Below are positions 1 to 64,000 of a stretch of 64,000 bases of DNA, in pieces. This stretch comes from Corynebacterium sp. CNCTC7651. Its GTDB lineage: Bacteria; Actinomycetota; Actinomycetes; Mycobacteriales; Mycobacteriaceae. Every line of letters begins with the position of its first letter. Position 1 is the first letter of the stretch. The notes beneath the pieces were generated by a model. That model did not search any database. It was given only the letters and a program-made list of their open reading frames with translations, and was not told where the DNA came from. The translations under genes were made by a program, and so were the position numbers. The stretch covers positions 1,674,001 to 1,738,000 of the forward strand of contig NZ_CP071246.1 of the NCBI RefSeq assembly GCF_021496665.1, given 5' to 3'.

Positions 1-694
1 CCATCGGGTCATCGTCGTAAAGCTTGCGTGCCCCGAAGCCGATGACGTTGCCGGCCGCGTCCTTGATGGGCCACAGCAGGCGGCGGCGGAATTTGTCGAT
101 GGGGCCGCGCTTGCCCATGGAGCTTAAGCCCGCGTCCTGGAGTTCCTGGACGTCGAAGCCTTTGCGCAGCAGGTGCTTCGTCAGCGTGTCCCAGCCGTCC
201 GGGGCGTAGCCGCACTCGAAGTGGTAGATGTGCTCGCGCGTGAAGCCGCGGTCCAGCAGGAAATTGCGGCCGCGCTCCGCCTGCGGGGTCTCCAGCTGCT
301 GGCGGTAGAACTCGTGTGCGGCCTTGTTGGCGGCGAGCAGGCGGGCGCGGGTGCCGGGCTTGACGTCGCGGGCGCCGGTGGAGCCGCCCTGGTAGTTGAT
401 GCGGTAGCCGATTTGGTCCGCGACCGCCTCGACCGCCTCGGGGAACGTGAGCTGCTCCATCTCCATGAGGAACGTGAACACGTCCCCGCCCTTGCCGGTG
501 GAGAAGCAGTGGAAATAGCCGCGCGCGGGGCGCACGTGGAACGAGGGCGTTTTTTCGTCCTTGAAGGGGCTCAAGCCCTTCAAGGAGTCGTGCCCGGCGG
601 GCTTGAGCTGCACGTATTCGCCGACAATGTCCTCGATTGCCGCGCGCTCGCGGATAGCCTCAATATCGCTATCCGGAATTCTTCCCCGTGCCAT
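1..694 (-). CDS. dnaG: DNA primase, N-terminal part (cut by window edge)
   Basis: Primase that makes RNA primers for the replication fork. The first 231 codons are visible, starting at the ATG at 694-692 and running off the left edge. The N-terminus (MARGRIPDSDIEAIRER, then IVGEYVQLKPAGHDSLKGLSPF) is typical of actinobacterial DnaG. The N-terminal domain should be a CHC2 zinc ribbon. Here the ligand positions read S (GLSPF), K (PFKDEK), C (FHCF) and T (FSTGKGG), so three of the four usual Cys/His ligands are missing while the fold signature (EKTPSFHV, GYFHCF, GKGGD) is kept. I recall the same substitution in other corynebacteria. It is transcribed divergently from the RNase gene. Confidence 0.95.
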   Translation of the reverse strand, partial: MARGRIPDSDIEAIRERAAIEDIVGEYVQLKPAGHDSLKGLSPFKDEKTPSFHVRPARGYFHCFSTGKGGDVFTFLMEMEQLTFPEAVEAVADQIGYRINYQGGSTGARDVKPGTRARLLAANKAAHEFYRQQLETPQAERGRNFLLDRGFTREHIYHFECGYAPDGWDTLTKHLLRKGFDVQELQDAGLSSMGKRGPIDKFRRRLLWPIKDAAGNVIGFGARKLYDDDPM

Positions 695-726
695 GCCCGC
701 AATCGTAGTGTGGGACAATCCGGGGC

Positions 727-1116
727 GTGAAAGCGCGCACTGGCATCCTGGCGGCGTGCCTGCTGCTGGGCGGGTGCGGGGTTCTGGAGGCGTCCGGGTC
801 GACACCGTCCGGGCTCCCCGCTTGCGGGCGCTTGCCGGCGGAAGCTACGAGCACCATCGAGTTAGTGAAGGCCGGCGGGCCGTTCCCCTACCCGGACAAC
901 GATGACAAGCGATTTGGCAACTACGAGGGCGTACTTCCGGACGAGAAATTGGGCTACTACCGCGAATACACCGTGGAAACGCCGGGGCTAGGCCACCGCG
1001 GGGCACGGCGCGTGATTACGGGCGGCGGTACTGACGGTGTGGTGGACAGCTGGTTCTACACGGCGGACCACTACGAATCGTTCTGCGAGATTGTTGGGGA
1101 GGGGCAACGTGGATAA
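727..1116 (+). CDS. Secreted guanyl-specific ribonuclease (RNase Sa/barnase family), lipoprotein
   Basis: Small extracellular RNase of 129 aa that cleaves RNA after G. The body aligns from memory with Streptomyces RNase Sa: LPAEATSTIELV, GGPFPYPDND, VLPDEKLGYYREYTV, HRGARRVITGG and ADHYESF. The catalytic Glu (about E80), Arg (about R91-R95) and His (about H115) are all present. The N-terminus is a signal peptide with a lipobox-like LGGC (Cys about 17), so the enzyme is probably membrane-anchored rather than freely secreted. The start is the GTG at 727. It overlaps the barstar gene by 8 bases, so toxin and inhibitor are co-translated. Catalytic family assignment is strong; the lipid anchor is inferred from the motif. 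Confidence 0.9.
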   Translation: MKARTGILAACLLLGGCGVLEASGSTPSGLPACGRLPAEATSTIELVKAGGPFPYPDNDDKRFGNYEGVLPDEKLGYYREYTVETPGLGHRGARRVITGGGTDGVVDSWFYTADHYESFCEIVGEGQRG

Positions 1117-1354
1117 ACGGAATCCGGTGCTGCTCACGGCGCCGGTGGATTCCGTCGCCGGGTTTGTTGCGGCGATTTCCCATGCGGTGTTCGGGGTGGA
1201 ACGCACGGCGCCGACGAATTTGGACGGGCTGGCTGACATGCTTCGAGAGGCCCGCGTGACCCACGTGGTCGCGTCCGACTGGCGGCTGGACCCGGAGGAG
1301 ACGCGCCGCGTGCAGCGGGTGCTGCTGGACAATGACGTGGTGTTGTACCGGTAG
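1109..1354 (+). CDS. Barstar-family ribonuclease inhibitor
   Basis: Cytoplasmic inhibitor of 81 aa that should bind and block the RNase encoded just upstream before export. The GTG at 1109 is chosen because GGGGAGG at 1097-1103 sits at the right distance and the gene then overlaps the RNase stop. The sequence shows the barstar pattern: an N-terminal LDG..L..L segment (TNLDGLADMLREA), a helix-rich middle and a C-terminal acidic/hydrophobic strand (VLLDNDVVLYR). A longer in-frame start at 1037 would lie well inside the RNase gene and is unlikely. It is slightly shorter than barstar (about 90 aa). Confidence 0.85.
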   Translation: MDKRNPVLLTAPVDSVAGFVAAISHAVFGVERTAPTNLDGLADMLREARVTHVVASDWRLDPEETRRVQRVLLDNDVVLYR

Positions 1355-1366
1355 GTGGGATTTGGG

Positions 1367-1377
1367 CGTCGATAAGC
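1367..1377 (+). repeat. Dispersed 11-mer CGTCGANAAGC (intergenic member; positions of all copies given)
   Basis: One of 27 exact copies read by eye. Plus orientation: 1367, 5948, 8888, 12203, 14575, 24048, 25510, 32372, 34581, 38312, 41142, 45787, 48517, 50191, 53796, 57421, 62680. Minus orientation (left ends): 24120, 33219, 39236, 40890, 45932, 47960, 49690, 50599, 54534, 58831. Four more have T at position 6: 13, 20472, 56761, 60097. The N is T in 12, A in 9, C in 3 and G in 3. Copies occur in several coding frames (Leu-Ile-Asp, Val-Glu-Lys, Ala-Ser-Ile-Ser, Cys-Phe-Ser-Thr) and between genes (1367, 58831), so codon bias alone does not explain them. Function unknown. Confidence 0.85.
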
Positions 1378-1380
1378 ACA

Positions 1381-1512
1381 GTGCTCCCGGGAACCGTAGG
1401 GATTTGTGCTCTTAGATGCGTCGGCGGGAAAGCCCTGGTGGGGAGCGTTTTCGCTGGTCGGAGGCGTGCTTCGAGGGAGGCTTATGCGCGGCGGGCGACG
1501 CAACTGGGAGCT
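1381..1512 (+). repeat. MITE-like interspersed repeat, copy 1
   Basis: A ~132 bp unit between the barstar gene and cstA, roughly 85-90% identical by eye to 4721-4853 in the same orientation. It begins GTGCTCCCGGGAA and ends GACGCAACTGGGAGCT, so the outermost bases form a short inverted match (GTGCTCCC / GGGAGC). No convincing protein is encoded. With its partner it brackets the cstA, CC-star and ArsA genes. Origin as a miniature inverted-repeat element is an inference; no transposase is in the window. Confidence 0.75.
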
Positions 1513-1561
1513 AAAACCCCGAGGATGCTGGGGAGAAGTGTAGGGAACCCTAGCGATTGGA

Positions 1562-1577
1562 TGTGAGTTATGTCATA
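1562..1577. promoter_or_regulatory. Candidate GlxR/CRP-type operator upstream of cstA
   Basis: The 16-mer TGTGAGTTATGTCATA matches the corynebacterial GlxR (cAMP receptor) consensus TGTGANNTANNTCACA at all but one defined position. It lies about 42 bases before the cstA start, close to where a promoter must be. Regulation of a carbon-starvation gene by the cAMP regulator would make sense, but the site is predicted from sequence only. Confidence 0.5.
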
Positions 1578-1618
1578 ATCCATAGGACTGTGATGTAGAG
1601 CACGCAAGGGAGGAAGCG

Positions 1619-3427
1619 GTGAACTCGGTAGTTCTCGTTGTAATCGGCCTGACCATGATGGCGCTGGGCTTTTTGCTGTATTCGAAGTTCCTGGGCCGCC
1701 GGGTGTACCAGCTGTCTGAGGCGTACACGACGCCGGCGCACACGATGGAAGACGGCGTGGACTACGTGCCCACCAACAAGTACGTGCTGTGGGGCCACCA
1801 CTTCACGTCCGTGGCGGGTGCGGCGCCGATCGTCGGACCGGCTGTGGCCGTGATCTGGGGCTGGTTCCCGGCGTTCCTGTGGGTCACGCTGGGCACGGTG
1901 TTCTTCGCGGGTATGCACGACTTTGGTGCGCTGTGGGCATCGCAGCGGCACAAGGGCCAATCAATCGGCACGCTGTCCGGCCGCTACATCGGCGCGCGCG
2001 GACGCAACCTGTTCCTGGTTGTCATTTTCCTGCTGCTGCTGATGGTCAACGCGGCGTTCGCCGTGGTGATCTCGAACCTGCTGATTTCCACCCCCACCGC
2101 CGTGATCCCGACCTGGGGCGCGATCCTGGTTGCGCTTTTGGTGGGCCAGGCGATCTACCGCCTGAACTGGAACCTGCCGCTCGTGTCCGTCGTGGGCGTT
2201 GTGGCGCTGTACAGCCTGATCGTGCTGGGCGATAAATTCCCGGTGGCGCTGCCGGAGGAGATGCTGGGCATCCCGGCGCGCGGCTGGTGGATCATCATCC
2301 TCTTCACCTACGCCTTCGTCGCGTCCCTGCTGCCGGTGTGGGTGCTGCTGCAGCCGCGCGACTACATCAACGGCCTGCAGCTGTTCATCGGCCTCGCACT
2401 GCTGTACGGCTCCTTCCTCATCGTGCGCCCGGAGGTCGTTGCCCCGGCGCTGCGCGAGAACGTGCCCGACGGCACCCCCAGCATCTTCCCGCTGCTGTTT
2501 GTCACCATCGCGTGTGGTGCGGTGTCCGGCTTCCACGGCATCGTCGCTTCCGGCACCAGCTCGAAGCAGCTGGATAAGGAAACGGACGCGCGCTTCGTCG
2601 GCTACTTCGGCGCCGTGGGCGAAGGCTTGTTGGCGCTGGGCACGATTGTGGCTACGACGGCCGGTTTCAAAACCATCGCCGATTGGGAAGAGATCTACAA
2701 GGAATGGAACGCCGGCGGCGTGGGCGCGTTTGTTAAGGGCGGCGGCGCGCTGATGAACGAGGGCCTTGGGCTTCCGACGTCGCTTTCCGCAACCGTCCTG
2801 GCCACCATGGCCGTACTCTTCGCGGCGACGACGATGGACTCCGGTGTCCGCCTCCAGCGCCTGGTGGTGGGCGAGATCGCCGAACTGATGGGCATCAAGC
2901 TCTCCGCACTGGTGGCAACGACCATCGCCGTGGCGCTCGGCCTGGGTCTCACCTTCTCCACCGGCGTGGACGGCTCCGGCGGCATGCTGATCTGGCCGCT
3001 CTTCGGCACCACCAACCAGCTCATGGCCGGCCTGACCATGTCCATCCTGGTGATCATCCTGGCGCAGCTCCGCCGCCCGACGTGGCCGGTGCTCATCCCG
3101 CTGCTCTTTGTCACCGTCATGTCCATGTGGGCAGCGTTCATCCAGCTGCGCACGCTGTGGGAGAAGCAGAACTGGCTGCTCCTTGTCATCGACGTTGCCA
3201 TCATCCTCTGCGCGATCTGGGTCATCGTCGAGGCAATCACCGCCATCCAGAAGGCGAGCCGCGAGCCGCAGGTGGAGTGGTCCGACGATGAGATGTGGCC
3301 GGGCGATCGCCAGCGCGAGCTGGCAGGTGCGCCGGCGGGTGCTGGTGCTGGTTCTGCTGGCGCGGCTGGTGGGTCGACGGTTGTGAAGACTGTGGAGCCG
3401 CAGGACCCGGCCGGCCCGCGCGCGTAG
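1619..3427 (+). CDS. cstA: Carbon starvation protein A, pyruvate/peptide transporter family
   Basis: Polytopic inner-membrane transporter of 602 aa. The CstA family includes proton-coupled pyruvate and peptide importers induced on carbon limitation. The start is the GTG at 1619, preceded by GGGAGGAAG. Family marks include TNKYVLWGHHFTSVAGAAPIVGP near residue 60, AGMHDFGALWASQRHKG near 100 and SGFHGIVASGTSSKQLDKETDAR near 310, with many hydrophobic segments between. The C-terminus is a 45-residue Ala/Gly/Pro-rich tail that is probably cytoplasmic. A GlxR-like site lies just upstream. The CC-star gene begins 10 bases after the stop, where E. coli cstA is followed by a different small partner. 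Confidence 0.95.
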   Translation: MNSVVLVVIGLTMMALGFLLYSKFLGRRVYQLSEAYTTPAHTMEDGVDYVPTNKYVLWGHHFTSVAGAAPIVGPAVAVIWGWFPAFLWVTLGTVFFAGMHDFGALWASQRHKGQSIGTLSGRYIGARGRNLFLVVIFLLLLMVNAAFAVVISNLLISTPTAVIPTWGAILVALLVGQAIYRLNWNLPLVSVVGVVALYSLIVLGDKFPVALPEEMLGIPARGWWIIILFTYAFVASLLPVWVLLQPRDYINGLQLFIGLALLYGSFLIVRPEVVAPALRENVPDGTPSIFPLLFVTIACGAVSGFHGIVASGTSSKQLDKETDARFVGYFGAVGEGLLALGTIVATTAGFKTIADWEEIYKEWNAGGVGAFVKGGGALMNEGLGLPTSLSATVLATMAVLFAATTMDSGVRLQRLVVGEIAELMGIKLSALVATTIAVALGLGLTFSTGVDGSGGMLIWPLFGTTNQLMAGLTMSILVIILAQLRRPTWPVLIPLLFVTVMSMWAAFIQLRTLWEKQNWLLLVIDVAIILCAIWVIVEAITAIQKASREPQVEWSDDEMWPGDRQRELAGAPAGAGAGSAGAAGGSTVVKTVEPQDPAGPRA

Positions 3428-3437
3428 CGTTGGTGTC

Positions 3438-3695
3438 GTGCGCGATTTCCTCAAATCCTTCGGCGCGGGGCTGAACGAGTACTACCAAGCCCCGTACCGC
3501 GCGGCGTTCAAGCGAGCGTCGCGCGAGGAGGATGACCTGTTTCACCTGCTCGTCGCCTCGGAGATGTTGGGCATCCCCAACCCGGCGAGTTTTTACACCC
3601 TCGAGCTCATGCCGCTGTTGTACGAAGATTTCCACGCGTGGCACACGCGCATGGGCATGGAACGCTCCCCGCTGGACGGTATCTCGTGTTGCTAA
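3438..3695 (+). CDS. Cory-CC-star protein (small, ends in Cys-Cys)
   Basis: 85-residue protein of a family I recall as 'cory-CC-star', named because it ends in two cysteines before the stop (GISCC). It is mostly helical, with a basic/aromatic N-terminus (RDFLKSFGAGLNEYYQAPY) and a hydrophobic middle (DDLFHLLVASEMLGIP), and has no clear membrane span or signal peptide. The ArsA-type ATPase gene starts inside its last codons (10-base overlap), which implies translational coupling and joint action. The function of the terminal Cys pair is unknown; metal binding or lipid/thiol modification are possibilities only. Confidence 0.85.
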   Translation: MRDFLKSFGAGLNEYYQAPYRAAFKRASREEDDLFHLLVASEMLGIPNPASFYTLELMPLLYEDFHAWHTRMGMERSPLDGISCC

Positions 3696-4645
3696 CCACT
3701 GCCCCTGTGATGTTCTTCGGCGGCAAGGGCGGCGTGGGTAAAACGACCGTCTCCGCGGCGACCGCGGTGCGGCTCGCGGAGAGCGGCGCGCGGGTGTTGC
3801 TGGTGTCCACGGACCCGGCGCACAACCTGGGACACATTTGGTCGGTAAAGCTTTCCGATACCCCCTCGCCACTTGAGCCCGGCCTTGACGTCATGGAACT
3901 TAACCCGGCCGCGACCACGGAGCGGCACCTGCGCCAGGTTGGCGACTCCATGCGCGCGATGATGCCGGAGCGCATGCACCGCGAGGTGGACAAGCACCTC
4001 GAGCTTTCCCGCAACTCCCCGGGCATGCATGAAGCCGCGATGCTAGAGCGCATCGCCGAGATTGTGGGCGCAGGTGTGGCTGACGGCGGTTACGACCACA
4101 TCATCTTCGACACCGCCCCGTCCGGGCACACCTCGAGGCTGTTGGCGTTGCCGGAGCTCATGGCGGCGTACACCGACGGACTGCTGGAGCGCCGGGAGAA
4201 ATCCGACAACTTTTCTCGCCTTGCGCGCGGCATGGGCGGTGGCGTGGTGGAGGGCAAGGACGACCCTGTGGAGCGCCGTAACCAACAGATCCGCTCCGTG
4301 TTGTACCAGCGCCGGCGAAAGTTCGAGGTTCTGCGCGGCGTGCTCACCGATCCCAGCGAGTGCGTGTTCCACATCGTGCTCACACCGGAACGCCTGCCCG
4401 TGATGGAATCCGCGGAGCTGTACCGAGACATCTCCGCCAGCGGGATCCGCGTCGCCGGGCTGGTGGTTAATCGCCGCAGCCCCGATGACGGCGGCGAGTT
4501 CACCGCTGCGCGCCGCGAGGTCGAGCGCGGGGCGGTGGCTCTGCTGGATGAGCTGCTGCCGGGCGTTGAACGCGTGGAATTGCCCTGGCTCCCCCGAGAG
4601 ATTGGCACGCGGGAGGCGCTGAGCGAGATCGCGGCCCTGCTCTAA
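3686..4645 (+). CDS. ArsA/GET3-family ATPase
   Basis: Soluble deviant-Walker ATPase of 319 aa. The GTG at 3686 overlaps the CC-star stop. The P-loop GGKGGVGKTT lies near residues 12-21, followed by STDPAHNL (switch) and the DTAPSGHT motif near 150, all ArsA/Get3 hallmarks. It has essentially one cysteine (SECVFH), so the cysteine triad of arsenite-pumping ArsA and the Get3 CxxC are absent, and there is no arsenite permease or ArsR next to it. An arsenical role is therefore unlikely. A role in membrane-protein handling with the CC-star partner is a guess from co-transcription. The family call is firm. Confidence 0.9.
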   Translation: MLLTTAPVMFFGGKGGVGKTTVSAATAVRLAESGARVLLVSTDPAHNLGHIWSVKLSDTPSPLEPGLDVMELNPAATTERHLRQVGDSMRAMMPERMHREVDKHLELSRNSPGMHEAAMLERIAEIVGAGVADGGYDHIIFDTAPSGHTSRLLALPELMAAYTDGLLERREKSDNFSRLARGMGGGVVEGKDDPVERRNQQIRSVLYQRRRKFEVLRGVLTDPSECVFHIVLTPERLPVMESAELYRDISASGIRVAGLVVNRRSPDDGGEFTAARREVERGAVALLDELLPGVERVELPWLPREIGTREALSEIAALL

Positions 4646-4680
4646 GCAACGCTGCAAGGCGCGGTTCGTCGGCTGGCTCT

Positions 4681-4720
4681 GAGCTCCTTAGGTGGCTGCA
4701 GAGCTCCTCGGGTGGCATGT
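4681..4720 (+). repeat. Two tandem 20-mers abutting the MITE-like repeat
   Basis: Two 20-base units, each GAGCTCC then three variable bases then GGTGGC then a variable tetranucleotide, run directly into the GTGCTCCCGGG start of the second MITE-like copy, which looks like a third partial unit. They lie in the 388-base gene-free stretch 4646-5033. No such tandem precedes copy 1. Confidence 0.6.
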
Positions 4721-4853
4721 GTGCTCCCGGGAATTGTAGGGATTTGCGCTCGTAGATGCGTCGGCGGGAAAAGCCCTGGTGGAGGGCGTTTTTGCTGGTC
4801 AGAGGCGCGCTTCGAGGGTCACTTAAGTGCAGCGGGCGACGCAACAGGGAGCA
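4721..4853 (+). repeat. MITE-like interspersed repeat, copy 2
   Basis: Second copy of the 1381-1512 repeat, in the same orientation. Internally, GGATTTGCGCTCGTAGATGCGTC at 4740-4762 is an imperfect inverted match (17 of 23 by eye) to 4838-4860, so the unit can fold back on itself. It sits in the gene-free stretch 4646-5033, which otherwise holds only the tandem 20-mers to its left and the long palindrome at 4956-5022; no gene is seen there. Confidence 0.75.
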
Positions 4854-4955
4854 GAAATCCGTACGGTTTCGGAAAGCACGGTGTGCCCGGAAGGGTACGC
4901 CGTGCACCCGGAGGGCTGCCATATGAGGCAACCGCCGGCCTCTTTGCACTTTTTT

Positions 4956-5022
4956 GATAGCTCGATTTGGGTGGTTTTTGGCCTTGAACCGGCCATTTTT
5001 GGCTGTAAACCGAGCTATTGAT
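4956..5022. repeat. Long imperfect palindrome between converging genes
   Basis: The left arm 4956-4983 (GATAGCTCGATTT...GGTTTTTGGCC) and right arm 4991-5022 (GGCCATTTTTGGC...CGAGCTATTGATC) pair over most of their length around a 7-base loop. It lies downstream of both the ArsA gene and dgt, which converge here, so a bidirectional transcription stop is the simplest reading. The arms contain T/A runs but no clean U tract after the stem. Confidence 0.55.
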
Positions 5023-5033
5023 CTTTGCGTGTG

Positions 5034-6371
5034 CTAGCCGAGGAAGCCGGAGAGGCCGGCGGCCTTCTTTGCGGCGCGCTCGAGGCGGGATTCCGTCATG
5101 GATGCGATCTGGTCCACGATCACGCGCTCGCGCTCAAGGTCGGTCTCGGCGGCGATCCACCACTGCTGGTAGATCGTGTCCAGGGTGCCGGGGGCGCCGG
5201 CGAGCAAGTAGTCGTAGACGCGGTAGATGCGCTCACGCTGCCGGTCTTGGCGCGCGATGTGCGCGGGAAGGTCCATCACGTAGAGCACGGCGATGGTTTT
5301 GAGGAGGCGGACCTCGGCCTCAATGTCTGCGGGGATCACCAGGTTGCCGTGCATGCGGCCAAGTGCGGGGGCCTCCGAAGCGGGAGCAGCGAAGGTGGCG
5401 GGGGTGGCGGAGCGAGCATCGGCGGGCGCAATGGAGGCGGTGGTGCTGGCGTGCGCTTCGCGGGTGGCGGCGACCACCGCCCCGACGTAGCGGCCCACCA
5501 GTTCGGAGGTGAGCTGCTTCAGCTGGGCCCAAGAGGCCAGGCTGTAGTTGAACTCGCTGGCGGCCCCGATGGAGGGCATCGTGCGCAGCTCGTTGGCGGC
5601 GTCCAGGAGGGACTCGATGGTGCCGCCGAAGGCAGCGGCGCCTTTCTCCGCTAGCGCGGCGAGCTCCACTAGATCCCACAGCACCCGGAGGCTGATGCGG
5701 CCGGAAATGATGCCGTCTTCGACATCGTGGACGGAGTAGGCGATGTCGTCGGCGAAGTCCATCACTTGGGCCTCGATGGGCGGGCGGTCGTCGTCGTGGC
5801 CTGCGCGGATCCAGGCCAAAAGCTCCGCGTCTTCGTCGTAGGCGGAGTACTTCTTGTTCACGGTGCCGTCCGGGTTGGTGCGCGTGCGCGGGTACTTGCA
5901 CGCGGCATCCAGGGCGGCGCGGGTGAGGTTGAGGCCGTACGAATGAGCGTCGATAAGCACTTTCGGCTCGAGGCGGGTCAGGATGCGCAAGGTTTGCGCG
6001 TTGCCTTCGAAGCCGCAACCGGCGACGGCGTCGAGGGCGCGCTCGCCGTTGTGGCCGTAGGGCGGGTGGCCGATGTCGTGGGAGAGGCCGGCGAGCTCGC
6101 AGAGGTCCGGGTCGAGGCCCAGGCCCTCGCCGATGCTGCGCGCGATCTGTGCGACCTCGAGGGAGTGCGTGAGGCGCGTGCGCGGGGTGTCGCCGTCCTG
6201 GGGGCGCACGACCTGGGTTTTGTCGGCGAGGCGGCGCAGCGCGGCGGAGTGCAGGACGCGGGCCCGGTCGCGGGCGAAGGCCCCGCGGGTATCGGTGGCG
6301 GGCGCGAGCTGGGCACCCTTGGGGTGCTCGGGGGCGAGCCGGGCTACGTCGTCAGCACTGTAGGGATACAC
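5034..6371 (-). CDS. dgt: Deoxyguanosinetriphosphate triphosphohydrolase-like HD protein
   Basis: HD-domain enzyme of 445 aa that hydrolyses dNTPs to deoxynucleoside plus triphosphate and helps balance dNTP pools. The N-terminal region RDRARVLHSAALRRLADKTQV, then TRLTHSLEVAQIARSIG (first His) and LSHDIGHPPYGHNGE (HD pair and downstream His) are the metal-site motifs, with DFADDIAYSVHDVEDG further on (second Asp). The start is set at the GTG at 6371 (VYPYSADD). An ATG at 6431 would overlap the divergent TPM gene and adds an unconserved leader. In many actinobacteria dgt lies directly upstream of dnaG, consistent with the order here. Confidence 0.92.
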   Translation of the reverse strand: MYPYSADDVARLAPEHPKGAQLAPATDTRGAFARDRARVLHSAALRRLADKTQVVRPQDGDTPRTRLTHSLEVAQIARSIGEGLGLDPDLCELAGLSHDIGHPPYGHNGERALDAVAGCGFEGNAQTLRILTRLEPKVLIDAHSYGLNLTRAALDAACKYPRTRTNPDGTVNKKYSAYDEDAELLAWIRAGHDDDRPPIEAQVMDFADDIAYSVHDVEDGIISGRISLRVLWDLVELAALAEKGAAAFGGTIESLLDAANELRTMPSIGAASEFNYSLASWAQLKQLTSELVGRYVGAVVAATREAHASTTASIAPADARSATPATFAAPASEAPALGRMHGNLVIPADIEAEVRLLKTIAVLYVMDLPAHIARQDRQRERIYRVYDYLLAGAPGTLDTIYQQWWIAAETDLERERVIVDQIASMTESRLERAAKKAAGLSGFLG

Positions 6372-6429
6372 AGCCTCACAGCGTAAAGCTTCGGGCCGTG
6401 CGGGCGGGGTTGCGACTACCCTTGTGGGC

Positions 6430-8487
6430 ATGAAAAAACGTTACCTCCGTGTAGTTCTCGCCGCGCCGCTCTTTGCGGGCACGGCGGCCCTCGCTGCGGC
6501 CCCCGTGGCCACGGCTTTTATCGCGCCGGACGCGCACGTGGTGGCCCAGGCGACCACGCTTAGCGGCCCGCGGCTGTTTACCCAGCCCGTGACGGATGAC
6601 GCCGGGGTGCTCTCCCCCGGCGACGTCTCCAGGATTGAATCGGCGATTCAGCAGGTAAGCGCTGAGCGGGGCAAGTCCCTGCGCGTGGTGTTCATCGACT
6701 CGTTCGGCGGCCTGTCGCCGGAAGCGTGGGCGCAGCAGGCCGTGGACGCGAACGGCGCGAACACGGCGGTGCTGGTGGTCTCGCCGAACGAGAGCGCGTA
6801 CTACGTGGACGCGGGCGAGCAGTGGACCCAGTCCGAGGTGGACCGGATGAGCGACGCCGCGTACGGGCGCCTGACTGAGCGAGACTTTGCGGGCGCGGCG
6901 GTTGCGGCGGCTGAGGCTGCGGTGAGCGCCGGCGGTGCTGGCGGTGCTGGTGGCGCTGGTGGCACGGATAGCGGCTCCGGCGACGGCGGTTCCGGTGCCG
7001 GCTGGGTGGCCGGTGGCCTGGGCGTTGCCGCGCTTGCCGGTGGCGGCCTGTACGCCGCCACGCGCCGCGACACGAAGAAGCAGCAGACCAAGCAGCTGGA
7101 ATCCGCGAAGGCGCTGGACCCGGCGGACACGGATTCCTTGGGCCGCCTGCCAACGTCCACGCTGGAGCAGGTGGCGCGCGACGCGCTGGTCTCCGCCGAC
7201 GAGTCCATCACGCAGGGCAAGGAAGAGCTGCGCCTGGCCACGGCTGAGTTCGGCCCGGACCGCGTGCGCCCGTTCACCTCGGCGATGAATACGGCCACTT
7301 CCACGCTGCAGCGCGCCTTCAACACGCACCAGAAGCTGTACGACGCAATCCCGGAGACCGAGCCGGAGAAGCGCGCAATGCTGGTGGACATCATCTCCTC
7401 CTCCGGCCAGGCGGAGCAGGCGTTGCGCGACAAGACGAAGGAGTTCAACGACATGCGCGGCGTGCTCATGCGCGCGGACGAAGAGGTGGACAAGGTGCGT
7501 CAGCGCACCATCGACATCCGCGCCCGCCTGGAGCCCGCGCAGCGCACTTTGGATGACCTGCGCTCCCGCTACTCCGAGGACATGCTGCAATCCATCGCGG
7601 AGAACGTGGAGATCGCCTCCGAGTCGTTGGATGAGGCGGAGAAGCACCTGGACGAGGCCAGCCGCATTTCCAAGCAGGGCGCCGGCCGGCAGGGCTCGCT
7701 GATTGACATCCTGGCCAACGCCGCGCGCGCCGTGGACATCTCTGACAAGAACCTCGCCGCTATCGAGCACGCGGAGGACAACATCCGCACTGCCCAGAAC
7801 AACCTCCCGGCGCTGGTGAAGGAGATCCAGGACGAGCTGCGCGAGATCGAGCAGGTCAAGGGTGCACGGCAGCAGGGCGCGCGTATTGATGTCCAATCGC
7901 TCGACGACGTCGCCGAGCACGCACTTCGGGTGCTTGCAACCATGGATGCGCGCAAGGACCGCGACCCGCTGGCGCTCTACACCGAGCTGGCGGACGCGGA
8001 CGCGCGCATTGACCAGCAGCTGGCCATCGCCAAGGGCGCAGCTGGCGACCAGTCCCGAGCGCTGCAGCTCTTTGACCAGCAGATGCAGGTGGCAGCGGCC
8101 CAGATCCAGGGCGCGGAGGACTTGATCCGCTCGCGCGGTCGCATCATCGGCTCGCACGCACGCGGTTTGCTGGCGGAATCGAAACGCCAGTACGCGCAGG
8201 CGCACCAGCTGCGCACCCGGGACACCCGCGCGGCGATCGATTACGCCCGCGCAGCAACGGATACGGCCCGCCGCGCGGCGCAGGCCGCCAACAACGACAT
8301 TGACCGCTACCGCGCGGCCCAGAACCGCCAGACTGCGAATTCCATGGCGCAGGCGGTGCTGTGGGGCTCCATCCTCAGCGGCGGCTTCGGCGGCGGCAAC
8401 TACCGCGGCGGCTCCATGGGAGGCGGCGGCTTTGGCGGCGGCGGGTTCTCCGGCGGTGGCCCGATCGGCCGCGGCGGTACGTTCTAG
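6430..8487 (+). CDS. TPM-domain envelope protein with coiled coil and Gly-rich tail
   Basis: Exported membrane protein of 685 aa. It starts at the ATG at 6430 with a Lys/Arg signal sequence. Residues about 45-165 are a TPM domain (VTDDAGVLSPGDVSRIESAI, VVFIDSFGG, NTAVLVVSP). Then come a Gly/Ser linker, a membrane span near 195-215 (AGGLGVAALAGGGLYAATRR), about 400 residues of charged, heptad-like helix (many E, K, R, A, L) and a Gly-rich C-terminus (GGFGGGNYRGGSMGGGGFGGGG). This layout is known in corynebacteria and mycobacteria, but the function is undefined; an envelope or cell-surface assembly role is inferred. Its stop shares the bases CTAG with the converging gene's stop. Confidence 0.85.
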   Translation: MKKRYLRVVLAAPLFAGTAALAAAPVATAFIAPDAHVVAQATTLSGPRLFTQPVTDDAGVLSPGDVSRIESAIQQVSAERGKSLRVVFIDSFGGLSPEAWAQQAVDANGANTAVLVVSPNESAYYVDAGEQWTQSEVDRMSDAAYGRLTERDFAGAAVAAAEAAVSAGGAGGAGGAGGTDSGSGDGGSGAGWVAGGLGVAALAGGGLYAATRRDTKKQQTKQLESAKALDPADTDSLGRLPTSTLEQVARDALVSADESITQGKEELRLATAEFGPDRVRPFTSAMNTATSTLQRAFNTHQKLYDAIPETEPEKRAMLVDIISSSGQAEQALRDKTKEFNDMRGVLMRADEEVDKVRQRTIDIRARLEPAQRTLDDLRSRYSEDMLQSIAENVEIASESLDEAEKHLDEASRISKQGAGRQGSLIDILANAARAVDISDKNLAAIEHAEDNIRTAQNNLPALVKEIQDELREIEQVKGARQQGARIDVQSLDDVAEHALRVLATMDARKDRDPLALYTELADADARIDQQLAIAKGAAGDQSRALQLFDQQMQVAAAQIQGAEDLIRSRGRIIGSHARGLLAESKRQYAQAHQLRTRDTRAAIDYARAATDTARRAAQAANNDIDRYRAAQNRQTANSMAQAVLWGSILSGGFGGGNYRGGSMGGGGFGGGGFSGGGPIGRGGTF

Positions 8488-8918
8488 TACAGCGTTCGGC
8501 GGGTGGGGGCGTCGATCAGCGTCAGCGCCCAAGAGATGAAGGCGAGGTCCAGCGTGATCTCGCCTTCCGTGCCTTCTGCGCCTTCGGGCACCACCCGCAG
8601 GTTTCCGTTGGGCAGGCCGATGGTGGTTGCCACGAGGGCGCCGCGCTCATCGGTTACCGTGCGGCGCTTCTCCAGCAGGTTGCGGCCGGTGCGGCGGGCG
8701 AGGTAGCGGCGGCCGTCGCAGATCGCCTCGTAGCGCGACACGGTCACGCTGCGCTTCACCAGGCGGAACACGCGGCCGTCCGAAGCCACGGCGCGGACAT
8801 CCGCGGGGTTATCGGACACCACGCGCAGCGTCTCCGCGCCGAAGTTAAACGTCCCGGTGTGCTCGTTGTAGGAGGTGTCCCGGGGAGCGTCGACAAGCAC
8901 GGGCCCCTGCCAAATCAC
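8484..8918 (-). CDS. Hypothetical protein, beta-rich, paired with the next gene
   Basis: 144-aa soluble protein of unknown function. The start is the GTG at 8918, whose bases overlap the upstream gene's TGA (GTGA). It reads as alternating strands with turns (GTFNFGAETLRVVSDNP, GRVFRLVKRSVTVSRYEAICDGRRYLARRT, EGEITLDLAFISWALTLID). The pattern of a small repeated beta barrel and its resemblance in layout to its neighbour suggest a LURP1/tubby-like fold, but I cannot confirm this. No signal peptide. Confidence 0.7.
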   Translation of the reverse strand: MIWQGPVLVDAPRDTSYNEHTGTFNFGAETLRVVSDNPADVRAVASDGRVFRLVKRSVTVSRYEAICDGRRYLARRTGRNLLEKRRTVTDERGALVATTIGLPNGNLRVVPEGAEGTEGEITLDLAFISWALTLIDAPTRRTLY

Positions 8919-9421
8919 AGCAGGTACACCAGGAGGACGACGGCGGAGCACAGCGCAAGCAGCGCGATGATCGGCGTGGCCGAGGCGATTTGGCGGGCTT
9001 CCAGAAGCTCGCGGGAGAGCCAAGCTAGGCCGGCGATGTCGGTCGGCGGGAGGTCCGTCTCCCCCTCAAACTCCAGGATGGCCTTGCGCACGCCGGAGTT
9101 CTCGCGGGTGAACTGGCCGACTTTGTTACCGTACGCATCGTCGATGATCCAGTTCTTCGAGGTCTCCCCCACCATCGTGTACCCGCGGCCCTCAATGTCC
9201 ACGCGCACGCGGTCCCCGCGGCGCAGCGGATCCAGCGCGCGCACGATCTCCTGGCCGCCGCGGGTTGCCACAGCGCCGGACTCGGGCGAGGCGGTGAGAT
9301 CCCAGATCTCCCCGTTCACACTCGCGCGGTCATGCTGGAACACGCCCAGCACCTCCGGGCCCGCCTCCGCGAGCAGCTTCAGGTTTTCCTTGTCCGAACG
9401 GTCCCAGCTGACGTAGTGCAT
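8915..9421 (-). CDS. Hypothetical protein with C-terminal membrane anchor
   Basis: 168-aa protein of unknown function. The first 140 residues are hydrophilic and strand-rich (GRGYTMVGETSKNWIIDDAYGNKVGQF), with a motif order like that of the downstream gene. The last 22 residues (TPIIALLALCSAVVLLVYLL) form a single membrane segment right at the C-terminus, so it resembles a tail-anchored protein. It is coupled to the next gene by a 4-base overlap and lies 12 bases after the glyQS stop, so it is probably in the glyQS transcript. Confidence 0.7.
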   Translation of the reverse strand: MHYVSWDRSDKENLKLLAEAGPEVLGVFQHDRASVNGEIWDLTASPESGAVATRGGQEIVRALDPLRRGDRVRVDIEGRGYTMVGETSKNWIIDDAYGNKVGQFTRENSGVRKAILEFEGETDLPPTDIAGLAWLSRELLEARQIASATPIIALLALCSAVVLLVYLL

Positions 9422-9433
9422 CGCAGCGAACTC

Positions 9434-10816
9434 CTAGCAGCCGATCAGGCGCGCGGCCAGGTAGGACTCCAGCTCTGCCAGCGGCACGCGCTCCTGCTCC
9501 ATGGTGTCGCGCTCGCGCACGGTCACGGCCTGGTCCTCGAGCGTGTCAAAGTCATAGGTCACGCAGAACGGCGTACCAATCTCGTCCTGGCGGCGGTAAC
9601 GGCGGCCGATGGCACCGGACGTGTCGTAATCAACGTTCCAGTGCTGGCGCAGCGTGGCGGCCAGCTCCTCTGCCGGGCCGGAAAGCTCAGGCTTCTTGGA
9701 CAGCGGCAGCACGGCAACCTTCACCGGCGCCAGGCGGCGGTCCAGACGAAGGACAACGCGGGTGTCGGTGCCGCCCTTGGCGTTCGGCGCCTCTTCCTCG
9801 TCGTACGCGTCGATGAGGAAGGCCATCATCGCGCGGCCAAGGCCGGCGGCCGGCTCGATGCAGTACGGAATCCAGCGCTCGTTGGTCTCCTGGTCAAAGT
9901 AGGACAGGTCCTCGCCGGAGGCCTCGGCGTGCGTCTTCAGGTCGTAGTCCGTGCGGTTGGCCACGCCCTCCAGCTCGCCCCACTTGGAGCCGGTGAAGCC
10001 GAACGCGTACTCAATGTCCACGGTGCGCTTGGAGTAGTGGCTGAGCTTCTCCTTCGGGTGCTCGTACAGGCGCAGGTTTTCCGGGTCAATGCCCAGGTCC
10101 ACGTACCACTGGAAGCGGTTATCAATCCAGTACTGGTGCCACTCTTCGTCCTCGCCCGGCTTGACAAAGAACTCCATCTCCATCTGCTCGAACTCGCGGG
10201 TGCGGAAGATGAAGTTGCCCGGGGTGATCTCGTTGCGGAAGGACTTGCCGATGTTGGCGATGCCAAACGGCGGCTTCATGCGCGCAGACGTCATCACATT
10301 CTTGAAGTTGACGAAGATGCCCTGCGCGGTCTCCGGGCGCAGGTAGTGCAGCCCTTCCTCATCATCCACCGGGCCCAGGTAGGTCTTCATCAGGCCGGAG
10401 AACGCCTTCGGCTCGGTCCAGCTGCCCGGCTGGCCGGTCTCCGGGTCCGGAATATCGGCCAGGCCGTTTGCCGGCGGGTGGCCGTGCTTCTCCTCGTACG
10501 CCTCCAGCAGGTGGTCCGCGCGGTAGCGCTTGTGGGTGTGCAGGGACTCCACCAGCGGGTCCGTGAACACCTCAACGTGGCCGGACGCCACCCACACCTG
10601 GCGCGGGAGGATGATGGAGGTATCCACACCAACCGTGTCGCGGCGGGACTGCACCATGTGGCGCCACCACTGGCGCTTCAGGTTCTCCTTCAGCTCTACA
10701 CCCAGCGGGCCGTAATCCCACGCAGAACGGGTACCGCCGTAAATCTCACCCGCCGGGTACACCAGACCGCGGCGCTTGCAAAGGTTGACGACGGTATCAA
10801 TCGAGTTGGCTGGCAT
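9434..10816 (-). CDS. glyQS: Glycyl-tRNA synthetase (dimeric class II type)
   Basis: 460-aa class II enzyme charging tRNA-Gly. The start ATG at 10816 has GGGAGG seven bases ahead; an upstream ATG would add 12 unconserved residues. Diagnostic stretches are [16 protein letters not shown] near the start, [32 protein letters not shown] (motif 2 region), [25 protein letters not shown], and [16 protein letters not shown] before the C-terminal anticodon-binding domain. Length is normal for the alpha2 form. The smtB-zur genes are divergent from it. Confidence 0.97.
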
Positions 10817-10973
10817 GAATTGAGCCTCCCTGGGAAACGGCGGGCAGAACACTAACGTGCATGAGTCTAGCGAACGCGTGTAACGGGTCTAAGAAAGTGA
10901 TGCCACGGCGCGCGCGAGTCCATTACAGTTTTTGGCGGGTAACAGTCGCCCACGGATTGAAGGGAGACGCGGG

Positions 10974-11411
10974 ATGCGCAACGCAGAGGCACTCACGCCT
11001 GCGGATGTCGCGCACGCCGCCAAGATCCTCAGCGCCCTGGATTCCGAGCTGCGCCTGCGCATTGTGCTCTTGCTTGCCGACGGGGAGCATGTCGTCCACC
11101 AGCTCGTCGATGCGCTGGGGAAATCCCAGCCCCTCATCTCCCAGCACCTGCGCGTGTTGAAGTCCGCCGGGCTCGTCGCGTCGCGGCGCGAGGGGCGCGA
11201 AGTGGTGTACACGCTGATCCAGCCCGCGGTGGTCGACGTCATCGAGCAGATTGCGGGGTTGGCTGCGGATGAGTTGAGTGTGCGTCGGCAAGCAAAAGTG
11301 CCCCCGGTACGCACCGGGTCCGGGGCGGCGATCATCTCCCCCACCACCGCCATCCGCCCGGACGAGGACCAGGGGCTCGCGCCGCAGACACCGCGGCCCC
11401 GGCACGATTAG
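10974..11411 (+). CDS. smtB: ArsR/SmtB-family metalloregulator upstream of zur
   Basis: 145-aa winged-helix repressor. The start ATG at 10974 follows AAGGGAG. The DNA-binding helix region is KSQPLISQHLRVLKSAGLVASRREGREVVYTL. The arsenic-type CxC pair is absent. His/Asp/Glu residues in the alpha-5 helix region (VVDVIEQIAGLAADE) could serve a zinc site. As with Rv2358-furB in mycobacteria, it lies immediately before zur, so a zinc-responsive role in regulating this pair is likely. The C-terminal 35 residues (Pro/Thr/Arg-rich) are probably disordered. Confidence 0.88.
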   Translation: MRNAEALTPADVAHAAKILSALDSELRLRIVLLLADGEHVVHQLVDALGKSQPLISQHLRVLKSAGLVASRREGREVVYTLIQPAVVDVIEQIAGLAADELSVRRQAKVPPVRTGSGAAIISPTTAIRPDEDQGLAPQTPRPRHD

Positions 11412-11433
11412 GGCGTGACTACGCTGGGCGAGT

Positions 11434-11889
11434 ATGTCCCAGAACACCCCGCAGCGCCGCACCCAGCCCATTCCTAAGCTCGGCCCGCGGATGACGCGGC
11501 AGCGCACCGCCGTGGTGGAGACGCTGCGGGCGGTGGACAGGTTCGCATCGCCGAAGGCGATCCATGAGGCGCTGGAGCAGCGCGGCGAAAAGGTGGGGTT
11601 GACCACGGTGTATCGCACGCTGCAGTCGCTGGCGGAGATAGGCGCGGTGGACGTGCTGCAAACGCCGGACGGGGAGACGCTGTACCGCCATTGCCTGACG
11701 GACCACCACCATCACCACCTGGTGTGCACCCGCTGCGGGCGAAGCGAAGAGGTTGAGGGCGGGCCCGTGGAGAAGTGGGCTGAACTGGTGGCGGCGCGCT
11801 ACGGGTACAAGCTGGTGGCGCACGACGCGGAAATTTACGGTGTGTGCCGCGCGTGCCAGGCGGCGATTGAGAACGAGGCTGCGGAGTAG
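11434..11889 (+). CDS. zur: Fur-family zinc uptake regulator
   Basis: 151-aa Fur-like repressor of zinc acquisition genes. The winged helix spans about residues 15-85 (RMTRQRTAVVETL, KAIHEALEQRGEKVGLTTVYRTLQSL). The metal-binding half has HHHHHLVCTRCG (regulatory His cluster plus the first Cys pair) and YGVCRACQ (second pair), forming the structural zinc site. It lies 22 bases after smtB, in the same orientation. Zur is favoured over Fur by the smtB neighbour and close fit to the actinobacterial FurB gene order. Confidence 0.9.
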   Translation: MSQNTPQRRTQPIPKLGPRMTRQRTAVVETLRAVDRFASPKAIHEALEQRGEKVGLTTVYRTLQSLAEIGAVDVLQTPDGETLYRHCLTDHHHHHLVCTRCGRSEEVEGGPVEKWAELVAARYGYKLVAHDAEIYGVCRACQAAIENEAAE

Positions 11890-11903
11890 CCGGGGATAGG
11901 TAG

Positions 11904-12698
11904 CTATTTCGCGAACTTGTCCACGGCCCCGCCGAAACGGCGGTCGCGCTTGGCGTATTCCAGCACGGCGTCGAACATGTGCTGCTGGGTGAAATCCGGG
12001 AACAGCGTGTCCTGGTACACCATTTCCGCGTATGCGGACTGCCAGAGCAGGAAGTTGGAGGTGCGCTTCTCGCCCGAGGGCCGCAGGAACAGGTCCACGT
12101 CCGGCATGTCCGGGCGGTAGAGGTAGCGGCTGATCGTCTGCTCCGTCACGTCCTCGGGGCGGATGAGGCCGGCGTTGGCATCGGCGACGAGTTTCCGGGA
12201 AGCGTCGATAAGCTCGGCCCTGCCGCCGTAGTTGATGCACATCGCGAGGGTGACCCCGGTGTTGTCTTTGGTGAGTGCTTCGGCTTCCTCGAGCTCGCGC
12301 AGGACGCTGCGCCACAGGCGCGGGCGACGGCCGGCCCAGACGATGCGGACGTTCTTCTCGTGCAGCTCATCGCGGTGGCGGCGCAGCACGTCGCGGGAGA
12401 AGCCCATGAGGAAGCGGACCTCCGAGTGGGAGCGGCGCCAGTTTTCCGTGGAGAATGCGTAGGCGGAGAGCCATTCCACCCCGCCGAGCGCGATGCAGGC
12501 ATCGATGCAGTCCATGAGCACCGCCTCGCCGCGGCGGTGGCCCTCCGTGCGCGGCAGGCCGCGTTCCTGCGCCCAGCGGCCGTTGCCGTCCATAACCAGC
12601 GCGATGTGGCGGGGGATGAATTCCGGATCGATCTGCGGAGGCTGCGGTTGTTGCGGATGCTGCGGTTGCGCGGGAGGCTGGGCGGGTGGCTGGGTCAT
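11904..12698 (-). CDS. uppS: Isoprenyl transferase (cis-prenyl diphosphate synthase)
   Basis: 264-aa enzyme that condenses IPP to make the C50/C55 polyprenyl carrier for cell-wall and arabinogalactan synthesis. Motifs: [17 protein letters not shown] (catalytic Asp and diphosphate grip), [32 protein letters not shown] and [27 protein letters not shown]. The first 20 residues are a Pro/Gln-rich extension ([20 protein letters not shown]) not found in most family members. recO starts the transcript ahead of it and the spacing is 7 bases. Confidence 0.96.
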
Positions 12699-12705
12699 TG
12701 CCTTA

Positions 12706-13443
12706 TTATGCCTGCTCCATCACCCGCAGCGAGCTCACGCCCGTCTCCAGGTTGAACTGCAGGTGAGCGGAGGTAGCGCGGTGCACCTGCGCGACGTGGT
12801 CCGCGCCGGCGGCGTGCCCGTGCTGCAGCAGCCACATGGTGTGCAGCGCCTCACGATCCATGTCGAAGGAGCCGGGCGGGCGGCAGTTGGTGCACACCGC
12901 GCCGCCGACGGCCGGGTTGAACGCCTTGTGCGGGCCGGGAGCTGCGCAGTTGGCGCAGTTGAACAGGCTCAATCCCCAGCCGGCGTGGTGCGTGGCCTGG
13001 AGGATGAAGGCGTCGAGCGCGAGCGTGGGGTGGTCGCCGGCGCGCAGGCGGTTCAGGGCCGCGCCGACAAGGTCGAAGAGCTGCGGATCCGCCTCATCGA
13101 ACGCGAGCTTTTCCGCGGTTTCCATGACCGCGCAGGCGGCGGTGTAGCGGTCAAAATCGTCCACAATCTGGTGGCCGTAGTACGTCACGGTGTCCGCGCC
13201 AGTGATGGTTGCCAGGCCGCGGGACGGGTCGCGCGGCGGGTAGACCTGCACGTCAATGTCCACGAACGGCTGGAGACGTGAGCCGAAGCGCGATTTTGCT
13301 TTGCGCACGCCTTTGGCCACGCCGCGGACCAGGCCGTGGTTTCTGGTGAGCAGGACGATCACGCGGTCCGCCTCCCCGAAATCGTAGGTGCGGACCACTA
13401 GCGCGCGGTCGCGCCAGGAGGGCCTAGAAGCCAAGGCGGCCAA
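12706..13443 (-). CDS. recO: DNA repair protein RecO
   Basis: 245-aa recombination mediator that loads RecA on gaps with RecR. The N-terminal OB domain reads [45 protein letters not shown] zinc-finger-like set follows near residue 175 ([23 protein letters not shown]). The start is the TTG at 13443, 20 bases inside the end of era; a second TTG nine bases later is possible. Order era-recO-uppS is standard for the group. Confidence 0.95.
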
Positions 13444-14431
13444 GCGCCTTCGGGTCGGACTGCCAGTTCTTCAGCACCTTGATGCGCAGATCCAGGTACA
13501 CGTTCTGGCCTAGCAAGTCCACGATCTGGCGGCGCGCGCGGTGCGTGATGCCGCTCAGGCGGCGGCCATCCGGGCCCTCCAGAATGCGCTTCTGGCCGGG
13601 GCGCTCCAGGTAGATCACGGCGTAGATCATCATGCGCTCCGGGTTCTCCGGATCCGGGTGCATCTCATCAATCTGGACGGCCACGGAGTGCGGCAGCTCC
13701 TCGCGCAGGCCCTGGAGCGCTTCCTCGCGGATCAGCTCCGCGATGCGGGTCTCCATGTCCTCATCCGTCGTGTCGCCCTCCGGGTAGAAGCGCGGGCCTT
13801 CCGGCAGCTGGCTAATCAGCACGTCTAGCAGCACGTCCAGCTGCACCTGCGCGGTGGCGGAGACGGGCACGACCTCACTGTCCTCGCCGAGCAGCTCGTG
13901 CAGCTCAATCAGGCGCTCCCCCACCACGTCGCGCGGCACCTTGTCCAGCTTGGTCACAATGCCCACGATGGGCGCATTCGGCTTCACGGCGCGGATCTGC
14001 TCGTAGATGAAGCGGTCTCCCGGACCCAGCTTCTCATCCGCCGGGACGGTGAACCCGATGACGTCCACGTCCGCGTACGTGTCCTTCACTACGTCGTTTA
14101 GGCGCTCGCCGAGCAGGGTGCGGGGGCGGTGGATGCCAGGCGTATCGACGACAATCACCTGCGCATCCTCCCGATTAACAATGCCGCGGATGGGGTGGCG
14201 GGTGGTCTCCGGCTGGTCCGCCATGATCGCAATCTTCTCCCCCACCAGCGCGTTCGTCAGCGTGGACTTGCCGGTGTTCGGGCGCCCCACAAACCCCACG
14301 AACCCGGAGCGGAAGCCCTCGGGCGTGTCGGTGAAGCCGGCGTAGTTGGCGTCTGCGCTGGCGTTGGCGTTCGCGTCCGCTGGCAGGTCGGCTTCGTCGA
14401 AATCTGGGAAGTCGGGGAAGTTGTCGCTCAT
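13424..14431 (-). CDS. era: GTPase Era
   Basis: 335-aa GTPase that binds 16S rRNA and assists 30S assembly. G1 is GRPNTGKST, G3 DTPGIH, G4 TKLDK, and the C-terminal KH domain holds the VIYLERPGQKRILEGPDGRRL stretch. The first 40 residues are an acidic, low-complexity leader (DFPDFDEADLPADANANASADAN) before the G domain. The start ATG at 14431 is chosen over upstream in-frame starts that give no family similarity. The upstream gene in the usual cluster, corC, is 3.7 kb away. Confidence 0.96.
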   Translation of the reverse strand: MSDNFPDFPDFDEADLPADANANASADANYAGFTDTPEGFRSGFVGFVGRPNTGKSTLTNALVGEKIAIMADQPETTRHPIRGIVNREDAQVIVVDTPGIHRPRTLLGERLNDVVKDTYADVDVIGFTVPADEKLGPGDRFIYEQIRAVKPNAPIVGIVTKLDKVPRDVVGERLIELHELLGEDSEVVPVSATAQVQLDVLLDVLISQLPEGPRFYPEGDTTDEDMETRIAELIREEALQGLREELPHSVAVQIDEMHPDPENPERMMIYAVIYLERPGQKRILEGPDGRRLSGITHRARRQIVDLLGQNVYLDLRIKVLKNWQSDPKALGRLGF

Positions 14432-14549
14432 ACCGCGCGATTCTACTGGTTGCTCAGGTGGGCACCGCGCGCCTTGCTGCGCTGCGGCACGGCATAGACT
14501 TTGGGAGCAGATCCCGTGCCAATTTTCCGAGCAGACAGGAGCGCTGGTG

Positions 14550-15986
14550 GTGGCTGAAAAGGTGGACAAGGGAACGTCGAAAAGCAAGCAAGCAACGGTG
14601 CTGCCGTCGGCGATGGGCATGGCCGCGACGTTCGATTTCGTGCTGGTGGAGCGCTACGGCGAGCTGCTGGCGGCCGAGTCGAAGCTGCGCGGCGAGGACG
14701 TGGTTGGGGCGCCGGCGATGCGGGTGCCGGGCGATTTTTCGCAAGATCCGTTCCTAACCGGCGTGATTGGCAAGCACATCATCATGGGCATCCAGGCCAC
14801 GGGCGCGAAAGCGGCGGCGGTGGAGTTCCCGGTCGGCAGCGGGCGTGACCTGCGCGAACGTGACCTGATTCCCTACGAGATGGTGGTGAAGGACGGCCAG
14901 GTCGCGGCCGTGGTCAGCGACGAGCAGATTGAGCCCGTGCTTTGCGACGACTGGGGGTTCACCGGCCAGCTCCTCACCAGCGACGAGGTTGCGCGGGGCG
15001 CGGGCGATGGTGGTGCGATTCCGGGGGCGCACGGCGCGGTTGCCCGTGAGCTGGCGGGACGCGCGATCACGCTGCTGAAGAATGATCGCGCGCTGCTCCC
15101 CCTCGATCCCGCCGCTGCCGGGCAGATTGTGGTTATGGGCGTGGGGCGCTTGGCCACGGACGTTGTCGCGGTGCCGGGCGGTGCAACCGCGCCGTACACG
15201 GTTCCGCCCGCCGAGGGCATGCGTGACGTGCTGGCGGAGCTGGGAGCGGATAGCCCGGTCGAGGTGTTCGAGGTTTTGGCCGACGCGTCCGACGTGTCCA
15301 ATGCGGATGCCGCCGTTGCCGCCGCCGTTGCCGCCGCGCGCGAGGCGGACACGGTGGTGCTCATCGCCGGGTCACTCGAGGGCGCTGAGGCGGATGCCCA
15401 ACACGCGCTGATCTCGGACGTTCTGGCCGCCAACCCACGCACACTGGTGGTGCTCAAGACCACTGATCCGTCGCACGTCCCCTCGATCGGCGGCGCCCAC
15501 ACCGTCATCGAGTGCTTCGCCCCAGGTCAGGAGGACGGCCACGCCGTAGCGGACGCGCTCTTCGGCAACGTCACCCCCTCCGGCAAACTCCCTGCCACCT
15601 ACCCCGCGTTCCCGTTCGGCTACGGGCTGAGCTTTACGACGTTCACCCTCGGCGACCCCGAAGTAACCCAAGACGGCCGCTTTGTTGAGGTGAACGTGCC
15701 GGTAACCAACACGGGTGACCGCGTTGGTGGCGAGGTGCCGCAGGTGTACGCGGACCTGCCGTTCGACGGGCAGCTGCTGCGCCGCCTGGTCGGGTTCCGA
15801 CGCGTCGAGCCAGCACCCGGCGAGACCGAAGTTGCCGTCATCGGGATCGATGCGGATTGGCCCAACCACCCGTTCAGCATCTGGGACGAGGAGGCACAGG
15901 ATTGGGTCGAGCCGGAGGGCGACATCACTCTGCACATCGGCACGTCCGCGGAGGATTTCCGGTACACCGCGACGGTGCGGTTGTAA
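14550..15986 (+). CDS. Compact GH3-like protein (reduced catalytic barrel, GH3 C-domain, FnIII-like domain)
   Basis: 478 aa against about 750 for full beta-glucosidase-type GH3 enzymes. Residues about 1-160 look like a cut-down barrel: LPSAMGMAATFDFVLVERYGE, DPFLTGVIGKHIIMGIQATGA, then a jump past the usual KHF region and the conserved Arg/Asn segments to CDDWGFTG and SDE. About 165-350 is the GH3 C-terminal domain (GRAITLLKNDRALLPLDP, DTVVLIAGSLEGAEADAQ, ECFAPGQEDGHAVADALFG, PFGYGLSFTTF) and the rest is an FnIII-like domain. No signal peptide, so it is cytoplasmic. The sugar-binding KH pair is lost, so hydrolase activity is doubtful. The start (GTG 14550, or 14547) follows AGGAG. Confidence 0.8.
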   Translation: MAEKVDKGTSKSKQATVLPSAMGMAATFDFVLVERYGELLAAESKLRGEDVVGAPAMRVPGDFSQDPFLTGVIGKHIIMGIQATGAKAAAVEFPVGSGRDLRERDLIPYEMVVKDGQVAAVVSDEQIEPVLCDDWGFTGQLLTSDEVARGAGDGGAIPGAHGAVARELAGRAITLLKNDRALLPLDPAAAGQIVVMGVGRLATDVVAVPGGATAPYTVPPAEGMRDVLAELGADSPVEVFEVLADASDVSNADAAVAAAVAAAREADTVVLIAGSLEGAEADAQHALISDVLAANPRTLVVLKTTDPSHVPSIGGAHTVIECFAPGQEDGHAVADALFGNVTPSGKLPATYPAFPFGYGLSFTTFTLGDPEVTQDGRFVEVNVPVTNTGDRVGGEVPQVYADLPFDGQLLRRLVGFRRVEPAPGETEVAVIGIDADWPNHPFSIWDEEAQDWVEPEGDITLHIGTSAEDFRYTATVRL

Positions 15987-16042
15987 GAAGCATCGGCGGT
16001 TGTAGAAGCGGCCGGTGATGGCAGGCCGGGCCGATATCGCCG

Positions 16043-16861
16043 CTAGATCCTGCGAGGCTGGAACTTCGAGCGCGGTTCGACGATCAGCTCTTGCTGCTCA
16101 ATCAGCGGCAGCTCATCCAGGTCGCGGTCCCGCACCTCACTGACCATGTCGAACATCGTCCCGGCTATGTGGCTGAGGCGCTCACCGGCGGGTTTGGGCT
16201 GGAGGGCGGTGTAAAGTGCCGTCGCTAAGTCCCCTGCGCCGACCACGTTGCCGCCAAGCCGCGGTGTTTCCACCAGCAGTGATTCCTCGGGGGTGATGTC
16301 CAGCATGCCCAGCGTCGCATCCGCGTGGGATCCAATCGAGGTCACCAGCGCGTGGTCCTTGAGGCTACGGGCCGCCTCGGCGGTTGCTTCCGGAGTAGTG
16401 AGCTCGGTACCCGTAAGCAGGGAAAGTTCCCATTGGTTGGGTGTGATGGCGTCGGCAAGCGGGATAAGGCGCTCCCGGAACACGTCGGGAATCTCGGGTG
16501 CCACGAAGGAGCCGACCTGCGCGTTACCGATCACCGGGTCGCAGACGTAGCGCGCGTTGGGGTTCGCCGCTTTGACGCGACGGACGGCGTCCTCCACCAC
16601 GGCCGCGAGTTCGGACGAACCGAGGTAGCCGGTCAAAATAACACCTACCTGGTCAAACGCGAAGGACATCCCGTCGAGGACATCCGCGACCTGCTCCGGA
16701 GTCATCACCGGCCCGCGCCACGACGGGTATTCGGTGTGGTTGGAGAAATTGACGGTGTAGACCGGCCAGACCTCGCAGCCCAGGCGCTGCATGGCGAAAA
16801 CGGCGGCGGAGTTGCCCACGTGGCCGTACGCCACTGCAGACTGGAGGGAGATGATGTTCAC
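16043..16861 (-). CDS. pdxY: Pyridoxal kinase, paralogue A
   Basis: 272-aa ribokinase-fold enzyme phosphorylating vitamin B6 forms to PLP. The N-terminus (NIISLQSAVAYGHVGNSAAVFAMQRLGCEVWPVYTVNFSNHT) and DPVIGN, TPNQWELSLLTG and the anion-hole/catalytic GAGDLATALYTAL fit PdxY/PdxK. The start is the GTG at 16861; no strong ribosome site is visible. It is about half identical by eye to the next gene in its N-terminal third. Both lie in an insertion between corC and era. Confidence 0.9.
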   Translation of the reverse strand: MNIISLQSAVAYGHVGNSAAVFAMQRLGCEVWPVYTVNFSNHTEYPSWRGPVMTPEQVADVLDGMSFAFDQVGVILTGYLGSSELAAVVEDAVRRVKAANPNARYVCDPVIGNAQVGSFVAPEIPDVFRERLIPLADAITPNQWELSLLTGTELTTPEATAEAARSLKDHALVTSIGSHADATLGMLDITPEESLLVETPRLGGNVVGAGDLATALYTALQPKPAGERLSHIAGTMFDMVSEVRDRDLDELPLIEQQELIVEPRSKFQPRRI

Positions 16862-16935
16862 GCTTCGACGATACAAGCCGGGTCGGAGGTGACAGTTCGA
16901 GGTCCGGGCCAACCCTCCGCGTCTCGCCCCTCTGC

Positions 16936-17096
16936 GTTCCGATCCTCCATTGCGTTCCTCCCCTCTATTCCGATCCTCCGTAGGCGATCCGGTCGCGGCG
17001 ATCCAAGGGGATTTATTCTTCCAATGCGGGTGAATTTAAGCCTCTGGATCGTCACAAAAGGATCGCCTATGGGGGATCGCTACGGAGGATCGGAAT
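16936..17096. repeat. Inverted and direct repeats in the pdxY-pdxY intergenic region
   Basis: The left arm 16967-16990 (ATTCCGATCCTCCGTAGGCGATCC, shown here only as ATTCCGATCCTCC then GTAGGCGATCC) is the reverse complement of 17074-17096 with one base inserted. A direct copy of TTCCGATCCTCC precedes it at 16937, and a further GGATCGCCTA lies at 17060-17069. The arms are about 83 bases apart. The 390-base gap 16862-17251 holds these repeats, a GC-rich hairpin near 17216-17243 and no credible gene. It is upstream of paralogue A, so regulator binding or an RNA structure are options. Confidence 0.7.
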
Positions 17097-17215
17097 TGGG
17101 CGACCGAGCAACTGGAAAGGTCCAGGTCAGAACGGGGTGCACCGGGGGCCGGTAGGTCGAGAGGCCGGGCTTTCCCGGGCGGCCGGGGACCAGATAGCGA
17201 CGCGGAGGGCGGGCA

Positions 17216-17243
17216 GGGCGGCCAAGTGGCCAGCCGGCCGCCC
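17216..17243 (-). terminator. GC-rich hairpin after pdxY paralogue B
   Basis: GGGCGGCC at 17216-17223 pairs perfectly with GGCCGCCC at 17236-17243 across a 12-base loop, just beyond the stop of the leftward gene at 17252. A second small GC hairpin follows near 17165-17179. No U tract is present, so an intrinsic stop is only possible, not clear. Confidence 0.35.
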
Positions 17244-17251
17244 GGAAACCC

Positions 17252-18103
17252 CTACAGCGCCTCGACCTCGAACTGGAGCTGCGGGTTGGCGTAGTAGTCC
17301 TGAGCCTCGACCAGTTTGAGCTCGGGGGAATCGGCCTCGTGGGTCAACCGGAGCAGGTCGTAGACGGAGCTGGCGGTGCGGGCCAGCGCGTCGGCGGCGT
17401 CGCCGGATTCGATGTAGTGGCCAGTGAACAGCGCCGCGGTCACGTCGCCGGAGCCGTTGCGCTTGAACGGCAGGCACGGGGTGCGCACGATCCACTTGCC
17501 CTTGCTATCAACGGCTAGCATCTCGATCGTGTCTTCCGGGGCATCCGGGCGCTCGACGGAGGTCACAAGCACGGCCTTGGGGCCCATGTCGCGGGCGGCG
17601 TCGACGGCGGCCAGGGTGGAATCCAGGTCAGTCACGTCGCGCTCGGTCAGGTACCCCAGCTCGAACTGGTTGGGCGTGATCAGGTCGGCGACGGGGACCA
17701 CGCGGTCGCGCAGCAGCGGCGGGATGGTGTCCGCAACGTGGCAGCCGGACTTGGCGTTGCCCATCACCGGGTCGCACGCGTAGATCGCGGCGGGGTTTTC
17801 GGCCTTCACCTTGGCAACCGCGTCGATGATCACATCCGCGATGTCGTCTCCGCCTTGGTAGCCGGACAAGATGGCGTCGATACGCGCAAAAGCCCCGCGC
17901 TCCCCGATGCCCTCGATGACCTGGGCCACGTCGGCGGCCGGGATCATCGGGCCTTTCCACGCGCCGTAGCCGGTGTGGTTGGAGAAGTTGACGGTGTAGA
18001 CGGGCCAGACTTCGTGGCCGATGCGCTGCAGCGGGAAGACGGCGGCGGAGTTGCCCACGTGGCCGTACGCCACGGCGGACTGGATGGAGAGGATGTTCTT
18101 CAT
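17252..18103 (-). CDS. pdxY: Pyridoxal kinase, paralogue B
   Basis: 283-aa PdxY/PdxK-type kinase. Motifs: MKNILSIQSAVAYGHVGNSAAVFPLQRIG, VWPVYTVNFSNHTGYG, DPVMGNAKSG, TPNQFELGYLT and catalytic NGSGDVTAALFTGHY. It keeps a canonical GSGD, whereas paralogue A has GAGD. It begins at the ATG at 18103, 24 bases after the corC stop, so the two kinases may be read from the corC operon or from a local promoter. Which one supplies PLP, and whether one has shifted substrate, cannot be told here. Confidence 0.92.
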   Translation of the reverse strand: MKNILSIQSAVAYGHVGNSAAVFPLQRIGHEVWPVYTVNFSNHTGYGAWKGPMIPAADVAQVIEGIGERGAFARIDAILSGYQGGDDIADVIIDAVAKVKAENPAAIYACDPVMGNAKSGCHVADTIPPLLRDRVVPVADLITPNQFELGYLTERDVTDLDSTLAAVDAARDMGPKAVLVTSVERPDAPEDTIEMLAVDSKGKWIVRTPCLPFKRNGSGDVTAALFTGHYIESGDAADALARTASSVYDLLRLTHEADSPELKLVEAQDYYANPQLQFEVEAL

Positions 18104-18127
18104 GGGGGCTATTGTGCCCCCGCGCGC

Positions 18128-19450
18128 CTACGCCTCCGGAATTGGGGCGGGTTCCAGCACCTCGGGCACGGTGACTAGCACGGTGCGGGTTTTCACGCGA
18201 CCGCGGCGGTCGCGCCCGCCCTCGGCGGTGTAGGTCAGCCCGTTCATGGTGATGGACGCGCCGGGCAGGGGTACGCGGCCGAGTTCGTAGGAGAGCAGGC
18301 CGGCGACGGTGTCCACGGAATCGACCACCTCATCGTCGTAGGCCAGGTCAAAGTCCATGTGGTCGGCGAGGTGATCCACCAAGTCATCCAGCGGGGTGCG
18401 GGCCTGCACACGCAGGGTGCGCTCGCCCACCAGCTCGATGGGGGCAGCCTCGTCCTCGTCGTACTCGTCGGTGATCTCGCCGACGATCTCCTCCAGCAGG
18501 TCCTCCATGGTCAGCAAGCCGGCAACGCCGCCGTACTCGTCGATCACAATCGCGATGTGGGTGTTCTCGCGCTGCATCTCCTTCAGCAACACGTCCAGCG
18601 GCTTGGAGTCGGGCACGAAGAGCGGCTCGCGCATAGAGGCGGTGACTGGCGCGGACGCGTCGATCGGCGCGCCGGTCTCCCCGAACATGTCCTTCAGGTA
18701 CGCCACGCCCATAATGTCGTCCACCGTCTCGCCGATGACGGGCACGCGGGAGTGGCCGGAACGCACCATCAGGCGCGTGGCCTGGCCGGCGGTTTTGTCC
18801 TCTTCGATCCAGATCATCTCCGGGCGCGGCACCATCACCTGGCGCGCGTGGGTGGAGGCGAGATCGAAGATGTTCTGGATCATGCGGCCCTCGGTGGTCT
18901 CCACCACACCCTGCTCCTGCGCGATGTCCACCATTTCGCGCAGCTCCACCTCGGTGGAGTAGGGGCCGTCCCGGAAATCCTCGCCCGGGTGGAAGATGTT
19001 GCCCACGCGGATGAGCAGGCCGGACAATGGCCCCAGGATGGTGTGGAACGCGGCCAGCCACTGCGCGGAGCGCAGCGAGATCGTGTACGGGTTGCGCTTG
19101 CCGGCGGTGCGGGCGAACACGCCGATGATGCCAAATTGCAACAGCGTCACGGAGGCGACGGCGGCGGTAATAGCCCACGCGTCGGATTCAATCAGGTCCA
19201 TCGCCAGCATCGCGGCAAACACCGCGGCCACCACGTCCAGGATGGTGCGCAGCATCACCAGCGTGTTCACGTGGCTGGCGCGCGCGTCCACCACCTTCAG
19301 CAGCGCGCGGGAGCCGGCAACGTCGTCTTTGACCATGCCCTCCACGCGCGCCCGGGAAATCGGGCTCAGCGCGGATTCAATGGATCCGAGCAGGCCGGAA
19401 AGCAACAGCGCGATGATGGTGGTCACCGCGTATGCGAAGGTGAATTCCAC
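18128..19450 (-). CDS. CNNM/CorC-family membrane protein with CBS pair (hemolysin C family)
   Basis: 440 aa. The N-terminal DUF21 region has three to four membrane segments (YAVTTIIALLLSGLLGSIESALS, LVMLRTILDVVAAVFAAM, TAAVASVTLLQFGIIGVF). A CBS pair then spans about residues 205-330 (VMVPRPEMIWIEEDKTAGQATRLMVRSGHSRVPVIGE; HIAIVIDEYGGVAGLLTMEDLLEEIVGEI), ending in a CorC_HlyC domain. Family members act in Mg2+/Co2+ handling. It directly follows ybeY and would normally be followed by era. Confidence 0.92.
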   Translation of the reverse strand: MEFTFAYAVTTIIALLLSGLLGSIESALSPISRARVEGMVKDDVAGSRALLKVVDARASHVNTLVMLRTILDVVAAVFAAMLAMDLIESDAWAITAAVASVTLLQFGIIGVFARTAGKRNPYTISLRSAQWLAAFHTILGPLSGLLIRVGNIFHPGEDFRDGPYSTEVELREMVDIAQEQGVVETTEGRMIQNIFDLASTHARQVMVPRPEMIWIEEDKTAGQATRLMVRSGHSRVPVIGETVDDIMGVAYLKDMFGETGAPIDASAPVTASMREPLFVPDSKPLDVLLKEMQRENTHIAIVIDEYGGVAGLLTMEDLLEEIVGEITDEYDEDEAAPIELVGERTLRVQARTPLDDLVDHLADHMDFDLAYDDEVVDSVDTVAGLLSYELGRVPLPGASITMNGLTYTAEGGRDRRGRVKTRTVLVTVPEVLEPAPIPEA

Positions 19451-20032
19451 CTAGTCCTCCGCCTCCGGTTCGCTTGCGCGCATGCGCTTGTCCAGCTCGT
19501 CGCGGTCCGCGGCGGACGGGAACGCATGCGGGCCGGTCGGTTTCGGCTGGTACGCCACGCCGCGGGCTGCGAGCGAGTCGTACCAATCCGCCAAAATCTC
19601 GTTCTGCAGCGCAAACATCTCGCGCTCATCCTCCGGCGCGATGTGGTCGTACCCCAGCAGGTGGAGCACGCCGTGCACCGTCAGCAGCGCCAGCTCATGC
19701 GCGAGGTCGTGCCCGGCCATCTCTGCTTGGCGACGGTCATAGGCAGGGCACAAAATGATGTCCCCCAACATCGCGGCACCGAACGGGGATGCATCCGGGC
19801 GGCCGCCGCCCGGGGTGAGCTCATCCATGGGGAAGCTCATCACGTCCGTGGGGCCCTCCAGGTCCATCCAGCGCACGTGCAGGTCCGCCATCGTCGCCTC
19901 ATCCACCAGGGTGATGGTGGCCTCGGTGTCCGGGTGGACATCCATGGCCGTGAGGGCGAATGAGCAGACGTCCACAAGCATTTCCTCGTTAACGTCCGCT
20001 TCCCCGGACTCGTTCAAAACCTCGATGCTCAC
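19451..20032 (-). CDS. ybeY: rRNA maturation endoribonuclease YbeY
   Basis: 193-aa metal-dependent RNase needed for 16S 3'-end maturation and ribosome quality control. The zinc-binding signature is [11 protein letters not shown] near residue 125; SIEVLNESG and [28 protein letters not shown] stretches (written [14 protein letters not shown] in this protein) precede it. The C-terminal 30 residues are charged and extended. The start GTG at 20032 overlaps the phoH stop (GTGA). Confidence 0.95.
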
Positions 20033-21051
20033 TGCGCTGCCTCCTGCTCACGCTCGCGCTCGATCTCGCGCTGGCGCTTCTCATAGCGCGCGGCGTTCTG
20101 CGCATCGTGTTTGTCGTACGCGGCGACGATGCGGGAGATCAGGTGGTGGCGCACCACGTCATCCGCGCGCAGCTCCTGGAAGTCAATGCCTTCGATATCG
20201 CCTAGGATGCGGCGCGCCACGCGCAGGCCGGAGACGGTGCCGCGCGGCAGGTCGACCTGGCTCACGTCGCCCGTAACCACCATCTTGGAGCCGAAGCCCA
20301 GGCGGGTGAGGAACATCTTCATCTGCGCGCCGGTGGTGTTCTGCGCCTCATCCAAAATCACGAACGCGTCCGACAACGTGCGGCCGCGCATGTACGCCAG
20401 GGGTGCGACCTCGATGATCCCGGCCTCGATGAGTTTGGGGATCATCTCCGGGTCCAGCATGTCCCGGAGAGCGTCGTAAAGCGGGCGCAAGTACGGGTCG
20501 ATCTTGTCGGACAGCGTGCCGGGAAGGAAGCCCAGCTTCTCCCCCGCCTCCACGGCCGGGCGGGTGAGGATGATGCGCTTGACCTCTTTGTTCTGCAGCG
20601 CCTGCACAGCCTTGGCCACCGCGAGGTAGGTCTTGCCGGAACCTGCGGGGCCGATGCCGAACGTAATCGTGTTCTCATCGATCGCGTCCACGTAGCGGCG
20701 CTGACCGGCCGTCTTCGGGCGGATCACCTTGCCCTTGCGCGCCACAATCTCCGCGCCCAGGATCTCGGCGACGGATTCCGGTGCCTCCGTCTCCATGATG
20801 CGGGTGGCGTGCACCACCGTGTCCGCCGTGATGGGCACGCCGCGGCGCGCCATCGATTCCAGCTCATCCAGCACGCGCAGCACATACGCCACGTCATGGT
20901 CCGCGCCGCGCACGGTGACCGTGGTGCCGCGGGCGTGAATATCGGCGTTCAGGTGCTGGTTCAGCACACGCAGGTTTTCATCATGCACCCCGAGCACGGA
21001 CTGGGCGTACGCGGAATCCAGCTCGATTTTGCGGGTGACCAGTTCTTCCAT
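20029..21051 (-). CDS. PhoH-family ATPase
   Basis: 340-aa P-loop ATPase of the PhoH/PhoL type. Walker A is [16 protein letters not shown], with [32 protein letters not shown] and [26 protein letters not shown] (Walker B) after it. Residues 1-100 include a KH-like N-terminal region ([29 protein letters not shown]). The neighbour YbeY is a usual partner, suggesting rRNA-related work. The start is the ATG at 21051; a TTG nine bases upstream is less likely. The C-terminus is a run of Glu/Arg helix. Confidence 0.93.
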
Positions 21052-21062
21052 GGCACCCAAGG

Positions 21063-21761
21063 CTACCAGCGCCCACTCAGCGCACCGATCGCGGCGAGGC
21101 CCGCAAACGCGGCGCTGGCCGTGCGCAGCACCTCCGGACCCAGACGCACCGGGGTGCCGCCGATCAGCTCCAGCTCATCTTCGCCGATGCCGCCCTCTGG
21201 CCCGATGATCAGCCAGATATCGTCGGCGAATTCCACGTCCCGCAGCGGGGTGGTCGCGTCCTCGTGCAGCACCAGCGCCTGCACGTCTTTGGTCAGCTGC
21301 GCCAGCTGGTTCGTGGTCACCGGCTCGCGCACCTGTGGCACCCACGCGCGCCGCGACTGCTTCGCGCTGGCCACCGCCTGGTTGTTCCACTTCTCCACCT
21401 GCTTGGCTTGCTTCGCCTCCGGCCAGCGGGCGATGGTGCGGTGGCTGATCCAGGGCACGATCGCATCCGCGCCGCCCTGCACCGCCAGATCCACGGCCAG
21501 CTCCGCGCGCTCCGACTTCGGAATCGCCTGCACCACGGTCACGCGCGGGCTCGGCGCCGGCACCTGCGCGTGCCCCACCACGTCTCCCCGCACTTCGCTT
21601 TTCGACGTTCGCGTGACCCGAACCTCCACGGTCAGCCCCGAGCCGTCGGTAAGCATGATGTGCTCCCCCGGCTCGATGCGCTTGACGTGGGCGTGCGCGG
21701 CTTCGGGGCCGGTGAGCACGCCTGCGAGCGGGTCGGGGGTGAGGAAGTACGGCAGGGACAC
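21063..21761 (-). CDS. rsmE: 16S rRNA m3U1498 methyltransferase
   Basis: 232-aa SPOUT-class methyltransferase acting on U1498 of 16S rRNA. The C-terminal SAM-binding knot shows as WLIIGPEGGIGEDELELI and VRLGPEVLRTASAAFAGLAAIGAL, with KSERAELAVDLAVQGGADAIVPW in the middle. The PUA-like N-terminus begins SLPYFLTPDPLAG. The GTG start overlaps the dnaJ stop by one base (TAGTG). Confidence 0.95.
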   Translation of the reverse strand: MSLPYFLTPDPLAGVLTGPEAAHAHVKRIEPGEHIMLTDGSGLTVEVRVTRTSKSEVRGDVVGHAQVPAPSPRVTVVQAIPKSERAELAVDLAVQGGADAIVPWISHRTIARWPEAKQAKQVEKWNNQAVASAKQSRRAWVPQVREPVTTNQLAQLTKDVQALVLHEDATTPLRDVEFADDIWLIIGPEGGIGEDELELIGGTPVRLGPEVLRTASAAFAGLAAIGALSGRW

Positions 21762-22894
21762 TAGCGGCGGAACCTGTCGCGCATGCGGGAGAAGAAGCCC
21801 TCGTTGGCAGCGGCGTCCTCGGTGTGGACCTCGGTGTTATCCGGGCAGCCGTCGCGCAGCTCCTCCAACGCGGCGCGCTCCTGGTTGCTCAGCGCAGTGG
21901 GCACGGTGACCTGGACGTGGGCGATCAGGTCACCGAAGCGGTCCGTGCGGATCAGCGGCATGCCCTCGCCCTCAAGCACGATCGTGTCGCCCGGCTGGGT
22001 GCCGGCGGGCACGACGATGGTGGTTGTACCACCTGCGAGGTTGTCCACGGTGATCTGGGAACCCAGCGCTGCGTCATACATCGGGACGTTGAGGCGCAGC
22101 AGCAGGTCGTGCCCGTCGCGCACAAAGTACGGGTGCGGCTCCGTGGTCACCTCAACGTACAGGTCGCCCGCCGGGCCGCCGCCGTGGCCTACCTCGCCCT
22201 GGCCCGCCATGCGGATGCGCATGCCGGTGGCAATGCCGGCCGGGATGTTCACGGTCAGATCACGAGTGGCGCGCACGCGACCGTCGCCGCCGCACTGGCG
22301 GCAGGGGTCGGTGATGATCTCGCCGTACCCGCGGCACTTCGGGCACTCGCGCGACATCATGACGTTGCCCAGGAACGACTGCTGCACCTCCTGCACGGCA
22401 CCGGATCCGTGGCAGTGGTCGCAGGTGACCGGCTTGGATTCGGATTCGGAGCCGGTGCCGTGGCACTTCTCGCACAGCACGGCGGTATCAACGGCGACGT
22501 GCTTCTTCACGCCCTCGTACGCCTCCTGCAGCGTGATGGAGGTGCGCAGCAGCGCGTCATTGCCCTGCTGGACGCGGGAGCGCGGCTCACGCGCCGCGCC
22601 GCCACCGCCGCCGAAGAACGCCTCGAAGATATCACCCAGGCCGCCGCCGAAACCGCCGGCGCCGCCCATGCCGCCCTGCTCCATCGGGTCCCCGCCGCGG
22701 TCCACAATGCTGCGCTTCTGCGGGTCCAAGAGCACTTCCTGCGCCAGCGAAATCTCCGCGAACTTCGCCGCGGCCTCCTCGGACGGGTTCACGTCCGGGT
22801 GGTACTTGCGCGCCAAGCGGCGGTACGCCTTCTTAATGTCCTGTTCGGTCGCCTCCCGGTCCACACCGAGGATGCCGTAGTAATCCCTGGCCAA
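21761..22894 (-). CDS. dnaJ2: Chaperone DnaJ (second copy type, HrcA-linked)
   Basis: 377-aa DnaK co-chaperone. J domain with HPD (RKYHPDVN) at residues about 30-36, a Gly-rich linker (GGMGGAGGFGGGLG, FFGGGGGAA), then four CxxCxGxG zinc repeats (CEKCHGTGS, CDHCHGSGA, CPKCRGYGE, CRQCGGDGR), and the C-terminal substrate-binding domains. TTG start at 22894 with AAAGG upstream. Placement after hrcA rather than dnaK-grpE indicates the dnaJ2 lineage of actinobacteria. Confidence 0.95.
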   Translation of the reverse strand: MARDYYGILGVDREATEQDIKKAYRRLARKYHPDVNPSEEAAAKFAEISLAQEVLLDPQKRSIVDRGGDPMEQGGMGGAGGFGGGLGDIFEAFFGGGGGAAREPRSRVQQGNDALLRTSITLQEAYEGVKKHVAVDTAVLCEKCHGTGSESESKPVTCDHCHGSGAVQEVQQSFLGNVMMSRECPKCRGYGEIITDPCRQCGGDGRVRATRDLTVNIPAGIATGMRIRMAGQGEVGHGGGPAGDLYVEVTTEPHPYFVRDGHDLLLRLNVPMYDAALGSQITVDNLAGGTTTIVVPAGTQPGDTIVLEGEGMPLIRTDRFGDLIAHVQVTVPTALSNQERAALEELRDGCPDNTEVHTEDAAANEGFFSRMRDRFRR

Positions 22895-22966
22895 CTACTT
22901 ACCTTTCACACTTCTTCTAATCTCGGCGGCGCTAAACCCTGCACGAAAACCCTGCAGGCCGCCGCG

Positions 22967-23983
22967 CTATTCGCCCCTGAGGATGCGGCTGATGTACCTG
23001 GCCACCGTGGCAACCTTTTGCATGGTACCCGGATAGTCCATATGCGTCGGCCCCACAACGCCAAGGCCTCCCAGGGCCTCCGCGCCTGCGCCATATGCAG
23101 TAGTAACAATTGAGGCGCGCGATAATTCCTCGTCCTCATTCTCCCGGCCGATGCGCACAGAGACGTGCTCCAACTCCTGCGCGCTGGCCAGAAGCTTCAG
23201 CACCACCACCTGCTCCTCCAGCGCGGCGATCACGGATTGCAGGTCGCCCGCGCCGTGCAGCGTGAGGTTGCCCGCGCCCGCGATCAGCAGCCGGTCCGAG
23301 GTGGTGGCCACCAGCGTGTCAATCAGCACCGCCGTCGCCCGCTCCACAGCCGGCGCCAGCTGCAGCGGTGCGCGGGAGGCGAGCAGGCTCAACGAATCCG
23401 CAGCCTCCCGCATGGTCTTGCCCACCAGCACGTCGTTGAGCAGGGTGCGCAGCTGGGCCACGCCGTCGTCCGAGATCGGGGCGGCCAGCTCCACGTTGCG
23501 CTGGTCCACGCGTCCCGCGTCCGTGATCAGCACCAACAGCAGGCGCGTCTGGGACAGCGCCACCACCTCGCAGTGCTTCACCCGGCTCACGTTCAGCGTG
23601 GGCAGCTGCACCACCGCCGCCTGGTTGGTCAGTTGTGCGAGCAGCTGCACGGAGCGGCGCAGTACGTCCTCCATGTCCACGCCGTGCTCCAAAAACTCCA
23701 GGATGGCGCGGCGCTCGGCGGCGGAAATCGGCTTCACGTCATGCAGCGCGTCCACGAACGCGCGGTACCCCGCCTCGGTGGGTATGCGCCCGGAGCTCGC
23801 GTGGGTCTGCTCGATGTAGCCCTGCTGCTCCAGCACGCTCATGTCATTCCGGATGGTCGCCGGGCTCACCTTGAGCCCATGCCTCTCGACGAGTGCTTTC
23901 GAGCCAACCGGTTCCTGGCTGGCGATATAGTCCGCAACAATCGCGCGCAGCACCGCCCGGCGCCTGGCATCCGCCGCGCTCAT
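22967..23983 (-). CDS. hrcA: Heat-inducible transcription repressor HrcA
   Basis: 338-aa repressor of class I heat-shock genes via CIRCE elements. Winged helix at the N-terminus ([69 protein letters not shown] in family order), then the GAF-like domain. The start is the ATG at 23983, with GGAAGGGAG ahead; a GTG six bases earlier abuts that site too closely. No CIRCE was seen upstream. Confidence 0.95.
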
Positions 23984-24015
23984 TGGCACTCCCTTCCGTC
24001 GACTGCTAATCGATG

Positions 24016-25133
24016 TTACTCGGCAGCGAGGAGATCGGTAATGATGCCGTCGATAAGCAAACGCCCCTTGTCCGTCACCGCAATCCGCTCGCCTGCGGTG
24101 AGCAGCCCTGCGCGCACATGCTTTTCGACGATTCCTTCAACGCCCTCGACCATCCCAGCCGGGATGCCTTCCTTGAGGCGCAGGCGCAGCATGACCTGCT
24201 CGAAGTGGTCGATGTCGGGGGTGATCTCCTCGGTGCCGTCGATAGGCAAGGTGCCCTCAGCGAGCATGGCGTTGTAGCGCTCCGGACGCTTGACGTTGAA
24301 GAAGCGGGAAGTGCCGATGTAGCTGTGCGCGCCGGGGCCCGCGCCCCACCAGCGCCCGCCGCGCCAGTAGATGAGATTGTGCGGCACTCCCCGCCCGGGC
24401 GCGCCCAGTTGGAGACCTCGTACCAGCCGAAGCCTGCGGCCTCGAGGGTGTCTGCAATGAGCTCGTAGCGCCGCGCGTACGCCTCCTCCTCCGGCGGGGG
24501 AAGCTCGCCGCGGCGGATCTTGCGGGACATGGCGGTGCCGTCCTCCACGATGAGCGAGTACGCGCTGACGTGGTCCACGCCGGTGGTGAGGATGGCGTCC
24601 AGGGTTTTTCGCACGTCATCGTCCGTCTCGGTGGGCGTGCCGTAAATCATGTCCAGGTTCACGTGGTCGAAACCGGCGCGCAACGCTTCCTGCGCGGCGG
24701 CGGTGGCGCGGCCGGGCGTGTGGCGGCGGTCCAGCACTTTCAGCACCGGCGCGGACGCGGACTGCATGCCCAAGCTCACGCGGGTGAAGCCGTGCTCGAG
24801 CAGGCCCGCGAAGTATTCCGGGCTGGTGGATTCCGGGTTGGATTCGGTGGTGATCTCCGCGCCCGGCGCGATGCCGATGCTGCCGCGGATGGCGCCCAGG
24901 ATGCGGCCTAAGCCGTCCGCGCCGAGCAGGCTGGGGGTGCCGCCGCCGATAAATACAGTGTCCGCCTGCGGGAGCTCGTGCGTTCGGGCTGCAAGGGCGA
25001 GCTCGCGCTCCAGCGCGTCCAGGTACGCGGCGTGGGAGGTGTCCACCTCGGTGGGCGTGTAGGTGTTGAAATCGCAGTAGCCGCAGCGCGTGGCGCAGAA
25101 CGGGACGTGTACGTAAACGCCGAAAGAATCCAT
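24016..25133 (-). pseudogene. hemW: Heme chaperone HemW, frameshifted
   Basis: Radical-SAM HemW-family protein (oxygen-independent coproporphyrinogen oxidase-like). The first part (ATG at 25133) is intact with the iron-sulfur motif CATRCGYCDFNTY, GGGTPSLL and DMIYGTPTETDDD. At about 24381-24383 the frame is lost after GGECR. The expected continuation HNLIYWRGGRWWGAGPGAHSYIG is found one frame over and runs to the stop at 24016. Restoring one C (read on the minus strand) joins the two halves perfectly. Real mutation or a base-call/assembly error cannot be told apart. If real, the C-terminal HemW domain is lost. hrcA follows. Confidence 0.9.
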
Positions 25134-25144
25134 CGGGGGCTAGG

Positions 25145-25813
25145 TTACGCGCCGCGACGGCGGCGCTTCGCGGCCACCTTGGCCACCACGGCGTCGATGC
25201 GCGCGCGTTCCTTGAGAAACTCCGGCGGGTTGCCGCCGCGCATAGTGCGGGTGAACGCCGGGTGGTCCTCGCACACCGTCTCAATCCAGCCGTCCACGGC
25301 GGCCTCCACCAGTTCGCCCACGCTGGCGTAGAGGTGCGGCAGGCTCACCGCACCCAGCTCGCGGGCCACCATCTCAGTCTGCTCCAGGGTGTATTCCACC
25401 AGCTCGCCCAAGTGCTGGACCACAAGGTCGGTGCGGCCGGTCAGCGCATCGTGCATCGTCTGCACGGAGAACGGCGCTTGCAGCGGGAAGAGGTCCTCGA
25501 GGCCGGAGGCGTCGAGAAGCTCGGGCTCCGGGATCTTCTCCTCGGGGCCCGCAGAGGCGGAGAGCACGCCGGCGCGCATGCCGGAGGTGAGCGCCTGGCG
25601 CAGGCCGATCAACTCGCCGACCACGCGGCGGGCGTCCTGGCGGGCATCGTCCACGATCTCGGAGAACTCGGCCAGGCAGTCGTCCGCCAGCTCGCCGTCG
25701 TAGTCCGCGATGGCTTCGGCGATGTGCTCGGTGTATTCCGCAACCTCGTCGCCGATGTTGTAGATCTCCTGGGTGAGTTCGCGGTGGCGCAACATCGCTG
25801 CTGTCTTATGCAC
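25145..25813 (-). CDS. Hypothetical helical protein
   Basis: 222 aa, unknown function, apparently soluble and almost all helix with strong acidic character in the first half (EVAEYTEHIAEAIADYDGELADDCLAEFSEIVDD) and a basic C-terminus (VVAKVAAKRRRRGA). No recognised motif, signal peptide or membrane segment. It ends 12 bases before the hemW start and could share its transcript. I have a vague memory of similar conserved corynebacterial proteins only. Confidence 0.65.
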   Translation of the reverse strand: MHKTAAMLRHRELTQEIYNIGDEVAEYTEHIAEAIADYDGELADDCLAEFSEIVDDARQDARRVVGELIGLRQALTSGMRAGVLSASAGPEEKIPEPELLDASGLEDLFPLQAPFSVQTMHDALTGRTDLVVQHLGELVEYTLEQTEMVARELGAVSLPHLYASVGELVEAAVDGWIETVCEDHPAFTRTMRGGNPPEFLKERARIDAVVAKVAAKRRRRGA

Positions 25814-25946
25814 TGCGTTGTCCCCCTTCCCAGGATTCTGTGAGCAAACTCTGAATTAGAGCTCCGAGGCGCAATGCTATTGCACCCGCGCGCAGTGGCC
25901 TCGCAGCCACGCCGATAGCACGGGCGGGCACGAACGAGCGCGGCAA

Positions 25947-27785
25947 CTAGCGCTGGTACAGCTTGTCGATGTCCTCCTGGAAGCGCTGGAACACCACGTT
26001 GCGCTTGACCTTCATGGTCGGCGTCATCTCGTCGTTCTGCTCCGAAAGGTCGCGGTCCAGGATGCGGAACTTCTTGATTGCCTCGGCGCGGGACACGGTG
26101 GCGTTGGCCATGTTGATCGCGTCCTGCACCTCCGCGCGCAGGGCCGGGTCCTGCGCCAACTCGGACATCTTCCGGTTGGCCGGGATGTTGTGGTTGGCCT
26201 TCCAGCGCTTCAGCTCCTCCTCATCCAAGGTGACCAGCACGCCGATGAACGGCTTGCCGTCGCCCACCACCAGCGCGTTGGAGATCAGCGGATCCTGGCG
26301 GATGATCTCCTCCATCGGGCCCGGGGAGATGTTCTTGCCGCCGGCGGTGACAATCAGGTCCTTCTTGCGGCCGGTGATGCGGACGTAACCTTCCTCATCC
26401 ACCTCGCCCAAGTCGCCGGTATTGAACCACTCGCCGTCAAAGGCCTCCTCGGTGGCCTCCGGGTTGCCCCAGTAGCGCGTGAACACGCCGGGTCCGGCGA
26501 ACTCGATCTCGCCGTCATCGTTGATCCGCACCGAGTAGCCGTTCACCGGCTGGCCCACGGTGCCGATCTTCTGGGCGCCCTTGTGGTTCACGCAGCAGGC
26601 GGCGCAGGTTTCGGTGAGGCCGTAGCCCTCATAGATCGCCACACCCATGCCGCGGTAGAAATGGCTCAGGTCCGAGCTCATGGCGCTGCCACCGGTGATG
26701 CCGTACCAGACCGAGCCGCCGATGGCCTCCTTGATCTTGGAGTACACCAGCTTCTCAAACACCTTGACTTTGGCCTTCTGCACGCGCGACGGCCCCTCCG
26801 GCGTGTCCAGTGCCTGGGAGTACTCGATCGCGGCCTTCTCCGCCGCGAGGAAGACGCGCTTGCCCACGGCGGAGCCGTCCGCGGCCTTGTTGTACGCGCC
26901 GTCGCGCACCTTCTCAAACACGCGCGGCACGCCCAGCACCAGGTGCGGGCGCACGCGCTGCAGCTCCACGGTCAGGGTGGAGGTGTCGGACCAGTGGGAC
27001 TGCGTCGCGCCAGAGATGGTCCACGCCAACGTCACAGCACGCTGCAGCACGTGCGCGAGCGGCAGGAACGTCACCATGCGCTGGCCCGGGTAGGACACGC
27101 GGCCGATCTCGTTCTCCAACAGCGCCCACGCCTGGTACGCCCAGTTGGCGTGGCTGATCTCCACGCCCTTCGGCCGGCCGGTGGTGCCGGAGGTGTAGAC
27201 GATGGAGGCGAGGTCCTCGTGCTTGGTGGCCTGCACCCTTTCGTCGACACGCGCCTGCGGAATGTCCCTGCCCTCGAACTTCAGTGTCTCCACGCCGGCG
27301 GCGTTGAACTCGAAGATGCGGCGCAGCTGGGAGGGAGAGTCGGTGAACTGCGGCTTGCCGTCCTCGCCGAGCAGGAAGGGGCTCATCAGCTGGGTGTGGT
27401 CGCGCGTTTCGGTGAACGCAATAGTGGAGCCGGAGTCCTCCAGGATCCACTGGATCTGGTGCAGTGAGCTGGATGGGTAGACGGGCACGGAAGCGGCGCC
27501 GGCGGCCCAGATGGCGAAATCCACCAGCTGCCACTCGTAGCGCGTGTTAGAGAGGATGGCCACGCGGTCCCCCGGCTCCACCCCGTTGGCGATCAAGCCC
27601 TTCGCCACCTCATACACTTCGGCCAAAAACTCGCCGGCGGTGACGTTGACCCACTCGTAGTTCCGCGGCCGGGAGAAGAGCACGATGTGCGGTTGCTCCT
27701 CGCACAGCGCCACAAGGCGGCTCAAGCAGTGGTCAGTGTCTTTCAGGGTGAAACCGAGTTCGGTGGAGTAGCTCTGGGACGGCAT
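25947..27785 (-). CDS. Long-chain fatty-acid-CoA ligase (AMP-forming)
   Basis: 612-aa ANL-superfamily enzyme, FadD15-like. It activates a fatty acid as acyl-AMP then acyl-CoA. Motifs: P-loop YTSGTTGRPKGVEISHANW near 195, GYGLTETCAACC near 370, WFNTGDLGEVDEEGYVRITGRKKDLIVTAGGKNISP near 440-475 with the hinge, and the C-terminal catalytic Lys region (PTMKVKRNVVFQRFQEDIDKLY). No membrane segment. It is divergent from malQ across a 63-base gap. Confidence 0.93.
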   Translation of the reverse strand: MPSQSYSTELGFTLKDTDHCLSRLVALCEEQPHIVLFSRPRNYEWVNVTAGEFLAEVYEVAKGLIANGVEPGDRVAILSNTRYEWQLVDFAIWAAGAASVPVYPSSSLHQIQWILEDSGSTIAFTETRDHTQLMSPFLLGEDGKPQFTDSPSQLRRIFEFNAAGVETLKFEGRDIPQARVDERVQATKHEDLASIVYTSGTTGRPKGVEISHANWAYQAWALLENEIGRVSYPGQRMVTFLPLAHVLQRAVTLAWTISGATQSHWSDTSTLTVELQRVRPHLVLGVPRVFEKVRDGAYNKAADGSAVGKRVFLAAEKAAIEYSQALDTPEGPSRVQKAKVKVFEKLVYSKIKEAIGGSVWYGITGGSAMSSDLSHFYRGMGVAIYEGYGLTETCAACCVNHKGAQKIGTVGQPVNGYSVRINDDGEIEFAGPGVFTRYWGNPEATEEAFDGEWFNTGDLGEVDEEGYVRITGRKKDLIVTAGGKNISPGPMEEIIRQDPLISNALVVGDGKPFIGVLVTLDEEELKRWKANHNIPANRKMSELAQDPALRAEVQDAINMANATVSRAEAIKKFRILDRDLSEQNDEMTPTMKVKRNVVFQRFQEDIDKLYQR

Positions 27786-27848
27786 AATGCGTCACTTTAC
27801 CCCTGGTAACGCGCGCAGCCACCCGGAGTTTGGCTAAGGTGGCGTTCT

Positions 27849-29987
27849 GTGACGAACGCGGAAATTTTGCTCCAGCTCGCCGAAGCGTACGGCTTTGGCA
27901 CCAGCTACCGCGCCTCAAACGGGCTGATCACGGCCCCGCCGGAGCGCTCCTACATCAAGCTCTTGCGAGCCATGGGCATCCCGCTTGGGGACGATCCTTC
28001 GGACGAGGAACTCCAGTTCCACCTCCAAGCCCGCCGCCTGGAGCAGGCGACGCGCCCGCTGCCCGCCACGGTGGTTGCCACGGAGGGCGAGGAGCGCCAC
28101 TTCAACGTGCACGTGCACGACGGGCACCCGGCGCACTGCTGGATCCGCCTGGAGGACGGCTCCTCGCGCGATGCCTACCAGGACGAGAACTGGGCCGCGC
28201 CGGTGACGGCGGAGGACGGCACTGTGTGGGGCAAGGCCACGTTCCACGTGCCGGGGGACCTGCCGGCGGGCTGGCACGAGCTGCACCTGGAGTCCGACAA
28301 CTTTGAGGCGACCTGCACGCTGATCGTGGTGCCGCAGATGCTCTCCTCCAACGAGCAGTACATCCACAACCCGGTGTGGGGCGTCATGGCGCAGCTCTAC
28401 TCCGTGCGCTCCGAGCGTTCCTGGGGCATCGGCGACTTCGACGATCTCGGCCGCATTGCCGAAGTGGTGGCGCGCGAAGGCGCGGATTACCTGCTGATCA
28501 ACCCGGTCCACGCCGCCCAGCCGGTGCCGCCGGTGGAGGATTCGCCGTACCTGCCCACCTCGCGCAGGTTTGTGAACCCGATCTACATCTCCGTGGAGGC
28601 GGTGCCGGAGTTCCTGCGTTTGGACGACGCCACCCGCGCCGAAATTGGCAGGCTGGTGGAGCCGCTGAAGGCCATGAACCACTCGGCCGAGCCGCTGGAC
28701 CGCAACACTGTGTTCGCCGTGAAGCTGGATGTGTTGCGGGAGCTGTTCTACCTCGCCGGCGAGGACGAGGAGCGCACCCGCGGCTTCGAGCTGTTCATCC
28801 AGGACGAGGGCGAGGGCCTGGAGGAATTCGCCCGCTGGTGCGCCGAGCAGGCTGTAGCAACCGAAACCTCCCGCCACGGGGTGGCCAGCGAGCTGGAGGA
28901 AGCCACCCGCTTCTACATGTGGCTGCAGTTCATCGCGGATGAGCAGCGTCGCATCGCGCAGGAAAAGGCCCTGGCCGCCGGCATGAGCATCGGCATCATG
29001 ACGGACCTGGCGGTGGGCATCCACCCGGACGGCGCGGACGCCACCACCATGAAGGACGTCCTGGTTGCGGACGCGTCCGTAGGCGCGCCGCCGGACCAGT
29101 ACTCCCAGCAGGGCCAGGACTGGTCCCAGCCGCCGTGGGATCCGCGCGCGCTGGCGGAGGCCGGCTACGGCCCGTGGCGCGACCTGCTGCGCACCGTGCT
29201 GCGCCACTCCGGCGGTATCCGCGTGGACCACGTGCTGGGCCTGTTCCGCCTCTTCTGGCTACCGCGTATGGATACGCCGATGGACGGCGCGTACATGAAC
29301 TACGACTATGAGGCCATGGTGGGCGTGCTGGTGCTCGAGGCGGAGCGCGCCGGGGCCGTTGTGGTGGGCGAAGACTTAGGCACCTTCGAGCCGTGGGTGC
29401 AGGACGTGCTGCGGGACAAGGGCATTCTGGGCACCACGGTGCTGTGGTTTGAATCCACCCCGTGGGATAACTCGCCGTTGCCGTCGGAACAGTACCGCAA
29501 CTTGTCCCTTACTGCCGTCGGCACGCATGACCTGCCCCCCACCGCCGGCTACCTCCAGGGCGCGCACAACGCGCTGCGCCACGAGCTGGGTCTAGTGCAG
29601 GAGACGTTGGAGGAGCTCAACGCGAACGACGCCGTGTGGATCAGCCAGGTGCTGCGCGCCGCGCAGACGGAGGGCGCGTTCGGCGGTACCTCGCTGGAGC
29701 ACGTGGACTTCCTGGACCGCGACCTGGGCGAGTACGAGGACACTGACGCGCTCCTGGTGGGCCTGACCCGCTTCATCGCCTCCACCCCGTCCGCGATGAC
29801 CTGCACCAACCTGGTGGACATGGTGGGCGATGAGCGCATTCAGAACCAGCCGGGCACGAACTCAGAGCAGTACTCCAACTGGTGCATCCCGCTTACCGAC
29901 GCTTCCGGGCAGCCCGTTCTCATCGAGCACCTGGATGATTTGGAGCTGTTCCACCGCGTGGCGGAAGCCTCCCAGCGCGGGCGCTAG
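27849..29987 (+). CDS. malQ: 4-alpha-glucanotransferase (amylomaltase)
   Basis: 712-aa GH77 enzyme rearranging maltodextrins. The N-terminal 150 residues are the extra domain common in actinobacteria. The catalytic part has WGIGDFDDL, NPVHAAQPVPPVEDSPYLPTSRRF, GIMTDLAVGIHPDGAD, RVDHVLGLFRLFW (nucleophile Asp), VVGEDLGTF (acid/base Glu) and GTHDLPPTAGYLQG (third Asp). The start is the GTG at 27849. Its last bases CTAG are also the stop of the small converging gene. Confidence 0.95.
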   Translation: MTNAEILLQLAEAYGFGTSYRASNGLITAPPERSYIKLLRAMGIPLGDDPSDEELQFHLQARRLEQATRPLPATVVATEGEERHFNVHVHDGHPAHCWIRLEDGSSRDAYQDENWAAPVTAEDGTVWGKATFHVPGDLPAGWHELHLESDNFEATCTLIVVPQMLSSNEQYIHNPVWGVMAQLYSVRSERSWGIGDFDDLGRIAEVVAREGADYLLINPVHAAQPVPPVEDSPYLPTSRRFVNPIYISVEAVPEFLRLDDATRAEIGRLVEPLKAMNHSAEPLDRNTVFAVKLDVLRELFYLAGEDEERTRGFELFIQDEGEGLEEFARWCAEQAVATETSRHGVASELEEATRFYMWLQFIADEQRRIAQEKALAAGMSIGIMTDLAVGIHPDGADATTMKDVLVADASVGAPPDQYSQQGQDWSQPPWDPRALAEAGYGPWRDLLRTVLRHSGGIRVDHVLGLFRLFWLPRMDTPMDGAYMNYDYEAMVGVLVLEAERAGAVVVGEDLGTFEPWVQDVLRDKGILGTTVLWFESTPWDNSPLPSEQYRNLSLTAVGTHDLPPTAGYLQGAHNALRHELGLVQETLEELNANDAVWISQVLRAAQTEGAFGGTSLEHVDFLDRDLGEYEDTDALLVGLTRFIASTPSAMTCTNLVDMVGDERIQNQPGTNSEQYSNWCIPLTDASGQPVLIEHLDDLELFHRVAEASQRGR

Positions 29988-30124
29988 AGCGCCCCGACGA
30001 TCGCGGCAATGATGACCAGGGCGATCAGCGCCCACATCACCTGCGTGACGCGCGAGGTGGGGTACTTGCGCTGCGGGCGGGGCAGCTCCTGATCGCGGCG
30101 GCGCAGCTCTTCCGGGTTAGCCAT
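29984..30124 (-). CDS. Small single-span membrane protein
   Basis: 46 aa: a charged, Arg/Pro-rich first half (MANPEELRRRDQELPRPQRKYP) and one hydrophobic helix (MWALIALVIIAAIVGAL) reaching the C-terminus. The ATG at 30124 is six bases beyond the stop of the protease gene on the same strand, so it probably ends that transcript. Its stop overlaps the malQ stop on the other strand. Function unknown. Confidence 0.65.
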   Translation of the reverse strand: MANPEELRRRDQELPRPQRKYPTSRVTQVMWALIALVIIAAIVGAL

Positions 30125-30130
30125 GGTTAG

Positions 30131-31084
30131 CTACCGTACTCCACCCCCGAGCATGACAGGCACCGCGGCCAGAAGCCCCAGCGCCGCGATCACGCCGACG
30201 ACGATTGCGATGATGGTGGTGGTGTCCATGCCGGTTGCGGCAGCGCCTGGGCGCTCCCCCACCTGCTTCGCCGGGGTAGCCAGGACCGGCAGGTCTTTGA
30301 TCTCCCCGCCGGGGACCACGGCTTCAGCCTCGCCTGCGTCCACCTTCACGCCGTAGCGCTGGCGCAGGTGGCGCTCCAGCAAGTCGCTGACCTGGGAATT
30401 GCGCAGCTGCGGGCCGTTATACAGGCCGGTGGCGCGCTCCACCTTCAGCAGCTCATTGCCGTACTCATCCGGCAACCAGTTCAGGCCGGAGAGCACGCCC
30501 ACCACGCCCTTGCCGGGCACGTATACCGGGCCGCCGGAGTCACCCTCGTCCGAAGGCTTCGCGGTATCGAAGAAAAAGGAGGACCCCACCCGGCCCACGT
30601 ACGTGCCGCACGATGCGACACCGCGGGATCCGTGGGTGGTAAAGCCGTGGTAGCAGACCTTATCGCCGGGGGCCAGCGCCTGCGGTCCAACGTAGGTGCC
30701 GCCGTAGGGGTTGCCGCCCAAGCTCACGTTGGCGTTCCACTCGATCTCGCCCCAGTCGTTCGAGTGCTCCTCCCCCTCGTGCCGCTCAGACGGGTAGAAC
30801 GTGCCAGCGGGGGTGGGATAGACCTGGCCGGCGGCGTTGGTCAAGTACACCTTGTCGCCCGGCTCGCCGCAGTGCGCCGCGGTGTAGCTCTTCCGCTCCG
30901 CCACGTCGTTGTAGCCGATGGTGCAATCGGAGCCGGCCTGAGTCACATCCTTGGATATGAACACCTTGCCGCCCTGGTGAGCGACCAGCGCCGGTGCGGG
31001 CGCTGCGGAGGCTGGGATCGCAATGACGCACGGGGTGATGGCCGTGGCGCAGGCGACGGCCACGGCGGCGAGGCGGGAGCGCAT
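30131..31084 (-). CDS. Trypsin-like S1 serine protease with C-terminal membrane anchor
   Basis: 317 aa with an export signal (MRSRLAAVAVACATAITPCVIAIPASAAPA). Catalytic triad: His in SYTAAHCGEPGD, Asp in SNDWGEIEW, Ser in SDEGDSGGPVYV. Two Cys pairs (DCTIG..AHC; VCYHGF..ASC) fit disulfides. A hydrophobic stretch near the end (TTIIAIVVGVIAALGLLAAVPVML) anchors it with the catalytic domain outside. The start ATG at 31084 is 11 bases past the M3 peptidase stop. Substrate unknown. Confidence 0.88.
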   Translation of the reverse strand: MRSRLAAVAVACATAITPCVIAIPASAAPAPALVAHQGGKVFISKDVTQAGSDCTIGYNDVAERKSYTAAHCGEPGDKVYLTNAAGQVYPTPAGTFYPSERHEGEEHSNDWGEIEWNANVSLGGNPYGGTYVGPQALAPGDKVCYHGFTTHGSRGVASCGTYVGRVGSSFFFDTAKPSDEGDSGGPVYVPGKGVVGVLSGLNWLPDEYGNELLKVERATGLYNGPQLRNSQVSDLLERHLRQRYGVKVDAGEAEAVVPGGEIKDLPVLATPAKQVGERPGAAATGMDTTTIIAIVVGVIAALGLLAAVPVMLGGGVR

Positions 31085-31094
31085 GATTGAAAGA

Positions 31095-33056
31095 TTAACC
31101 CGCGAGCTCGGAGCCCGCGAGGCCACGGCGGACCAGGAGCGGGCGGGTGTCCTTGTCGCGGCCGCGGAACGCCTTGTACGCCTCCGCGTAATCGCGGGAC
31201 GCGCCCACGGCGAGGATGGTGTCGCGGAACTTCTGGCCGGTCTCGCGGTTGATGCCTTCCTCCTCGACCAGGGTGTAGCCGTCCGCGTCCAGCGCCTCGG
31301 CCCACAGGTAGGAGTAGTAGCCGGCGGAGTAGCCGCCGCCGAAGATGTGGTTGAACCAGCTGGAGCGGTAGCGCGGCTCCAGGCCGTCCACATCCAGGCC
31401 CACCTCGCGCAGCGCCTCTGCCTCGAACGCCTCGATGTCCTCCGGCACCTCGCCGGTCAGGGAGTGCCAGGCCAGGTCGATGGCGGAGGCGGCGAGGTAC
31501 TCAGCCGTCGCAAAGCCTTGCCCGAACTGGCGCGAGGCGCGCACGGCCTCCAGCAGCTCGTCCGGAATCACCTCGCCGGTGTCCACGTGGCGGGCGTAGT
31601 TGCGCACGATCTCCGGGGCGAAAGCGTAGTTCTCGTTGATCTGGGAGGGGAACTCCACCCAGTCGCGCGGCACGTTGGTGCCGGCCAGCGACGGGTAGCG
31701 CACCTTGGAGAGCAGGCCGTGCAGCGCGTGGCCGAACTCGTGGAACATGGTGGTCACATCGTCCACTGAGAGCAGGTTCTCCGGGATGCTCATCACGTTC
31801 ACAATCACCGGCTTGGTGCCGCGCAGGCGGGACTGCTCCACAAAGGAGTTCATCCACGCGCCGCCGCGCTTTGACGGGCGGGCGGAGTAGTCCGTGAGAA
31901 GCAGACCAATGCCAGTGCCGTCTTCTTCCTTGACCTCCCACACGCCCACGTCCTCGCGGTAGCCCTGAAGGTCGTCGCGGCGGATGATGTCGATGCCGTA
32001 GAGGAGCTTGGCGGCGTGAAAAACACCGTCCACAAGCACCTGCTCCAGCGGGAAGTACTTGCGCAGCTCGTTCTCGTTGAAGCTGAGCTCGCGCTCGCGG
32101 CGGCGGGCCTCGAAGTAGGGCCAGTCCGCGCCGTCGATGTCGTGGCCGGCGATCTCGGCCGCAAGCTTGCGCTCCGCCTCAGCGTTCGCGGCGGCTGCCG
32201 GGGCGAGGTCCGCCACCAGCGCGCGGGCGGCCTCGGCGGTGCCGGCGGTCTCCTCCGCGATCACGTAGTCCGCGTGCGTTTTGAAGCCAAGCAGGCGGGC
32301 GCGCTCCTGGCGCAGCTTCACCGACTCCAGGATCACGTCCCGGTTGGATTCCAGGCCGCGCTTGCGGGAAGCGTCGAAAAGCTTCTGGCGCGACTCATGC
32401 CGCGCAAGCTGGGACTGGAGGGACTGCGTGGTGGGCAGCTCAATGGGCACCACGTAGGCGCCATCCTGCTCGTAGGCGGCAAGCTGCGCGTCGGTCAGGC
32501 CCTCCATCTCTTCGCGCGTGAACGTCACCGCCTGCGCCTTCGTGTCCGCCAGCAGGTTGCGGCCGAAACGCTCCGACAGCTCGCTCAGGCGCTGGTTGAT
32601 CTCCTGCAGGCGGGTCTTGCCGGCCGCATCCAGCTGCGCGCCGCGGCGGGTGAAGCGGCGCAGCAGCAGGTCGTGCAAGCGGCGGGACTCCTCATCCTCC
32701 GGGGCCGTGACCTCGGTCAGGCGCCGGTAGAGCTCCTCATTCTGGTAAATCGAGTCCACGTGCGCGGAAAGCTTCGGCACAATGCGGTCCGCCACCTCAT
32801 CGAACTCATCCGTCGCGTCCGTGCCCTGCAGGTTGAAGAACCAGGACAGCACGCGATCCAGGTCCTGGCCCGCCAGCTCAAACGCCTCCACGGTGTTCTC
32901 CCACGTCGGCGCCTCTTCCGTGAGAATCCCGGAGATCTCCGCAGCGTGAGTCTGCAGCGCCTGCTCAAACGCGGGCTCCACGTGCTCAAGGCGGATCTCT
33001 GCGAACTCCGGCAGCTGGTACGGCAGGGTGGACGGCTTCAACAAGGGGTTAGACAT
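31095..33056 (-). CDS. M3-family metallopeptidase (oligopeptidase A/Dcp type)
   Basis: 653-aa zinc oligopeptidase that degrades short cytosolic peptides. The zinc site is TTMFHEFGHALHGLLS near residue 440, with the third ligand Glu further on in the NYARHV-ALR helix region and FGGGYSAGYYSYLWAEAL near the C-terminus. No signal peptide. The start is the ATG at 33056 (MSNPLLKPSTLPY). A longer in-frame extension upstream runs through the divergent esterase start and is not credible. Confidence 0.94.
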   Translation of the reverse strand: MSNPLLKPSTLPYQLPEFAEIRLEHVEPAFEQALQTHAAEISGILTEEAPTWENTVEAFELAGQDLDRVLSWFFNLQGTDATDEFDEVADRIVPKLSAHVDSIYQNEELYRRLTEVTAPEDEESRRLHDLLLRRFTRRGAQLDAAGKTRLQEINQRLSELSERFGRNLLADTKAQAVTFTREEMEGLTDAQLAAYEQDGAYVVPIELPTTQSLQSQLARHESRQKLFDASRKRGLESNRDVILESVKLRQERARLLGFKTHADYVIAEETAGTAEAARALVADLAPAAAANAEAERKLAAEIAGHDIDGADWPYFEARRRERELSFNENELRKYFPLEQVLVDGVFHAAKLLYGIDIIRRDDLQGYREDVGVWEVKEEDGTGIGLLLTDYSARPSKRGGAWMNSFVEQSRLRGTKPVIVNVMSIPENLLSVDDVTTMFHEFGHALHGLLSKVRYPSLAGTNVPRDWVEFPSQINENYAFAPEIVRNYARHVDTGEVIPDELLEAVRASRQFGQGFATAEYLAASAIDLAWHSLTGEVPEDIEAFEAEALREVGLDVDGLEPRYRSSWFNHIFGGGYSAGYYSYLWAEALDADGYTLVEEEGINRETGQKFRDTILAVGASRDYAEAYKAFRGRDKDTRPLLVRRGLAGSELAG

Positions 33057-33081
33057 ATGGACACTGTATAGAATCCGCCCC

Positions 33082-34333
33082 ATGCCGCACACCGAAGTCA
33101 CCTGCCCCGCTGGCACCATCGTTGGCACCGCCGATGGCGGCGTGCGCCGCTTCCACTCCATCGAGTACGCCCGCATTCCGCGCGCTTTCGACGACCCGCT
33201 GCGGGCTGAGCAGGGCTTGCTTATCGACGCCACTTCGAAGCGCCCCGGCATCCCAGCCCTGACCATCACCACCCCGGCAGATGCGAAAACGCTGACCGAT
33301 TTGCCGGTGCTGGTGTGGATCCACGGCGGCCGCTTCGAGGAGGGAGACCACACAGAGACCTTCTTCAACCCCGATGCCGTGGCGCGGCGCGGAATGCTTG
33401 TGGTGCAGGTGGGCTACCGGCTGAAGTTCCCGGGGTTACTGCCCTTCCCCACCGATCCACCCGGGCATTTCCGCGCCGTGGCGGACTGCGCGGCGGCGCT
33501 GACCTGGACCCAGCGCAACATCGAAGCCCTTCGGCGGCGACCCGACAAATGTGACCGTGATGGGCCAATCCGCCGGTGCCGCGATTGCGTTGTGGCTGTG
33601 CCGGCGCGACCACTACCGCGGCGAGTTCCGCCGTGCGCTGGCCATGTCGCCGGCATTTCCGCGCCGCGGCTTCGAGTCCCGCAAGTGGGCCGCGCGCGGT
33701 GCGGTGGGCAAGCCTTTGACGCGGGAGAGCATGAACGAGCTCTTCCAGCGTGACCCGGCGAAGCTGGAACGCGCCTACCAGCGATTCCGCACCCAATACG
33801 CCACCGACATGGCGCTGGGGCCGCACCCACTCGACGCCACCGAAATGGCGGAGGTGCCCGTGGTGGTGACGGCGACGGACCGCGAATTCTTCGACAGCGG
33901 CGCACCTTTGGACCGCGCCGGGTTGTACCGCCTGGCCGCCCGCCATTTCGACCTGCGCCGCGACGCTGCCGCGGGCTACTTCGCGGCAGTGAAAGAGATT
34001 GCGCCAGGCCACCTTGGCGGGCAGCTGCTCAGCGACTCGATGTGCCGCCGCTTTGTGGACCACGTTGCGGAGCACGCGCCGGGCCCGGTGTGGGTTGCGG
34101 AGCACCTTGGCGCGCGCCACTCGGAGGACCTTGTTCCCATGTTCCACTCGCTGTGGCTGGATGACTTCGTGCGCACCGGCGAGGTGGGGTGGCCGGAGTA
34201 CCGCGAAGGCAGGGTGGTCGCCCGGCGCGAGATCCCAGGTGGTGTGGCCGGAACGCTCAACGAGGTAGAGCTGGCCGAAGATCCCTTCGGCTACCTGCGC
34301 GGGGCGTTTACTACTGCTAGCTCGGGAGAGTAA
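33082..34333 (+). pseudogene. Type-B carboxylesterase, frameshifted
   Basis: Alpha/beta-hydrolase of about 416 codons once repaired. The first part (ATG 33082) shows PVLVWIHGGRFEEGDH (oxyanion hole) and ALTWTQRNIEA. At the CCC run 33527-33529 one extra C breaks the frame. One frame over, the sequence continues FGGDPTNVTVMGQSAGAAIAL, with the nucleophile Ser in GQSAGA, to the stop at 34333. Removing one C restores a normal family sequence. As with hemW, real mutation versus base-call error is undecided. It converges on idi with a 17-base overlap. Confidence 0.88.
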
Positions 34334-34865
34334 TCGCGGCGCGGAGGCGCTGGTCCGACAGCTCCTCCACCAGCCACGGGGAGAACGCGAACGGGGTGGC
34401 ATCCGCGGCGGCGATAAGCTCGCCCGGCTCCGCCCACGCGACGCTGTCCACCTCATCCGGGTTGGGGTCCAGCTGCGCGCCAGGTGCAAGGCGGGCGACG
34501 AAGACCGGGCAAACCTCGTTTTCCACCACGCCCGAAGAATCAACGGCGCGGTACTGGAAGGTGGGGAGGATGCAATCAACCGTCGAAAAGCAGTCCCTGC
34601 CCAAACCCAGCTCAGTCTGGGCGCGGCGGTACACCGCGTCCTCCACGGCCTCGCCCGGCGCGGGGTGGCCGCAGAAAGAGTTGGTCCACACACCGGGCCA
34701 CGTGAGCTTGCTCAATGCGCGGCGGGTGAGCAAAAGCTGGCCGTGCGCGTCCAGCACCCAGCAGGAAAAGGCCAGGTGGAGCGGGGTGTTCGCCGTGTGG
34801 ATGTCCAGCTTGGGGGCGGTGCCGATGGGGTTGGCAACTGCGTCAAGCAGCACAACCTGCTCCAT
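34317..34865 (-). CDS. idi: Isopentenyl-diphosphate delta-isomerase, type 1
   Basis: 182-aa Nudix-fold isomerase interconverting IPP and DMAPP for polyprenyl and menaquinone synthesis. Motifs: TPLHLAFSCWVLDAHGQLLLTRRALSKLTWPGVWTNSFCGHPAPGE (catalytic Cys and metal ligands), the Nudix-like Glu cluster EAVEDAVYRRAQTELG, and EVDSVAWAEPGEL. The ATG overlaps the lipoprotein stop (TAATG), implying translational coupling with it. Confidence 0.95.
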   Translation of the reverse strand: MEQVVLLDAVANPIGTAPKLDIHTANTPLHLAFSCWVLDAHGQLLLTRRALSKLTWPGVWTNSFCGHPAPGEAVEDAVYRRAQTELGLGRDCFSTVDCILPTFQYRAVDSSGVVENEVCPVFVARLAPGAQLDPNPDEVDSVAWAEPGELIAAADATPFAFSPWLVEELSDQRLRAAITLPS

Positions 34866-35422
34866 TAGTTGTTCAGGTTCCCCTCAAACGTGACGTTGCC
34901 GATGGTGAATTTGGCGTCCCACAGATTGCCGGCGGCTACGTCGAAGGGGAATTTCGCGTTCACGGTCGCGCCGGGGCCGAGCGGCAGGTCCAGGCCGACG
35001 ATGTCCACGCCAGCGGCCTCCGCCGTCATCGGGTCCGCCGTGCGGTACTCCTTGTTGCCGGCGTTCCACTTCAGCTCGGTGCGCAGGGTATCGGCAGGCA
35101 TTGGCGCGTCCGACTCGTTAGTGATGGCAACCACCACCACCGTGCCGCCGCCCGGCGCGTAGGACGTGCCCTGCCACTTGTAGGTCAGCTCCATCGCTGG
35201 GTCCTCCACGCGCTCGCCCTTGATCTCGTTGGTCACGCTCGGTTCAACCTCTTCGGCGGCGAACGTCTGCTCCGGTCGGCCGATCGTGCTGGTGGGAGAG
35301 ACCTCCGCGTCCTCGGTTGGGGTTGCGGGCATGCCCTCGGGGTTATCGCCGTCAACCGGCCCCGAGCACGCCGCGAGCGGGAAGATCAGCGCGAGGGCGG
35401 CAAGTTTGAGGCGGTTAGACAT
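34865..35422 (-). CDS. Putative lipoprotein
   Basis: 185 aa with a lipoprotein signal (LKLAALALIFPLAACSG, Cys about 20). A disordered acidic linker follows, then a small Ig-like domain (GGTVVVVAITNESDAPMPADTLRTELKW; ATVNAKFPFDVAAGNLWDAKFTIGNVTFEGN) similar to DUF4352-type surface domains. It is co-translated with idi, probably by chance of packing. Function unknown. Confidence 0.75.
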   Translation of the reverse strand: MSNRLKLAALALIFPLAACSGPVDGDNPEGMPATPTEDAEVSPTSTIGRPEQTFAAEEVEPSVTNEIKGERVEDPAMELTYKWQGTSYAPGGGTVVVVAITNESDAPMPADTLRTELKWNAGNKEYRTADPMTAEAAGVDIVGLDLPLGPGATVNAKFPFDVAAGNLWDAKFTIGNVTFEGNLNN

Positions 35423-35492
35423 AAGGTGAACCCCCAACATCGACGATTGTGCAGTACCTGGTCATCCTACAGCCCGCGTAGAGTGAGCCGGC

Positions 35493-37343
35493 ATGCAGCC
35501 GATGATCCGTGTCCTGCGCAGCGCCTCCTCCCTCTGGCCGTACTACCTCGGAGTAGTTGCGGTCTCGTCGCTAGTCGCGGGGCTGAGCCTTGTCTCCCCC
35601 TTCATCGTGCGCCACGCCACCGACACCATTGTGGCGGCGCTACCGGACGGCGGCGGGAACGCGGCGCGCACCGTCGCCTGGCTGGCGGTGGCGCTGTTCG
35701 CTGCGGAGGCCGCCGCGTCGATGCTGCGCAACGTCTCCGGGTACTTGGGCGACGTGATGGTGGCGCGGATCAGGCAGATCCTGTCCACCCGCTACTTTGC
35801 CAAGTTGCTCGCGCTGCCCCAGCGCTACTTTGATGACCAGGTGACCGGCACGATCATCGCCCGGCTGGACCGCTCCATCGCCAACGTCACCCAGTTCATC
35901 CAATCCATGGCGAACAGCTTCCTGCCCATGCTGCTGCAGGTGGGCGCGATCCTGGTCATCACCGCAACGTACTACTGGCCGCTGTCCATCCTGCTGGCGC
36001 TGCTCTTCCCCCTCTACACCTGGCTCACGGCGCTGACATCCAAGCGTTGGCAGAAGTTTGAGACAGAGAAGAACCGGCACATCGACGAAGGCAACGGCCG
36101 CTTCGCCGAGGTGGTGGGGCAGGTCAAGGTGACCAAGTCCTACGTCGCGGAGGTGCGCGAGCTAGACAAATTTGGCGGCCACTACCAATCCACCGTGAAC
36201 ATCACCCGCCCGCAGTCGCGCTGGTGGCACAGCATGGACACGCTGCGCGGGCTGGTGATGAACCTGCTTTTCCTGGGCATTTACCTCATTCTTTTTCTGC
36301 ACACGCTCGGCGGGCACTTCACCATCGGCGAGATGGTCATGCTGCTGCAGATGGTGACCATGGTGCGCCAGCCGGTGACCATGATGAGCTGGATCGTCGA
36401 CTCCGCCCAGCGAGCCGTTGCCGGTTCCAAGTCCTACTTCAAGGTGATGGATGAGCCGGTGGAGCCGACCGCGAACGCGCAGCTTGTGGCCGCGACTCGC
36501 ACGAACGGGGAGCTAGCACTCACCGCAAGCAACCCCATACCGCTGCCGGTAGCGGAGCCGGCCATCGCATTCGACGACGTGAGCTTCGCTTACGTCCCCG
36601 GGGAGCCCGTGCTTCACGACGTCTCCTTTACCGCCACCAAGGGAGAGAAGGTCGCGCTGGTGGGCGAATCCGGCGGCGGCAAATCCACCATCGTGAACCT
36701 CTTGCTTGGCCTCTACCCGCTGAGCCAGGGGCGCCTTATCGTATGCGGCCGTGATGTGGCTGACCTTGGGGTTGAAGAGCTTCGAGCGTCGATTGGCGTG
36801 GTGTTCCAGGAGCCAGCGTTGTTCTCCGGAACTATCGCGGAGAACATCGCCTACGGTAAGCCGGATGCCTCATTGGAGGAGGTGGTGGACGTGGCCAAGC
36901 GGGCAAACGCCCACGGGTTCATCTCCCAGTTCGCGGATGGGTACCAGACGGTGATCGGCGAGCGCGGCCTGAAGCTGTCCGGTGGCCAGCGCCAACGCGT
37001 TGCAGTTGCGCGGGCAATGCTGAAGGATGCCCCGATTTTGGTGCTGGACGAGGCCACCTCCGCCCTGGATACCAAGGCGGAGCGCGCGGTGCAGGCCGGG
37101 CTGGATGAGCTGATGAAGGAGAGGACCACGATCATGATCGCGCACCGGCTGTCCACCATCGCGGACGTGGACACCATCATCACCCTGCGCGACGGCGAGA
37201 TCGACGAGATCGGCTCCCCCGCCCAGCTGGCAACCTCCGGCGGCATTTATTCCGAGCTACTGCAACTCACCGCCTCCTCCTCCGCCGCGGACCGTGAGCG
37301 CCTGAAGGCTTTTGGTTTTCATGACGGCAGCGAGGACAGCTAA
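35493..37343 (+). CDS. ABC exporter, fused permease and ATPase
   Basis: 616-aa half-transporter. Six membrane segments lie in residues 1-300, and the nucleotide-binding domain runs from about 350: Walker A GESGGGKST, signature LSGGQRQRVAVARAM, Walker B ILVLDEATSALDT and switch IMIAHRLST. Permease marks such as GTIIARLDRS and RHIDEGNGRFAEVVGQVKVTKSY fit the multidrug/lipid exporter class. No partner half is adjacent, so it probably works as a homodimer. Substrate unknown. Confidence 0.93.
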   Translation: MQPMIRVLRSASSLWPYYLGVVAVSSLVAGLSLVSPFIVRHATDTIVAALPDGGGNAARTVAWLAVALFAAEAAASMLRNVSGYLGDVMVARIRQILSTRYFAKLLALPQRYFDDQVTGTIIARLDRSIANVTQFIQSMANSFLPMLLQVGAILVITATYYWPLSILLALLFPLYTWLTALTSKRWQKFETEKNRHIDEGNGRFAEVVGQVKVTKSYVAEVRELDKFGGHYQSTVNITRPQSRWWHSMDTLRGLVMNLLFLGIYLILFLHTLGGHFTIGEMVMLLQMVTMVRQPVTMMSWIVDSAQRAVAGSKSYFKVMDEPVEPTANAQLVAATRTNGELALTASNPIPLPVAEPAIAFDDVSFAYVPGEPVLHDVSFTATKGEKVALVGESGGGKSTIVNLLLGLYPLSQGRLIVCGRDVADLGVEELRASIGVVFQEPALFSGTIAENIAYGKPDASLEEVVDVAKRANAHGFISQFADGYQTVIGERGLKLSGGQRQRVAVARAMLKDAPILVLDEATSALDTKAERAVQAGLDELMKERTTIMIAHRLSTIADVDTIITLRDGEIDEIGSPAQLATSGGIYSELLQLTASSSAADRERLKAFGFHDGSEDS

Positions 37344-37358
37344 GTACCCTTGGGCCCC

Positions 37359-38480
37359 ATGCAGTTCCCAGATCTTCAGACCCTTCAGGCCCGCGGCACG
37401 CGGAAGTGGACCCAGTTCGACCGTGACGTCATCCCCATGTTCGTCGCGGAGAGCGACTTCCCCACCGCCCCGCCGGTGAAGCAGGCGATTCTGGATGCCT
37501 GCGAGCGCGAAATGTTCGGCTACACCCCCGCCCCGCACGCCTCCGTGCTACCGGAGGTGCTCGCCGATTTTTACGACTGGCGCTACGGCTGGCGGCCGGA
37601 CCCGGCGCGCATCTTCCCCGTGGCGGACGTGGTGCGCGGCGTGCTGCTGGCCATCCAGTACTTCACCGAGGGCGACGTGATCGTGCCCGTGCCCTCCTAC
37701 TTCCCGTTCCTCAAGATCGCGCAGACGGCTGGGCGCAAGCGTATCGACGTCGGCTCCGAAGGCGGCCTCGACCTCGCCGAGGTAGAAGCTGCATTCAAGA
37801 ACGGCGCGGGCAGCATCATCGTGACCAACCCGTTCAACCCGGGCGGCTGGATGTTCGACGCGGAAGAGCTGGACCAGATCTGCGAGATCGCGCGCCGCCA
37901 CGGCGGGCGCGTGATTGTGGACGAGATCCACGCGCCCTTGGTCTACGAGGGCGCGCACGTGTGCGCCGCACAGCGCAACCCGGATGTGTGCATTACAGTG
38001 ACCGCCACCTCGAAGGCGTGGAACGTTGCGGGCCTGAAGTGCGCGCAGATCATCTTCTCCAACGATGAGGACGTGAAGCGCTGGGACAAGGTCAGCCCCG
38101 TGGCCAAGGACGGCGTGGGCACGCTCGGCATCATCGCCGCGGAGGCCTGTTACCGGGACGGCCGCGAGTTCTTGGACGAGGAGGTGGCGCTGCTCAAGGC
38201 CAACCGCGATTACCTCGCCGAGGTGCTGCCGGAGAAGATCCCGGGCATCCGCTTCGAGCTCCCCCAGGCGACGTACCTGATGTTCCTGAACTTTGCGGAG
38301 ACGAAATTGAACGTCGAAAAGCCTGCTGCCTACCTGCTGGAGCACGCTCGAGTGGCCATGAATGAGGGCGTGGACTTCGGCCCCGGCGGCGAGCACCGCG
38401 CGCGCATGAACTTCGCCACGTCGCCCGAGATTCTGGCGGAGGCAGTTGAGCGCATCGCGCGCGCGATCGAACTACGCTAG
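37359..38480 (+). CDS. aecD: PLP-dependent C-S beta-lyase, MalY/PatB family
   Basis: 373-aa fold-type I enzyme, resembling corynebacterial AecD cystathionine beta-lyase, which cleaves cystathionine and related thioethers. Motifs: [52 protein letters not shown] and the PLP-binding Lys in [15 protein letters not shown], plus [11 protein letters not shown] (carboxylate Arg). ATG 37359 is chosen over TTG 37350. It lies 15 bases after the ABC exporter and 6 before treS. Confidence 0.92.
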
Positions 38481-38486
38481 TTCCTC

Positions 38487-40205
38487 ATGGAGCACACCCC
38501 CCAGGCCTCAGATTTCACCCCGCCCGCCCCGGTTGAGCAACCGTGGGAGCGCCCCGATCCGCAGTGGTACAAGGACGCCGTGTTTTACGAAGTCCTGGTC
38601 CGCGCGTTCTACGACCCGGACGGGACGGGCTCCGGCACGCTGAAGGGCCTGGAGGAGAAGCTGGACTACCTGCAGTGGCTGGGCGTGGACTGCCTGTGGC
38701 TGCCGCCGTTCTACGATTCGCCGCTGCGCGATGGCGGGTACGACATCCGCGATTTCCGCAAGGTGCTGCCGGAGTTCGGCACTGTGGAGGACTTCATCTC
38801 GCTGATTGACGCGGCGCACAAGCGCGGCATCCGCATTATCACGGACTTCCCCATCAACCACACCTCAGACCAGCACCCGTGGTTCATCCAGTCCCGCGAG
38901 GATCCGGAGGGCCCCTACGGGGACTACTACGTGTGGACGGACGATGACAAGCAGTACGACGGCACCCGCATCATCTTCATTGACACGGAGACCTCCAACT
39001 GGACCTGGGACCCCGTGCGCAAGCAGTTCTTCTGGCACCGCTTCTTCTCCCACCAGCCGGACTTGAACTACGACAACCCTAAGGTGCAGGAAGAAGTCCT
39101 GGACGTGATCCGCTTCTGGCTGGACCTGGGCATGGACGGCATCCGCCTGGACGCCATCCCGTACCTCTTCGAGCGCGAGGGCACGAACAGCGAGAACCTG
39201 CCGGAGACGCACGGCTTTATCAAGCGCGTGCGCAAGCTTTTCGACGAAGAGTACCCCGGCCGCTTCCTCCTCGCCGAGGCGAACCAGATGCCGCACGAGG
39301 TGGTGGAGTACTTCGGCGAGGGGACGGACGGCACCGGCGACGAATGCCAGATGGCCTTCCACTTCCCCGTCATGCCGCGCATCTTCATGGGCCTGCACAA
39401 GGAGACGGCGCAGCCCATCATCGACATCCTGCGCGAGACCCCGGACATCCCGGAGACCGCGCAGTGGGGCATCTTCCTGCGCAACCACGATGAGCTGACG
39501 CTGGAGATGGTGACGGAAGAGGAGCGGGACTACATGTACAAGTCCTACGCCTTCGACCCGCGCATGCGCGCCAACGTTGGTATCCGCCGCCGCCTCGCCC
39601 CGCTTCTGGGCGGGCACCGCGACCGCCTGGAGCTGGCCCACGCGCTGCTGCTTTCTCTGCCGGGCTCCCCGTTCCTGTACTACGGCGACGAGATTGGCAT
39701 GGGCGACAACATCTGGCTGCCGGACCGCGACGGCGTGCGCACCCCCATGCAGTGGTCCAACGACCGCAACGGCGGCTTCTCCAAGGCGGACCCGGAGCGT
39801 CTGTACCTGCCGCCGGTGCGCAACGACCAGTACGGCTTCCACATCGTCAACGTGGAATCCCAGGTGAACCAGGACAACTCCCTGCTGCACTGGGTGCGCA
39901 CGCTGGTGCATATCCGCAAGCAGTACAAGGCGTTCGGCCGCGGCTCCTACATCGAGGTGGAGCACGGCAACGAGCAGGTGCTGGCCTTCATCCGTGAGTA
40001 CACCGACGACAACGGCCGCACCGAGCGCATCCTGTGCGTGCACAACATGAGCTCGCGCCCGCAGCCGGTGATGATGCAGCTGGCGCACTTTGCCGGCATC
40101 ACCCCGCGCGAGCTGTCCGGCGGCGTGGAGTTCCCCACGATCGGCGAGCTGCCGTGGCTGACCACGCTTGCCCCGCACGGTTTCTTCTGGTTCGACATCT
40201 CCTAG
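38487..40205 (+). CDS. treS: Trehalose synthase (maltose to trehalose)
   Basis: 572-aa GH13 isomerase interconverting maltose and trehalose. Motifs: WYKDAVFYEVLVRAFYDPDGTGSGTLKGL, GIRIITDFPINHTSDQHPWF, GMDGIRLDAIPYLFEREG (nucleophile Asp), FLLAEANQMP (acid/base Glu) and FLRNHDELTLEMV (third Asp). Length fits the single-domain form. It is followed 10 bases on by its maltokinase partner, which in this group makes maltose 1-phosphate for glucan synthesis. Confidence 0.96.
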   Translation: MEHTPQASDFTPPAPVEQPWERPDPQWYKDAVFYEVLVRAFYDPDGTGSGTLKGLEEKLDYLQWLGVDCLWLPPFYDSPLRDGGYDIRDFRKVLPEFGTVEDFISLIDAAHKRGIRIITDFPINHTSDQHPWFIQSREDPEGPYGDYYVWTDDDKQYDGTRIIFIDTETSNWTWDPVRKQFFWHRFFSHQPDLNYDNPKVQEEVLDVIRFWLDLGMDGIRLDAIPYLFEREGTNSENLPETHGFIKRVRKLFDEEYPGRFLLAEANQMPHEVVEYFGEGTDGTGDECQMAFHFPVMPRIFMGLHKETAQPIIDILRETPDIPETAQWGIFLRNHDELTLEMVTEEERDYMYKSYAFDPRMRANVGIRRRLAPLLGGHRDRLELAHALLLSLPGSPFLYYGDEIGMGDNIWLPDRDGVRTPMQWSNDRNGGFSKADPERLYLPPVRNDQYGFHIVNVESQVNQDNSLLHWVRTLVHIRKQYKAFGRGSYIEVEHGNEQVLAFIREYTDDNGRTERILCVHNMSSRPQPVMMQLAHFAGITPRELSGGVEFPTIGELPWLTTLAPHGFFWFDIS

Positions 40206-40215
40206 GAGGCCTACC

Positions 40216-41277
40216 TTGATCGACATCACCGGAGAACGCTTTTTCGGCTCCAAAGCCGCGGCGGTGGGCGGCACCAGCGTCGCCAATGAAGCCCCGCTAG
40301 GCGGATACACCTGGCAGCTCATCGAAGTTGAGCTTCAGCGCGGTACCGAGGTCTACCAGGTGCTGGTGGAGGGCGACACGGACGTGTTGAACACGGACGC
40401 CGGCGCCACCGCCTACGTCGCCCACGCGCACGAGCTGGGCGAGGTCCACGGCACCCTCACCACCGGCCCCGCCACCCCGCTCGGCGCGGAGCAATCCAAC
40501 ACGTCGCTGGTGGTGGGCGACACCATCTTCAAGGTCTTCCGCAAGCTCGAGGGCGGCCTGAACCCGGACGTGGAGCTGCTCAGCCGCATCGACAACCCGC
40601 ACATCGCCGCCGTGCACGGCTACGTCACCCGCGGCGACCAGACGCTGGCCATGCAGCAGGCGCGCATCGACGGCACCGACGGCTACCAGCTGGCCACCAG
40701 CGAGGGCCTCACTGTGGAAAGCGCCACCTCCCTCGGCGTCGCCATCCGCAGCGTCCACGACTCGCTGGCCAGCGCGTTCGGTACCGAGGAGGTTGACGCA
40801 GACGGCGTGCGCGCCGAGCTCCACGCCCGCCTGGACCGCAACATCGAGCGCGCCGCCGTGCTCAAGGACTACGAGGCAGGGCTTCGCACGCTTATCGACG
40901 GCGCCTTTACCCACCCCACCGTCACTGTCCAGCGCGTCCACGGCGACCTGCACTTGGGCCAGACACTGAAGACAGCGGATACCTGGTACCTCATCGACTT
41001 CGAGGGCGAGCCGGCCCGACCCCTGGAGGAGCGCCGCCGCCCTGACAGCCCGCTGCGGGATGTGGCGGGGATGGTGCGTTCCTTCGGTTACGCGTCTGCA
41101 CCGCAGGAGCAGGTGGATGCGTTGCTGGCGGGGTACGGGGACGTCGAAAAGCAAATGCTCAACGCGTATATCGCGGACAAGGCGGCATACGAGGTTGCGT
41201 ATGAGGCGAACAACCGTCCGGATTGGATCGACATCCCGCTGCGAGCGGTGAAGGACCTCACCGATCCCAATAGGTGA
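40216..41277 (+). CDS. Maltokinase-like phosphotransferase (TreS partner)
   Basis: 353 aa. ATP-dependent kinase fold like mycobacterial Mak, which makes maltose 1-phosphate. Motifs: VHGDLHLGQTLKTADTWYLIDFEGEP (catalytic Asp and metal site) and NTSLVVGDTIFKVFRKLEGGLNPDVEL (nucleotide lobe). The start is a TTG at 40216 chosen because AGGAGG at 40205-40210 is five bases ahead. It is shorter than typical Mak (about 450 aa), so a reduced N-terminal cap is likely. Context makes the role firm. Confidence 0.88.
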   Translation: MIDITGERFFGSKAAAVGGTSVANEAPLGGYTWQLIEVELQRGTEVYQVLVEGDTDVLNTDAGATAYVAHAHELGEVHGTLTTGPATPLGAEQSNTSLVVGDTIFKVFRKLEGGLNPDVELLSRIDNPHIAAVHGYVTRGDQTLAMQQARIDGTDGYQLATSEGLTVESATSLGVAIRSVHDSLASAFGTEEVDADGVRAELHARLDRNIERAAVLKDYEAGLRTLIDGAFTHPTVTVQRVHGDLHLGQTLKTADTWYLIDFEGEPARPLEERRRPDSPLRDVAGMVRSFGYASAPQEQVDALLAGYGDVEKQMLNAYIADKAAYEVAYEANNRPDWIDIPLRAVKDLTDPNR

Positions 41278-41357
41278 GATCCAGTTTCCAAAATCCGCCT
41301 GAGGGGCTACTGTGAATGAATCTCTTGCATTCCAGTGAATCCCAAGGAGGCCCTCAG

Positions 41358-42716
41358 ATGGGTTCGACAGCCGTCACGTCGGGCGGGACGAAGCGTTCCG
41401 GCCTGACAATCGTGGTCACGTCGCTCGCGCTCTTTTCCATGTTCTTCGGCGCAGGCAACTTGATCTTCCCGCCCATGTTGGCCGTCCAGGCTGGCGATAA
41501 CTTCTGGCCGGCCATCCTCGGCTTCCTGGGAACCGGAGCCCTGCTGCCGGTGCTGGCCGTGATCGCCATCGCCCTGGCAGGTGAAGACGTGCGCGATCTG
41601 GCCCAGCGCGCCGGCACCGTCTTCGGCCTCCTGTTCCCCATCCTGGCCTACCTGTCCATCGGCGCGTTCTACGCCCTGCCGCGTACCGGCGCCGTGTCCA
41701 TGGAGACTGCGATCACCCCGCTGCTGGGCGTGCAGGGCACCGCGGCATCCGCGATCTTCAACATCGTGTTCTTCGGCATCGCGCTGGCGCTGTCTTGGAA
41801 CCCGATCCGCATCATGGACACCCTGGGCAAGTTCCTGGTGCCCGCGCTGGTGGTGCTGCTGGTGATCATGATCGCCGTCTCCCTCACCCGCTTCGACGCC
41901 CAGGCTGCCGCCCCGGCCGCTGAGTACGCAGAGAGCGCGTTCACCGCCGGCCTGCTCGAGGGCTACCTCACCATGGACTCCATCGCGGCGCTGGCGTTCG
42001 CCATCGTGGTCATTTCCACCCTGAGCAACAAGGGCTACCACGGCCGCGAGCTGGTCAACGGCACCATCATCGCCGGCATCGGCGCAGGCATCATGCTCGC
42101 CCTGATCTACCTGGGCCTGGGCGGCATCGGCCGCGTCATCCCCAACGGCGCGCAGTACGAAAACGGCGCGGGCCTGCTCGCAGAGGCGTCCAACCTGACC
42201 ATGGGCAACATCGGCCAGATCGTGTTCTCCCTCGTCGTGCTGCTGGCCTGCCTGACCACCGCCGTGGGCCTGATCACCGCAACGTCCGAGTACTTCCACG
42301 ATCAGTTCTTCGGCTCCTACCGCATGTGGGCCATCATCTTCACCGTCTGGTCCATGGTGTTTGCCACCCAGGGCCTGAGCTTCATCATGACCATCGCCGC
42401 ACCGGTGATCGGCTTCCTGTACCCGCCGGCGATTGCCCTGATCCTGGTCACGCTGATTGAGCCGGCGTTCCGTTCCAAGACCCGCTTCACCTGGGCCCTG
42501 ATCATCCCAGTGTGGACCGCGGTGGTCTACTCCCTGATCGAGACCTTCATCGGCCAGGGCTGGGGTGCCTCCGCGCTGGAGCCGATCATCTCCTGGACGC
42601 CGCTCTTCGGCGCCGGCCTCGGCTGGGTTGTGCCGGTGGCCATCGCCTTTATCATCGGCCTTGTGCTGGACTTCATGAACCCGAAGCCGGCGCGCGAGCT
42701 CGGCGAGGTACGTTGA
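41358..42716 (+). CDS. brnQ: Branched-chain amino acid uptake carrier BrnQ
   Basis: 452-aa Na+- or H+-coupled importer of Leu, Ile and Val with about 12 membrane segments. The family signature SLALFSMFFGAGNLIFPPML lies near residue 20, followed by LLFPILAYLSIGAFYALPRTGAVS and ISTLSNKGYHGRELVNGTIIAGIG. The ATG at 41358 follows AAGGAGG; an ATG 42 bases upstream lacks a site. It stands alone between maltokinase and the oxidoreductase. Confidence 0.94.
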   Translation: MGSTAVTSGGTKRSGLTIVVTSLALFSMFFGAGNLIFPPMLAVQAGDNFWPAILGFLGTGALLPVLAVIAIALAGEDVRDLAQRAGTVFGLLFPILAYLSIGAFYALPRTGAVSMETAITPLLGVQGTAASAIFNIVFFGIALALSWNPIRIMDTLGKFLVPALVVLLVIMIAVSLTRFDAQAAAPAAEYAESAFTAGLLEGYLTMDSIAALAFAIVVISTLSNKGYHGRELVNGTIIAGIGAGIMLALIYLGLGGIGRVIPNGAQYENGAGLLAEASNLTMGNIGQIVFSLVVLLACLTTAVGLITATSEYFHDQFFGSYRMWAIIFTVWSMVFATQGLSFIMTIAAPVIGFLYPPAIALILVTLIEPAFRSKTRFTWALIIPVWTAVVYSLIETFIGQGWGASALEPIISWTPLFGAGLGWVVPVAIAFIIGLVLDFMNPKPARELGEVR

Positions 42717-42743
42717 CGTGTCCAACAGGCGTACCGTGGAGGC

Positions 42744-43721
42744 ATGAAGCTTTCACTGATTGATTTCTGCACCCGCTACCCCAACGAAACCGTGGGCGAG
42801 GCGATGGAACGCTCCGTCGCATTCGCCCAGTCCGCGGAAGCGTTGGGGTATTCGCGTATCTGGTACTCCGAGCACCACAACATGACGTCCATCGTGTCCT
42901 CGGTGCCCTCGGTACTTATCTCCCACATCGGCGCCCGCACCAACTCCATCCGCTTGGGCGCCGGCGGCGTGATGCTGCCCAACCACTCCCCGTACGTCAT
43001 CGCGGAGCAGTTCGGCATGCTGGAGGAGCTGTACCCGGGCCGCATCGACCTGGGCCTCGGCCGCGCCCCCGGCACCGACCAGCAGACGCTCGGCCGGGCC
43101 CTGCGCCGCGATCCCCGCGCCGCCGAGAACTTCCCGCAGGACGTGCAGGAGCTCCAGGCGTGGCTTTCCAACGAGTCCCCGCTGCCGGGCGTGGTGGCCA
43201 CCCCCGGTTTTGACACCAACGTCCCGCTTTATATTCTCGGCTCCTCCATGTTCGGCGCGTCCCTCGCCGCCCAGCTCGGCCTGCCGTATTCCTTCGCCTC
43301 CCACTTCGCCCCGCAGGCGTTGGAGCAGGCCACCACCTACTACCGCGAGAACTACAAGCCTTCGGAGCGTTACCCGGAGCCGTACTGCATCGCCGCCGTC
43401 AACGTCATCGCCTCCGACACCGCGGAGGACGCGGAGCGCCAGGAACACCTCGTGCACCGCGAGCGTGTGCGCGCTTTCGTGGGCCGCAGGGGCACCCCGC
43501 TTAACGACGATCAGTTGGACAGCATCGTCCAGTCCTACCAGGGCAAACAGATCATTGACATGCTGCGCTACACCGCCAAGGGCACCGGGGGGGATGTCAA
43601 GGAGTACCTCACCTGGTTCGCCGACCACGCCAAGGCGGATGAGCTGATGATCTCGTTGCAGGCCCCCAGCCACGAGGAGGCGCTGCGCTCCATGGAAATT
43701 GTGGCTGACGCAATGGGGTAA
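42744..43721 (+). CDS. LLM-class flavin-dependent oxidoreductase
   Basis: 325-aa luciferase-like TIM-barrel protein using FMNH2 or F420. Motifs: LGYSRIWYSEHHNMTSIVSSVPSVLISHIGART, IRLGAGGVMLPNHSPYVIAEQFGMLEELYPGRIDLGLGRAPGTD. The C-terminus ends in the usual AKADELMISLQ segment. Specific substrate unknown; corynebacteria lack F420, so FMN is likely. It precedes the ABC importer genes by 10 bases and may share their transcript. Confidence 0.88.
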   Translation: MKLSLIDFCTRYPNETVGEAMERSVAFAQSAEALGYSRIWYSEHHNMTSIVSSVPSVLISHIGARTNSIRLGAGGVMLPNHSPYVIAEQFGMLEELYPGRIDLGLGRAPGTDQQTLGRALRRDPRAAENFPQDVQELQAWLSNESPLPGVVATPGFDTNVPLYILGSSMFGASLAAQLGLPYSFASHFAPQALEQATTYYRENYKPSERYPEPYCIAAVNVIASDTAEDAERQEHLVHRERVRAFVGRRGTPLNDDQLDSIVQSYQGKQIIDMLRYTAKGTGGDVKEYLTWFADHAKADELMISLQAPSHEEALRSMEIVADAMG

Positions 43722-43731
43722 CCTCTGTGCG

Positions 43732-45168
43732 ATGAAGCACAACCGGCTCGCCGGCGCGCTAGTAGCCGCGGCCACCCTCACCGCCTGCGCCCCGGCACAG
43801 ACGCCGTCCGCGGGGCAGCTCACCGTGGCTGCCTCCGCGCCTCCGGCCAGCCTGGATTTCACCACCACCGGCGGCGCCGCCGCACCCCAGGCACTCATGG
43901 GCAACGTCTACGAGACGCTGGTGCGTATCGACGATGCGGGCCAGCCCCAACCTTTCCTGGCAACCTCCTGGGATGTCAGCGAGGACGGCACCGTGTACAC
44001 CTTCCACCTCCGCGAGGGGGTGACGTTTGCAGACGGCACCCCGTTCACCGCGGACGATGCCGCCTTTTCCATCACCTACGTCTAGGAATCCTGGACCAAC
44101 GGCCTGAAGCACCAGATGGATCCGGTGGTGAGTGCTACGGCGATCGCGCCGCTGACGCTCGAGGTGGTGTTGGAGAAAGCGTCGGAAAGCTGGCTCTGGT
44201 CTATGGGCACCTTCACCGGCGCGATGATGAGCCCCGCGAGCGTGGAGCGGCTTGCCACTGACCCGCTGGGCACCGGCCCGTACACCCTGGAGCGCTTCGA
44301 TGTGGGCACGGCCGTGCATTTCACGGCGCGCGACGATTACTGGGGCGGGCCCGTGGGCCACGACGCGCAGATCCGCTACTTCGCGGACGCCGTCTCCGCC
44401 GTCAACGCGCTGCGTGCCGGCGACGTGGACGTGGTGTGGGCGATGCAGGCCCCGCAGCTGATCGGTGCGCTGCCTGCGGAGATCGGCGTGGAGGTGGGCA
44501 CCACCAACGGCGAGGTGCTGCTTTCCATGAACAACAACGCCGCGCCGTTCGACGACCCGGATGTGCGCCGCGCCGTGGCCTACGCCATCGACCGCGATGC
44601 CGTGAACCAGGTGGTGTATGGCGGCCTGGCCACGGACACCGGCGGCGCGCCCGTCCCGCCGAGCGACCCCTGGTTTACGGGCCGAGACTACTACCCCTTC
44701 GACCCGGACAAGGCCCGCGAGCTTCTGGCCGGGCGCACGCCGGAGATCACCATCACGGTGCCCAACCTGCCCTACGCGCAGACTGCGTCCGAGCTCATCT
44801 TCTCCCAGCTGCGTGACGTGGGCTTTGAGGTCCGCTTGGAGACGGTGGAGTTTCCCGCCGTGTGGCTCAACCAGGTGCTCAAGCAGCACGACTACCAGGC
44901 GTCGCTGATTGCGCACGTGGAGCCGCGCGACGTTGCCAACCTCTTCGGTAACCCGGAGTACTACTTGGGCTACGACTCCGCGGCCGCCCGCGAGCTCATC
45001 GCGCAGGAGCGATTCGGCGAGGCAGTGGACCAGATCATGGCGGATGCCGCGGCCTTGACCCTGGTCAACGCGCCGAACATCGTGCTTGTGCGCCCCGGTA
45101 TCACCGGCGTGAACCCCAACGTGGTCACGGACGCGCTGCCGCTGCACACGATCGGAGGTGTCTCATGA
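43732..45168 (+). pseudogene. ABC substrate-binding lipoprotein (peptide/nickel family), nonsense codon
   Basis: Family-5 extracellular binding protein. The lipoprotein signal ends LVAAATLTACAP, then PASLDFTTTGGAAAPQALMGNVYETLVRID and the rest are normal. An in-frame TAG at 44083-44085 (after ITYV) stops translation at 117 codons. The same frame continues as ESWTNGLKHQMDPVV to the natural stop at 45168, so only one codon is wrong (TGG or CAG would restore it). The permease and ATPase genes are intact. A substitution is less typical of a base-call error than an indel, so true loss or polymorphism is possible. Confidence 0.9.
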
Positions 45169-46067
45169 AAGCCATCGGCGCAAGCGTGCTGCGCTTCGTG
45201 GGCCTTCTCGCCGCCGCCAGCGTGATCATCTTCGTGCTGCTGCGCGCGGTGCCGGGCGACCCGGCGCGCGTGGCCCTCGGCGTGAACGCGACCGAGGAGG
45301 CCGTGGCGGAGCTTTCGCAGCGCTTGGGCACGGACCGCCCGCTGGTGGAGCAGTACTTCAGCTGGATTTCCGGTCTAATCACCGGGGACTTCGGGGTCTC
45401 ACTGGCCAGCGGCCAGAACATGACGTCCACCATCCTGGAGCGCGGCGGGGTGTCGCTGACGCTGACGTTGGCCGCTGTCGTCGTCGCGCTGGCCGCCGCG
45501 GTGCCGCTGGGCGTGCGCTTGGCCCGCCGCCCCGGCCCGGTGCTGGAGGTGCTCACGCAGCTGGGCATCGCGGTGCCGTCCTTCCTGGTGGGCATCCTCC
45601 TTGTCGCGCTATTTTCGGTGCGCCTCGGCTGGCTGCCGGCCAACGGGTGGGGCACGGTGCGCCACGCGATTTTGCCCGTCGCGTCGCTGGCGCTGGTGCA
45701 GGCCGCAATTCTGACGCGCTACGTCCGCACCGCGGTGGCCAGCGAGATGGGCAAGGATTATGTGCGTACGGGTAGGGCCCAGGGAGCGTCGATAAGCGAC
45801 GTGCTCTACGGGCACGTCCTGCGCAACGCCGCGCTGCCGGTGCTGACGGTGACCGGCCTGCAGCTGTCCACCATGATTGTGGGCGCGGTGGTGATTGAGC
45901 GGGTGTTCGCGATTCCTGGGCTGGGCTCTTTGCTTATCGACGCCGTGGGCAACCGCGATCTCACCACCGTCCAAACGGTGATGATGCTCCTGGTTACGTT
46001 CACGCTGCTGGTGAACCTGGTGGTGGACGTGCTCTACGCCGTGATTGATCCGAGGGTGCGGGCATGA
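45165..46067 (+). CDS. ABC importer permease, DppB-type
   Basis: 300-aa inner-membrane permease with six segments. The N-terminal signature is VIIFVLLRAVPGDPARVALG, and the EAA loop is GKDYVRTGRAQGASISDVLYGHVLRNAALPV. The ATG overlaps the binding-protein stop (ATGA), so the cassette was built to be co-translated. Confidence 0.93.
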   Translation: MKAIGASVLRFVGLLAAASVIIFVLLRAVPGDPARVALGVNATEEAVAELSQRLGTDRPLVEQYFSWISGLITGDFGVSLASGQNMTSTILERGGVSLTLTLAAVVVALAAAVPLGVRLARRPGPVLEVLTQLGIAVPSFLVGILLVALFSVRLGWLPANGWGTVRHAILPVASLALVQAAILTRYVRTAVASEMGKDYVRTGRAQGASISDVLYGHVLRNAALPVLTVTGLQLSTMIVGAVVIERVFAIPGLGSLLIDAVGNRDLTTVQTVMMLLVTFTLLVNLVVDVLYAVIDPRVRA

Positions 46068-46831
46068 AGCGGGCCGGCTGGATTCTGGTAGGCGCGCTTG
46101 CGGCGCTGGCTGTGGTGTCTTTGGTGTGGACGCCGTACGACCCGCTGCAGGCGAACCCCGCCGCGCGGCTGCAGGGCCCGAGCTGGGCGCACTGGCTGGG
46201 GACGGATGAGCTGGGCCGCGACATGGCCTCGCGCATCATGGCGGGCGCCCGGTTGACACTGGCCACGGCGCTGAGCGCGGTGGCGATCTCTGCGCTGATC
46301 GGCATTCCGCTGGGCATCACCGCAGGCATGCGCCGCGGCGACAAGGCGATCATGGCTGGCGCGGACCTGCTGCTGGCGTTCCCCGCGCTGCTCTTGGCCA
46401 TCGTGTTCACCGCAGTGTTCGGCGCGAGCATGTGGATTGTGGTGCTGGCGATCGGGATTGCGGGCATCCCCGGCTTCGTGCGCGTGGCGCGCGTGGGCAC
46501 GCTGCAGGTAATGAGCCAGGACTACATCCTGGCCGCCCGCATGGCCAAGGTGCCGCGAGCACGGATTGCGCGCCGCCACGTGCTGCCCAACATCGCGCAC
46601 CTGCTGACCACCCAGGCTTCCGTGGCGCTGGCGCTGGCCATCCTCGCGGAGGCGGGCTTGTCCTTCCTGGGCCTGGGTGCGCCCGCGCCCTACGCCAGCT
46701 GGGGCCGCATGCTCCAAGCCTCCCAGCCGTTTCTGGCCACCGCGCCGCACCTGGCACTCTGGCCCGGCCTGGCGATTGCGCTCACGGTGCTGGGCTTCAA
46801 CCTGATCGGAGGCCACCGTGATCCACGTTGA
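46064..46831 (+). CDS. ABC importer permease, DppC-type
   Basis: 255-aa partner permease with about five to six segments. HWLGTDELGRDMASRIMAGARLTL is the DppC hallmark, and the EAA loop reads SQDYILAARMAKVPRARIARRHVLPNIAHLL. It overlaps the upstream permease by four bases (ATGA) and the ATPase gene by 14. Confidence 0.93.
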   Translation: MKRAGWILVGALAALAVVSLVWTPYDPLQANPAARLQGPSWAHWLGTDELGRDMASRIMAGARLTLATALSAVAISALIGIPLGITAGMRRGDKAIMAGADLLLAFPALLLAIVFTAVFGASMWIVVLAIGIAGIPGFVRVARVGTLQVMSQDYILAARMAKVPRARIARRHVLPNIAHLLTTQASVALALAILAEAGLSFLGLGAPAPYASWGRMLQASQPFLATAPHLALWPGLAIALTVLGFNLIGGHRDPR

Positions 46832-48149
46832 TGCCCTCACCATTCCCGGCCTGCTGCACGACATCACCTTCGAGGTCGCGCCGGGCGACCGCCTGGGCAT
46901 TATCGGTGAGTCCGGCTCCGGCAAGTCACTCACCGCGCTCTCCATCATGGGGCTGACGAACGTGCCCACCGAAGGCTCCATCACCGTGAGCGGCGTGGAG
47001 ATGGTGGGCACGCCCGACCGCGTACGTCGCAAGGTGCGCGGCAAGGTGGTCGGCATGGTGTTCCAGGAGCCGATGACGGCCCTGGACCCGCTGCGCAAAA
47101 TCGGCTCCCTGGTTTCCCGCGAACTCCTCGCCGAGGTGGGCGTCGACCGCCCGGAGGCCTACCCGCACCAACTTTCCGGCGGCCAGCGCCAACGCGTCCT
47201 CATCGCACTGGCCTTGAGCCAGAACCCTGACTACCTGATCTGCGACGAGCCCACCACCGCCCTCGACGTCACCGTCCAGCGCCAGATCCTGGACCTCATC
47301 GACCGCCTCGTGGAGGCGCGCGGCATGGGGCTCATCTTCATATCCCACGACCTCGCCGTGGTCAACCACATGACCTCGCGCGTGCTCACTTTCAAAGACG
47401 GGCGCATCGTGGACAGCCATTCCGAGTACGCCCGCGCGCTCGCGGCGGCCTCGCACCCCGGCCCGCCCGCGGCACCCACCCCGCTCGGCGAACCCATCGT
47501 CTCCCTCTCCGGCGTTTCCCTCACGCGGGGGCATACGCAAGCGCTTGACGACGTCTCCTTGACCGTGCGCCGCGGCGAACGATTGGGCCTGGTCGGCGGC
47601 TCCGGCTCCGGCAAAACAACGCTGCTGCACACCATCGCGGGCTTGCTGAAACCAGATACCGGCACCGTGGATGCGCGCGGCACCATGCAGATGGTGTTCC
47701 AAGACCCGTACTCCTCCCTGGATCCGCGCATGCGGGTGATCGATTCGGTGGCGGAAGCGGGCGTCGATACGCAGCGCGCCCAGGACGTGCTCGCCGGGGT
47801 GGGTCTTGCGGGCATGGGCGGACGCCTGCCTCGGGAGTTTTCCGGCGGACAGCGCCAGCGCATCTCCATTGCGCGCGCCGCCGCCCCGCGCCCGGACATC
47901 CTGCTCGCGGACGAACCGGTCTCCGCCCTCGACGTCACCGTGCGCAAGCAGGTGCTCGAGCTTATCGACGACACCGTGGGCGACGGCACCCTCATCTTCT
48001 GCTCCCACGACCTTGCCGTGGTGCGCGAGCTCTGCCCGCGCATCGCGGTGATGCACCGCGGCCGGATCGTGGAACACGGGGATACCGAGGAGATCTGGCG
48101 GGGTCCCCAGCACGAGTACACGCGCACGCTCATACAATCGCGGCTATGA
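46818..48149 (+). CDS. Fused double ATPase of a peptide/nickel-type ABC importer
   Basis: 443 aa holding two short nucleotide-binding domains in one chain (DppD plus DppF). First: GESGSGKSLTALS, LSGGQRQRVLIALAL, YLICDEPTTALD. Second: GGSGSGKTTLLHT, FSGGQRQRISIARAA, ILLADEPVSALD. Both signature and Walker motifs are complete. The C-terminal region that usually carries the oligopeptide-transporter Cys/zinc extension is nearly absent. The GTG start lies inside the permease gene. A ribokinase is co-translated after it. Confidence 0.93.
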   Translation: MIHVDALTIPGLLHDITFEVAPGDRLGIIGESGSGKSLTALSIMGLTNVPTEGSITVSGVEMVGTPDRVRRKVRGKVVGMVFQEPMTALDPLRKIGSLVSRELLAEVGVDRPEAYPHQLSGGQRQRVLIALALSQNPDYLICDEPTTALDVTVQRQILDLIDRLVEARGMGLIFISHDLAVVNHMTSRVLTFKDGRIVDSHSEYARALAAASHPGPPAAPTPLGEPIVSLSGVSLTRGHTQALDDVSLTVRRGERLGLVGGSGSGKTTLLHTIAGLLKPDTGTVDARGTMQMVFQDPYSSLDPRMRVIDSVAEAGVDTQRAQDVLAGVGLAGMGGRLPREFSGGQRQRISIARAAAPRPDILLADEPVSALDVTVRKQVLELIDDTVGDGTLIFCSHDLAVVRELCPRIAVMHRGRIVEHGDTEEIWRGPQHEYTRTLIQSRL

Positions 48150-49051
48150 CCGCCCAGGCCCCGCAGATCACCGTGGTCGGCTCCATTAATGCCGACCTCA
48201 CCGTCAACGTCGCCCGCCACCCTTCCCCCGGCGAGACGCTCTTGGGCACCGGCGGCGGGGTCACGCCCGGCGGCAAAGGCGCGAACCAGGCTGTGGCAGC
48301 CGCGCGCCTCGGGGCGCGGGTGGCGCTGGTGGGCGCCGTCGGCCGGGATGCGAACGCCGCGCCCGCGACCGCGCTACTCCGCGAGGCCGGGGTGGACATG
48401 ACTCACGTCGAAGAGGTGGACGGCGTGACCGGCCTTGCGGTGATTACGGTTGATCGCGCCGGGGAGAACACCATCATTGTCGTGCCGGGGGCGAACGAGG
48501 TGGTGGATCAAGTGTTCGTCGAGAAGCATCGTGCCCCTGTGGAGGCCGCGGAGCTCGTGCTGCTCCAGGGCGAGATCCCCGCGGATGGGTTCGCGCAGGC
48601 GGTTGAGTTGGCGCGCGGGCGAGTTGTGGTGAATCTGGCGCCCGTGGTGGATGTGCCGCGGGAAGCCCTTTTGGCTGCGGATCCGCTCATGGCCAACGAG
48701 CACGAGGCTGGGCTGATCCTGGCGCAGCTCGGGCACGATTCCGCAGGTGAGCCGCCTCAGCTTGCAGCGCGTCTGGTGGCTGCCGGCTTTACGACGGTCG
48801 TGCTCACACTCGGCGCCGAAGGTGCCCTTGTTGCCGATGCTTCGGGTGTCCGATCGGTGCCTGCCCCGCGCGTGGACGCGGTAGACACCGTCGGCGCAGG
48901 CGACGCGTTTGCGGGCGCGTTCTGCTGGCGCATCGTTGCAGGTGACAGCCTCGATGAGGCCGCAGCCTTCGCGGCGCGCGTGGGCGCGTTTTCGGTCACC
49001 CGGCCCGGCGCGCAGCCGTCCTACCCGCTAGCGGGTGACGTAGAACATTAG
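48146..49051 (+). CDS. rbsK: Ribokinase-like PfkB sugar kinase
   Basis: 301-aa PfkB kinase. Motifs: VGSINADLTVNVARHPSPGETLLG, TPGGKGANQAVAAARLGA, VDTVGAGDAFAGAFCWRI (catalytic Asp). It is closest in pattern to ribokinase but could serve a nucleoside. The ATGA overlap with the ABC ATPase gene ties it to that importer, which suggests the imported solute contains a sugar, although no Rbs-type transporter is present. Confidence 0.88.
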   Translation: MTAQAPQITVVGSINADLTVNVARHPSPGETLLGTGGGVTPGGKGANQAVAAARLGARVALVGAVGRDANAAPATALLREAGVDMTHVEEVDGVTGLAVITVDRAGENTIIVVPGANEVVDQVFVEKHRAPVEAAELVLLQGEIPADGFAQAVELARGRVVVNLAPVVDVPREALLAADPLMANEHEAGLILAQLGHDSAGEPPQLAARLVAAGFTTVVLTLGAEGALVADASGVRSVPAPRVDAVDTVGAGDAFAGAFCWRIVAGDSLDEAAAFAARVGAFSVTRPGAQPSYPLAGDVEH

Positions 49052-49165
49052 GGACTGATCCAACAGGTGCTCCTCCACGCGCTCAAAAGCGCTGGTGAGA
49101 GCGTCAAATTCGTGCACTTCAGCGTCTGTGAGCTTGACCTGCTCGCGGGGAACCGGTGTCTGCAT
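49028..49165 (-). CDS. Small hypothetical protein, antisense overlap with rbsK end
   Basis: 45 aa (MQTPVPREQVKLTDAEVHEFD..HLLDQSLMFYVTR), ATG at 49165 with only a weak GGCGG ahead. It is acidic, helical and ends with a convergent 24-base overlap into rbsK. Composition and codon usage look coding and it fills an otherwise empty gap, but the call rests on that alone. Confidence 0.5.
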   Translation of the reverse strand: MQTPVPREQVKLTDAEVHEFDALTSAFERVEEHLLDQSLMFYVTR

Positions 49166-49254
49166 GCCGCCATTGTAGCCCGCAAGTTACAGGCGCGTGA
49201 TTCGATCCTTATTCGAGCGGCGGATTATATCGTTATCGAACGTTTATTTGCGTA

Positions 49255-49285
49255 TTGACACACCGTTGGGATCGTGGTTTATAAT
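49255..49285 (+). promoter_or_regulatory. Near-consensus sigma-A promoter for the HNH gene
   Basis: TTGACA at 49255-49260 and TATAAT at 49280-49285 are both perfect sigma-70 boxes, with a rather long 19-base spacer. This is unusually strong for the genome and lies in an AT-rich island (about 49190-49330). A 9-base direct repeat CACACCGTT occurs at 49259-49267 and 49316-49324, flanking the -10 and start region, and could bind a regulator. Confidence 0.65.
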
Positions 49286-49300
49286 GGCACTCAAATCAAT

Positions 49301-49314
49301 CTAACGAAAGTTAG
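49301..49314 (+). promoter_or_regulatory. GNRA hairpin in the HNH 5' leader
   Basis: CTAAC-GAAA-GTTAG forms a five-base stem with a GAAA tetraloop about 15 bases after the predicted -10 box, so near the 5' end of the transcript, where it may stabilise the RNA. The gene starts 25 bases later after GAGAGGAA. Confidence 0.45.
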
Positions 49315-49339
49315 TCACACCGTTCTAGTGAGAGGAACG

Positions 49340-50821
49340 ATGCGTCACATGCCACCTAGCAGTTCTTACTTTGCCACAGAGCGCCCCGGCGATCAGTTGT
49401 GCCACGAAGCACAAATGATACGTATAGCGGAGCACGCGATCTTTGGAAGCCTCGCACATGGAGGCGATTCTGCCCTGGATTATGAGCTCACGCTCGCCCG
49501 CATCCAGTCCGCCACCGGGTGGCCCAAGGCTGCCGTCGACCGCGGCATTTTCGGCTACCACCGCCTCCGCCACCTCCCCCGCTTGCGCGCACTGCAGGAC
49601 GAGACAAAACGCCTGGACATCCCCCGCTTGCGCGCCGTCGACGCGGCTGTGGCCATCCTCGGCTCGGAGCCGGACCCGGAGCTTTTGGCGCTTATCGACG
49701 ACTACTTGGTCAACCTCTTCACCCCCACCCGCATCGCCCAAGAGTTGCCGGGCCAAAGGGCTATCACGGAGCGACTGCACAGGCTTATCACCACCCACTG
49801 CCCGGAGGTCGGTTTTGACGAGAAGAAGCGCAAGAAGCGCTCCGCCAACGCAAACGGCCGCGAGCTGCAGTGGTTCGACGTGCTGTTGGGCGAGGACGGC
49901 ATGGCCGGACTCCAATTCAGCGGCGACCGGATCTCACTTGCCACCATCCGCGAAAGCGTGCGGACTACAGCGAAAGAGCTGAAGACCACCGAAGCGGATG
50001 CATTTTTCAAGCTGCTAGCTGGCGAAGTGGCGCCAGAGCCGACAATCACCATCAATGTGTTCCGCCCCTCCAGCGAAGGAGAAGGTGTTTCTGCCTACGT
50101 CCCCGGCTTCGGCTGGACCGACGCCACCAGCACCGCAATCTTGGAGGACCTGATCGCGCGGGGGAAGGCGAAGGAGGTGGATCTTTCGAACGTCGAAAAG
50201 CAGGAAGTGCCCGGGTACGCGCCTACCACGAAGATGCGTACGTACGCCGAGGCGCGCGACGGGTGCTGCGTATACCCCGGGTGCAGCCGGCCGGCGGCGA
50301 CGTGCCAGCTAGACCACCGCATCCCGTTCGATGAGGGCGGCCCCACCACGCCGAGCAATCTCTTCACGTTGTGCCAGACGCATCACAACTTGAAGACCGA
50401 TCGTCGGGCATTCTACGTGCCGGACCCGTCGACCGGCGACATTATCTGGCTCTTCTCGGACGGCACGTACGCCATCCGCCAGGACGCCGGTGTGCTGCGC
50501 AGCCAGATCACACCGGTGAACCCGCGTTGGCGCAGCTCGGTGGAGCAACGCCAGAAAGCGAAGGACCGGGCCGCCGAGTTCCTGGCCAAGGGGCACGCGC
50601 TTCTCGACGAATACGAAACCACCCACAACCTCGACCACTATCTTCGCGCCATTGACCAGCTGGAACGCGAGTACGACATGGAGTTTCCGTTCCTGCCGGA
50701 ACTGCCGTGGGAGGAGCCGCTGCCGGAAGAACCGGTCGAGGGGCCGTGCCCCGACCCGCTGTACGATGTCAACCCCGAGGGATACACGTTCGAGGACGGC
50801 AACGCGATGCTGCCCGCGTAG
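49340..50821 (+). CDS. HNH endonuclease-domain protein (DUF222/13E12 type)
   Basis: 493 aa. The N-terminal two thirds are the helical 13E12-like region. The HNH motif is CCVYPGCSRPAATCQLDHRIPFDEGG, then NLFTLCQTHHNLKTDRR, at residues about 312-355, with all metal Cys/His present. Such genes are multicopy in mycobacteria and corynebacteria and often near mobile DNA. ATG 49340 follows GAGAGGAA. The strong promoter and AT-rich leader set it apart from its neighbours. Confidence 0.88.
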   Translation: MRHMPPSSSYFATERPGDQLCHEAQMIRIAEHAIFGSLAHGGDSALDYELTLARIQSATGWPKAAVDRGIFGYHRLRHLPRLRALQDETKRLDIPRLRAVDAAVAILGSEPDPELLALIDDYLVNLFTPTRIAQELPGQRAITERLHRLITTHCPEVGFDEKKRKKRSANANGRELQWFDVLLGEDGMAGLQFSGDRISLATIRESVRTTAKELKTTEADAFFKLLAGEVAPEPTITINVFRPSSEGEGVSAYVPGFGWTDATSTAILEDLIARGKAKEVDLSNVEKQEVPGYAPTTKMRTYAEARDGCCVYPGCSRPAATCQLDHRIPFDEGGPTTPSNLFTLCQTHHNLKTDRRAFYVPDPSTGDIIWLFSDGTYAIRQDAGVLRSQITPVNPRWRSSVEQRQKAKDRAAEFLAKGHALLDEYETTHNLDHYLRAIDQLEREYDMEFPFLPELPWEEPLPEEPVEGPCPDPLYDVNPEGYTFEDGNAMLPA

Positions 50822-50837
50822 GAAAGGGAGTGCCGGC

Positions 50838-51623
50838 GTGGAGTTTCACCGCCTCGCTAAGGAGCAACAGCTGTGGAAGCTGGGCCTCGAGCTGCTCCTC
50901 TTACCTGTGTTGTTGATGGTATTCGCGGTGCTCGGCGTGGCGCTGTACTCGAACCCGCCCCGCGGCATCGAAACGATGACGGACGTGTTCGTCCTCGCCG
51001 CCGTCCTCCCTGTGCCGTTCCTCGCGGCGCGGATCATGGGCCGCGACCCGGCGGCGCTGATTTCGGTGGCGAAGCGGGTGCGGTGGGACATCGTGGGCAA
51101 GTCCGCCGCAATCGCCGTGCCACCGTACGCGATTTGGCTGGCAATTAACGCGGCCGACGGGGAGGCCCAGTTCACGCGGTTCACCCTCTGCCTGCTCGTC
51201 GTCTACATCCTGGTCACACCCCTGCAAGCCGCGACGGAAGAACTCCTCTTCCGCGCCAGCCTGCCGCAAATCCTCGGCGCGCGGCTCCGCTCGCCGTGGC
51301 TGGCCTACGGGATCCCCATGATCCCGTTCATATTCCTGCACATCTACAACTGGCTCGGGCTGTTAGACATCGTGGTGTTCGCCGCGTGCGCCGCCTACCT
51401 CACGTGGCGCACCGGCGGGATCGAGGCCGCGGTTGTGCTCCACGCCGCGAACAACATCATGGTGTTCGGCGGGGAGGCCCTCCACCCAAATAGGCCGGTC
51501 TTGGTGGAGGTCAGCCCGCAGCTCGCCGCGACGTCCATCGCGGTGACGGTGGCGGTTACCGGATTACTAGCGCTCCGTCTGCGCCCACAGCAACGTTTGC
51601 TGCCGTCGCCGCAACCAAGTTGA
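50838..51623 (+). CDS. CPBP-family intramembrane protease (Abi type)
   Basis: 261-aa polytopic protein. Catalytic motif 1 is ATEELLFRASLP (E134, E135, R139), motif 2 FIFLHIYNW (H168), and motif 3 LHAANNIMVF (H202). About six membrane segments. GTG 50838 follows GAAAGGGAG, 16 bases after the HNH gene. Roles in this family include prenylated-protein or bacteriocin handling, but the substrate here is unknown. The 3' end overlaps the PAP2 gene by 68 bases. Confidence 0.88.
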   Translation: MEFHRLAKEQQLWKLGLELLLLPVLLMVFAVLGVALYSNPPRGIETMTDVFVLAAVLPVPFLAARIMGRDPAALISVAKRVRWDIVGKSAAIAVPPYAIWLAINAADGEAQFTRFTLCLLVVYILVTPLQAATEELLFRASLPQILGARLRSPWLAYGIPMIPFIFLHIYNWLGLLDIVVFAACAAYLTWRTGGIEAAVVLHAANNIMVFGGEALHPNRPVLVEVSPQLAATSIAVTVAVTGLLALRLRPQQRLLPSPQPS

Positions 51624-52785
51624 TGCGCTGCCAGGACCCGCCCGGGCCCTGCCAATCCAACGGGTTGCCGGCCGGCGCGGCCGTGCGGCGCAGCACTTCA
51701 ACGCGCTGCTCCCAGGAAAGCTCCGGGAAGCGCGCGGCCAGCAGCACCGGGGCAGCCTGCGGGACGTCCATGGCGGCGTCGGGGACGTAGACCGTCGGCA
51801 AGCCGTAGCCCATCCAGCCCTCCATGCGGCGCACGGCTTCAGGCGTGGTCACGTACGGCGTGTCTGTGGCCACCAGCTCGCCGATGGTCTTGCCGGTGCG
51901 CCACTCAATCTCCGCGCGCAGCTCCGCACCTGCCTGGTTCAGGGCATCGCGCATCTTCGGGTCGTTCAAACGGTCCGCAGCCGCCGCGTAGCCGGACATG
52001 CGCCCGCCGATCACGTCCAGCGGGTAGTGCACGCCAAGGACAATGCGGGAGTTGCCAGCCTCCGCGCCGCGGTACAACAGCTGCGGGGCGAGCTCCGGCA
52101 CCATGTACGCCAGCAGCGTGGTGGTCATGGTCGCCTGGTTGGTGTGCCCGGACGGGAACGCGGGCGAGGTGAGGTACAGGTCCCCGGTTTCCGGGGTGTT
52201 GTAGCGGTTGATGCGCTCCGGCGCCGCGATGTGCGGGCGCGGGTAGTTGAAAATGCGCTTCTCAATCAGCGTGGAGTTCGCAACGCCGCCGGTCCGCGCC
52301 AGGTAGCCGTTGTCCAGCAGGTAGGACGTCTTGGGCAAACGCCCCTCACGCAGCGCCGCGCGGAACGCGTCCCCGAACTCCGCGCCCAAGGCGGGAGAGA
52401 GCGCCGTGAGCAGCCCGCCCGAGGACGCCACCGCGTCTACCTGCGCCGTGGCAATCTGCTCCGGCGTGGCGGTGTTGTTGATGCGCACCACCGTGTCCAT
52501 GTTCGCCGCCATCGTCTGCGGCTGGGTGTCCCTCACCTGCGGGAACAGTCGGTTCACCTCGGCGTAGATGCCGTACTTGTACGGCGAGATGTCAGAGATG
52601 TAGCCGGTCAGATACGCCGGCGAGAACGGCCGAGGCACTGGCCCGTCCGGGTGCTGCACAATCGGCGCGCCGATGGAAGACCCGGTGACCTCACTGCGCA
52701 GCTGCGGCAGGGTCACCGCACCAGCGGCGGGGGCACACACAAGGGAGGCGGCGGTACACAGGGCACCAAGCTTGACGACGTTCAT
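51556..52785 (-). CDS. PAP2-type acid phosphatase, exported
   Basis: Vanadium-haloperoxidase/PAP2 fold, 410 aa, with signal peptide (NVVKLGALCTAASLVCAPAAGAVTL). All three motifs are present: KRIFNYPRP, PSGHTNQ, and SRIVLGVHYPLD. The long C-terminal part after residue 290 is less conserved. ATG 52785 is used; GTG 52791 is possible. Its 3' end runs 68 bases antisense into the CPBP gene. Probable phosphomonoesterase acting outside the membrane. Confidence 0.88.
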   Translation of the reverse strand: MNVVKLGALCTAASLVCAPAAGAVTLPQLRSEVTGSSIGAPIVQHPDGPVPRPFSPAYLTGYISDISPYKYGIYAEVNRLFPQVRDTQPQTMAANMDTVVRINNTATPEQIATAQVDAVASSGGLLTALSPALGAEFGDAFRAALREGRLPKTSYLLDNGYLARTGGVANSTLIEKRIFNYPRPHIAAPERINRYNTPETGDLYLTSPAFPSGHTNQATMTTTLLAYMVPELAPQLLYRGAEAGNSRIVLGVHYPLDVIGGRMSGYAAAADRLNDPKMRDALNQAGAELRAEIEWRTGKTIGELVATDTPYVTTPEAVRRMEGWMGYGLPTVYVPDAAMDVPQAAPVLLAARFPELSWEQRVEVLRRTAAPAGNPLDWQGPGGSWQRINLVAATAANVAVGADGALVIR

Positions 52786-52815
52786 TTTCACACCGAAAAG
52801 CCTAAAAGAACCCTG

Positions 52816-54042
52816 TCAGTCCAGCATCTCGAACAGGCCCTTCGCCACCTCCCGGCCGTGGACCCAAATGCCGTCGTGGAACCATTCGTCGTGGCTCCAC
52901 AACTTGAGGTTGCCAATGCGCGAAGCGGAGTCCGCCGTCAGCTCGTAGGGGATGAAGAGGTCCGGCTTGAACAGCAACGCCGCGGTAGGCACCTCGTTGC
53001 CGGAGAGGTCCCGTGCCTGGGCGGTCAGCGTGTCCATGTGCTGCACCTCATCCACCGCCCCGTAGAAGGGCTTAAGCGCCGGGTCCTCCTCGAAGTGGGT
53101 GGCAAAGAAGTGGTTGCCCAAGAGGGTCAGGTCCGCGAACTCCTCCCGGTAGATCCGCTCCGCGGACCAGCGCGTGGGGTGGCCGGGGCGCGCCATGACG
53201 GATTCGTGCACCACAGCCCACAGCGGCATGGTCTCCAAAGAGATGATGCTGCCCACCTGCGCCAGGAAGTCCCCGCGCAAGCGCTTCTCGCCCCGGTAGG
53301 TGGTAAACGGCATCTCCATCAGGGTGGCCAGGGCACCGAAGTCGCCCTCCTCCCCCAACAGCACCCCGACCATGCGGAAGCGTGTGGAGGAAAGCCGCTC
53401 CCCCGTCGGCATCCGCACGTCGTGGTTTTCCAGGTGGTCCGCCACCTCTTCCACGCGCGCCTTGATCCACGGCACCGCCGCGAAAAGCTCCTCCTGCCGC
53501 GCGCGAAGCAACGCGAAGGTCAACCGGTTGAACGCGTCCACGTCCATCTCCGGCTCCGGCACCGCACCGACCAGGTGCACGCGGCGCAACCCCGAGGGGA
53601 AGTAGGACAGGTAGGACCCCGCGCACGCCGCGCCGAAGGAATTACCCAGCAGGTCCCACTGCTCCACGCCCAGGTACTCGCGCATCGCCTCCGCATCCGC
53701 CGCCACGTCCGGCGGGCGCAGGTGGGCTAGAAAGTGAGCGTCGATACGCTCGGGTGTCGTGCGGTCGATCTTTGTGGAGCGGCCGGTGCCCCGTTCGTCG
53801 ATAAGCAGGACGCGGTAGCGTTTCAGTGCCTCCGGGATCCAGTCCATCAGCATGCGCGGGCCGGGTTTACCGGGGCCGCCCTGGAAGTAGACCAGGTAGG
53901 GCAGGCTCGCGTCGGTGTACAGCTCACGGGCGAAGACCGTGATCTCGCCGCGCGCGGGGTCCGCACGGTCGATGGGCACGGTGATTTCGTGCTCGCGCTG
54001 CGTCACGCCAGGGAGATAGACGGTGGAGTTCGCGGGCGCCAC
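52816..54042 (-). CDS. Alpha/beta hydrolase, proline iminopeptidase-like
   Basis: 408 aa. Oxyanion region YFQGGPGKPGPR near 72, nucleophile elbow LLGNSFGAACAGSYL near 150, and the C-terminal His region NLKLWSHDEWFHDGIWVHGRE. This resembles S33 tripeptidyl/prolyl aminopeptidases of actinobacteria. GTG 54042 is chosen because GGAGG lies five bases ahead; the longer frame overlaps the divergent gene. No signal peptide. Confidence 0.85.
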   Translation of the reverse strand: MAPANSTVYLPGVTQREHEITVPIDRADPARGEITVFARELYTDASLPYLVYFQGGPGKPGPRMLMDWIPEALKRYRVLLIDERGTGRSTKIDRTTPERIDAHFLAHLRPPDVAADAEAMREYLGVEQWDLLGNSFGAACAGSYLSYFPSGLRRVHLVGAVPEPEMDVDAFNRLTFALLRARQEELFAAVPWIKARVEEVADHLENHDVRMPTGERLSSTRFRMVGVLLGEEGDFGALATLMEMPFTTYRGEKRLRGDFLAQVGSIISLETMPLWAVVHESVMARPGHPTRWSAERIYREEFADLTLLGNHFFATHFEEDPALKPFYGAVDEVQHMDTLTAQARDLSGNEVPTAALLFKPDLFIPYELTADSASRIGNLKLWSHDEWFHDGIWVHGREVAKGLFEMLD

Positions 54043-54057
54043 GGTAGCCTCCAAACT

Positions 54058-55947
54058 ATGCAGTTGCGCTCTTACAAAGAGGTCGGCCACGATTTTCCGG
54101 TGCCCGACACGTTCGAGGCACCGATTCTACCGGAGTGGCGCCTGGCCACGTTCTCGCTGGTTCTGCCCATTCCCGCGGCGGCGGGCCTTGGGGATGAGCC
54201 CTTCGACTTCGCCGCCCACGGCTGGGCGTACGGGCGCGACAAGGGCGTGCGCATTGTGGAAAACCCGGCGTGGGATGCGGAGCGGCAGGTGTGGCGCAAG
54301 CCGGACGTGCGGCGCAACTACTACGGCCACCCGATCGTGGAGGGCGGCAAGCCCTATTACAACGACGCCCGCATCCGCTTCGTCGACCCCATCGACACCT
54401 CCGTTGGTGCCCGTTCCATCGACGTGGACATCGCCTCCTTCGAAGGCGCCGCCGCCGGCATCGAGGAGTTCGCGCACGAGGACCGCGGCAAGCAGCGCAT
54501 CCTCGAGGACGGCGGCGTGAGGCAGGAGCTTTCGCTTATCGACGCCGGCTGGGACGCCAACATCTTCGCCCACCACCTGATCTTCGAACCCGTGCGCAAC
54601 GAAACGTTTTTCTACCTGGTGAATTATGACGAGCAGCTGCCCTGGGAGGACCAAGTCCGCGGCGAGCGAGACAGCCACGGGCCCGCCACCTTGCGCCTGC
54701 TCTCCGCCGAGGTGATGCAGTTCCACGACCTGAACCTGGCCGCGACGCACGTGACCAGCGATTTTTTGATCCTCAACGTGGCGGCGGAGAACATTTCTTC
54801 CGCCACGCTGGGGTTCTTGAGCTCCGCGCTGCGGCGCCCGCGCAACAGCTCCCAGTTCTACAAAGTGGATGAGGAGTACAAGGAAAGCCCGCCGCAGCTG
54901 CACGTGTTGACCAAGTTTGTGAACCTGGCGGTGGCCCAGATCGATGCCGCGTTGGGGCGGGAGCAGTCGATGGTGGTGTCGTCTGAAGGCAAGCTGATCG
55001 CCACGGCGGAGGCACCCGGCCCCACTGGCACCTTCGCCCTGCCCGCGCCGCAGCGGGTGGCCATGGCTATTCCGAACCCGGCTCGGCCGCCGGAAGACCA
55101 CCAGAAGACGCTGAGCGAGGGCAATAACGGCTCAGTGCCGGAGGACATCGGCGGGCCCCTAGTGCTGCAAACCCGCAACTCCAAGTGGAAGTGGCACGAG
55201 CAGTGGGCGTGGCAGATTCTGGAGGGCGCGGATTCCTACCCGGAGCTGGTGCCGTACCAGACGCCGGAGGGCTTGGAGCACCTGCTGGCCGCGCAGTTGT
55301 CCTCGTGGACCGTCATGACCTCGGACGAGGGCGTGGGCATGGTGCGCACCAAGTCCGCCAGCCGCGAGGGCATGCGCTACTGGTCCATGGCCAACACCCG
55401 GTTCGTGGACTTGGTGATGTTGCAGATGCGGGCGCAGGCTGGCGAGACGCACCTGCGCAAGACGCTGCAGGTTGCGGGCGAGCGCTCTGCGGCCTCCATC
55501 GGCGAGGCCTCCCACGCCGAGCTGCGCGGGGACCTGGAGCGGATGGAAAAGCTGCAGCTGGATCACATTGAGATCCGCGACAAGCTGTGGTTCCGCACCG
55601 TGCCGGGCCGCGACATTGACACCCGCGTGCTGCAGGGGTTGCAGCGCGCCACCGGGTTCAACCAGCTGCGGGAGGATTTCGACTCCAAGGTGCGCTCCCG
55701 CCAGGACGTGATCCGCAACCGCTTCGAGCAGCTCTCCGGCGAGATCGCGGAGGAGGAGTCGAAGCGCGCGGAGGCAATGAACCTGGTCCTAGGCTTCGTC
55801 GCCGCCGCAATCGGTGCCCCGGACTGGGCAGACGCGGCGGGCGTAACCACACTCGGCGGGATGCTCGGCCTGGGCCTGATCATCTTCGTGGCCATGTTCG
55901 CCGTGGTGTGGATTATGCAGGCTGGCTTTAGGTGGCTTCGTCGGTAG
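54058..55947 (+). CDS. Large unknown protein with C-terminal membrane anchor
   Basis: 629 aa, unknown function. Hydrophilic for 570 residues, with a Trp-rich mid segment ([26 protein letters not shown]), then a long heptad-like helix (about 480-575, [46 protein letters not shown]) and two membrane stretches at the end ([36 protein letters not shown]). CorA-like topology is possible but the GMN motif is not seen. It begins 15 bases divergent from the hydrolase and ends in a 20-base overlap with lepA. Confidence 0.8.
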
Positions 55948-57787
55948 ATAGCGCCGCCACGAATGCTTCCTGCGGCACCGTCACGGAGCCGATGGATTTC
56001 ATGCGCTTCTTGCCGGCCTTCTGCTTCTCCAGAAGCTTGCGCTTACGGGAAATGTCGCCGCCGTAGCACTTGGACAGCACGTCCTTGCGCAGGGCGCGGA
56101 TGTTCTCGCGGGCGATGATCTTGGAGCCGATCGCGGCCTGCACCGGCACCTCGAACTGCTGGCGCGGGATGAGCTCCTTGAGCTTCTTGGTCATCTTGTT
56201 GCCGTACCACTGCGCGGAATCCTTGTGCACGATGGCGGAGAACGCGTCCACCGGCTCGCCCTGGAGGAGGATGTCCACCTTCACCAGGTCACCCAGCTGC
56301 TCGCCCGCGTCCTCGTAGTTCAGGGAGGCGTAGCCCTTGGTGCGGGATTTCAGCATGTCGAAGAAGTCGAAGATGATCTCGCCCAACGGCATGATGTAGC
56401 GCAGCTCAACGCGGTCCTCGGAGAGGTACTCCATGTTCTTCATGGTGCCGCGCTTGGACTGGCACAGCTCCATCGTCGTGCCCACGAATTCCTGCGGGAC
56501 GATGATGGTCATGTTCACAATCGGCTCGTAGACTTCCTGGATCTTGCCGCCCGGCCAGTCGGACGGGTTGTGCACGATCTGCTCGGTGCCGTCTTCGCGG
56601 ATCACGCGGTAGGTCACGCTCGGCGCGGTGGAAATCAGGTCCAGGTCGAATTCGCGCTCCAGTCGGTCGCGGGTGATCTCCATGTGCAGCAGGCCCAAGA
56701 AGCCGCAGCGGAACCCGAAGCCCAAGGCGACCGATGTCTCGGGTTCCCAGGTCAAGGAAGCGTCGTTAAGCTGGAGCTTCTCAAGCGACTCGCGCAGGTC
56801 CGGGAAGTCCTCCTGGCTCACCGGGAAGAGGCCGGAGTACACCATGGGCTTGACTTCCTCGAAGCCCTCGAGCGGCTCCTCGGCGCCCTTGGAGGCCCAC
56901 GTCACCGTGTCGCCCACGCGGGTTTCGCGCACGTCCTTCACGCCGGTGATCAGGTAGCCCACCTCGCCGGGGCCCAAGCCCTTGGTCTTCTTCATGGTGG
57001 GCGAGACCACGCCGATCTCCAGGATTTCCAGGCGGGTGCCGGTGTTCATCATCTGCACCTGCTGGTTGGGCGTGAGCTTGCCGTCCACCATGCGCACGTA
57101 GGTGACTACGCCGCGGTAGGTGTCGTAGACCGAGTCGAAGATCAGGGCGCGGGCCGGCGCGTCCTCCGGGTGCTCCGTTGTCGGGGCGGGGATGAGTTCC
57201 ACCACCTTGTCCAGAAGCTCCGGCACGCCCTGGCCGGTCTTGCCGGACACGCGCAACACGTCCTCGGTCTCGCAGCCGATGATGTTGGCGATTTCCAGCG
57301 CGTACTTCTCCGGGTCCGCGGCCGGCAGGTCGATCTTGTTCAGCACCGGGATGATCTCAAGATCATTCTCCATGGCCATGTACAGGTTGGCCAGGGTCTG
57401 GGCTTCGATGCCCTGAGCGGCGTCGACAAGCAGGATCGCGCCCTCGCACGCGTCGAGGGAGCGGGAGACCTCGTAGGAGAAGTCCACGTGGCCCGGGGTG
57501 TCAATCATCTGGAGGACAAACTCCTCCCCCGCCAGCTCGCCCGTTTGCACCGTCCACGGCAGGCGCACGTTCTGGGCCTTGATGGTGATGCCGCGCTCGC
57601 GCTCAATGTCCATGTTGTCCAGGTACTGGTCGCGCATGTCGCGCGCGTCAACCACGTTGGACAGCTGCAGAATGCGGTCGGCCAAGGTGGATTTACCGTG
57701 GTCGATGTGCGCGATAATGCAGAAGTTACGGATGCGACTGGGATCCGTGAACGTCTCCTCCGCAAAGTTCTTCTTTTGAGCAGCCAT
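55928..57787 (-). CDS. lepA: Elongation factor 4
   Basis: 619-aa ribosome back-translocase GTPase. G1 [14 protein letters not shown]2 RERGITI, G3 DTPGHVDF, G4 NKID, then domains II, III, V and the LepA C-terminal domain ([29 protein letters not shown], here [20 protein letters not shown]). ATG 57787 is used; an upstream in-frame start adds three residues. Length is normal. Confidence 0.97.
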
Positions 57788-57858
57788 AATTAGCACATCC
57801 TACCGGCCAGTGACCTAAAGTGAGCGCAAGAGGGCTCACATGAGGAGGTCGGGCTGCT

Positions 57859-58353
57859 ATGGCTGCAATGCGCAAGCGCAAACGCACCACGTCGCTGGAC
57901 CAGGGCCTCGCGCTGCTCAACGCGCGCCTCGCAGCCCCTGCGGCGGAACGCAGAGGCAAACGCGCCGCCCGCGTCAGCGTGCGCTCCACGGGCAAAGTTC
58001 CGCGCAATATTTATTACGCCCCGGATATGGACGGCAACGCGGAGCCGGGCGAAGTGGTGTGGGTGACCGTGCCCTCCCACCCGCCGGCGGAGCGGTCCAT
58101 GCTGGTGGTCGGGCGCGAGCAGCACGAGGTCTTGGGGCTTTTAATCTCCCCCGTCAAGGCGCACGCGGATGAGCAGCACTGGCTGGGCATCGGCTCCGGC
58201 GAATGGGAGGCCTCCGGCGAGCCGTGCTGGGTGCGCCTGGATAAGACCCTCTTCGTGCCGGAGACGGACGTGCACCGCCGCGGCACCATCATTCCGCCGC
58301 TGCGTTTTGAGCGCGTGGCAAGCCGGCTGCGGGACCGCTTCGACTGGGGATAG
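57859..58353 (+). CDS. PemK/MazF-like protein
   Basis: 164 aa. After a 60-residue basic leader (RKRKRTTSLDQGLALLNARL), a MazF-like barrel is suggested by EPGEVVWVTVPSHPPAERSMLVVG and EVLGLLISPVKAH. The classic Arg/Thr catalytic pair is not obvious. No antitoxin gene adjoins it. A similar PemK-like gene occurs at this lepA-rpsT position in mycobacteria (Rv2405 region, from memory), so it is likely a conserved housekeeping relative rather than a mobile toxin. Confidence 0.75.
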   Translation: MAAMRKRKRTTSLDQGLALLNARLAAPAAERRGKRAARVSVRSTGKVPRNIYYAPDMDGNAEPGEVVWVTVPSHPPAERSMLVVGREQHEVLGLLISPVKAHADEQHWLGIGSGEWEASGEPCWVRLDKTLFVPETDVHRRGTIIPPLRFERVASRLRDRFDWG

Positions 58354-58429
58354 CAGCCGATAGGCGTTTTGGTCGCGCGCGCGTGAGCTGCTAGCTTTGA
58401 GGAGTTGTCTCGCAGGGGTGCGCGACGCT

Positions 58430-58455
58430 ACGCAGGCAGGACCTTGGGCCTGCGT
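58430..58455 (+). promoter_or_regulatory. Hairpin in the rpsT leader
   Basis: ACGCAGGC at 58430-58437 pairs perfectly with GCCTGCGT at 58448-58455 around a 10-base loop, in the 177-base leader before rpsT. S20 often controls its own translation, so an RNA structure here is a candidate regulatory element. A likely promoter lies just before it (TTGGTC near 58369 and TAGCTT near 58392). Confidence 0.45.
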
Positions 58456-58530
58456 CCTTTCAAAGCCGCCGCGCTGCTTGCCCCGCAAGACGATCGAAGT
58501 CAATCGTCGATACTGCATAAGAGGTGCATC

Positions 58531-58794
58531 ATGGCTAACATCAAGCAGCAGCAGAAGCGCGTTCTCACCAACGAGAAGCGCCGTCAGCGCAACAAGTCCA
58601 TCCGCTCCGCCACCCGCACGGAGATCCGCAAGTTCCGCGAGGCTGTGGAGGCCGGCGACAAGGCAGCGGCTGAGGCGCAGCTGCGCGTCGCGTCCCGCAA
58701 GCTGGACAAGGCTGTGACCAAGGGCGTCTTCCACCGCAACAACGCGGCGAACAAGAAGTCCAAGATGGCTCACGCCCTGAACAAGATGGACTAA
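58531..58794 (+). CDS. rpsT: 30S ribosomal protein S20
   Basis: 87-aa helical 16S rRNA-binding protein. [34 protein letters not shown] at the N-terminus and [22 protein letters not shown] at the end are fully typical. ATG 58531 is preceded by AAGAGGTG. The longer in-frame reading from 58405 crosses the leader and is not translated. Confidence 0.97.
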
Positions 58795-58810
58795 TTCGCG
58801 TCCGCGCACA

Positions 58811-58852
58811 TCCCGCCCCGAGGAGCTTTTGCTTTTCGACGGCGGGATTTTT
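58811..58852 (+). terminator. Intrinsic terminator after rpsT
   Basis: TCCCGCC at 58811-58817 pairs with GGCGGGA at 58841-58847, followed by a T run at 58848-58852. The hairpin loop contains a minus-oriented copy of the dispersed 11-mer (58831-58841), whose last bases overlap the stem. Confidence 0.75.
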
Positions 58853-58897
58853 CCTGCCCAAGTAACAGCCTTAGCCATAAGAAACGATGGTGTCGAT

Positions 58898-59875
58898 GTG
58901 AAAACCACCCGCCATGCCCTCTGCGCCGCCGCAACTGCGCTGGCGTTGACCTGCTCCGTTGTCGCGCCTGTCCTCGCTGCCGCGGACACCGTAGAGACCG
59001 TGGAGCAGACCGAGTCTTCCTCTTCGTCCCTGGATTCGGAGGTGCTGAAGACGGTGGGCATCGTGCTGGGTGTGTTGGCGGCGCTCGGTGTGGGTTTGGC
59101 GATGTTGCCCAAGCTCAACCTCCCTGCAGTGCCTGCTGTACCTGCGGTTCCTGCTGTGCCTCCCGGCCGCTCCTACGATGTCGTGCGCCCGCAAGGCTGG
59201 GCGCCGGGGAAGCGTTACCCCATCATCGTGGCGTTCGGCGGCTGGCGGCACACCGCGGAGGACGCGCGCCGCTACCAGCGGCTCGAGAGCGCGGCCGGGC
59301 GCGACGCCATCGTGGTGTACGCGCGCGGGGTGGAAAACGCGTGGGGCGGGGCACCTTACGCCGCCACCTCGATGGTGGAGGACTTCGATTACGTGCGCGG
59401 CGTGATCGCCGAGGTGTCGCGCCACCACGGCGGGGATCCGCGCCGGGTGGCCGCAGTCGGGTTCTCCAACGGCGGCGGCATGGCGGCCGCGATTGCGTGC
59501 CACGCCCCGGACATGGTGGGCGCTGTGGTGTCCGTGGCGGGCGCCTTCTACGGCCCCACGGTGAACGGGTGCGCACCCGGCGCGGTGGCAACTCTGATCA
59601 TGCACGGCACGAATGACCAGGTGGTGGGATACAACGGCGGCGTGCGCCACAACACCGGGTACGAATCCGCGCCGCGGGTGTTCGACACCTTCCGTACTAA
59701 GAACGCGTGTGGGCCGCACGTGAACGAGTGGCGCGACGGCGCCGTGACCACCTTCGACGGCACTGGCTGCGCGAAGCCCACCAAGCTCATTCGTATTGAC
59801 GGCGGCCTGCACCACTGGTTCCCCAATCCGGATACCACGCAGGAGAGCGTGCGCTTCGCGCTGGCGAACATCTAA
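58898..59875 (+). CDS. Secreted esterase, PHB-depolymerase/feruloyl-esterase family (LpqC-like)
   Basis: 325 aa. Signal sequence (TRHALCAAATALALTCSVVAPVLAAAD), a Ser-rich linker, a membrane segment (VLKTVGIVLGVLAALGVGLAML), a VPAVPAVPAVPP spacer, then an alpha/beta hydrolase with nucleophile AAVGFSNGGGMAAA and C-terminal His in DGGLHHWFPN. An anchored extracellular esterase is the likely role. GTG 58898 is chosen from the signal peptide. Confidence 0.87.
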   Translation: MKTTRHALCAAATALALTCSVVAPVLAAADTVETVEQTESSSSSLDSEVLKTVGIVLGVLAALGVGLAMLPKLNLPAVPAVPAVPAVPPGRSYDVVRPQGWAPGKRYPIIVAFGGWRHTAEDARRYQRLESAAGRDAIVVYARGVENAWGGAPYAATSMVEDFDYVRGVIAEVSRHHGGDPRRVAAVGFSNGGGMAAAIACHAPDMVGAVVSVAGAFYGPTVNGCAPGAVATLIMHGTNDQVVGYNGGVRHNTGYESAPRVFDTFRTKNACGPHVNEWRDGAVTTFDGTGCAKPTKLIRIDGGLHHWFPNPDTTQESVRFALANI

Positions 59876-59884
59876 GCCAGAAAC

Positions 59885-60811
59885 TTAAGCCAGCTCAGCG
59901 ATCCGGCGCACCGCGTCCTCGATGGCGAACTCCGGGTCGCCGCCCTGACCCTTGACCTCAGCATCCAGGTCGGCGACGATGATCACCGCCTCCGTCACCG
60001 CGGCCGCCGTCCATTGCCGCGCCACCTGCATGGTCTTTTTGGCCACGTAGGGGTGCATACCCAGTTGGCGGGCGAGTTGGTCGGGGTTTCCGCGGACGTC
60101 GTAAAGCTTGGCAATGTCGCCCACCTTGTGCGCGAGGGCCGCGGCGATGGCCACGGGGGACGTGCCCAGTTGCAGCGCGCGGCGGGTGGATGCCAGCGCG
60201 CGGTCGGCGCGGCCCAGGACGGCCTGGTCCGCGATGTCGAAGCCGGCGACCTCCGCCACGCCGGTGTAGTACTCGCGCACGGACGCCACCGTGATCTCCC
60301 CGTCCGTGTCCGCGACCAGCTGGCTCACGGCGGAGGCGAGCTCCCGCAGGTCAGAGCCGACTGACTCCAGCAGCGCGGACACGACATCCGGGGTGGGGCG
60401 CACGCCGTGGTTGCGGAACTCCGCGCTGACCCACGCGTGGCGGTCGCGGTCCTTGAGGCTCTCCGCGTTGTGCACCTCCGCGATCTTCTGGAACTTGGCC
60501 ACGTAGGATTTCTGCCGCCCGCCGCCGGAGTGCTTGATTACCAGCGTCATGCCCGGCGCGGGATCCACGCAGGCAGCCAGCAGCGTCTCGGTCGGCTCCT
60601 TGCCGGCGAGCTCGGTCTTGTCCACCACCACCACGCGATCCTCAGCGAAGAGGGACGGGCTGGTGGCCATCGCGATCTCCCCCTCCGTGACCTCGGAGGC
60701 GCGCAGCGTGGTCACCTCGGCGCCGGGGCCGGCCTGGGCGATGATCGCTTTGGTGGCGCGTTCGGCGAGAAATTCATCGTCGCCAAGCACGAGGTGGACG
60801 GGGTTGAGCAT
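59885..60811 (-). CDS. holA: DNA polymerase III delta subunit
   Basis: 308-aa clamp-loader subunit that opens the beta clamp. Opening NPVHLVLGDDEFLAERATKAII and RVVVVDKTELAGKEPTE, then YVAKFQKIAEVHNAESL and VRPTPDVVSALLESVGSDLRELASAVSQLV fit HolA. ATG 60811 is used; the ATG at 60820 is equally in frame. Immediately after comEC. Confidence 0.94.
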   Translation of the reverse strand: MLNPVHLVLGDDEFLAERATKAIIAQAGPGAEVTTLRASEVTEGEIAMATSPSLFAEDRVVVVDKTELAGKEPTETLLAACVDPAPGMTLVIKHSGGGRQKSYVAKFQKIAEVHNAESLKDRDRHAWVSAEFRNHGVRPTPDVVSALLESVGSDLRELASAVSQLVADTDGEITVASVREYYTGVAEVAGFDIADQAVLGRADRALASTRRALQLGTSPVAIAAALAHKVGDIAKLYDVRGNPDQLARQLGMHPYVAKKTMQVARQWTAAAVTEAVIIVADLDAEVKGQGGDPEFAIEDAVRRIAELA

Positions 60812-60821
60812 GCGCACCATT

Positions 60822-62414
60822 CTACGGCCCGGCGCGGTTGGGGAAGATCACGTCGATGCCGCCCTGCGTGCGCACGGGGCGGCGCGGCGGCCGGCCCTGC
60901 TCCAGCACCACCACCAGTTCGGTGCCGGGCGGGACGGGTTCCACGTCTGCTTTCGTGGCCACGACGTGCACCGTGAGCCCCTCGGCGTACGCGGGCGCGG
61001 GCGGCGGGGGCGGGGTGCGCAGGCTGGCGAAGGCAATGGCCGTCGCCGTTGCGGCTGCCGTGAGCCGCGGCCGCTTGCCGACGATCCCCGCAAGCACCCA
61101 CCCGTACGCCACCATCACCACCACCGGCGTCGCCGCAATGGTGGCCAGCGGTAGCGCAGAGCCGCGCAGGGCCACTTCGTGCACCCACCACGTCATCGGT
61201 TCGATGACGGTGAGCAGGGGTGTCTCGAGGCCACCGGGGACAAGCGATGCGGCGGCCGCTGCGAGCCCCAGCACCGTGACCGGGGCGGTCACCGGCGCGA
61301 CCAGCACGTTCGCCGCAACAGAGACGAGCGAGACCTGGCCGGACATGAGCGCCACGATGGGCATGGTGACCACGTCTGCGGCGATGGCGACGGCAAGCGC
61401 GCGGTTCACAATGTCGGGCCAGCCGGTCATGGCCAGGGCGCGGTGGATGAGGGGACTGATGGCCACAATCCCCACCGTCGCCGCGACTGAGAGCGCGAAG
61501 CCGTAGTGCGCGGCCAGGTCCGTATCCACCAGCAAGAGGCCGATGGTGGCCAGACACAGCGCGTGAATCGGTTCGGACCGGGTGGATGAGCACACCGCCA
61601 CCAGGCCGACCAAGCCCATGACGGACGCGCGAAGCACGCTCGGCTCCGGGCCGACCAGACCCGCGAATCCTAAGAGCGCTACCGCCGCCGATAGCAGACG
61701 GACCCGCAAACCCAGGCGCAGCAGCGTGGCCGCGACCACGGCCGCGGTGGTCACGATGGCCACGTTGGAACCGGACACGGCGGACAGGTGCGACAACCCG
61801 GTGTCGATGTACATCTGCTGCTCCGCCGCACTTTGCGCGGTGGTATCCCCCAGCACCATGCCGGGGATGAGGCCGGTCGAGGCAGGCCCAACGTGGTGTG
61901 CGACCGCCGCGCCGAACGTCTCGCGCACATGCTGGGCAAATGCGGCGTACCCGGTCGGCGGCGCGTTCAAGACCACCTCGCCGCTGAGCACGTACGGGTT
62001 CACGCCCGGCATGCTGGATTCGCCAAGGCGGCCGGTGCAGGTGACGTGTGCGCCGGGCACAATGCCGTCGTCCAGCGAGGTGCTGAACACCGCAAGCGTG
62101 GAGGGGTGCCCCGGCAGGGTGATGCGCGTGAGCCAGGAACCGGTGGTAAGCTGCTTCGGCTGGCCGCTGACGGTGCCGACGATAGGCTCTGCGAAGTCCC
62201 ACGCGGCGGCGATGCGGATGCGCACGGTGGCGACGACGGTTGCCGCCGCACCCAGCCCAGCGACCAGAACGGCCTGGCCCCATTCGCGCCAGCAGGCGCA
62301 CCCCACCGCTAACGCGAGGACCACCAACGCCGCGGCCGCGGGGCCGACCAGCACACACACCAGGCTGGCCGCCCACACCGCCAGTGCCGCCGGAACCAAG
62401 CGCAGCTCGGTCAC
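60822..62414 (-). CDS. comEC: ComEC/Rec2-type DNA uptake channel protein (membrane part only)
   Basis: 530 aa. About ten membrane segments carry the Competence domain (GDTTAQSAAEQQMYIDTGLSHLSAVSGSNVAIV, PSVLRASVMGLVGL). The usual C-terminal metallo-beta-lactamase domain is missing; only about 50 residues follow the last segment (ending VVLEQGRPPRRPVRTQGG). This short form is common in corynebacteria as I recall. GTG start overlaps comEA by 4 bases. Confidence 0.92.
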   Translation of the reverse strand: MTELRLVPAALAVWAASLVCVLVGPAAAALVVLALAVGCACWREWGQAVLVAGLGAAATVVATVRIRIAAAWDFAEPIVGTVSGQPKQLTTGSWLTRITLPGHPSTLAVFSTSLDDGIVPGAHVTCTGRLGESSMPGVNPYVLSGEVVLNAPPTGYAAFAQHVRETFGAAVAHHVGPASTGLIPGMVLGDTTAQSAAEQQMYIDTGLSHLSAVSGSNVAIVTTAAVVAATLLRLGLRVRLLSAAVALLGFAGLVGPEPSVLRASVMGLVGLVAVCSSTRSEPIHALCLATIGLLLVDTDLAAHYGFALSVAATVGIVAISPLIHRALAMTGWPDIVNRALAVAIAADVVTMPIVALMSGQVSLVSVAANVLVAPVTAPVTVLGLAAAAASLVPGGLETPLLTVIEPMTWWVHEVALRGSALPLATIAATPVVVMVAYGWVLAGIVGKRPRLTAAATATAIAFASLRTPPPPPAPAYAEGLTVHVVATKADVEPVPPGTELVVVLEQGRPPRRPVRTQGGIDVIFPNRAGP

Positions 62415-63058
62415 AGGCAGACCAGGTCTTTCAGCGCGTCAAACTTCGCCGGCCCAATGCCCTTGACGTCCATCAGGCCCTCCAGGGTGGCAAAGGGGCC
62501 GTTGGCCTCGCGGTGGGAGACGATCGCGTGGGCGGTGGCATCCCCCACTCCGGGCAGCGCAGTGAGCTCGGCGGCGCTGGCCTGGTTCACGGAGATCAGC
62601 CCGCCGGCTGCGGCACCGGGGGAAGCAGCGGCTTGGGGCGGAGGGGCGGCACCGATGGCTTGGACGTGGATCTGTTGACCGTCGACAAGCACCTGCGCCA
62701 AGTTGAGCGCGATGGTGTCCGCGTGGGGGAACGGCTGGGCGTGGTCCAGCGCGTCCGCAACGCGCGCTCCCTGCTCGAGGGTGATCAGCCCAGGGTGGGC
62801 AACCTCCCCCACAACCGCAACCACTACCTGTTCCGGCACGGCGGTTGCGGCGGCGACTTGGCCCCACTCGGGCTCCTGCGCGGGTTGAGACGGCGGACGG
62901 GTAAACGCCCAGCCGCCCACAAGTGCGAGGACGACAGCCGAGGCAGCGACAGCTTGTTTCGGCTCCACGCGCACGCGCGGGGGCGGGTAGTTGACGGGGA
63001 GGATGTCCTCCTCCCCAGTTGGGCGGGTGAGTTCTTTGAGTCGTTCGGCAGCATTCAT
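62411..63058 (-). CDS. comEA: ComEA DNA-binding protein
   Basis: 215 aa. Short cytoplasmic N-terminus, membrane segment near 37-52 (VAASAVVLALVGGWAF), a SLBB domain (VVVAVVGEVAHPGLITLEQGARVADAL), and two helix-hairpin-helix motifs (ISVNQASAAELTALPGVGDATAHAIVSHR; LEGLMDVKGIGPAKFDALKDL). It should bind incoming dsDNA outside the membrane and hand it to ComEC. Its start is at the ATG at 63058. Confidence 0.95.
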   Translation of the reverse strand: MNAAERLKELTRPTGEEDILPVNYPPPRVRVEPKQAVAASAVVLALVGGWAFTRPPSQPAQEPEWGQVAAATAVPEQVVVAVVGEVAHPGLITLEQGARVADALDHAQPFPHADTIALNLAQVLVDGQQIHVQAIGAAPPPQAAASPGAAAGGLISVNQASAAELTALPGVGDATAHAIVSHREANGPFATLEGLMDVKGIGPAKFDALKDLVCL

Positions 63059-63109
63059 GCGCTCAGGCTACGAAACATCTAACCGAAGCGAAAGCACCCC
63101 TCCCGCAAG

Positions 63110-63147
63110 CTGTGGATAACTCGGCCCGCAACGCGAGTTATCCACAG
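63110..63147. promoter_or_regulatory. Two perfect DnaA boxes as an inverted repeat
   Basis: TGTGGATAA at 63111-63119 and TTATCCACA at 63138-63146 are both exact DnaA-box matches and sit inside a perfect 14-base inverted repeat (63110-63123 with 63134-63147) around a 10-base spacer. It lies between comEA and the cutinase gene, both leftward. It could be a DnaA titration or regulatory site, or a hairpin ending the cutinase transcript (no U tract follows). Confidence 0.7.
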
Positions 63148-63157
63148 GCGCCGCGAG

Positions 63158-64000
63158 TTAGCGGTAGCGAACCTGGTCTACGAAGCGGCCGAAAGAGTCA
63201 GACACCTGGTTGTCCCACTGGGACGGCCAGAGGTAGTAACGGCCGTGGTTGCCGCCGTTGAACTGGGCGGAGCCCGCGAGCGTCTGCACCGACAGGTCGC
63301 ACACACCGTCCAGCGGCAAGCAGTAATTCACGCGGTTGGACGTGCCCGCGGCGGTGCGGGTGTTAAACGGCAGGATGCCCAGGATGCCGCCGGCACCGCC
63401 GCCAGCCACGCCGACGGTGGACCAATCGCCCGGCGCGGTGTTCGGGTTGCCGAAGTACACCACGCCCGCGAGCTGGCCGCGGCGCGCAAGCTCACGCTCG
63501 TGCTCCAGCAGGATCATCGCGCCCTGCGAGTAGCCGGTGAGGATGTAGCTGGGGCGGCAGCCGGTCGCGGCCTCATAATCGTTGATCTGCTGCATCACGC
63601 CGACGCGGCCGAGCTTCACGGAATCCGTGAACTCCGTGGCCGCTCGGCGGGCGGTGCGAAGGGCGGGCACCGAGTACTCCAGCGCCAGCAGCACACCCTG
63701 GGTGATAGTGGCGGGGATGGAGACCTCCGGCGCGTTGTACTCCGGGTAGATCGCCGGGTAGTACTTCGGCTCCAGGCCGATGACCTCGACGTCCTTCATC
63801 AGGGACGCACCGCCGTGGGTGGCGCGGTAGCGGTTTTCCGCGTGGCGGAAGAACGCACGCATGGTCTGGCCCTCCCAGCCGTTGGACACCCACGGTGCCT
63901 GCGGGGAGTAGCTGGTGCGGTAGATCTGGTCGTTCTGGCCGGAGCCGCGGGCAGCGATCACGGCCACGGCAGGGCAGCGCTCGCGGGCTTCAGCCTGAGG
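63158..64000 (-). CDS. Cutinase-family hydrolase, 3' part (cut by window edge)
   Basis: The last 280 codons of a secreted serine esterase. The Ser is in YILTGYSQGAMILLEHE (GYSQG), Asp/His near GVCDLSVQT and NGGNHGRY. The visible start of the fragment, EARERCPAVAVIAARGSGQNDQ, is the usual first strand of the domain, so only the signal and leader are missing. In this group such enzymes act on lipids or mycolates outside the cell. Confidence 0.9.
   Translation of the reverse strand, partial: PQAEARERCPAVAVIAARGSGQNDQIYRTSYSPQAPWVSNGWEGQTMRAFFRHAENRYRATHGGASLMKDVEVIGLEPKYYPAIYPEYNAPEVSIPATITQGVLLALEYSVPALRTARRAATEFTDSVKLGRVGVMQQINDYEAATGCRPSYILTGYSQGAMILLEHERELARRGQLAGVVYFGNPNTAPGDWSTVGVAGGGAGGILGILPFNTRTAAGTSNRVNYCLPLDGVCDLSVQTLAGSAQFNGGNHGRYYLWPSQWDNQVSDSFGRFVDQVRYR

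Follow-up and report, generated by a model that had tools for sequence, protein, structure and literature searches.

The window, i.e. the whole 64-kb stretch of Corynebacterium DNA that was analysed, carries an 11-letter word, CGTCGANAAGC, in 28 exact copies, 17 on the plus and 11 on the minus strand. This confirms the observation of a dispersed word; the original prediction had the plus-strand count right, while its total of 27 and its 10 minus-strand copies were each one too low. GTCGANAAGC has the leading C at each of its 28 places in the window, as had been claimed. In 100 dinucleotide shuffles of the window, CGTCGANAAGC occurred 0.22 times on average and at most twice, which agrees with the over-representation asserted against an expectation below 0.5. 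T at position 6 adds 10 copies, where only four had been announced, and G at the same position adds 8. Together these forms make up 46 copies of CGTCGDNAAGC (D = A, G or T), the core of the word, in which position 9 can also be C in the window's genome. The core is accompanied by preferred bases on either side, giving ten fixed or restricted bases plus flanks. Intergenic placement had been predicted correctly but with two sites, as 4 of the 46 CGTCGDNAAGC copies lie outside called genes. The copies found by pattern search of the window, and two genes of the candidate machinery, are the following:

13..23 (+), CGTCGTAAAGC copy
1367..1377 (+), CGTCGATAAGC copy, outside called genes
5948..5958 (+), CGTCGATAAGC copy
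8888..8898 (+), CGTCGACAAGC copy, outside called genes
11072..11082 (-), CGTCGGCAAGC copy, outside called genes
11283..11293 (+), CGTCGGCAAGC copy, outside called genes
12203..12213 (+), CGTCGATAAGC copy
14575..14585 (+), CGTCGAAAAGC copy
15631..15641 (-), CGTCGTAAAGC copy
16450..16460 (+), CGTCGGCAAGC copy
20472..20482 (+), CGTCGTAAAGC copy
21597..21607 (-), CGTCGAAAAGC copy
21644..21654 (+), CGTCGGTAAGC copy
24048..24058 (+), CGTCGATAAGC copy
24120..24130 (-), CGTCGAAAAGC copy
25510..25520 (+), CGTCGAGAAGC copy
29891..29901 (-), CGTCGGTAAGC copy
32372..32382 (+), CGTCGAAAAGC copy
33219..33229 (-), CGTCGATAAGC copy
34581..34591 (+), CGTCGAAAAGC copy
36611..36621 (-), CGTCGTGAAGC copy
38312..38322 (+), CGTCGAAAAGC copy
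39236..39246 (-), CGTCGAAAAGC copy
40890..40900 (-), CGTCGATAAGC copy
41142..41152 (+), CGTCGAAAAGC copy
43499..43509 (-), CGTCGTTAAGC copy
44180..44190 (+), CGTCGGAAAGC copy
45787..45797 (+), CGTCGATAAGC copy
45932..45942 (-), CGTCGATAAGC copy
47543..47553 (-), CGTCGTCAAGC copy
47960..47970 (-), CGTCGATAAGC copy
48517..48527 (+), CGTCGAGAAGC copy
48786..48796 (-), CGTCGTAAAGC copy
49690..49700 (-), CGTCGATAAGC copy
50191..50201 (+), CGTCGAAAAGC copy
50599..50609 (-), CGTCGAGAAGC copy
51793..51803 (+), CGTCGGCAAGC copy
52770..52780 (-), CGTCGTCAAGC copy
53796..53806 (+), CGTCGATAAGC copy
54534..54544 (-), CGTCGATAAGC copy
56761..56771 (+), CGTCGTTAAGC copy, inside lepA
57421..57431 (+), CGTCGACAAGC copy, inside lepA
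58831..58841 (-), CGTCGAAAAGC copy
60097..60107 (+), CGTCGTAAAGC copy, inside putative holA (a gene that we take to be holA)
60822..62414 (-), comEC, DNA-uptake channel protein, candidate machinery (Pfam PF03772 Competence, E 9e-42)
61073..61083 (-), CGTCGGCAAGC copy, inside comEC
62411..63058 (-), comEA, DNA-binding protein with SLBB and helix-hairpin-helix, candidate machinery (Pfam PF12836)
62680..62690 (+), CGTCGACAAGC copy, inside comEA

Across the 2.45-Mb genome, CGTCGANAAGC was counted 734 times (375 forward, 359 reverse), against 19 occurrences (9 forward, 10 reverse) of the reversed pattern used as control. Counting against Markov and codon-shuffled controls, as the original prediction had proposed, was carried out on a 464-kb sample consisting of the window and 20 stretches of 20 kb, with genes called by a simple in-house gene caller. 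CGTCGDNAAGC was observed 260 times where an order-3 Markov model gave 5.8, and within called genes 222 times against 15.7 after synonymous codon shuffling, a 14-fold enrichment that holds for the A (130 vs 9.1), T (54 vs 4.2) and G (38 vs 2.4) forms of position 6. Thus, counts close to the controls or an enrichment confined to the window, the two outcomes named as speaking against the word, were not what was found.

Copies of the A form in this sample are located on both strands and in several frames, 17 of 144 outside called genes. That the word is no protein motif, as had been argued from its different coding frames, is upheld by the codon shuffling, but one frame prevails, 76 of 144 copies being antisense to Leu(CTT)-NTC-Asp. 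In the sample, antisense, sense and intergenic copies alike avoid C at -1 and +12 and favour G at -4 and A at -5/-6, the main flank preferences. Because the enrichment over codon-shuffled controls is 14-fold and the same flank preferences are repeated across frames and outside genes, CGTCGDNAAGC is a DNA-level signal under DNA-level selection.

Regarding placement on the chromosome, the spacing between copies is near random (CV 0.99), and pairs closer than 150 bp in any orientation are fewer than expected at random (13 vs 22). Close pairs are therefore not enriched, as they would be with inverted pairs acting as terminators, a common though not defining trait of uptake words. The mapping of strand skew relative to ori and ter that had been suggested showed no replichore bias (120 vs 140, p 0.24, with the origin assumed near the contig start). 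Under this assumed origin the absence of ori-to-ter polarity bears out the earlier argument, from a weak strand bias, against a KOPS-type guide. Occurrence in both orientations and in coding as well as non-coding DNA, with no replichore polarity for the assumed origin, is the placement expected of an uptake word. Two Corynebacterium phages, whose hosts are not necessarily motif-rich, are nearly devoid of it (1 copy in 42 kb and 0 in 40 kb).

Among 50 named Corynebacterium genomes, CGTCGDNAAGC reached at least 8 times the reversed control in 36, and loci with just 51% GC still carry the word; in 16 genomes from other families it was at most 1.8 times the control. A comparison of four loci gave 64 copies vs 1.5, these loci being orthologous and so not independent evidence. 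In 12 of the 50 genomes the word is weak or absent (ratio 0.4 to 3.7). A search for a replacement word in 10 of these 12 (20-34 kb each, three also with 82-122 kb) returned none that was comparably strong, and the looser CGTCGDNAA is present in C. parakroppenstedtii. All 12 motif-poor genomes retain ComEC and the Tad ATPase, and loss of the motif through loss of competence genes was rejected for the genomes tested.

The presence of comEC and comEA in the window had been proposed, and Pfam matches agree: PF03772 in ComEC, and PF12836 (E 5e-20) together with the SLBB domain PF10531 (28.1 bits, cut-off 27) in ComEA. In C. wankanglinii and C. haemomassiliense comEC is not near lepA; the gene sits elsewhere, and ComEC was found in both genomes. 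ComEC was detected in 50 of 50 genomes, the Tad ATPase in 51 of 51 and DprA in 12 of 12, so that pilus-type machinery and ComEC accompany the word, although the same genes occur in motif-poor genomes too. Besides a DUF4244 Flp-like pilin, the Tad cluster of the window's genome contains two more small ORFs that resemble pilins. When Flp, TadE-like, TadF-like, ComEA and ComEC proteins were compared with motif enrichment, none tracked it cleanly and no clear receptor emerged; partial rank correlations were weak, at best 0.32 (TadE-like 0.32, ComEA 0.32). In the motif-rich C. amycolatum and C. vitaeruminis the TadE-like protein is strongly divergent, and the motif-poor C. spheniscorum has an ordinary TadE-like protein. 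C. urinipleomorphum is motif-rich, though the match to ComEC falls into two parts there.

A second form of the word was detected in one clade. Whole-genome counts of CATCGDNAAGC were 857 in C. sp. KPL1814, 858 in MSK130 and 889 in a third genome (G006), while the remaining 56 genomes of the search had between 16 and 186, and in KPL1814 and MSK130 the CGTCG form is near background. In 200 kb each, C. tuberculostearicum showed 56 CGTCG and 11 CATCG forms, and KPL1814 3 and 87, respectively. Codon shuffling gave the same picture within genes, both for C. tuberculostearicum (CGTCG 48 vs 3.2, CATCG 10 vs 4.0) and for KPL1814 (CGTCG 1 vs 2.2, CATCG 80 vs 6.2). For 24 C. tuberculostearicum sites the aligned partner retains the remainder of the word, and 22 of these 24 partners have A at position 2. 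Asp GAC/GAT codons change often between both clades, and a control with all non-motif CGTCG sites (p 5e-9) therefore overstates the switch. The matched Asp-codon control is weaker but still significant, from C. tuberculostearicum to the CATCG clade (22/25 vs 74/125, p 0.006) and in the reverse direction (27/36 vs 81/244, p 4e-6). Sites are not clearly denser in clade-shared DNA (58/87 and 33/56 aligned vs 64% of bases). Altogether, the dialect is specific to one clade and the switch between CGTCG and CATCG is concerted; the CATCG clade with its CGTCG sister clade is the one clear case of a dialect following phylogeny.

The word is probably a self-DNA uptake signal of Corynebacterium with dialects, comparable to Neisseria DUS or Haemophilus USS. 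The dialect switch, the flank preferences, both orientations without replichore bias, the near-absence from phages and the competence and Tad-pilus genes all favour this reading. The original prediction had named an uptake sequence first but treated it, a nucleoid site, a Chi-like site and a modification target as equals; its uptake option is now favoured, and the equal standing of the others is given up. Mechanistically, word-bearing fragments would be bound at the cell surface by a DNA receptor associated with ComEA or the Tad/Flp pilus, ComEC would import one strand, and DprA and RecA would recombine it. Preferred uptake of tagged fragments could then maintain and spread the tag at permissive genome positions, and a shift in receptor specificity would let sites drift to a new word, leaving dialects such as CGTCG... 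in most species and CATCG... in the KPL1814/MSK130 clade. Competence, receptor, uptake preference and tag-spreading drive are all what we infer, and the functional claim is kept at that level since the competence genes are also present in motif-poor genomes. As no report of transformation in Corynebacterium was among the open-licence papers listed, competence is a candidate trait of the genus. Further points against an uptake signal are the 12 genomes with a weak or absent word that retain ComEC and the Tad ATPase, the lack of a pilin or Com protein that tracks the motif cleanly, the split ComEC match of motif-rich C. urinipleomorphum and the site density in clade-shared DNA, which is not clearly raised. 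In addition, one-letter-off variants showed no excess at positions 1, 2, 4, 5, 10 and 11 (61 vs about 69 expected) and a modest one at positions 3 and 8 (53 vs 32 and 45 vs 26), where a balance of mutation and decay should leave relics at all positions.

Like the Chi sites of RecBCD/AddAB, the word is dispersed, asymmetric and over-represented. It is conceivable, if unlikely, that it is a Chi-like signal which, after double-strand breaks, regulates an actinobacterial helicase-nuclease for end resection (AdnAB-type) and is abundant because it aids repair. A non-palindromic word on both strands that is nearly missing from two phages would suit such a role, and a change of enzyme could produce a dialect. 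However, a search for RecC, the subunit of RecBCD that reads Chi, found none in 8 of 8 genomes, and no strand bias was seen (120 vs 140, origin position assumed), which makes Chi via RecBCD improbable. Chi sites are typically 5-8 bp long, which ten fixed or restricted bases with flank preferences exceed.

We also consider it improbable that the word is a site bound by a nucleoid-organising or segregation protein. Near-random spacing (CV 0.99), close pairs below random (13 vs 22) and presence in most of the genus sampled are compatible with such a site. The word is, however, non-palindromic and without polarity between the chromosome halves (origin assumed), it is weak or absent in 12 of 50 genomes, and selection would be needed on about 1000 weak sites, re-tuned together in the CATCG clade. 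A modification or restriction target would fit an asymmetric, partly degenerate word, but is very doubtful: such targets are as a rule avoided in genomes, whereas the word is 14-fold enriched over codon-shuffled controls, and its flank preferences are unlike those expected for a methylase site. A by-product of codon or protein composition is hardly credible, for although over half of the A-form copies share the frame antisense to Leu-x-Asp (76/144), codon shuffling yields 15.7 copies where 222 are observed and the main flank preferences are common to other frames and intergenic copies, which refutes a protein motif or codon artefact.

Uptake-tag words have, to our knowledge, so far been known only in two Gram-negative families. 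No description of Corynebacterium uptake words was among the open-licence papers listed. At least one of six spellings of the word occurs in 69 such papers; the 15 listed look unrelated, and CGTCGANAAGC is absent from them. On balance, we favour an uptake-signal system with dialects that arose independently in Actinobacteria carrying Tad-pilus genes and would be the first beyond Neisseriaceae and Pasteurellaceae. If true, this would be a third case, showing that bacteria with other pili and another envelope evolved self-DNA tagging anew. Motif-rich Corynebacterium would be naturally competent and would distinguish DNA of their own kind, and dialects would act as barriers, e.g. between the C. 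tuberculostearicum and KPL1814/MSK130 clades. Natural transformation would be predicted in a genus that includes industrial species and skin commensals, genetic work could be aided simply by adding the tag to DNA, and coevolution of receptor and word would become testable between sister clades differing at one position.

The comparisons with known systems draw on excerpts of the papers cited. The DUS of Neisseriaceae is a short word with hundreds to thousands of copies and lineage dialects differing by single bases (PMC3630211), and the Corynebacterium word resembles it in shortness, copy number and single-base dialects. DUS is read by the minor pilin ComP; in Corynebacterium the phylum, cell envelope and word differ, the pilus genes found are of Tad/Flp type, and both the receptor and the uptake preference are putative. 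The USS of Pasteurellaceae consists of a core word and an extended consensus in two dialects (PMC12616744), again like the Corynebacterium word, although the words themselves are unrelated. Close inverted pairs of Haemophilus USS often form terminators (PMC5217627), whereas such pairs are not enriched in Corynebacterium; in the excerpt of that motif discovery study three Corynebacterium species are named, with CRISPR-related pairs alone reported for them. Transformation is proven in Micrococcus luteus and predicted for motif-rich Corynebacterium. One M. luteus paper (PMC6667448) nowhere uses the term 'uptake sequence'. Transformation of M. luteus involves comEA, comEC and Flp/Tad pili (PMC6370729, PMC6667448), and Corynebacterium shares this actinobacterial comEA, comEC and Flp/Tad gene set.

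The dispersed 11-mer of the original prediction, whose A form is the pattern CGTCGANAAGC (spelled out in the dialect of this genome as CGTCGATAAGC), is real, with 28 copies in the window (17 on the forward and 11 on the reverse strand) and not the 27 originally counted; the dinucleotide-shuffled window contained a mean of 0.22 copies. Position-6 variants added 10 further copies with T and 8 with G, the fuller core of the word being CGTCGDNAAGC (D = A, G or T). In the whole genome of 2,453,109 bp, the A form occurs 375 times on the forward and 359 times on the reverse strand, and the same pattern read backwards, the reversed control, 9 and 10 times. Further controls were calculated on a sample of 464 kb, consisting of the window and 20 stretches of 20 kb across the genome. 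This sample showed 260 copies of the core versus 5.8 expected under an order-3 Markov model, and 222 genic copies (A, T and G forms together) versus 15.7 after synonymous-codon shuffling of the genes called by our own simple gene caller. The predicted enrichment stands against both controls, and it is a signal at the DNA level.

In the same sample, position 6 was A in 144, T in 69 and G in 47 copies, C being rare (12), and position 9 also tolerated C (69 versus 8.1 expected). One-letter-off forms showed a modest excess at positions 3 and 8 (53 vs 32 and 45 vs 26, respectively) and none at positions 1, 2, 4, 5, 10 and 11 (61 versus about 69 expected). If the word is an uptake signal, these six positions without relics would need frequent recombination repair or strong selection.

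The 144 A-form copies were placed antisense in 79 cases, sense in 48 and outside called genes in 17, and the commonest frame was antisense Leu(CTT)-NTC-Asp, with 76 copies. Flanks were analysed at 143 sites, position 0 being the base immediately 5' of the word. Upstream, A or G was favoured and C avoided at -1, and further preferences were for G (-4, -10), A (-5, -6) and either T or G (-8, -9). Downstream, A and not C was preferred at +12, A was raised from +13 to +15 and C from +17 to +20. The dominant codon frame explains part of the upstream period-3 G. Antisense, sense and intergenic copies share the main preferences (-1, -4, -5/-6 and +12). When nine species were compared, with 17 to 257 sites per set, C was depleted more than any other base at -1 in seven sets, at 0 in eight and at +12 in seven, and the favoured base at -1 varied by clade. 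Altogether, the word and its flanks look like a site contacted by a protein across about three turns of DNA.

LepA puts our genome within Corynebacterium, and the nearest relative among the named genomes scanned is C. stercoris (98% LepA identity). Across 25 genomes of the genus, our own included, the A form occurs 7 to 985 times, and at least 121 times in 18 of them; in 16 genomes that belong to other families within the order, it never exceeded 1.8 times the reversed control. In the case of 50 named Corynebacterium genomes, which we selected among the 80 best loci out of 193 LepA relatives, the core was counted 19 to 1853 times per genome. Its ratio to the reversed control was at least 8 in 36 genomes and 0.4 to 3.7 in 12, and the remaining two belong to a clade with the variant CATCGDNAAGC. 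A LepA tree of 81 rows, scored by how densely the word occurs in the window and in loci no longer than 22 kb, gave 46 high, 9 middle and 26 low states, which are clustered, yet require several changes. Loci as low as 51% GC also bear the word. It is present genome-wide in most of the genus sampled, with at least two dialects.

The CATCG clade, probably close to C. accolens, comprises C. sp. KPL1814, MSK130 and an uncultured relative; in the sister C. tuberculostearicum clade, the orthologous sites have CGTCG instead. Whole-genome CATCG counts were 858 in MSK130, 857 in KPL1814 and 889 in another genome of the genus (G006), whereas the other 56 genomes searched had between 16 and 186. CGTCG forms numbered 57 in MSK130 and 67 in KPL1814, with controls of 41 and 47. 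Over 200 kb, C. tuberculostearicum showed 56 CGTCG and 11 CATCG forms, and KPL1814 showed 3 and 87. Observed versus codon-shuffled counts in genes were, for C. tuberculostearicum, 48 vs 3.2 (CGTCG) and 10 vs 4.0 (CATCG); for KPL1814 they were 1 vs 2.2 (CGTCG) and 80 vs 6.2 (CATCG).

At aligned C. tuberculostearicum sites without gaps, position 2 had changed from G to A in 26 of 33, and it was A in 22 of the 24 aligned sites whose partner retains the rest of the word. A simple control of other CGTCG sites (64/249) overstates this contrast. With a matched-neighbour Asp codon control, the difference was 22/25 vs 74/125 for the C. tuberculostearicum sites (p = 0.006), and 27/36 vs 81/244 in the reverse direction with the matched Asp codon (p = 4e-6). 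Since hundreds of dispersed sites altered together at one position, this implies that a single reader acting in trans changed its specificity between the clades. The word was not clearly denser in DNA common to both clades than in the remainder.

Other variants were also observed. C. sp. HMSC04H06, outside the KPL1814/MSK130 clade, shows a moderate genome-wide rise in CATCGDNAAGC (186 copies against 17 for the control). A looser CGTCGDNAA, its GC tail not fixed, occurs 203 times in 182 kb of C. parakroppenstedtii (raw count), and may represent either a third dialect or one in decay. Two of the compared genomes, G009 and G014, have a mild excess of words around GGTGGCGTCG(A) (for GGTGGCGTCG, 14 vs 1.0 over 60 kb in G014), for which codon usage or a further dialect may be responsible.

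ComEC and ComEA are both encoded within the window. Overall, ComEC was found in 50 of 50 genomes, the Tad ATPase in 51 of 51 and DprA in 12 of 12, and the 12 of 50 genomes with a weak or absent word still have ComEC and the Tad ATPase. The Tad cluster of our genome encodes a DUF4244 Flp-like pilin and two more small ORFs, putatively TadE-like and TadF-like by position and resemblance; the former had no Pfam match and the latter matched PF13400 at 20.2 bits, under the cut-off of 22.3. With LepA divergence controlled for, partial rank correlations with enrichment were calculated on 46 to 51 genomes per protein. They reached 0.32 for both ComEA and the TadE-like protein; the value for ComEC was 0.19, and HolA, Flp and the TadF-like protein did not exceed 0.12. 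None of these six tracks the word well, and clear exceptions exist.

In the motif-free C. jeikeium and C. dentalis, the TadE-like pilin is strongly diverged and lacks the AR.HAIGV.Y.PPRG-type segment usual in motif-rich species, C. amycolatum being an exception to this pattern. The ComEC match contains a stop in C. otitidis and C. ulceribovis, both motif-poor, and is split in two in C. urinipleomorphum, which is yet motif-rich; these may be sequencing errors. A separate feature of the window was:
16043-18103, reverse strand: two adjacent ORFs starting with nearly identical sequence (...QSAVAYGHVGNSAAVF...), likely a tandem duplication, presumably of a pyridoxal-kinase-type gene.

Replichore bias was absent, with 120 leading and 140 lagging copies (p = 0.24), the origin being assumed close to the start of the contig and the terminus at its midpoint, positions that the weak GC skew of the sample does not confirm. 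Copies are spaced about randomly, with close pairs below expectation (13 vs 22). Spacing, few close pairs and lack of bias thus point neither to a polar guide nor to paired terminators. Two Corynebacterium phages, taken regardless of the motif status of their hosts, carried a single copy in 42 kb and none in 40 kb, respectively, and RecC was found in none of the 8 genomes searched.

An uptake signal of the kind found in Neisseriaceae (DUS) and Pasteurellaceae (USS) explains the dispersal, the flanks, the dialect, the near absence from phages and the lack of polarity jointly, whereas a Chi-like recombination signal or a nucleoid site accounts for part of them only. The literature searched yielded no report of natural competence in Corynebacterium. 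Because of this, of the motif-poor genomes with ComEC and Tad, of the poor tracking by proteins, of the missing relics at six positions, and of the lack of a clear enrichment in DNA common to both clades, we regard the word as a candidate uptake signal with moderate confidence.

In the actinobacterium Micrococcus luteus, transformation relies on Flp/Tad pili with ComEA and ComEC (PMC6370729, PMC6667448), and dialects of uptake words are documented in Neisseriaceae (PMC3630211). A 2025 paper gives word-specific discrimination as known only from Neisseriaceae and Pasteurellaceae (PMC12616744). The Corynebacterium word would be a candidate for such a signal in Actinobacteria. Apart from optional inverted pairs, which it does not match, it behaves like DUS and USS on the genomic features examined, as a candidate member of their kind.
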